Source: Baffinella frigidus
Taxonomy: Eukaryota > Cryptophyceae > Cryptomonadales > Baffinellaceae
Direction: 5' to 3'
Assembly (NCBI GenBank): GCA_026770585.1
Contig: MU646712.1
Location: 204,656 to 225,067, forward strand
Length of the DNA: 20,412 nt
Shown here piece by piece: positions 1 to 20,412 of this stretch (position 1 is its first letter; each line of letters opens with the position of its first letter). Under the pieces are notes generated by a model. That model was given only the letters and a program-made list of their open reading frames with translations, made no database searches and was not told where the DNA came from. Both the position numbers and the translations under genes were made by a program.

Positions 1-128
1 ATGATTTAGGTCAAGGTTTTGAGGGTTTGGGGTTCAGGGTTTGGGGTTTGGGGTTTGAGGTTTAGGTTCTGGGTGCAGGGTTTAGGGATTAGGAGTTAGA
101 GTTCAGTGTTTAGGGTTCCAGGTTTGAC
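1..128. repeat. Degenerate TTTAGGG-type array (gene A intron)
   Basis: Interspersed units of gggtttg, gggttta and gggttca on the plus strand, which is CCCTAAA-like on gene A's sense strand. It follows the exon 4 donor, so it is probably the start of the next gene A intron. No further exon is visible before the window edge. Confidence 0.85.
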
Positions 129-183
129 CCGAAGATGATGGCGTCGGGGCACGAGAAAGTCAGGAAGGACCCTTCGCTCGTTC
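129..183 (-). CDS. Gene A exon 4 (unknown protein, partial gene)
   Basis: Minus-strand exon of 55 nt. Acceptor CCGAACCAG precedes position 183 and donor GG|GTCAAACC follows 129. It enters in phase 1 and leaves in phase 2. The peptide reads TSEGSFLTFSCPDAIIFG, clearly richer in protein-like composition than the flanking repeats. Its entry phase fits exon 3 exactly. The gene continues beyond the left edge, so the C-terminus is not seen. Function not recognised. Confidence 0.65.
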
Positions 184-373
184 CTGGTTCGGGGTTTGGG
201 GTTTGGGGTTCCTGGTTTCGGTTTTAGGGTTTGGGGTTCTTGGTTTCGTTTTTAGGGGAGGGGTCAGGGGTTTGGGGTTTGGGGTTTGGGGTTTATGGGT
301 TAGGGTTTAGGGGTTAGGATTTGGGGTTTGGGGTTTGGGGTTTGGGGTTTGGGGTTTGGGGTTTAGGGTTTAC
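184..373. repeat. TTTAGGG/TTTGGGG array (gene A intron 3)
   Basis: Almost pure 7-bp units gggtttg and gggttta with a few cctggtttcggtttt interruptions. It fills the whole intron between gene A exons 3 and 4 and supplies both splice edges: donor G|GTAAACCC and acceptor CCCGAACCAG on the minus strand. Confidence 0.9.
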
Positions 374-414
374 CGCAGATGGGAGGGATGAGGTAGTCCC
401 CGGCGAAGCACAGC
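374..414 (-). CDS. Gene A exon 3
   Basis: Minus-strand exon of 41 nt: acceptor CCCTAACCAG before 414 and donor ATCTGCG|GTAAACCC after 374. The peptide is LCFAGDYLIPPIC plus a split glycine codon at each end. It takes the one missing base after exon 2 and leaves one base for exon 4, so three consecutive exons keep a single reading frame. Hydrophobic with two cysteines; family not recognised. Confidence 0.65.
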
Positions 415-592
415 CTGGTTAGGGATTCGGGTTCAGGGGTGAGGGGCCGCTCGGAAGGCTACGATTCACATCTCCCCCGGATACCCGGGGATCACGTGAC
501 CAACAATGGCAGACTTTTGGCATGTTTCCTCAAGAAACAATGCGATCATCAACTTTAGAATGTTCCCTGTAGTGTTCCGAGTGGTTTGGGTT
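415..592. other. Start of the long gene A intron 2, non-repeat stretch
   Basis: About 180 bases of mostly unique sequence between the exon 3 acceptor and the GGGATTC array. It includes the palindrome ccccggatacccgggg-like core near 476-492. I see no exon with splice sites and matching phase. Confidence 0.4.
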
Positions 593-715
593 CAGGGATT
601 CGGGATTCGGGATTCGGGATTCGGGATTCGGGGTTTGGGATTTGGGATGTGGGATTCGGGATTTGGGATTCGAGATTCGGGTGTTGGGATTTGTGATTTG
701 TGATTCGGGATTCAG
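593..715. repeat. GGGATTC 7-bp tandem array
   Basis: Repeats of ggattcg and ggatttg with a 7-bp period. This is a drifted telomere-type array that keeps the heptamer length although its sequence has changed. It encodes spurious ORFs in all frames. Confidence 0.85.
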
Positions 716-742
716 GTTTTGGGTCAGCTCGAACGCCGACAA

Positions 743-899
743 GGCACAGCCTTGTCCGGGGAAACATATTTTTCTTCCATTTGATTCCAATGAAAATTAC
801 ACCACACATGATTTAATATTACTAGCAAGGACGAATTGTGTAGTAATTTTCATTGCCATCAAATGAAAGAAAAACAGGTTTCCCGATCAAGCCTGAGGC
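743..899. mobile_element. Foldback MITE, shared-core family, copy 1
   Basis: Long inverted arms: TCCGGGGAAAC...TTTTTCTTCCATTTGAT on the left pairs with the sequence ending AAAAACAGGTTTCCCGA on the right. The core (about 791-855) carries a GAAAATTAC / GTAATTTTC pair and TTTAATATTACTAG. The core is shared with elements at 9854 and 10559, while the outer arms are not. No ORF, so non-autonomous. Target duplication not clear. Confidence 0.75.
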
Positions 900-921
900 G
901 CGGGAGGAGGTGAGGGATTTC

Positions 922-1088
922 ATCCCGCCAGGCATTTGATTTAAATGCTCCGGGGTTCCCCGCATGCACGAAATATACCACATGTTTGGTCACGTCCAGG
1001 TCTGGACGTGACTGATTTGGTCAATTGCGTGGTAAATTTCGTTGATTCGGGGAACTCCGAAGCATTTAAATCAAATGCCTGGCGGGAT
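922..1088. mobile_element. Near-perfect 167-bp palindrome
   Basis: The arms begin ATCCCGCCAGGCATTTGATT and pair with the right end almost base for base. The centre is GTCCAGGTCTGGAC. It lies just downstream of the previous foldback element in the long gene A intron. Probably a non-autonomous foldback transposon; no coding capacity. Confidence 0.8.
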
Positions 1089-1591
1089 TAGATTAGGGTT
1101 GAGCGATGCGGGATTAGGGTTCTCTCTGAGTTTAGGGTTGCAGGACTAAGGATTCGGGTTTTCGGGTTTCGGGATTCGGGTTTCGGAAACTTGCCCTGCG
1201 ATATTCGAGAGGTTTTCGGGACTAGGGACTAGGGTTTAGGATTCCGGGTTTCGGGTTTCGAGAATCTAGCCCTGCCTCACTCGGGTTGACCGACTATTCT
1301 CAAGGTGGCGTGCGTGGTGTGCGGTACACATTCGTCAACATCGGTGCGGAAAAGAGCCCGGGCTCACCACATTGGTGAGACCACATAGACTGAGAAAGAG
1401 CTAGGTTTCGAGAAACTTGCCCTGCGATAGTCGAGAGGGTTTCGGGACAAGGGACTAGGGTCAGGATTCCAGGTTTCCGGTTTCGGTTACTTGCCCTGCG
1501 ATAGTCCAGAGAGAAGGGATTCGGGATTCGGGATTCGGGAGTCTGGCTTCGGGCTTCGGGAAAATTGCCCTACGATAGTCGAGAGGAGAGC
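1089..1591. repeat. Decayed copies of the gene A exon 2 donor edge plus an associated element
   Basis: On the minus strand the edge CTCTCCACCATTGCAGGGCA of exon 2 recurs in decayed form (CTCTCGACTATCGCAGGGCA-like) at about 1565-1586, 1491-1513, 1417-1437 and 1191-1212. Between them lie ggattcggg-type repeats and a copy (about 1266-1402) of a roughly 130-bp element whose ends resemble GCTCTTTCTCAGTC. All lie downstream of the true donor in gene A's direction. Confidence 0.7.
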
Positions 1592-1752
1592 CCACACAGA
1601 GGGCTACGAAGGGATTTTCGGCCCATAGCGGGCCACCTTTCCGTTACCTTGTCCGTAGGAACCCCACTATGTCCCTGCGGGTTGCCTACCGTAGGGTTCT
1701 AGGTCTTGTCGCTCAGGGGTTATTCGAAATCCCTTCGAAGTCCGCTGTGTGG
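1592..1752. mobile_element. MITE family CCACACAGCGG, copy 1
   Basis: About 28-bp terminal inverted repeats (CCACACAGAGGGCTACGAAG on the left, mirrored at the right end). The 161-bp body contains GTCCGTAGGAACCCC and CTACCGTAGGGTTCTAGG. A close second copy is at 16017..16166 and a shorter relative at 6094..6234. Non-coding. Confidence 0.8.
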
Positions 1753-1840
1753 GTGGGTTCGCGGTACAAATCCGTCGACTTTGGCGCGGAAAAGAGCCCT
1801 GGCGCACCACATCGGCGGGCCGAAATAGACTGAGATGGGG
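1753..1840. mobile_element. Fragment of the ~130-bp GACTGAG-ended element
   Basis: Contains gcggtacaaatccgtc, ggaaaagagcc and atagactgaga, shared with copies near 1266-1402, 4985-5110 (opposite orientation), 9770-9852 and 11925-12013. It directly follows the gene A exon 2 donor on the minus strand and has been copied along with that donor edge. Confidence 0.6.
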
Positions 1841-1852
1841 CGAGAAACTTGC

Positions 1853-1914
1853 CCTGCAATGGTGGAGAGCAGCGCCCAGGAGCAGGGCACGTCGATCCAA
1901 TGCTCCCTCACCTC
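1853..1914 (-). CDS. Gene A exon 2
   Basis: Minus-strand exon of 62 nt. Acceptor CCCTCAACAG precedes 1914. The peptide runs EVREHWIDVPCSWALLSTIA and the exon enters in phase 0, as exon 1 requires. The donor reads GCAGG|GCAAGT, a GC donor with otherwise good consensus. It leaves two bases, which the single leading base of exon 3 completes to a glycine codon. Exons lying between 1853 and 414 cannot be ruled out, but none is needed for frame. Confidence 0.6.
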
Positions 1915-1918
1915 CTGT

Positions 1919-2060
1919 TGAGGGTTTCGGGTTTCGGGTTTGGGGTGTATGGTTTAGGGTTCAGGGTTTGGGGTTTGGGGTTTAGGGTTTGGGGTTTGGG
2001 GTTTAGGGTTTAGGGTTTAGGGTTTAGGGTTTGGGGTTTAGGGTTTAGGGTTTAGGGTTG
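1919..2060. repeat. TTTAGGG/TTTGGGG array (gene A intron 1)
   Basis: Nearly uninterrupted gggttta and gggtttg heptamers up to gggttgagg. On gene A's sense strand this is the C-rich tract just upstream of the exon 2 acceptor. Confidence 0.92.
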
Positions 2061-2116
2061 AGGTTGCATTGGAGAGAGAGACCTTCATGAATACGGTTCA
2101 GAAGACCTACACGGTA

Positions 2117-2289
2117 CCACAAACCCTCACGGACGGACCAAATCCTTTGATTTCGACCTGTTCCCGAAAAGATAATTGTTTACCAAGATTGGGACTTAAG
2201 TTGACACTGAGACCCCAGACCTGGGGTCTGTGCAAGGGGAATCTGAGGTCTGAAAATCGACGATTTGGTCTTTCTGTGAGGGTTGGTGG
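2117..2289. mobile_element. Foldback element in gene A intron 1
   Basis: The left arm CCACAAACCCTCACGGACGG and the following ACCAAATC...GATTTC pair with the right arm ending GTGAGGGTTGGTGG. The centre contains the perfect palindrome AGACCCCAGACCTGGGGTCT at about 2211-2230. About 173 bp, no coding potential. Confidence 0.7.
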
Positions 2290-2757
2290 TAGCCATGTAG
2301 GCGCCCCCAGGGGCTATGTCTCGGAGATCCCACGACCGTTCACTCGACTGGACATATGATGGTGAGTCTCACGACTGGTACCTCAACCAAACACGGTGTG
2401 TACCGGGGGAAACGCTGTTTGGCGAACTGTAACTCTGATCAAGAAACAGGTGGGGGATTCTCGTTTGATGTGTCAGACGAGTCCGTGAGTGCCTGTTCTG
2501 ACTTGCTGAAGTGTGTAACGATAGGTGGGCACATCTGAAGCTTTTGCGACGCCACGTGAGGGGGGCAAGGCCCTTTGCACCAACACACGAGCCCCCGCGA
2601 GGATTTTACCCGTCCGCTTTAGCATCGCACACCCGTTAAAGATCCCACCGCGATGGGGTGCGATCGCGGTGTTCTCGTGTCAACGGAAGGAACCCAGGAT
2701 CCCGCCTCGATGTGCTCGAAAATGATGCGGGGCGCGGCAGCAAGCGATGCAGCATAC
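2290..2757. other. Unique part of gene A intron 1
   Basis: About 470 bases without telomere-like repeats. It includes the small palindrome tagccatgtaggcgcccccaggggcta-like near 2290-2320 and cgatggggtgcgatcg near 2651-2666. Short ORFs in both directions look like chance. The first bases after exon 1 (GTATGC on the minus strand) are a good donor. Confidence 0.4.
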
Positions 2758-2895
2758 CTTCTCGATGCCGGCCTCGAACGAAACCGGCGCGGGCTTGCCT
2801 TTCGCCTTCGAAGGGGTTGCACTAGCGCCCGGCTTGGGCGCAAAAGGGTTCGCGGGGGAGCGCGAGCCGCTGCGCGCTCGCGTCGTGGGAGGCAT
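2758..2895 (-). CDS. Gene A exon 1 with start codon (unknown protein)
   Basis: 138 nt, 46 codons. The ATG is in a favourable ACCATGC context. The peptide begins MPPTTRARSGSRSPANPFAP: basic and rich in proline, serine and alanine, as in a disordered N-terminal tail or possibly a targeting extension. It ends in EAGIEK before a strong donor AAG|GTATGC. The open frame continues past the donor to position 2680, but its composition changes there. Exons 1 to 4 chain without a frame break, giving about 98 residues so far. Function not recognised. Confidence 0.65.
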
Positions 2896-3112
2896 GGTTC
2901 AGACGATGGGAGCGGAAGAACGGGAAGGGAAAGTCCACGGCCCCCAGTGCCGGCAGGGAATAAAGAATACAACATTTTAAATTTGAAGCGTTGTGACTTT
3001 TGAGACCAAAAGTTGACAACAAATCGCGCACCTTTATCGTGGTGGTCACATCGGACGTTCAGTGCACGGGCGGGGCGCGCTGCCTCCTCGAGAGTGTCAG
3101 TCAGCCGGCAGC
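2896..3112. promoter_or_regulatory. Divergent, probably bidirectional promoter
   Basis: This 217-bp gap separates the start codons of gene A (2895, minus) and gene B (3113, plus). It is free of telomere-type repeats. An AT-rich core with acattttaaatttgaag sits at about 2970-2986. Next to it is the imperfect palindrome GTGACTTTTGagacCAAAAGTTGAC (2993..3017). There is no textbook TATA box. The promoter role is inferred from position and the composition dip. Confidence 0.6.
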
Positions 3113-3175
3113 ATGCCATCAGGGAGCGAAGACGGTGGCGATTCTGATGATGAGATGCCGGAACTCGTCCAGTCG
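3113..3175 (+). CDS. Gene B exon 1 with start codon
   Basis: 21 codons starting MPSGSEDGGDSDDEMPELVQ, strongly acidic. The ATG has A at -3. The donor is TCG|GTACGC; reading on would hit TAG at 3200, so splicing is required. Leaves in phase 0. No upstream ATG in this frame gives a better start. Confidence 0.7.
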
Positions 3176-6100
3176 GTACGCCAGCAGCACCCCTGCCGTT
3201 AGCGCGCCTCACGGGGCTGTCGAGCCACCGTCAGGGCTGCTGCAGCCGTGTCCCGCCCCTGTTGGCCAAGTTGCCGCGTGCGCTCCCCATCCTGTACCCG
3301 CGCAGTAACCGCCAGCCCCCCCCCGTTCAGGAGGAGAGCGGCGACGAAGATATCTCCTGTGACAAGGTAGTCTTCCCGCCTCGTGTCAAGCGCGCTGCTG
3401 TGCCGCCTGCCAGCCCCCCCTCTCCCCTCCTCCCGCCAGCAGGGTCTGTCTATCAACTAATACATCACGTGACTGCGTTGCGTGCAGCCCGCCGCGCCGC
3501 GAATGGCAGCAGCCCCAGCTGCAGCTGCAGCCGCGGGGAGCAGGACCAATGGTGCCGCCGGGGGAAGCTCTCTGGCAGGGTTCAAGCCCGGGTTCCTCGA
3601 CGGGAACAACAACCGCAGCGGCGCCCCTCGCCAGCACGACTCGCACCAGTGGGCGGGGCGGCTGCCTCGCGACGCCTGCCCCGTCCTGCCCGCCAACGTG
3701 TTCAAGCGCGTGATTGCCCCCCCCGGGCGCGGCGCACACGTCCGGCTCGAGAAGGCGCTCGAGGGCATCGTCGCCCTCATGGGCCGGACCAACTACGATA
3801 AGGACTACCCCTGCAACTCCACGGCGCTGCGCGCGCTCGTCGTGTGCATGCACGCCGGACCCTCGTGGGGATATCCCGGCGACGAGAACCAGCAGGCGCC
3901 CCTCGCGTGCGACGTCGGGTCCATCATGGAGTTCCTCACCGAGCGCATCGCACGGCAGCCCAAGGCGAAGGCGATCAACATTCAGACCATCATCACGCGG
4001 TGCGCCCCGCCCCCCAGCCCCATGCCCCAGCCTGCCCCCCCCCCGAAATTTCAACCCCCCCCTCTGCTTGTTGCGGCAACGCGAGGATGCCTCGGGGCTG
4101 CCTCTCAGCCTGATTCATCCGCCAGATCAGCAAGACCATCAGGGCTCTCCCCCCTCTAACCCTGACGGGGCCATCCCCTTCCCCCCGGACACCACGGTGG
4201 GGATCGTCGGCGCGTGTCTCCACTACGTGCGCCACAAAGAGCGGCGCTCTTTCTTTGTTTTTTTTTCTGGGGCGAGGCACCCCTCTAAGCGAAAGGTTTC
4301 TGCCCTGTGAGAAAAGGGTGCTGGCAGGGTGAGCCCGCAGCGCGGTCCCCAACGGCTGAGAGGGCGCGGCTGGTCGCGGCTGCTGCGCGTGTCACCGCGC
4401 GAGTCACCCCACAAAGAGCGCGCGCGCGCGCCCGTCGCCCCACAAAGAGCCCCGCCTCACCGCGCGAAACCCAGCGTGCACCTAGGGGGAGGCGGTTTCT
4501 TATGACCCCGCCGACCCTCTGGGACCACGGTAGGGTCCTAGGGATAGGCCCACGGGAGTTACAGGGATACCTCGCTCCTCCGAATCGGAGCGACGGTCTC
4601 CTTGTCGTGGTCGGTCTGAGTGTTGGTGTGATGGATAAAGCGCAGGTCGCGGCTGGTGCGCGCCATCAAGGAGATGATGTTCCTGCACCTCCGCTGCTAC
4701 TCGGAGTCGACCCACCAGGCGTGGCTCGCCACCTGGCGTTCTATCGGCGGCAAGGTCGTCCACCCACCCACTCAGCAGCCACCGGGGGCTTCACGGATAC
4801 ACTCCATCTAAACCATTTGTACCAGAATCTTATCCATTGCCCTGGAACCTAACCGAAATTTCGCCTTGAATTCAAGGCGAAAAAGAACTCGGCCGCTGCT
4901 AAGTGGACACACACAAAGTCGCGCAGGTGACGTTTGCACCCCCGCAAAGGCGGGAAGGTCTCTCGCCAGCTCTCTCTCTCGATCGATGTGGGCTCTCGCC
5001 GGTTTGGGGCGCCCGGGCTCTTCGGAGCGGAAACGTTGACGGATTTGTACCACACACCCAGCTTGTCGGCTGAAGAATAGTCGGGCAGCCCGATCGAGAC
5101 TGAGCTGGCAGGTTGGTTGCACGCATCTTGCTTTGTGCCGTGCGGGAGCAGTTTCTGGGTTGGTCCAATTTCTGGTTCGTTCCATTTTCTGGTTTGGTCC
5201 AGTTTCTGGTTTGGAGCAGTTTCTGGTTTGGGCCCGTGCATGCGTACCGTAAGCTCCACACAGCGTTCCCGGGGGGGAGATGCGTGTTCTTGAATGCGAC
5301 AACACGAGCACCACACAGTACCACAACAGTCTTGTGGACATACAAGGTGGCGTCGCCCCTGGCCACAAAGTAGCGCACATCGTCCCGGCAGATGGCTGGG
5401 GTATTACGCCAGGATTTTATGCTACGCACCAAACCCTGAACCACACATCCAGAACCATAAATAATAAAAATAAATAGGGCAGTCACCCAAACTCAACCCC
5501 CGGAGCAGGTCCCGGAGCAGAACCGCCCCCCCCTAGGACCCTACTGTAGGCCTATGTCTAGGGCCCTATGGTGGTTCTAGGGGGGGGGGGGGGGGTTCTT
5601 ATGAGCGAGGTACCCCTGTATGGGACCTTATTTTGGAGTATGAAGGACCTGCACATGAACACAGCCTCGGCGGGGGTACAGATAGTATGCTTCTTCTGCT
5701 TCTGTTTTACTCTCGATACAGGTCCTAAAATGGGTTCTTGAGCCTTGAGTTGAGTGATACAAAAGTCTATGAGCCTTATAGTGTGCCCTTAACATAGCAC
5801 AGAACATTCGGTGCATGGCGGCCGTGTTGGCATGAAGGAACGCCTCTCCCTTATCCCTTAAGTGGCCAGTAGGCTCATACGCCCTACGGTAGGGTCCTAG
5901 GACCTGACCAGGACGAGTTAGGGCGAATATCCACCCTATGGGCACTCAAGGGATAACTAGCACATCAGGTGAGCAGGTCCCGGAGCAGAAGGAAGGGCCC
6001 CAAACCCTACACCCCACACCCGATGGGGTTATTTTATTGGATGTGGATGAAGCGCCTAACCCTAAACCCCGATGCCCAAACCCCACACCCTAACCACACG

Positions 6101-9100
6101 GTAGGCTACACGGGTTTCGTCGAAACCCCAGATTCTGGGGGGTAACGTGACCAAAGTTGCACCAGAAAAGCCCTCAAGTTAATTGCCTCAAGGCAAGTTG
6201 ACTTTTGATGAAAGGTCCGTAGTCCGCCGTGTGGCCCTAAATTTTCAAGCTTGAATCCCGAAGCAGGTCCTGGAGAAGAAGTAGGACCTTGAGATGGGGA
6301 CGTTTCACTGGAGTATGCTGTCTTAGCCTAACCCCCAAACCCCAGACCCCACCCCCTACACCCCACACCTCTGCGCTGCGTCGCGGGGCCCTAAACCCTT
6401 AAATCCCCATCCTTCAGCTCTAAATTTTGAAGGTTGGATCCCGGAGCAGGTCCCGGAGCAGAAGCAGGACCTTCAGATGGGGACCTCCCCGTGGATGTGG
6501 ATGAAGCGTCACCAGGTCCAATTTCTCTCGCTCTCTCTCTCTCGCTCTCGCTCTCGCTCTCGCTCTCTCTCTCTCTTCCTCCCTCTCTGGCTCCCGCTCT
6601 CCCGCCGCCCCTGGATGTGGATGAAACGTCACCAGGTCCAATCTATCTCTCGCTCGCTCGCTCGCTCGCTCGCTCTCTCTCGCTGCCCCCCTGGATATGG
6701 ATGAAGCGTCACCAGGTCCCATTTCAATCTTAAACGCTAAACTATCTGAATATTAAATCTTAAACCCTAAACCCTTTGAAGCTTAAACCCTAAACCCTCT
6801 GAATCTTAAACTCTAAACCCTCCGAATGTCAAATTCCAACCCTCTGACTCTTAAACTCTCAACCCTAAACCCTCTGTAGCTTAAAATCTAAACCCTCTGA
6901 ACCTCAAACCCTCAACCCTCTGAATCTTAAATCCTAAACCCTCTGAATCTTAAACTCTAGACCCTCCGAATCTGAAACCCCAACCCCTCGAATCTCAAAC
7001 CCCAAACCCTCTGAATCTCAAACCCTAAACCCTCTGCATCTCGAAGCCCCAACGCGCTGGAAAGTAGATGATGCACTTGGAGCGCGACTCGCGACTGGAG
7101 CAGAGCGAGCACCGCGCCTTTAGGGGTTAGGGGATCTCTGTGAAAACGCAACGGTCCGGACGTGCTTGGGGGCAAATTTCGCACGGTTGGTGGTATTTTT
7201 CACCGAACTGAGCTCAACTTCTATGTTCCACCCACGTGGAGCAATTGACACCCCCAACTTGCTGGAAAGCTCATCATGCACGCGGAGCACGACTACAACA
7301 CCGCTCACTAAAACCCCGGGACCCCATTTGCTGCGGAAATTGCCCTTATATCCGAGGCTTTCCGGCATCCTAACTCAGCGGATTTGCTATAATCGTAGTA
7401 AGATTGTACAATTCATTGCGTGGTACAAATTCAAGTTTTTTGTTGAGATGCGCGTAGGGGTCTCAAGGACGTAGTTTAAACCCTCGGCGCGCTGGGCAGT
7501 TCATCATGCACGCGGAGCGCGACTACAACATCACCGCGCTCCTCATCGAGGATTTCTGCTGCCTCGGTGAAACCCCAAACCCTAAACCCCAAACCCTTAC
7601 CCCAAACCCTAAACCCTAAACCCCAACCCTGCTTTTAGAGGACTTTTGCTGCCTCGGTGCTGTCTGAACCGTTCTGCTTCTCTTCTGTTTTACACTCAGA
7701 TTTTTGGAAATGTATCAACTTCAACCACCTACTACCGCTGGCGCCGGTGCCCTGGACCCCTAAACCCTAAACGATTCCAAACTGCTTCTCAACGCTAAAA
7801 CCTACACCGTAACCCCCAACCCCAATTCATGATCCGTCATCCCTCATCCCCAAACCCTAAACCCTACACCATCCCTAAACCATAAAGCATAGTAGTGCGT
7901 GAACCCCTAAACCCTAAACCCTAAACCCTAAACCCTCAACCCCAAACCCAGAGGAGTGGGCCATCGCGAACCAGAAGCTGGGCGATGAGTCGTACCTCCA
8001 CCAGGTCTTAACCCTACACCCTAAACCCTAAACCCTGAACCCTAAACCCTAAACCCTGAGCTCTACACCCTACACCCTGAACCCTAAACCCTAAACCCTA
8101 AACCCTAACCAGCGGTGGCTGCGCCTCGACACCGTGCGTCTGTGGTGCACGGAGTCCTGGCCGTCGTACGGCGACATCAAACGGTCTGTTTCCCCGCCCC
8201 CGTACCTGTCGTGTCAAGGGTTTGGGGGTTTCGTGCAGGAGCGCTGCTGTCAATCATAACGTCCTCCGTATTCTTTCTGGGACCCATACCCTTGAGCGAT
8301 ACAAACCCTAAACCCTAAACCCTAAACGGTCTCGCCTGGCCGCGGTATGGGTGGTCCCGCCTGGCAGCGCCTCGACACAGTGCGCCTGTGTCTTGCAAAA
8401 AGCTAACGCCAGCGAGGTACTTGAAGCCTACGGATTGGCTACGGTAGGAGCCCCCCTCCTACGACTTTTAAAGACCTTTTTGTTTTTAACGTCGTAGGAG
8501 GAGGGGGGGTTCCTACCGTAGGCTAAGGGGTCCGCTGGCGTTAGCTTGTGGCATTATGTGGTGCACGGTGTCCTGGCCCTCGTGCCGACATCCAACGGTC
8601 TGGTAGATTCCCCGATCCCGAATCGACCATAAATTATAAATTCTGCGCTAGCCCGGAATCTCAATATGTCCGAACATAAACCCTAAACCCTAATAATTAT
8701 CGCATGCATACGGCGATAATCCGCCGGTGTGCGCTCTTCCTGTCCCCGTATCTCTCGTGTGTAGGGGTTCGGGGTTTCGTATCTCTCGTGTGTAGGGGTT
8801 CGGGGTTTCGTGCAAGAGCGCTGGCTGCGCCGTGTTTCCCCTGTTTGGCAAGCCTCAACCCTGTTTCCGGCAGGTGCCCTCAGCTGGCTCGCATCGAGGG
8901 CATGTCTATCTCGAGCCTAGATCCTGAACCCGCGACGCTAAATATGTGGCGACCATCTCGAGCCTCGACCCTGAACCCTCAACGCGAAATATGTGGCGAC
9001 CTGCCCAGGGCGAGTTGGGGCGATTAACCGCCCGTCCGATTAATCGCCCGTCCGCCACTTAAGGGATAAACCCTAATGGTGTGGTGATCGGCAGGTACCC

Positions 9101-12100
9101 TGAGCTGGCTCGCATCGATGGCATGTCGGTCGCCTACGAGCTCATCGAGAAAGTCAAGAACAAGATCCAGGATCAGGTCTGCACCTTACTTCCTAAACTT
9201 CCCAGGCCTCAACCTTACTTCGTAGCCCCATGCCTGCGACCCCTGGACGATAGCGATAAACCCTGAACCATCCACTTAGCAGCCACTGGGGGCTTCACGG
9301 ATACAGTCCATCTAAACCATTTGTGCTAGAATCTTATCCATTTGCATTGGATTTCAACCGCATTTCCCCGGATATTCGGGGGGGGAGGAACTCGGCCGCT
9401 GCTAGGTGGCTTCCTAAACCCATTCCTGCGACCCCTGGACAATAAGCCCGGAACCCTAACCTATAAAGCTGGTCGAGAAAGTTTCGGGTGTTTGATCCAA
9501 CACTCAACCATACCCCCTGAACCGAGTTCAAACCCTAAACCCTAAAGACAAACCCCAAACCCCAAACCACAAACCACAAACCCCAAACCCCAAACCCCAA
9601 ACCCCAAACCCCAAACCCCAGTACCGTAAAACCCAAACACCAAACATCAAACATCAAACATCAAACACCAAACACCAAACACCAACCCCAAACCAGGAGG
9701 TGTGGTACCGTTGGGTACGGTCCTTTGCAGACTCCAACAACTCCATGTCGGGCCAGGTAACCTCTCCTTTCCGCTCCAAAGTTGCCAGATTTGTACCGCA
9801 GACCCAGCATGTCAACTGCAGAATAGCCGGCCAACCCGAGTAAGACAGAGCTGACACTTATAATTTATAAACTGGATTTCATTCAAAATTACTACACGTT
9901 TGCTTTAATATCACTAGTAAAGATCGTTCTGTGTAGTAAATTTCATTGAATCCAGTTGATAAGTTACAAGTGTTTGTGTATGAGGTTCTTCGCAGACTCG
10001 AACACCTCCATGTCTTTCCACGTGACCTCTCAACAACTCCAAACCTAAACCCTACACCCCAAACCCCAAACCCCAAACGCTGACCTCCACCCCAGGAGAT
10101 GAACACGGTGCTCTGAACTCCAAACCCTAAATCCTAAACCCTAAACCCTAAATCCTAACCCCTAACCCCATCCCAGGTAATGGCCAAGGTCTTCATAGGT
10201 CCTCTGAACTCGAGATCCTAAGACCTCAAACCCAAAACCCCACACGCCAACCCCCCGAACCCTTCACTTGGTAATGAATGACCAAGGTCTTCAAGGGTCC
10301 TCTGAACACCAACCCCTAAGACCTAGACCCTAACACCTAGACCCTGAACCCTAAACCCTAACCCTACACTGGGTAATAACCAAAGGTTGTCTGAACTCTA
10401 AACCCTAAGACGTATACCCTAAACCCTAAACCCTAAACCCTAAACCCTAAACCCTAAACCCTAAACCATACACTCTAAACCCCTCACTAGGTAATGACCA
10501 AGTTCTTGAAAGAGATCTGCCACAAGGGCCACCTCGTGCAGGGGTTACGATCACGATCTCATATGAAAACCGTTTTAGTTGAAAACCTTAGGGATCAATG
10601 AAAATGACTACACGAATGCTTTAATATTACTTATAGAGATCATGGTTTGTAGTAGATTTCATTGCCCAAAGGTTTTAAATTCAAACCGTTTTCGCATGAC
10701 ATCGGCAGACCACCGCCGAGAGGTATGGGTTCACACCCTGAACTCTAACCCCATCCCCACCACGCCAGAGGGCTCGAGAGAAACCGACGCCTTATCCACG
10801 CCAGATCTGGCGTCGTTGACTTAAGTATTCAGGGGATTTCCCCTGCAAGATGTCAAAAGTGGATGTTTCAAGCCCTCTGGCGTGGCAGGTGATGACGAAG
10901 GTCTCCAAAGAACTCTGCCACAAGGGCCACCTCTGCTCTCAACCCTGAACCCTAAGACCCCAAGCCCTTAACCCTGAACCCCAAAACCTTCACTAGGTGA
11001 TGACGAAGGTTTTCAAAGAACTCATCCACAAGGGGGGGCACATCGTCGACCAGCGCCTCAAGCAGTCCGGGTAAACCCTACACCCTTCACACTAAACACT
11101 AAACACTAAACCCTAAACCCTAAACCCTAAACCCTAAACCCTAAACAAAACACACTCACCACTAAACACCAAACACCAAACCCCTCATCCCCAAACCCCT
11201 CGTCCCCAATCCCACACCCCACACCCCACACCCCACACCCCACACCCCACACCCCAAACCCCACACCCCACACCCCACACCCTAAACCCCGAACCCGAAA
11301 CCTCAAACCCGAAACCCGAAACAGGTGGGAGTGCTTCAAGACGTTTTTCGCGGAGCTGAACAACGGGCGCAGTCCTCTGGCGGTCCGCACCCTGAGAGAG
11401 AGAGCGCGAGAGAGAGGGAGAGAGGGAGAGAGAGAGGGGGGGGAGGGGGGCAGAGAGGGAGAGAGCGCGCGCGAGAGAGAGGGAGAGAGGGAGGGAGAGG
11501 GAGAGGGAGAGGGAGCGGGAGAGGGAGAAAGCGACGTTTTTCGCGGAGCTGGACAACGGCCGCAGTCTTCTGGCGGTAACCCTAAGAGCCTTGCAGCCTG
11601 GTCTAGGTGCACCCGGAACCCTACACCATCAACCCTCAACCCTCGACCCTCGACCCTCAACCCTCAACCCCGCAGTCCACTGGCGGTCCGCACCCTGAAC
11701 CATCAACCCTGAACCCGGATCCCGGATCCCGGAACCCGCAACCCTACATGTAAACCCCAAACCCTGAATCCTAAACCCTGAACCCTGAACCCTGCCCCTG
11801 AACCCTGAACCCTGCCCCTAAACCCTGAACCCTACTGCAGGGAGCCGACGCAGAACAGAACAGGCGGAAGATCGACTCTGTCCTCCGCTCGGGTCTTGTT
11901 CCCCCAAACCAAACCCTCGCCAAGTCTCAGTCTATTGGGGCCCACACCACAAATTTGGTGCGCCCGGGCTCTTTTTCGTTGGAAAGTTGACGAATTTGTA
12001 CCGCGGACCCAGCGTCCTAAACCCCGAACCCTAAACGCAGGGGACTGCGGGATGAAGCTGGTCGGGGAGGCGCTCGTCGGGCGGAAGGTCTCGTGGTTCC

Positions 12101-15100
12101 ACCCGCTCAAGTTCAAACGCCTTTACGGGAAGGTCCTGTGGCACAGGTGCCTGCCCCTCCCAACCCCGAAACCTTTAGGTCCGTCAGGTTCTTCGAGCTT
12201 CAACATAGGGACACTGGAACTTGTTCTGCAGAAAAGCCATGCTTCCTTTCGGATCACATTCCTGTTTCGGGTTAGACCCACCCCCCAGCCCCCAAACCTC
12301 CTTACTGGGCGCGCAGCGTCCCCTGATGAAGAGTGTCTTAGTGTCCGAGGCCATGCAATTTAAACCGCCTTTGATGCTATCTTGAGGGTGGATTTTGCCA
12401 AAATTTGCCATTTTAGCATCGACATAGCTTTAACATGGTTCAAAACCCACCCCACGATAGCCAAAACACGGTTGAAAGTGCACGGCCTCGCCCATGAATC
12501 TCGCGGGGTTTGCCCTGTGCGTTGGAGCCGTCCTTTCACGCTGTGAATAGTCTTCTTCTTCTTCGTCTTCTTCTTCTTTTTCTTCTTTTTCTCAAGTTCA
12601 AACGCCTCTACGGGAAGGTGCCGTGACTTTCAAAGGAAACAGACAGGCCCGCCCCGGGATGGATAGGCCCGCCTCGGGATAGACAGGCCCGCCTCGGGAC
12701 AGACAGGCCCGCCTCGGGATAGATAGGCCCGCCTAACACCACACGTCTTCACGCGTGAGCACCTTTCCAGGGCTGGAAAGGTGCACAGGTGCCTGGGGGT
12801 TCGGGGTTCGGGTTTAGGGGCTGGGGTTGGGGCTGGGTTTTAGGGTTACGATTTGGGATTTAGGAGTTGGGGTTTGGGGTTTAGGGTTTAGTTGTTTAGG
12901 GTTAAGGGGCTGGGTGCCTGCCCCCCCGGCGCATCGCGTCCCGTGTACAAACAGACATGCCCCAACCCCTAAACCCTAAACCCTAAACCCTAAACCCTCA
13001 ACAAATTAAACCCTACACCCTAAACCCTAAATCCTGAACCCCAAACCCTAAACCCTCAACCCTAAACCCCGACCCCCCTCCCAAACCGTAACCCTAAAAC
13101 CAAGCCCCAACCCCAGCCCCTAAACCCTAACCCCCAAACCCCAAACTCCAAACCCCATACCACCAGGGACGATGGCTCGCCGGAGTCCAAGGTGCGGATC
13201 CAGCATGACGAGCCGCTCGACAACGAGGACGCCGCGCCCGTCATGTCGTACAAGGTCTCTTTCTGCCCCCGCTCTCCCTCTCCCTCTCCCTCTCCCTCTC
13301 CCTCTCCCTCTCCCTCTCTCTCTCTCCCTCTCACGTCTCTACACGCTGGAGCCCTAGGGTGGAATGTTCCCTGAACCGAGGCACTCGGAGGACGTCTCGC
13401 CCGCCATTTTGAACCGATTTGCGTGGTGTGAACTGTCCTCCTCGGTGGTCCCTGCCCCCGTGGCGCGAGAGACGTGGCACGCGGGAGCGTACCACACCAG
13501 AGGGCTCGAGGGAAACCGACGCCCTATCCACGCCAGATCTGGCGACGTTGACGTAAGTATTCAGGAGCTTTCCTCTGAAAGATGTCAAAGGTGGATGTTT
13601 CGAGCCCTGTGGCGTGGTAGGGTGGAGTATTCCCGGGTCAGGCTGATCGACACCGATGAGACCGTGCCCGCCCTCTCGTTCAAGGTCCTCTCAAGCAGAC
13701 CTTTAAAAGTACTTGTATGGGCCCTGTGTACATAAACCCTCAACCCAAAACCCAAACCCCCTAAACCCTCGACCCTCAACCCTGAAAATCCTGAACTCTG
13801 AACCCTGAACGCTGCACGCTGAACGCTTCACCCCTGCAGTGGTCGGAGAGAGAGATTGATAATTCATTGCCAAACAGTCAGCGTCAGTGTCGCACATGCT
13901 ACGCATTGTGCCATTACTGTACCCCGTGTCGGCCGCTCATTCGAGCATTTTCCGGATGGATTCTAACTCCACCTCCTACAGTGGTCGGACATAGCGTTTG
14001 ACATGCTGCTTCACGAGGACTACAACGGCGAGGGGCTCTGCAGCGACTACCCTCTCGAGTACGCCCTATTCCCTAATCCCCGAACCCTCATCCCTAAACC
14101 CCCACCCCGGAACCCGGAACCCGGACCCGAATTGCATGCTAAGGATCACACGAACACGCAGCACATGGACCCCTAGACCGCAAACCCCCAAAACGGAAAC
14201 CTCGGGGCAGGTTCGACGCCGAGGCGAATCTCGAGCTGATCCACTTAGTAGCCACCGGGGTCTTCACGGATACAGTCCATCTAAACCATTTGTACTAGAA
14301 TCGTATGCATTGCCCTCTAACCTAACCGCAATTTCACCTTGAATTCAAGGCGAAAATGTCTTCGGTCGCTGCTAAGTGGGTGGGCGGAACCCTACACCCT
14401 ATCCCCTCAACCTTATCTCCTAGGGTTTAGGAGATAATCCCTATCTCCTAGGGTTTAGGAGATAGGGTGTAACCCTACACCCTATCTCCTAAACCCTAGG
14501 AGATGAACCTGAAATCGCGGGGCAGGTACGACGGCGAGGCGAATCTCGATGTAATGATCGGAACCCTACCACGCCAGAGGGCTCGAAACATCCACTTTTG
14601 ACATCTTTCAGGTGAAATCCCCTGAATACTTGAGTCAACGACGCCAGATCTGGCGTGGCGTGGATAAGGCGTGGATAAGGCGTCGGTTTCCCTCGAGCCC
14701 TCTGGCGTGGCACACCCTATCTCCTATCTCCTAAACCCAGAAATCGCGGGGCAGGTTCGACGGCGAGGCGAATCTCGATATGATGATCGGAACCGTCGAG
14801 CTATGCAAGACCGCTGTCGAGGTGCGCCCTACACCCTAAAGCGCCCTACACCCTAAGTCCAAAACCGTACACCATAAACCCTAGTAAACCCTACTTGAAC
14901 CTCACACCGTCACCCTTATCCCCCTAACAAAACACCATACGTCATCAGTCATCAACCATAAACCATAAACCGTCAAGCTGTGCCATCTCGCAGTCGAAGT
15001 GGGCCTCTCACGTCTTGGTGTTCAGGGTCCAGGGTTCAGGGTCCAGGGTTCAGGGCCCCCCCCCGTCGGGCAGAGCGCAAGCTGCCACCTGGATTGGGGT

Positions 15101-18100
15101 GTAGGGTGTTCAGGGGTACCTCGCTCATAAGAAACTGCACCCCCCCGAGGACCACAGCAGGGCCCTATGCATAGGCCTAATGTAGGGTTCTAGGGGGAGG
15201 CAGTTTCTTATGAGCGAGGTACCCCCGTAGGGTGTAGGGTGTAGGGTGTCGGGCTCTGTGAAGGTGCGCGCCTATCACGCCTTGTTGTTCAGGGTTCAGG
15301 GGTCAGGGTTCAGGGGGTCAGGTATAGGGCTCGCAGTCGAGGCCTGTCGAAACCCAACCCCCATTCCATCCACGCAAGAGCGCTCCAGGGAAACCGACGC
15401 CTTACCCACGCCAGATCTGGTGTCGTTGACTTAAGCATTCAGGGGATTTCCCCTGAAAGTTGTCAAAAGTGGATGTGTGGAGCCCTCTGGCGTGGAACCC
15501 TAAGAGAGGCACCTCCCGGGAAACCCCACACCCGAAACCCTAACCCGCATTTCCCTAAACCCCAAACCACAAACCACAAACCCTAAACCCTAAACGGTAC
15601 CCAGGTGCTCGACGTCGACATCCATCGCCAGGCCTATGCGCTCCTCATCCACCTCTGCAGCCAGTACCCCCCCTGAACCCTAAACCCTGAACCCTGAACC
15701 ATAGACCATAAACCCTAACCCCAAAGCCCTAAGCTCCTGCGCCTTACGCGGCGCTCCGTATCCACCTCTGCAGCCAGTATGCCCCCACCCCAACCCAAAA
15801 CCCTAAACCCTAAACCCTACACCCTGAACCTAGGCCCTAAAGCCCCCGCCCCAACCCTAACCCCCAAACCCTGAGCCATAAGTTTCCCATGCACCTCTGC
15901 AGCCAGAGTCCCCCCGCCCCAAGCCTAGCCGCTGTTTCTAAAGTTGATGTATTTGTGGGGGTGTTGACATTGACAAAAGCGCCTGTACCGTGACCCTCGC
16001 CCCCGTGTGTTGCCTACCACACAGCGGGCTACCAAGGGATTTTCGGGCGCGGAGAGCCGGAGGTTCCGTTGCCTTATCCGTAGGAACCCCCCTATGTGCC
16101 TACTGTAGGGTGCTGGGTCTTATCGCTGAGGGGTTATTCAAAACCTCTTGGAAGTCCACAGTGTGGTGGGGAGTTTCACGAGCCGCATAGCCTGTCCTGT
16201 GTTGCCTTGCTATCTTTACGACCCTGCGCCCCCACAACGACCCTAGAGCTAGAGAATAGACGCAGGGCTTTTCGGTGGGGTAACCCTGGCCCGTTCTTGG
16301 AGCCATTGGCTCGTTCTTGGAGCCGTTTGCTAATGAAAATTGACTTTTGAATACCGTTTCCCCTTGAAAATTGACTTTTGAATACCTCCCTCAAGAGCCC
16401 TCTGTGGAAACGCTGCGGCCGCCGCAAGTCGAGACCAGTTTGGAGGGATGTTGTCACCTAAACCCTACACCCTACACCCTCAACCCTCAACCCTCAACCC
16501 CACACCCCAACCCCCGCAGGTCAGACGAGTTTGCAGGGCTGGTAGTGAAGAAGCTGGCGACGCCTTCGACGTTTGCCCGCCGCGACGAGAATAACGTGAG
16601 TCTCCTCCACGGAGGGCTCTTGGAGGGGGGTATTCAAAAGTCAATTTTACAAGGGAAAATGGTATTCAAAAGTCAATTTTCAGGATAAAACGGCTCCAAG
16701 AACGACCAATGGCTCCAAGAACGGACCTGGATTGCCCCCATCAAGCGCCCTGGGTGGATCTTCTTCCCCCCTTCTTTGTTAACCTTGTGAGAAGTGGCCA
16801 ACTTACCAACTCCGATCGCTGTCTCTTAGGGTTAGGGGTTAGGGGTCAGGGGGGGTCCTCCCCCTCTTCGCCGCGCCTGCAAATCCCTCACCCTACACCC
16901 TAAACCCTGAACATCAAACCCTGGGGAAAAGACTTGAAAGATGGAACCCTAAACCTAAACCGAAACCGAAACCGAAACCGAAAAACGGAAGCCTAAACCT
17001 AAACTAAACCTGAACCTGAACCTGAACCTGAACCTGAACCTGAACCTAAACCGCAGGAGCGCATCCAGAAGCTGACAGACATCATCCGGGACGCGGCCAT
17101 CCGCAACGCGACCGATCCCGGTGATAAACCCTAAGCCCTACACCCTAAACCCCAAATCTAAACCCCAAACTCTAAACCCTGAACCCTGAACCCTGAACCC
17201 TAAACGCGACCGAGCCCGGTACCGCAATCGCACCTGCACCCCCCACAAACTCTCAACCCCAAACCCTAACCCCTGGACTCCTCCATCCCCCAAACCCCGA
17301 CCCCTGAACCATCCCCCAAACCCTAAACCCCGAACTCCAACCCCTCACCTCCCTCCACAACCTCTGCTATTCTCCAAACCCAGAACCCCAACCCCCACAC
17401 CCCAAACCCCAAACCCTACACCCCACACCCCAAACCCCTAACCCGTAAACCCTACGCAAGGCCCGGACGGAGGGCACCCGACGGCGTGCTCGTTCTGCAA
17501 GGAGAACCTCACGGCCGTTGGTCAGTTTGCGCCTAGGTCTGCGCCAAACCCCAAACCCCAAACCCTAAACCCTGATACCCTGATACCCTGATACCCTGAT
17601 ACCCTGATACCCTGATACCCTGATACCCTGCCCTGCTCGACCGCGTGACGCATCGACTACGCTAAACCCTAAACCCCAAACCCTAAACCCTAAATCCTAA
17701 ACCCTGGAGAGTCGCTCGTGAAGTGGCTTTACGTCTGAGACAGAGAATTCACTGTGGAATCACCCCAGGTGGAGGCTTGATTACATGGCGCAGACGTGTA
17801 GCCACTAGATATCTCACTCGTGACGCACTGTGTTGCATACCGTAGCACCCTACGGGATAAGCCGGTGCGCGCCGCCTCCGCCTCACACACGAGCATGCTA
17901 GAGGGGCCTATTTAAAATCGTTTTGTTTTACAAGCGGGTATTTGTGTAGTAATTTTCGTGAGGTTGGTCACGTACCTGGGCGAAATTAGTCCAGACACGA
18001 GGTTGGTTACGTTATCCCGGTACAAATATTTACAACCCCACTTGTAAATAGGATCCTCCAGTATTCTCGAGTGGGCAGACTCTCTCCCAAATGGGTTTCG

Positions 18101-20006
18101 GGGTTTCAGGAACTCTAGGTTCAGGGTTCCGGGTTTCGGGGTGCGAGGCGAACCTCACTGCTGTCCGGTTTGGCTTTCTCCCCCCTATCTTAGGGGTGGT
18201 TTTTGTGATATACTAAAGCTATGTCGAGGCTAAGATAGCAATTTCAAGCCTTAAGATAGCAAGAATCTTTGACCCCCCTCGACTCTCTACCCACGTTGTG
18301 TCACCCTCCACCCTAAACCCTAAACCCCCGTCCGGCCCTGGCCCGCCCCCGCTCCGCCGCAGGGTGTTTCCCTTTAACCGAAACCCGAAACCCTAAGCCC
18401 TAAGCCCTAAACCCTTCTGGCCCTCCACAGGGTGTTCCGCGGTTGCACGACCCGAAACCCGAAACCCGAAACCCGAAACCCTAATCCCTAATCCCGAAAC
18501 CGCAGGGTGTTCCGCGGGTGCAAGACGCGCTCGCAGCACGTGGTGTGTTTCCAGTGTGTCAACACTTCGTCGGAGCCCCTCAAGCGGTACCAACCCCCAA
18601 ACCTCAGTTAAGGATGCGGCTCCAACCCCCATCGTAAAACCCCGATCCGAGACCCTAAAACCCTTCCACAAACGCATCCTCACGACATGTAGCACAAAAG
18701 AACCCCAAACCCCAAACCCTGAACCCTGAACCTGGCTTCTATGCGTGCCAGTGTACTGTTGAGTGTACCGCACCCTGAACCCTGCACCACAGAGCGTAGT
18801 GCGTAGTGCGTGTGCCCGTGCACGGTCGCCAACGGACACCCCAAAGCCCCAACGCTGCACCAGAGCTAAGTAGGCGTGCGAGTGCACAGTTGCCACCGGA
18901 CACGCTAAATCCCGAGGCCGCCACAGGGCCTACTACGCGTGCCCGTGCACGGTCGCCAACGGCGCGCAGCGCACAACCTCCGCCATGCAGACCACCCACG
19001 AGTACTTCGGCCTTTCCCAGGCGCGTGACCCCTACACCCTTAACACTTAACAGTCAACACCGAGACCACTCACGAGTGCTACGGCCTTTCCCAGGCGCGC
19101 GCCCCTCCCTCGTAGAAATGCTTTCTCTGACTTACTCTCCCCTCCCCCCCCCCCCCCCTCCCTCCCTCCCTCTCCCCTGATTTCTTCTTCTCCCCTCCCT
19201 CCCTCCCTCCCTCTCCCCTATTTCCTTCTTTCGTCTCCTCTCCCCTATTGTATTCTTCCTTTTGATTGCTCTCGAACGTAGCAATGCGCTGCCCAAGCAC
19301 CCTACACCTAGCTCTGTCCCATTTGGATTTGGGCTCCTCATTAATTCGCCCCTCCCCCCCATTTCTCATGTGAATTTCCTGGGGGGGGGGGGCAAATTCA
19401 CCTTGGAAATTGGGGGGGGTGGGGCGAATGGATGAGGGGCTCAAATCAAGTGGGACAGAGCTAGTACACCCTAAACCCGGAACCCTAAACCTCCCTCCTA
19501 ACAATGCGTTCTCCCGGGAGCGCGTCCCTCGAGAATAGACCCCTCAACAATCAACCATAAACAATAAACCATAAACAATAAACCATAAACAACAAACAAC
19601 ACACACCAACAGTGAACACTACACAATACACAATACACAATACACAATACACAATACACAATACACAAAACACCATACACGATTAACCCCAAGCAACAAA
19701 CAACAAACCCTAAACCCTAACCGTTGGGGCAGATTGCACTCAAGGAAGAAGGGAGCTTGCATCCTTGCTAAGTGGCAAGCCAAGAAAATCGCCGCGCAGC
19801 GCGCTGAGGGCTTTATTCCCTCAAGGACCCTTAACCACTACACCCTGATTCAAGGCGAACAGGTGTTGGGTCGCTGGTAAGTGGTTGGGGCGTTGCAGCC
19901 ATTTCGTGAAACGACAAACCCTAAACCCTCACCGTTGGGGCAGATTGCGCTCAAGGAAGGGGGGAGCTTCCATCCGCAGCTAGCGGTATCCAACTCGAAT
20001 GCCCAG
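3113..20006 (+). CDS. Gene B, whole multi-exon span (unknown RING-like protein, 3' incomplete)
   Basis: Twenty-six exons totalling about 2.3 kb (about 770 codons) chain from 3113 to 20006. Every junction matches in phase except 16 to 17. Visible layout: an acidic N-terminus (exons 1-2), an Ala/Gly-rich linker followed by a compact domain (exon 3), a long central part from small exons that looks helical (for example MTKVFKELIHK, AYELIEKVKNKIQDQ), and a C-terminal zinc-type pattern over exons 23-25: C-x2-C-x17-C-x5-H-x2-C-x2-C-x14-C-x-C. That resembles a RING finger, with a longer C-x5-H gap and a final C-x-C. An E3 ubiquitin ligase role is possible but not shown. The stop codon lies beyond the window. 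I recognise no family. Confidence 0.65.
3331..3366 (+). CDS. Gene B exon 2
   Basis: Acceptor CCCCGTTCAG, donor GACAAG|GTAGTC. 12 codons EESGDEDISCDK, phase 0 in and out. It extends the acidic N-terminus of exon 1. Confidence 0.65.
3488..3999 (+). CDS. Gene B exon 3 (largest exon)
   Basis: 512 nt with strong GC3 bias. Acceptor GCGTTGCGTGCAG, donor ATCACGCG|GTGCGC; phase 0 in, 2 out. It begins with an Ala/Gly-rich segment (AAPAAAAAAGSRTNGAAGGS) and continues into a denser domain with GIVALMGRTNYDKDYPCNST and ALRALVVCMHAGPSWGYPGD. The end is IMEFLTERIARQPKAKAINI followed by QTIIT. This is the best-supported coding stretch in the window. Family not recognised. Confidence 0.85.
4109..4213 (+). 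CDS. Gene B exon 4
   Basis: Acceptor GGCTGCCTCTCAG. The two bases left by exon 3 plus C give Arg, then LIHPPDQQDHQGSPPSNPDG and AIPFPPDTTVGIVG, a proline-rich linker. The frame stays open to a TGA at 4308 (through LHYVRHKE), but only the donor GGCGC|GTGTCT at 4214 gives the phase 2 exit that exon 5 needs. The sequence after that donor is repeated near 4386 and 4436, as at other donors here. The 3' end is therefore less certain than the 5' end. Confidence 0.6.
4214..4645. other. Gene B intron 4: donor-edge copies, exon 5 edge copy, MITE fragment
   Basis: The string GCGCGTGTCTCC...CACAAAGAGCG after the exon 4 donor recurs at about 4386-4425 and partly at 4432-4456. A decayed copy of the exon 5 start (ggtcgcggctgctgcgcgtg) lies at about 4371-4390. 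Positions 4486-4575 match the right part of the GGGGTACCTCGC element at 15113. No other gene seen. Confidence 0.6.
4646..4754 (+). CDS. Gene B exon 5
   Basis: Acceptor ATAAAGCGCAG, donor GGCAAG|GTCGTC; phase 2 in, 0 out. The peptide SRLVRAIKEMMFLHLRCYSE continues STHQAWLATWRSIGGK and looks helical and basic/hydrophobic. Confidence 0.75.
4768..4906. mobile_element. MITE family CCACTTAGCAGC, copy 1
   Basis: 139 bp with about 12-bp ends CCACTCAGCAGC and GCTGCTAAGTGG. Internal gcttcacggatacactccat, ccatctaaaccatttgtacc and the hairpin cgccttgaattcaaggcg. Close copies at 9272..9409 and 14241..14379. It starts 13 bases after the exon 5 end. Confidence 0.85.
4985..5110. mobile_element. ~130-bp GACTGAG-ended element, minus orientation
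   Basis: Shares ggcgcccgggctctt, gttgacggatttgtacc, gaatagtcgggcagcccga and gactgagct with the copies near 1266, 9770 and 11925. Ends carry short inverted repeats of the form AGCTCnGTCT. Non-coding. Confidence 0.6.
5151..5236. repeat. 17-bp minisatellite
   Basis: About five units of tttctggtttggtccag with small changes, next to the antisense exon-like fragment. It makes repetitive NQKL/WSNFW ORFs that I do not consider genes. Confidence 0.8.
5248..5395 (-). CDS. Antisense exon-like fragment inside gene B intron 5
   Basis: On the minus strand, acceptor GTAATACCCCAG before 5395 and donor TTACG|GTACGC after 5248 bound 148 nt. The open frame includes ICRDDVRYFVARGDATLYVH and KTVVVLCGARVVAFKNTHLP, ending GNAVWSL. 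The composition is protein-like and the codons are less GC-rich at third positions than in gene B exons. It may be a captured fragment of another gene, a nested gene, or a transposon piece. No partner exons found; family not recognised. Confidence 0.4.
5521..5616. mobile_element. GGGGTACCTCGC element, partial copy
   Basis: The right end ggttcttatgagcgaggtacccc and the body ctaggaccctactgtaggcc match the complete element at 15113..15225. The left terminal repeat has been lost. Contains a 19-base G run. Confidence 0.65.
5851..5957. mobile_element. Short inverted-repeat element TTATCCCTTAAGTGGCC
   Basis: Left end ttatcccttaagtggcc pairs with right end gggcactcaagggataac. The body has cctacggtagggtcctagg and ggacgagttagggcga. 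A related right half (cgagttggggcgatt...ccacttaagggataa) is at about 9010-9070. Confidence 0.6.
6094..6234. mobile_element. MITE related to the CCACACAGCGG family
   Basis: Ends CCACACGGTAGGCTAC and GTAGTCCGCCGTGTGG are inverted repeats close to those at 1592 and 16017, but the body differs and contains the hairpin gcctcaaggc. About 141 bp, inserted in a CCCTAA context. Confidence 0.65.
6450..6515 (+). CDS. Gene B exon 6
   Basis: Acceptor CGGAGCAG, donor CACCAG|GTCCAA; 22 codons VPEQKQDLQMGTSPWMWMKR plus HQ, phase 0 in and out as both neighbours need. The acceptor tract is purine-rich, so confidence is lower. Another frame reads DPGAGPGAEAGPSDGDLPVD and cannot be fully excluded. Upstream and downstream edge copies flank it. 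Confidence 0.5.
6516..6720. repeat. CTCTCG-rich tracts with two copies of the exon 6 donor edge
   Basis: Two pyrimidine tracts (ctctcgctct, then ctcgctcgctcg) are each followed by a copy of the exon 6 end: ggatgtggatgaaacgtcac at about 6613 and ggatatggatgaagcgtcac at about 6693, both with caccag|gtcc intact. This gives three tandem donor edges; the first is taken as the working one. Confidence 0.8.
6722..7052. repeat. Compound ~20-bp repeat of CCCTAAA type
   Basis: Units like aaaccctaaaccctctgaatctt recur about 14 times; each combines one or two CCCTAAA heptamers with ctctgaat(c)tt. Upstream part of gene B intron 6. Confidence 0.85.
7053..7499. repeat. Gene B intron 6, distal part: two decayed copies of exon 7
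   Basis: Copies of the exon 7 start occur at about 7053-7092 (gctggaaagtagatgatgca, badly decayed) and 7258-7300 (gctggaaagctcatcatgca, then cgcggagcacgactacaaca, better kept). Each is followed by unique sequence. The intact exon follows at 7500. An inverted pair, tggtattttt/tggtacaaat, near 7190 and 7420 hints at an old element. Confidence 0.7.
7500..7566 (+). CDS. Gene B exon 7
   Basis: Acceptor GCGCGCTGGGCAG, donor TGCCTCG|GTGAAAC. Peptide FIMHAERDYNITALLIEDFC plus CL; phase 0 in, 1 out. A donor-edge copy (gaggacttttgctgcctcggtg) lies at about 7638-7660. Confidence 0.75.
7571..7951. repeat. CCCTAAA/CCCCAAA blocks, gene B intron 7
   Basis: Heptamer arrays at 7571-7626, 7852-7870 and 7901-7949, broken by the exon 7 donor-edge copy and about 150 bases of unique sequence. 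The last array runs straight into the exon 8 acceptor (ccccaaacccag). Confidence 0.85.
7952..8004 (+). CDS. Gene B exon 8
   Basis: Acceptor CCCCAAACCCAG, donor CACCAG|GTCTTA. Split Glu codon, then EWAIANQKLGDESYLHQ; phase 1 in, 0 out. Its acceptor is made directly of telomere-type repeat. Confidence 0.8.
8005..8112. repeat. CCCTAAA-filled intron 8
   Basis: The whole 108-base intron is CCCTAAA, CCCTGAA and CCCTACA heptamers plus the donor gtctta and acceptor ctaaccag. The clearest example of an intron made almost only of telomere-type repeat. Confidence 0.92.
8113..8183 (+). CDS. Gene B exon 9
   Basis: Acceptor CCCTAACCAG, donor ATCAAACG|GTCTGT. Peptide RWLRLDTVRLWCTESWPSYG plus DIK; phase 0 in, 2 out. 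Tryptophan-rich. A downstream copy of this exon at about 8372-8606 is split by a foldback element. Confidence 0.8.
8372..8606 (+). pseudogene. Decayed copy of exon 9 split by a foldback element
   Basis: Left part ggcagcgcctcgacacagtg (about 8373-8392) and right part tggtgcacggtgtcctggcc (8560 onwards), followed by gccgacatccaacggtctg, match exon 9 and its donor. The foldback element lies between them at the point matching CTGTG|TGGTG. The copy has indels, so it is not expected to be used. Confidence 0.8.
8401..8548. mobile_element. Foldback element AGCTAACGCCAGCG
   Basis: Long inverted arms: AGCTAACGCCAGCG...CCTACGG...GGTAGGAGCCCCCCTCCTAC on the left, mirrored by gtaggaggagggggggttcc...ccgctggcgttagct on the right, around an AT-rich loop. 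No ORF. Inserted into the exon 9 copy. Confidence 0.85.
8755..8935. repeat. Duplicated intron 9 segment and exon 10 acceptor-edge copy
   Basis: The string tctcgtgtgtaggggttcgg and ggtttcgt occurs twice in tandem (8752-8820) and matches the intron 9 stretch at 8207-8240, including gagcgctg. A copy of the exon 10 start (ggtgccctcagctggctcgc, then atcgagggcatgtc) follows at about 8873-8906. Confidence 0.75.
9095..9176 (+). CDS. Gene B exon 10
   Basis: Acceptor GATCGGCAG, donor GATCAG|GTCTGC. Split Arg codon, then YPELARIDGMSVAYELIEKV and KNKIQDQ; phase 2 in, 0 out. Strongly helical, charged C-terminal half. Confidence 0.8.
9272..9409. mobile_element. MITE family CCACTTAGCAGC, copy 2
   Basis: Ends CCACTTAGCAGC and GCTGCTAGGTGG; shares gcttcacggatacagtccat and ccatctaaaccatttgt with copies at 4768 and 14241. 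The inner hairpin has changed to ttccccggatattcgggg. Confidence 0.85.
9531..9696. repeat. CCCCAAA / CACCAAA array before exon 11
   Basis: Continuous heptamers (ccctaaa, ccccaaa, accacaa, aacatca, aacacca) that change type in blocks but keep the 7-bp register, ending in the acceptor ccccaaaccag. Confidence 0.88.
9697..9756 (+). CDS. Gene B exon 11
   Basis: Acceptor CCCCAAACCAG, donor GGCCAG|GTAACC. 20 codons EVWYRWVRSFADSNNSMSGQ; phase 0 in and out. A donor-edge copy (ttcgcagactcgaacacctc, then catgtctttccacgtgacctc) lies at about 9988-10030. Confidence 0.8.
9854..9973. mobile_element. Foldback MITE, shared-core family, copy 2
   Basis: Full palindromic element: ACACTTATAATTTATAAACT on the left pairs with agttgataagttacaagtgt on the right. 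The core attactacacg...ctttaatatcactag...gtgtagtaaat matches the copy at 743 and the one at 10559. Confidence 0.8.
10559..10699. mobile_element. Foldback MITE, shared-core family, copy 3
   Basis: Arms TCATATGAAAACCGTTTTAG...AAAACCTT and aaggttttaaattcaaaccg ttttcgcatga pair. The core tgaaaatgactacacgaatg and ctttaatatt matches copies at 743 and 9854. Inserted in an exon 12 copy. Confidence 0.8.
10760..10885. mobile_element. MITE family CCACGCCAGAGGGC, copy 1, at a splice acceptor copy
   Basis: 126 bp with ends CCACGCCAGAGGGCT and AGCCCTCTGGCGTGG, and the internal palindrome ACGCCAGATCTGGCGT. Flanked by CA on both sides. The right CA is followed by G|GTGATGACG, so the insertion lies exactly in the CAG acceptor of an exon 12 copy. 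Confidence 0.85.
10997..11070 (+). CDS. Gene B exon 12
   Basis: Acceptor CCTTCACTAG, donor CAGTCCGG|GTAAACCC. Peptide VMTKVFKELIHKGGHIVDQR plus LKQS; phase 0 in, 2 out. A run of seven G (aagggggggcac) adds one Gly codon compared with its decayed copies. Confidence 0.8.
11071..11324. repeat. CCCTAAA / CCCCACA-filled intron 12
   Basis: Blocks of ccctaaa, aacacta, caaacac, then a homogeneous ccccaca block (11211-11280), then cccgaaa up to the acceptor gaaacag. Every block keeps a 7-bp period. Confidence 0.9.
11325..11382 (+). CDS. Gene B exon 13
   Basis: Acceptor CCCGAAACAG, donor CTGGCG|GTCCGC. Split Gly codon, then WECFKTFFAELNNGRSPLA; phase 2 in, 0 out. Donor-edge copies at about 11534-11576 and 11663-11680. 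Confidence 0.8.
11393..11680. repeat. GA-rich tract and exon 13 donor-edge copies
   Basis: A purine tract of gagaga, gagggag and gcgcgaga units (11393-11530) is followed by a long copy of exon 13 (gacgtttttcgcggagctgg, then ctggcg|gtaacc) and by a shorter one (gcagtccactggcggtccgc) after CCCTCAA repeats. The antisense ORF full of SLSLSP is an artefact of the tract. Confidence 0.8.
11841..11892 (+). CDS. Gene B exon 14
   Basis: Acceptor CCCTACTGCAG. Peptide GADAEQNRRKIDSVLRS, donor TCGG|GTCTTG; phase 0 in, 1 out. The frame could continue to PPNQT, but only the phase 1 exit joins exon 15 in frame. Confidence 0.7.
11925..12013. mobile_element. Fragment of the ~130-bp GACTGAG-ended element
   Basis: gtctcagtctattggggccc, gcgcccgggctcttttt and gttgacgaatttgtaccg match, in minus orientation, the copies at 1266, 1753, 4985 and 9770. 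Confidence 0.6.
12041..12146 (+). CDS. Gene B exon 15
   Basis: Acceptor CCTAAACGCAG. Split Gly codon, then DCGMKLVGEALVGRKVSWFH and PLKFKRLYGKVLWH; donor GGCACAG|GTGCCT; phase 1 in, 2 out. Later copies near 12592 (ctcaagttcaaacgcctcta) and 12781 (gtgcacaggtgcctg) repeat the donor edge, which supports this donor. Confidence 0.75.
12147..12362. other. Proximal part of gene B intron 15
   Basis: About 215 bases of mostly unique sequence with only short heptamer traces (ccaaccccgaaacc). ORFs run through it from exon 15 but lose protein-like composition. No gene seen. Confidence 0.4.
12363..12473. mobile_element. Foldback element GCTATCTTGAGGGTGG
   Basis: aaccgcctttgatgctatct tgagggtggatttt pairs with aaaacccaccccacgatagc caaaacacggtt. 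The inner part tagcatcgacatagctttaa matches, in reverse, ttactaaagctatgtcgagg-like sequence at about 18212-18235. Confidence 0.7.
12549..12593. repeat. TTC microsatellite
   Basis: Imperfect (ttc)n with cgtc and ttttt interruptions, directly before a donor-edge copy of exon 15. Confidence 0.9.
12641..12734. repeat. 20-bp minisatellite
   Basis: About 4.7 head-to-tail units of agacaggcccgcctcgggat with one to three changes per unit. Confidence 0.92.
12786..12912. repeat. Inverted-polarity (G-rich) telomere-type block in intron 15
   Basis: ggttcgggtttagggg and ttggggtttggggtttaggg lie on the plus strand, opposite to the rest of gene B. It sits between two donor-edge copies of exon 15 (near 12781 and 12909). 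Confidence 0.8.
12964..13160. repeat. CCCTAAA block before exon 16
   Basis: ccctaaa, ccctcaa and ccccaaa heptamers up to the acceptor ataccaccag. Confidence 0.88.
13167..13254 (+). CDS. Gene B exon 16
   Basis: Acceptor CATACCACCAG, donor TACAAG|GTCTCT. Split Arg codon, then DDGSPESKVRIQHDEPLDNE and DAAPVMSYK; phase 2 in, 0 out with this donor. It resembles exon 17 (SKVRI...APVMSYK against SRVRL...VPALSFK). The join to exon 17 is out of phase, so either the donor differs or a small exon is missed. Confidence 0.7.
13267..13332. repeat. CTCTCC microsatellite
   Basis: (ctctcc)n grading into (ct)n, 12 bases downstream of the exon 16 donor. It yields the spurious SPSPSP/LPLPLP ORFs. Confidence 0.92.
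13351..13420 (+). pseudogene. Decayed copy of exon 17
   Basis: ccctagggtggaatgttccc corresponds to the exon 17 start (tagggtggagtattccc), and gaggacgtctcgcccgccat to its end. Indels break the exon 17 frame, although another frame is open (FPEPRHSEDVSPAILNRF). If spliced at GCGTG|GTGTGA it would restore phase into exon 17, so exon use cannot be ruled out. Confidence 0.55.
13492..13617. mobile_element. MITE family CCACGCCAGAGGGC, copy 2, at the exon 17 acceptor
   Basis: 126 bp, ends CCACACCAGAGGGCT and AGCCCTGTGGCGTGG, flanked by TA on both sides. The right TA is followed by G|GGTGGAG, so the TAG acceptor of exon 17 is built from the target duplication plus one host base. The same-family copy at 10760 shows the same placement. 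Confidence 0.85.
13621..13684 (+). CDS. Gene B exon 17
   Basis: Acceptor GGCGTGGTAG, donor TTCAAG|GTCCTC. Reads VEYSRVRLIDTDETVPALSF then K in a frame needing two bases from the previous exon; phase 2 in, 0 out. Exon 16 as called leaves none, a conflict I could not resolve. The exit phase fits exon 18. Confidence 0.65.
13732..13981. repeat. Intron 17: short heptamer blocks and exon 18 acceptor-edge copy
   Basis: ccctcaa and ccctgaa heptamers (13735-13835), then a short copy of the exon 18 start, ctgcagtggtcggaga (13835-13850), then unique sequence to the real acceptor. Confidence 0.7.
13982..14058 (+). CDS. Gene B exon 18
   Basis: Acceptor CACCTCCTACAG, donor CCTCTCGA|GTACGC. Peptide WSDIAFDMLLHEDYNGEGLC then SDYPL; phase 0 in, 2 out. 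Confidence 0.8.
14205..14578. repeat. Intron 18: decayed copies of exon 19 with inserted elements
   Basis: First copy: gcaggttcgacgccgaggcg then aatctcgagctgat (14211-14240), cut by the MITE at 14241, resuming as gggcggaacc. Second copy: gcaggtacgacggcgaggcg then aatctcgatgtaatgatcgg (14522-14571), followed by the MITE at 14579. Between them are palindromic pieces tctcctagggtttaggagat (14406-14508). Confidence 0.85.
14241..14379. mobile_element. MITE family CCACTTAGCAGC, copy 3
   Basis: 139 bp with ends CCACTTAGTAGC and GCTGCTAAGTGG, and the inner hairpin caccttgaattcaaggcg. Inserted in a decayed exon 19 copy. Very similar to the copy at 4768. Confidence 0.88.
14579..14710. mobile_element. 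MITE family CCACGCCAGAGGGC, copy 3 (reversed)
   Basis: Same family as 10760 and 13492 but in opposite orientation (cgaaacatccacttttgaca near the left end). It has a small internal duplication of gcgtggataag. Left flank TA, right flank CA. Directly follows a decayed exon 19 copy. Confidence 0.85.
14755..14821 (+). CDS. Gene B exon 19
   Basis: Acceptor CGGGGCAG, donor GTCGAG|GTGCGC. Split Glu codon, then FDGEANLDMMIGTVELCKTA and VE; phase 2 in, 0 out. Confidence 0.8.
15113..15225. mobile_element. GGGGTACCTCGC element, complete copy
   Basis: 113 bp with nearly perfect ends GGGGTACCTCGCTCATAAGA and the mirror tcttatgagcgaggtacccc. Contains ccctatgcataggcc. Partial copies at 5521..5616 and about 4486..4575. 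Confidence 0.88.
15370..15495. mobile_element. MITE family CCACGCCAGAGGGC, copy 4
   Basis: 126 bp, left end CCACGCAAGAGCGCT (diverged), right end AGCCCTCTGGCGTGG, inner cacgccagatctggtgtcgt. Flanks AT and AA give no clear target duplication. Same length as copies 1 and 2. Confidence 0.85.
15605..15663 (+). CDS. Gene B exon 20
   Basis: Acceptor CGGTACCCAG, donor TGCAGCCA|GTACCC. Peptide VLDVDIHRQAYALLIHLCS; phase 0 in, 2 out. Reading through gives YPP then TGA. Two donor-edge copies follow, at 15745-15790 and 15880-15910. Confidence 0.8.
15664..15915. repeat. CCCTAAA blocks with two exon 20 donor-edge copies
   Basis: cacctctgcagccagta at the real donor (15650) recurs at 15763 (donor still GTATGC) and 15892 (donor lost, ccagagt). 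Steps are 113 and 129 bases, filled with ccctaaa, ccctgaa and ccccaaa heptamers. Confidence 0.85.
16017..16166. mobile_element. MITE family CCACACAGCGG, copy 2
   Basis: 150 bp, ends CCACACAGCGGGCTACCAAG and mirror cttggaagtccacagtgtgg. Body ttatccgtaggaacccccct and tactgtagggtgctgggtct as in 1592..1752. Confidence 0.82.
16278..16410. repeat. Inverted repeat arm A around exon 21
   Basis: cgttcttggagccattggct...attgacttttgaatacc (twice)...caagagccctctgtgg. Its reverse complement is 16604..16738. Contains two tandem aaaattgacttttgaatacc units. Confidence 0.88.
16520..16595 (+). CDS. Gene B exon 21
   Basis: Acceptor CAACCCCCGCAG, donor AATAAC|GTGAGT (best donor consensus in the window). Split Gln codon, then SDEFAGLVVKKLATPSTFAR and RDENN; phase 2 in, 0 out. 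Sits between long inverted repeat arms. An acceptor-edge relic (gagaccagtttggagggatg) is near 16431-16450. Confidence 0.82.
16604..16738. repeat. Inverted repeat arm B around exon 21
   Basis: ctccacggagggctcttgga...ggtattcaaaagtcaatttt (twice)...ggctccaagaacgaccaatg. Reverse complement of 16278..16410 with small indels. Begins eight bases after the exon 21 end. Confidence 0.88.
16888..17056. repeat. Intron 21: CCCTAAA, then AAACCG and CTGAAC hexamers
   Basis: Ends in gaaacc (16960-16980) and cctgaa (17008-17046) hexamer blocks, one of the few places where the 7-bp register is left. Runs into acceptor ctaaaccgcag. Confidence 0.88.
17057..17120 (+). CDS. Gene B exon 22
   Basis: Acceptor CCTAAACCGCAG, donor GATCCCG|GTGATA. 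Peptide ERIQKLTDIIRDAAIRNATD plus P; phase 0 in, 1 out. Donor-edge copy gcgaccgagcccggtacc at about 17205-17222. Confidence 0.8.
17121..17460. repeat. CCCTAAA/CCCCAAA-filled intron 22
   Basis: Nearly all heptamer variants, apart from the exon 22 donor-edge copy (17205-17222) and a looser stretch at 17223-17390. Ends in acceptor taaaccctacgcaag. Confidence 0.88.
17461..17536 (+). CDS. Gene B exon 23 (first Cys pair of RING-like domain)
   Basis: Acceptor CCCTACGCAAG. Split Gly codon, then PDGGHPTACSFCKENLTAVG and QFAP. The donor CCTAG|GTCTGC gives phase 2 out, as exon 24 needs; an alternative donor GTTG|GTCAGT at 17521 would be out of phase. CSFC is the first cysteine pair of the zinc-type pattern. 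Confidence 0.72.
17570..17700. repeat. CCCTGATA 8-bp array and CCCTAAA block
   Basis: Seven tandem ccctgata units (17570-17625), then ccctaaa heptamers (17661-17703), in gene B intron 23. Confidence 0.92.
17701..18305. other. Unique middle part of intron 23 with two elements
   Basis: Contains an inverted-repeat element at about 17907-18060 (cctatttaaaatcgttttgt and mirror acttgtaaatagg; gtgtagtaattttcgtg as in the 743 family) and a relative of the 12363 foldback at about 18185-18262. A reversed G-rich patch lies near 18098-18145. I see no exon with fitting phase. Confidence 0.55.
18306..18505. repeat. Intron 23, distal part: CCCGAAA array with two exon 24 acceptor-edge copies
   Basis: ccgcagggtgtttccc (18357-18372) and ccacagggtgttccgcggtt (18425-18444) precede the real ccgcagggtgttccgcgggt (18501). 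Spacers are cccgaaa and ccctaag heptamers. Steps about 68 and 76 bases. Confidence 0.85.
18506..18586 (+). CDS. Gene B exon 24 (central Cys/His of RING-like domain)
   Basis: Acceptor CCGAAACCGCAG, donor CTCAAGCG|GTACCA. Peptide VFRGCKTRSQHVVCFQCVNT then SSEPLK; phase 2 in, 2 out. Carries C-x5-H-x2-C-x2-C, the core of the zinc-type pattern. Confidence 0.82.
18735..18926. repeat. Ladder of three exon 25 acceptor-edge copies
   Basis: The exon 25 start phrase gtgcccgtgcacggtcgcca (real at 18939) has decayed copies at 18745, 18812 and 18876: steps of 67, 64 and 63 bases. Each is followed by a short ccctgaacc- or ccccaa-like spacer. Confidence 0.88.
18927..19020 (+). CDS. Gene B exon 25 (last Cys pair of RING-like domain)
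   Basis: Acceptor GGCCGCCACAG. Split Arg codon, then AYYACPCTVANGAQRTTSAM and QTTHEYFGLSQ. The donor is read as CCCAG|GCGCGT, a GC donor giving phase 0 for exon 26; the GT four bases on would be out of phase. A donor-edge copy (cacgagtgctacggcctttc, then ccaggcgcgc) at 19068-19100 keeps the GC. Confidence 0.7.
19131..19215. repeat. CCCT/TCCC microsatellite
   Basis: Pyrimidine tract of ccct units and a 15-base C run, broken by gatttcttcttctc, in intron 25. Confidence 0.88.
19308..19464. mobile_element. Foldback element CTAGCTCTGTCCC with TACAC flanks
   Basis: 157 bp. Left arm CTAGCTCTGTCCCATTTGGA pairs with right arm ending tgggacagagctag. Inner ccccccatttc/gaaattgggggg also pair. TACAC occurs on both sides (19303-19307 and 19465-19469) as a likely 5-bp target duplication. 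Confidence 0.82.
19545..19725. repeat. AACCATAA / ACAATAC heptamer arrays
   Basis: caataaaccataaa and then acaatac units (19620-19670): strongly drifted telomere-type arrays that still keep a 7-bp period, returning to ccctaaa at 19708. Confidence 0.85.
19733..19883 (+). pseudogene. Decayed copy of exon 26 with MITE fragment
   Basis: attgcactcaaggaagaagg gagcttgcatcc copies the exon 26 start after an identical ccgttggggcag acceptor, then runs to TAA. The right end of a CCACTTAGCAGC-family element (gattcaaggcgaacaggtgt, then tcgctggtaagtgg) follows at 19847-19883. Confidence 0.75.
19944..20006 (+). CDS. Gene B exon 26 (last exon seen)
   Basis: Acceptor ACCGTTGGGGCAG, donor GCCCAG|GTGTCG. Peptide IALKEGGSFHPQLAVSNSNA plus Q; phase 0 in and out. 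No in-frame stop is reached before the donor, so the gene continues past the window. Confidence 0.72.
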
Positions 20007-20412
20007 GTGTCGCCCCAACCCGAAAACCGATGCCTCAACACCGAAAACCGAACACCGATACCTGAAACCCGAAACGCGGATGCGTTTGTTCCTAAACCCT
20101 AAACCTTAAACCCTAAACCCTAAACCCTAAACCCTATTTTCTCACGTGTCGCCTCCAACATGCACTCCGGTGCAAGAAACTCAAAACTCCACGTCGCTCC
20201 ACCCCCAAAACCCTGCGCACCCTAAACCATAAACCATAAACCCTGCGCAACCTAAACACCAAACACCAAACACCAAACACCAAACACCACACACCCCACA
20301 CCCCACACCCCACACCCCACACCCCACACCCCACACCCCACACCCCACACCAAACCCCACACCCCACACCCCACACCCCACACCCCACACCCCACACCCC
20401 ACACCCCACACC
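20007..20412. repeat. Intron 26: CCCGAAA, CCCTAAA and CACACCC satellite
   Basis: cccgaaa and ccctaaa heptamers to 20136, about 85 unique bases with no convincing exon, aaacacc units, then an almost perfect cacaccc array (20281-20412) to the window end. All repeat blocks have 7-bp period. Confidence 0.9.

Follow-up and report, generated by a model that had tools for sequence, protein, structure and literature searches.

Among the systems described so far, the neointrons of Daphnia pulex appear to be the closest precedent for the introns reported here. In the available parts of that study (PMC4202315), direct repeats internal to the introns are read as the product of repeated staggered double-strand breaks, which passively lengthen young introns; such repeats are found in 61.1% of new versus 16.2% of established introns, and repeats of an exon end, 33 in number and 4-12 bp long, occur at the other end of new introns. 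Introns are also known to be gained through tandem genomic duplication (for a review, in its accessible sections, PMC3443670), in which the duplication supplies extra splice sites and an intron is created within an exon, both splice sites deriving from one segment. Interstitial telomeric insertion places telomere-like tracts within genes, the target being directly duplicated at some loci, and duplication is a minority outcome in the accessible portions of these reports (e.g. a plain duplication at 3 of 66 horse loci; PMC2246262, PMC7215372). Finally, introners, which are dispersed families of sequence, bring about mass change in intron content (PMC9860276, as far as its available text goes).

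The locus to be compared with these systems is a stretch of 20,412 nucleotides of nuclear DNA (the window, in the following) from the cryptophyte Baffinella frigidus, a cold-water single-celled alga, whose genome is given for strain CCMP2293, in the accessible part of PMC9756366, as 534.5 Mb with 41.1% repeats, i.e. 6.1 times that of Guillardia and unusually large for a cryptophyte. Many introns of a gene in this window, gene B, and of genes elsewhere hold worn copies of the edge of an adjacent exon, which suggests that many introns have been lengthened by repeated small duplications of the boundary, the outermost boundary being kept in use. Like Daphnia neointrons, these introns contain direct repeats and repeat the terminal bases of the adjacent exon; unlike them, as far as PMC4202315 is accessible, the repeats are of 14-63 nt, edge-anchored and serial, and lie in introns of conserved genes. 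Tandem genomic duplication shares with the Baffinella copies the supply of extra splice sites, but in Baffinella existing introns are enlarged, and an intron start resembling the start of the next exon, the sign of such duplication, was not found in gene B introns. The copies are also, unlike interstitial telomeric insertions, not tied to telomere-like DNA and, unlike introners, they belong to their own junction: no introner-type sequence shared by many introns was seen for gene B copies among the non-adjacent pairs, and a term search found cryptophytes, Baffinella, Guillardia, telomeres, tandem and satellite all unmentioned in the available text of PMC9860276. The statement in the earlier note that no system of this regularity has been described is, therefore, too strong in the light of the internal direct repeats of Daphnia. 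Relative to the Daphnia and tandem duplication precedents, no description was found of exon copies that are anchored to the edge and stand in series within the introns of conserved genes: among the matches listed in the full-text literature, taken from titles and the starts of abstracts and including few subscription journals, neither exon-edge copies filling introns nor Baffinella intron evolution was found.

Gene B (3113-20006, + strand, as are all its features below) is modelled as 24 exons (E1, E2, E3, E4, E4b, E5-E14 and E16-E24) in a single open frame, all introns being bounded by GT and AG except for a GC donor at E23. The peptides of 23 of the 24 exons, E2 (3331-3366) being the exception, are found in the public protein T484DRAFT_1818510 (hypothetical protein, partial, Baffinella frigidus), with aligned columns that are, gaps aside, all identical; E4b was itself located through this sequence. 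Two protein database searches, each scoring about 8,000 candidates with the most shared words, returned no homologue or outgroup beyond T484DRAFT_1818510, and no Pfam family reaches its cut-off. A first exon model counted 13628-13684 as an exon and missed E4b. That candidate was rejected, as it is absent from T484DRAFT_1818510 and reads as an E14 donor-edge copy; the corrected model was used for pair scores and anchoring, and likewise for exon interiors, splice sites, the comparison with the public model, intron-side homology and the telomere-like fraction between copy and edge.

Each exon of gene B was aligned to each intron, with 506 non-adjacent pairs (maximum score 25) and 552 reverse-strand pairs (maximum 24) serving as controls. 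Twenty of the 46 pairs of an exon and an adjacent intron score above every control, namely 9/23 with the upstream intron (E4, E4b, E5, E8, E10, E17, E22, E23 and E24) and 11/23 with the downstream intron (E4b, E5, E7, E9, E11, E13, E14, E18, E20, E21 and E23), and 15/46 are still above a stricter pooled control (2,500 pairs, maximum 31). The copies above threshold number 30, seven of them weak (scores 26-29); they start within 10 nt of the intron-facing exon edge in 27 cases and within 2 nt in 23, the latter as compared with a mean of 2.2 and a maximum of 10 upon random placement within the same exons (20,000 trials), and the far exon edge is never approached to within 2 nt. The earlier note, which had described decayed copies of exon edges in these introns, with acceptor edges upstream and donor edges downstream, is confirmed in these respects, with a numbering of exons that differs from its listing of 21 edges. 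A masked self-comparison gave, with the first exon model, 17 nearby same-strand repeats of at least 29 bits, 15 of which cross a junction, and no distant or inverted exon-intron repeat. The copies are local, of the same strand and anchored to the edge, and they lie intronward of the junction that the gene model uses. They were said to occupy nearly every gene B intron, an extent that is reduced here to 15 of 23; introns with at least one copy have a median length of 856 nt versus 204.5 nt for those without, a longer intron also offering more room.

No copies of exon interiors were found in 48 windows, which were supplied by the only four exons long enough. A preference of duplication for junctions over plain intronic sequence is not claimed. 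A local copy exists for 16/46 edge windows versus 24/231 non-dispersed intron windows (chosen away from edge copies, with some of the excluded 'edge copy' intervals entered by hand), and conservation makes the real edge easier to recognise, whereas intron DNA turns over. Direct repeats inside the introns of gene B and of the CCT genes described below exceed chance when adjacent and control pairs are compared.

Following the gene from its 5′ side, E4 (4646-4754) is preceded by a weak acceptor-edge copy at 4373-4389 (score 29) that has lost its AG. Upstream of E4b (6450-6515) are acceptor-edge copies at 5509-5522 (14 nt, score 28), 5977-5991 (15 nt, score 30) and 6267-6301, the last with a likeness extending to the intron side, along with a match to exon nt 43-59 that lacks edge anchoring (6038-6054, score 34); downstream are donor-edge copies at 6608-6635 (26/28 identical) and 6687-6715. 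E5 (7500-7566) is flanked by acceptor-edge copies at 7068-7089 (score 29) and 7271-7300 (29/30 identical) and by a donor-edge copy at 7638-7656 (score 28). The copy of E7 (8113-8183) at 8362-8597 is nearly whole, exon nt 4-32 and 29-71 being represented by 8362-8390 and 8557-8597, with a palindromic element inserted between the two (about 8391-8556). E8 (9095-9176) has an acceptor-edge copy at 8874-8906, and E9 (9697-9756) a donor-edge copy at 9984-10014 that stops 7 nt before the edge. Two acceptor-edge copies of E10 (10997-11070) lie at 10491-10528 and 10889-10926, and a weaker one, below threshold, at 10177-10200. By eye, 10096-10390 contains further, decayed E10-like acceptor copies (about 10097, 10177, 10270 and 10372), which share one passage from exon-like to telomere-like sequence, as if a single unit had been amplified.

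In the second half of the gene, donor-edge copies follow E11 (11325-11382) at 11533-11575 (40/43 identical), E13 (12041-12146) at 12591-12625, stopping 6 nt before the edge, and E14 (13167-13254) at 13647-13684. E17 (14755-14821) is preceded by acceptor-edge copies at 14211-14240 and 14526-14565 (37/40 identical), while E18 (15605-15663) is followed by donor-edge copies at 15751-15776 and 15888-15905. Weak copies are found on the donor side of E20 (17057-17120; copy at 17203-17218, score 27) and of E21 (17461-17536; copy at 18142-18164, score 26, 18 nt off the edge). E22 (18506-18586) has an acceptor-edge copy at 18431-18454; E23 (18927-19020) has acceptor-edge copies at 18801-18835 and 18871-18899 (score 28, 7 nt off the edge) and a donor-edge copy at 19063-19094 (29/32 identical); and the acceptor-edge copy of E24 (19944-20006), at 19733-19764, is alike also on the intron side (rank 1/54), which is partly telomere-like.

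Splice dinucleotides are largely preserved in the copies, with an AG still present at 14/15 acceptor copies, and a GT or GC at 10/12 donor copies. Their mean splice scores (acceptors, 6.77 versus 5.95 at real sites; donors, 3.73, one copy at -14.1 included, versus 5.56) are near those of the real sites, so that site strength fails to explain which junction is used. A missing downstream donor as the reason why inner acceptors are unused was likewise rejected, with 9/15 acceptor copies having a good donor within 25-130 nt versus 0.657 of random points. Mismatches between copy and exon at codon positions 1, 2 and 3 amount to 18/289, 30/289 and 43/279 (p 0.0035), a third-position excess that fits a copy drifting against a constrained exon and, equally, a coding past. 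Only one of the 30 copies has changed in length relative to the exon, and there are 3 stops in 253 codons. An age ladder, with more distant copies being older, is unsupported: among eight exon edges compared, two are for it (E5, E10), two against (E4b and E23, both upstream) and four are ties (E4b downstream, E11, E17 and E18).

Extension of the analysis to other genes, as the earlier note had suggested, shows that the pattern recurs. The conserved family Cpn60_TCP1 was sampled at three loci on three contigs (CCT1, CCT4 and CCT6), a fourth locus, C1202, being outside the sample. Gene B and CCT1 are well modelled, the joined exon peptides of the latter matching solved CCT1 chains (E 8.1e-180), while CCT4 and CCT6 are partly modelled by eye, the former lacking an exon between d4 and d6, the latter its later exons. 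For CCT1 alone, 5/32 adjacent pairs exceed the maximum of 240 non-adjacent and 272 reverse-strand pairs; its exon c17, out of frame in that analysis, was excluded from the pooled one. When gene B, CCT1, CCT4 and CCT6 are pooled, 28/97 adjacent pairs (15/46, 5/30, 5/11 and 3/10, respectively) exceed the maximum (31) of 2,500 non-adjacent pairs, only 6 of which exceed 25, and no reverse-strand score exceeds 25 in 97 pairs. Eighteen of 20 CCT copies are within 2 nt of the facing edge (null mean 1.1, maximum 7, 20,000 trials). In the window itself, gene A, a tentative antisense neighbour (window 1-2895, - strand; exons 2758-2895, 1853-1914, 374-414 and 129-183; open frame MPPTTRARSG...), contains a tentative exon A2 (1853-1914) with a GC donor (GG/GCAAGT), which is followed by donor-edge matches spread over 1186-1608 on the same strand, at 1557-1608, 1489-1511, 1409-1437, 1259-1275 and 1186-1211 (scores 45, 30, 46, 26 and 36, respectively; best on the other strand, 19). 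Three of the five are clear of 100 shuffles (top five 24, 24, 25, 31 and 31), 1489-1511 and 1259-1275 being inside the shuffle range. Since three chaperonin genes on other contigs and the antisense neighbour show the same pattern, exon-edge copying in Baffinella looks genome-wide.

How the copies were made can be approached from the sequence on the intron side of the copied edge, compared for the 36 of 39 pooled copies whose match to the exon reaches within 8 nt of its edge (E4b 6038, E7 8362 and CCT1 c15 8364, which are farther off, were left out). These copies are 74 to 692 nt from the real edge, with a median exon-side homology of 36.5 nt. If they were pure tandem duplications produced by replication slippage, the whole stretch from copy to edge would be the unit, and its intron part would have since turned over through array growth, deletion or insertion of elements. 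In keeping with this, a clean, near-perfect tandem unit of 79 nt, made of 23 nt of exon and a remainder of intron, is present at CCT4 d7 (65/75 aligned positions identical), the E4b, E18 and CCT1 c9 donors have long intron-side homology, and 11/36 copies have more than 20 nt of it, some telomere-like and hence uncertain. Furthermore, the intron side is best matched by the copy's own junction in 6/36 copies versus 0.67 expected, with a mean score of 8.8 versus 5.3 for other junctions. However, 17/36 copies, although they lie 75-692 nt away from the real edge, share no more than 8 nt with it on the intron side; 6 of the 10 nearest copies with at least 93% exon identity have 12 nt or less; and at CCT4 d3 the exon part is identical at 41/43 positions, yet only 6 intron nt match over a spacing of 220 nt. 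Because the intron side decays faster, part of the shortfall in homology is signal loss; pure slippage is a possible, if doubtful, explanation. The short tandem duplications spanning a junction that the earlier note had envisaged can, thus, be recognised in some copies (CCT4 d7) and not in the 17 with short homology, and a short straddling duplication accompanied by filler would, for many copies, be a better fit than pure tandem duplication. At CCT6 e4, four upstream copies display, by eye, two seam types, 4197 and 4549 sharing one and 4356 and 4801 another, an alternation which indicates that an early pair of copies was itself duplicated.

The growth of introns by junction duplication, with the outer junction kept, is the best reading of the copies. 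We consider it probable that Baffinella nuclear introns have been lengthened by repeated small duplications at exon-intron junctions, many of them with filler, the outermost junction being still used. Each event would leave within the intron an exon-edge copy (14-63 nt in the matches), usually retaining AG or GT; the outermost junction would continue in use and the inner copies would become intron. The copies would, on this reading, originate from duplication of the junction, and many events may also have inserted or captured unrelated filler, so that pure slippage would be less likely than break repair or template switching. The outer junction would be kept by selection on the protein, since splicing at an inner one would carry intron sequence into the message. 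The 17/36 copies with no more than 8 nt of intron-side homology could also mean that the splice junction itself is the target of copying, with one end of the copy often within a few nt of the splice site, and that copying is tied to transcription or splicing, but this we regard as a long shot.

Whether the inner copies are intron at all is where the public annotation matters. Aligned to the window, T484DRAFT_1818510 can be fitted with 29 exons, six of them extra relative to the 24-exon model. Four of its exons start at acceptor-edge copies (10177-10188, at the copy below threshold, 10491-10535, 10889-10900 and 14211-14259), and two use a copy edge in the opposite role: exon 14500-14525 ends where a copy starts, so that the edge of an acceptor copy serves as donor, and exon 19095-19111 begins at the end of a donor copy, whose edge serves as acceptor. 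The end of E23 also differs, being placed at 19024 (before GT) instead of 19020 with its GC donor. These extra annotated exons are the point at which the reading of inner copies as intron is weakest, and the rule that the last acceptor or the first donor keeps phase, put forward in the earlier note, stands in the 24-exon model but is not the sole annotated reading, the public model using four copies. The copies could, accordingly, be functional as tandem, alternative or micro-exons, as the public annotation partly has them, and their splice dinucleotides, nearly constant length and few stops are as such exons would have them. On the other hand, the copies are partial, with 0/39 pooled copies coming within 2 nt of the far exon edge, 27 of the 30 gene B copies above threshold are absent as exons from the public model, and its 12-nt and 17-nt exons may be repairs made by the gene caller. 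A functional role as exons is, on balance, unlikely.

Telomere-like DNA is abundant around the copies. With the first exon model, 27.5% of the intron bases of gene B, as opposed to 0.8% of its exons, are telomere-like in the C-strand form, the other strand accounting for 3.2% of intron bases. Upstream of gene B it is the opposite strand that predominates (27.7%), again the C-strand when read in the direction of gene A; gene B introns 1-3 have no telomere-like arrays. In the 382 Mb Baffinella assembly used for motif counts, exact (CCCTAAA)x4 has 15,790 + 14,831 overlapping matches versus 1 + 1 for a reversed control. Insertion of telomere repeats at staggered breaks might, then, have produced both the telomere-like tracts and the flanking duplications, as is known for some mammalian insertions with target duplication (PMC2246262, PMC7215372, in their available text), and telomere-like or other simple repeats are slightly enriched in the 60 nt beside seams (0.46 versus 0.33, P 0.03). 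In the stretch from copy to real edge, however, telomere-like DNA makes up a fraction of 0.237 for the 28 nearest copies, not above an intron background of 0.14-0.475 depending on the gene, which weakens this reading to the point that it is very unlikely as the cause of the copies. Because the copy-to-edge stretches are no richer than introns at large, the arrays are treated as a feature separate from exon-edge copies.

Gene B introns also host inverted-repeat elements of several families, with limits and families set by eye (13489-13623, 14563-14713 and 15370-15495; 4765-4915, 9275-9415 and 14243-14385; 15113-15225), some of them beside or inside edge copies; they are passengers in the introns. 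A pattern search with 16 nt of an element matched 13 viral contigs, taken for chance, and one with a 27-nt DNA pattern gave no matches.

The copies may, alternatively, be scars left when the introns were born, either because an exon segment with AGGT was tandemly duplicated or because DNA was inserted at a staggered break. By eye, intron 15 of CCT1 starts like exon 16, gtcattcccaac (8608-8619 of that locus) versus GTGATCCCGAAG (8919-8930), a possible scar of insertion with target duplication. In gene B such a signature is absent: in-register repeats at intron ends, which would correspond to the short repeats at opposite ends of Daphnia introns, are not in excess (mean 3.17 versus 3.23 in the control), those of at least 6 nt being found in 1/23 introns versus 5.5% of the control, and the copies lie inside the intron and carry their own edge, all of which makes an origin at intron birth most improbable. 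Chance similarity or low complexity, finally, has next to no likelihood and was rejected for the set as a whole through the non-adjacent and reverse-strand controls: the 30 gene B copies include seven weak ones and one of 2,500 non-adjacent pairs reaches 31, but 20/46 adjacent pairs in gene B and 28/97 in the pooled set are above the top control, and anchoring to the facing edge is far above that of random placement.

The source of intron DNA and the route by which introns lengthen are an old question, for which few readable traces are available. In Baffinella, the exon sequence acts as a tag: selection holds the real edge, and this lets the fossil copies be recognised and counted, making events of intron lengthening readable, and comparable from gene to gene, in an unusually large cryptophyte genome. 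A practical warning for annotation follows, in that edge copies with intact splice sites may be called exons. Were copying aimed at the junction, repair templated or provoked by splicing intermediates, for example, would come into play, and much of the intron length in the Baffinella genome would be a record of such events.
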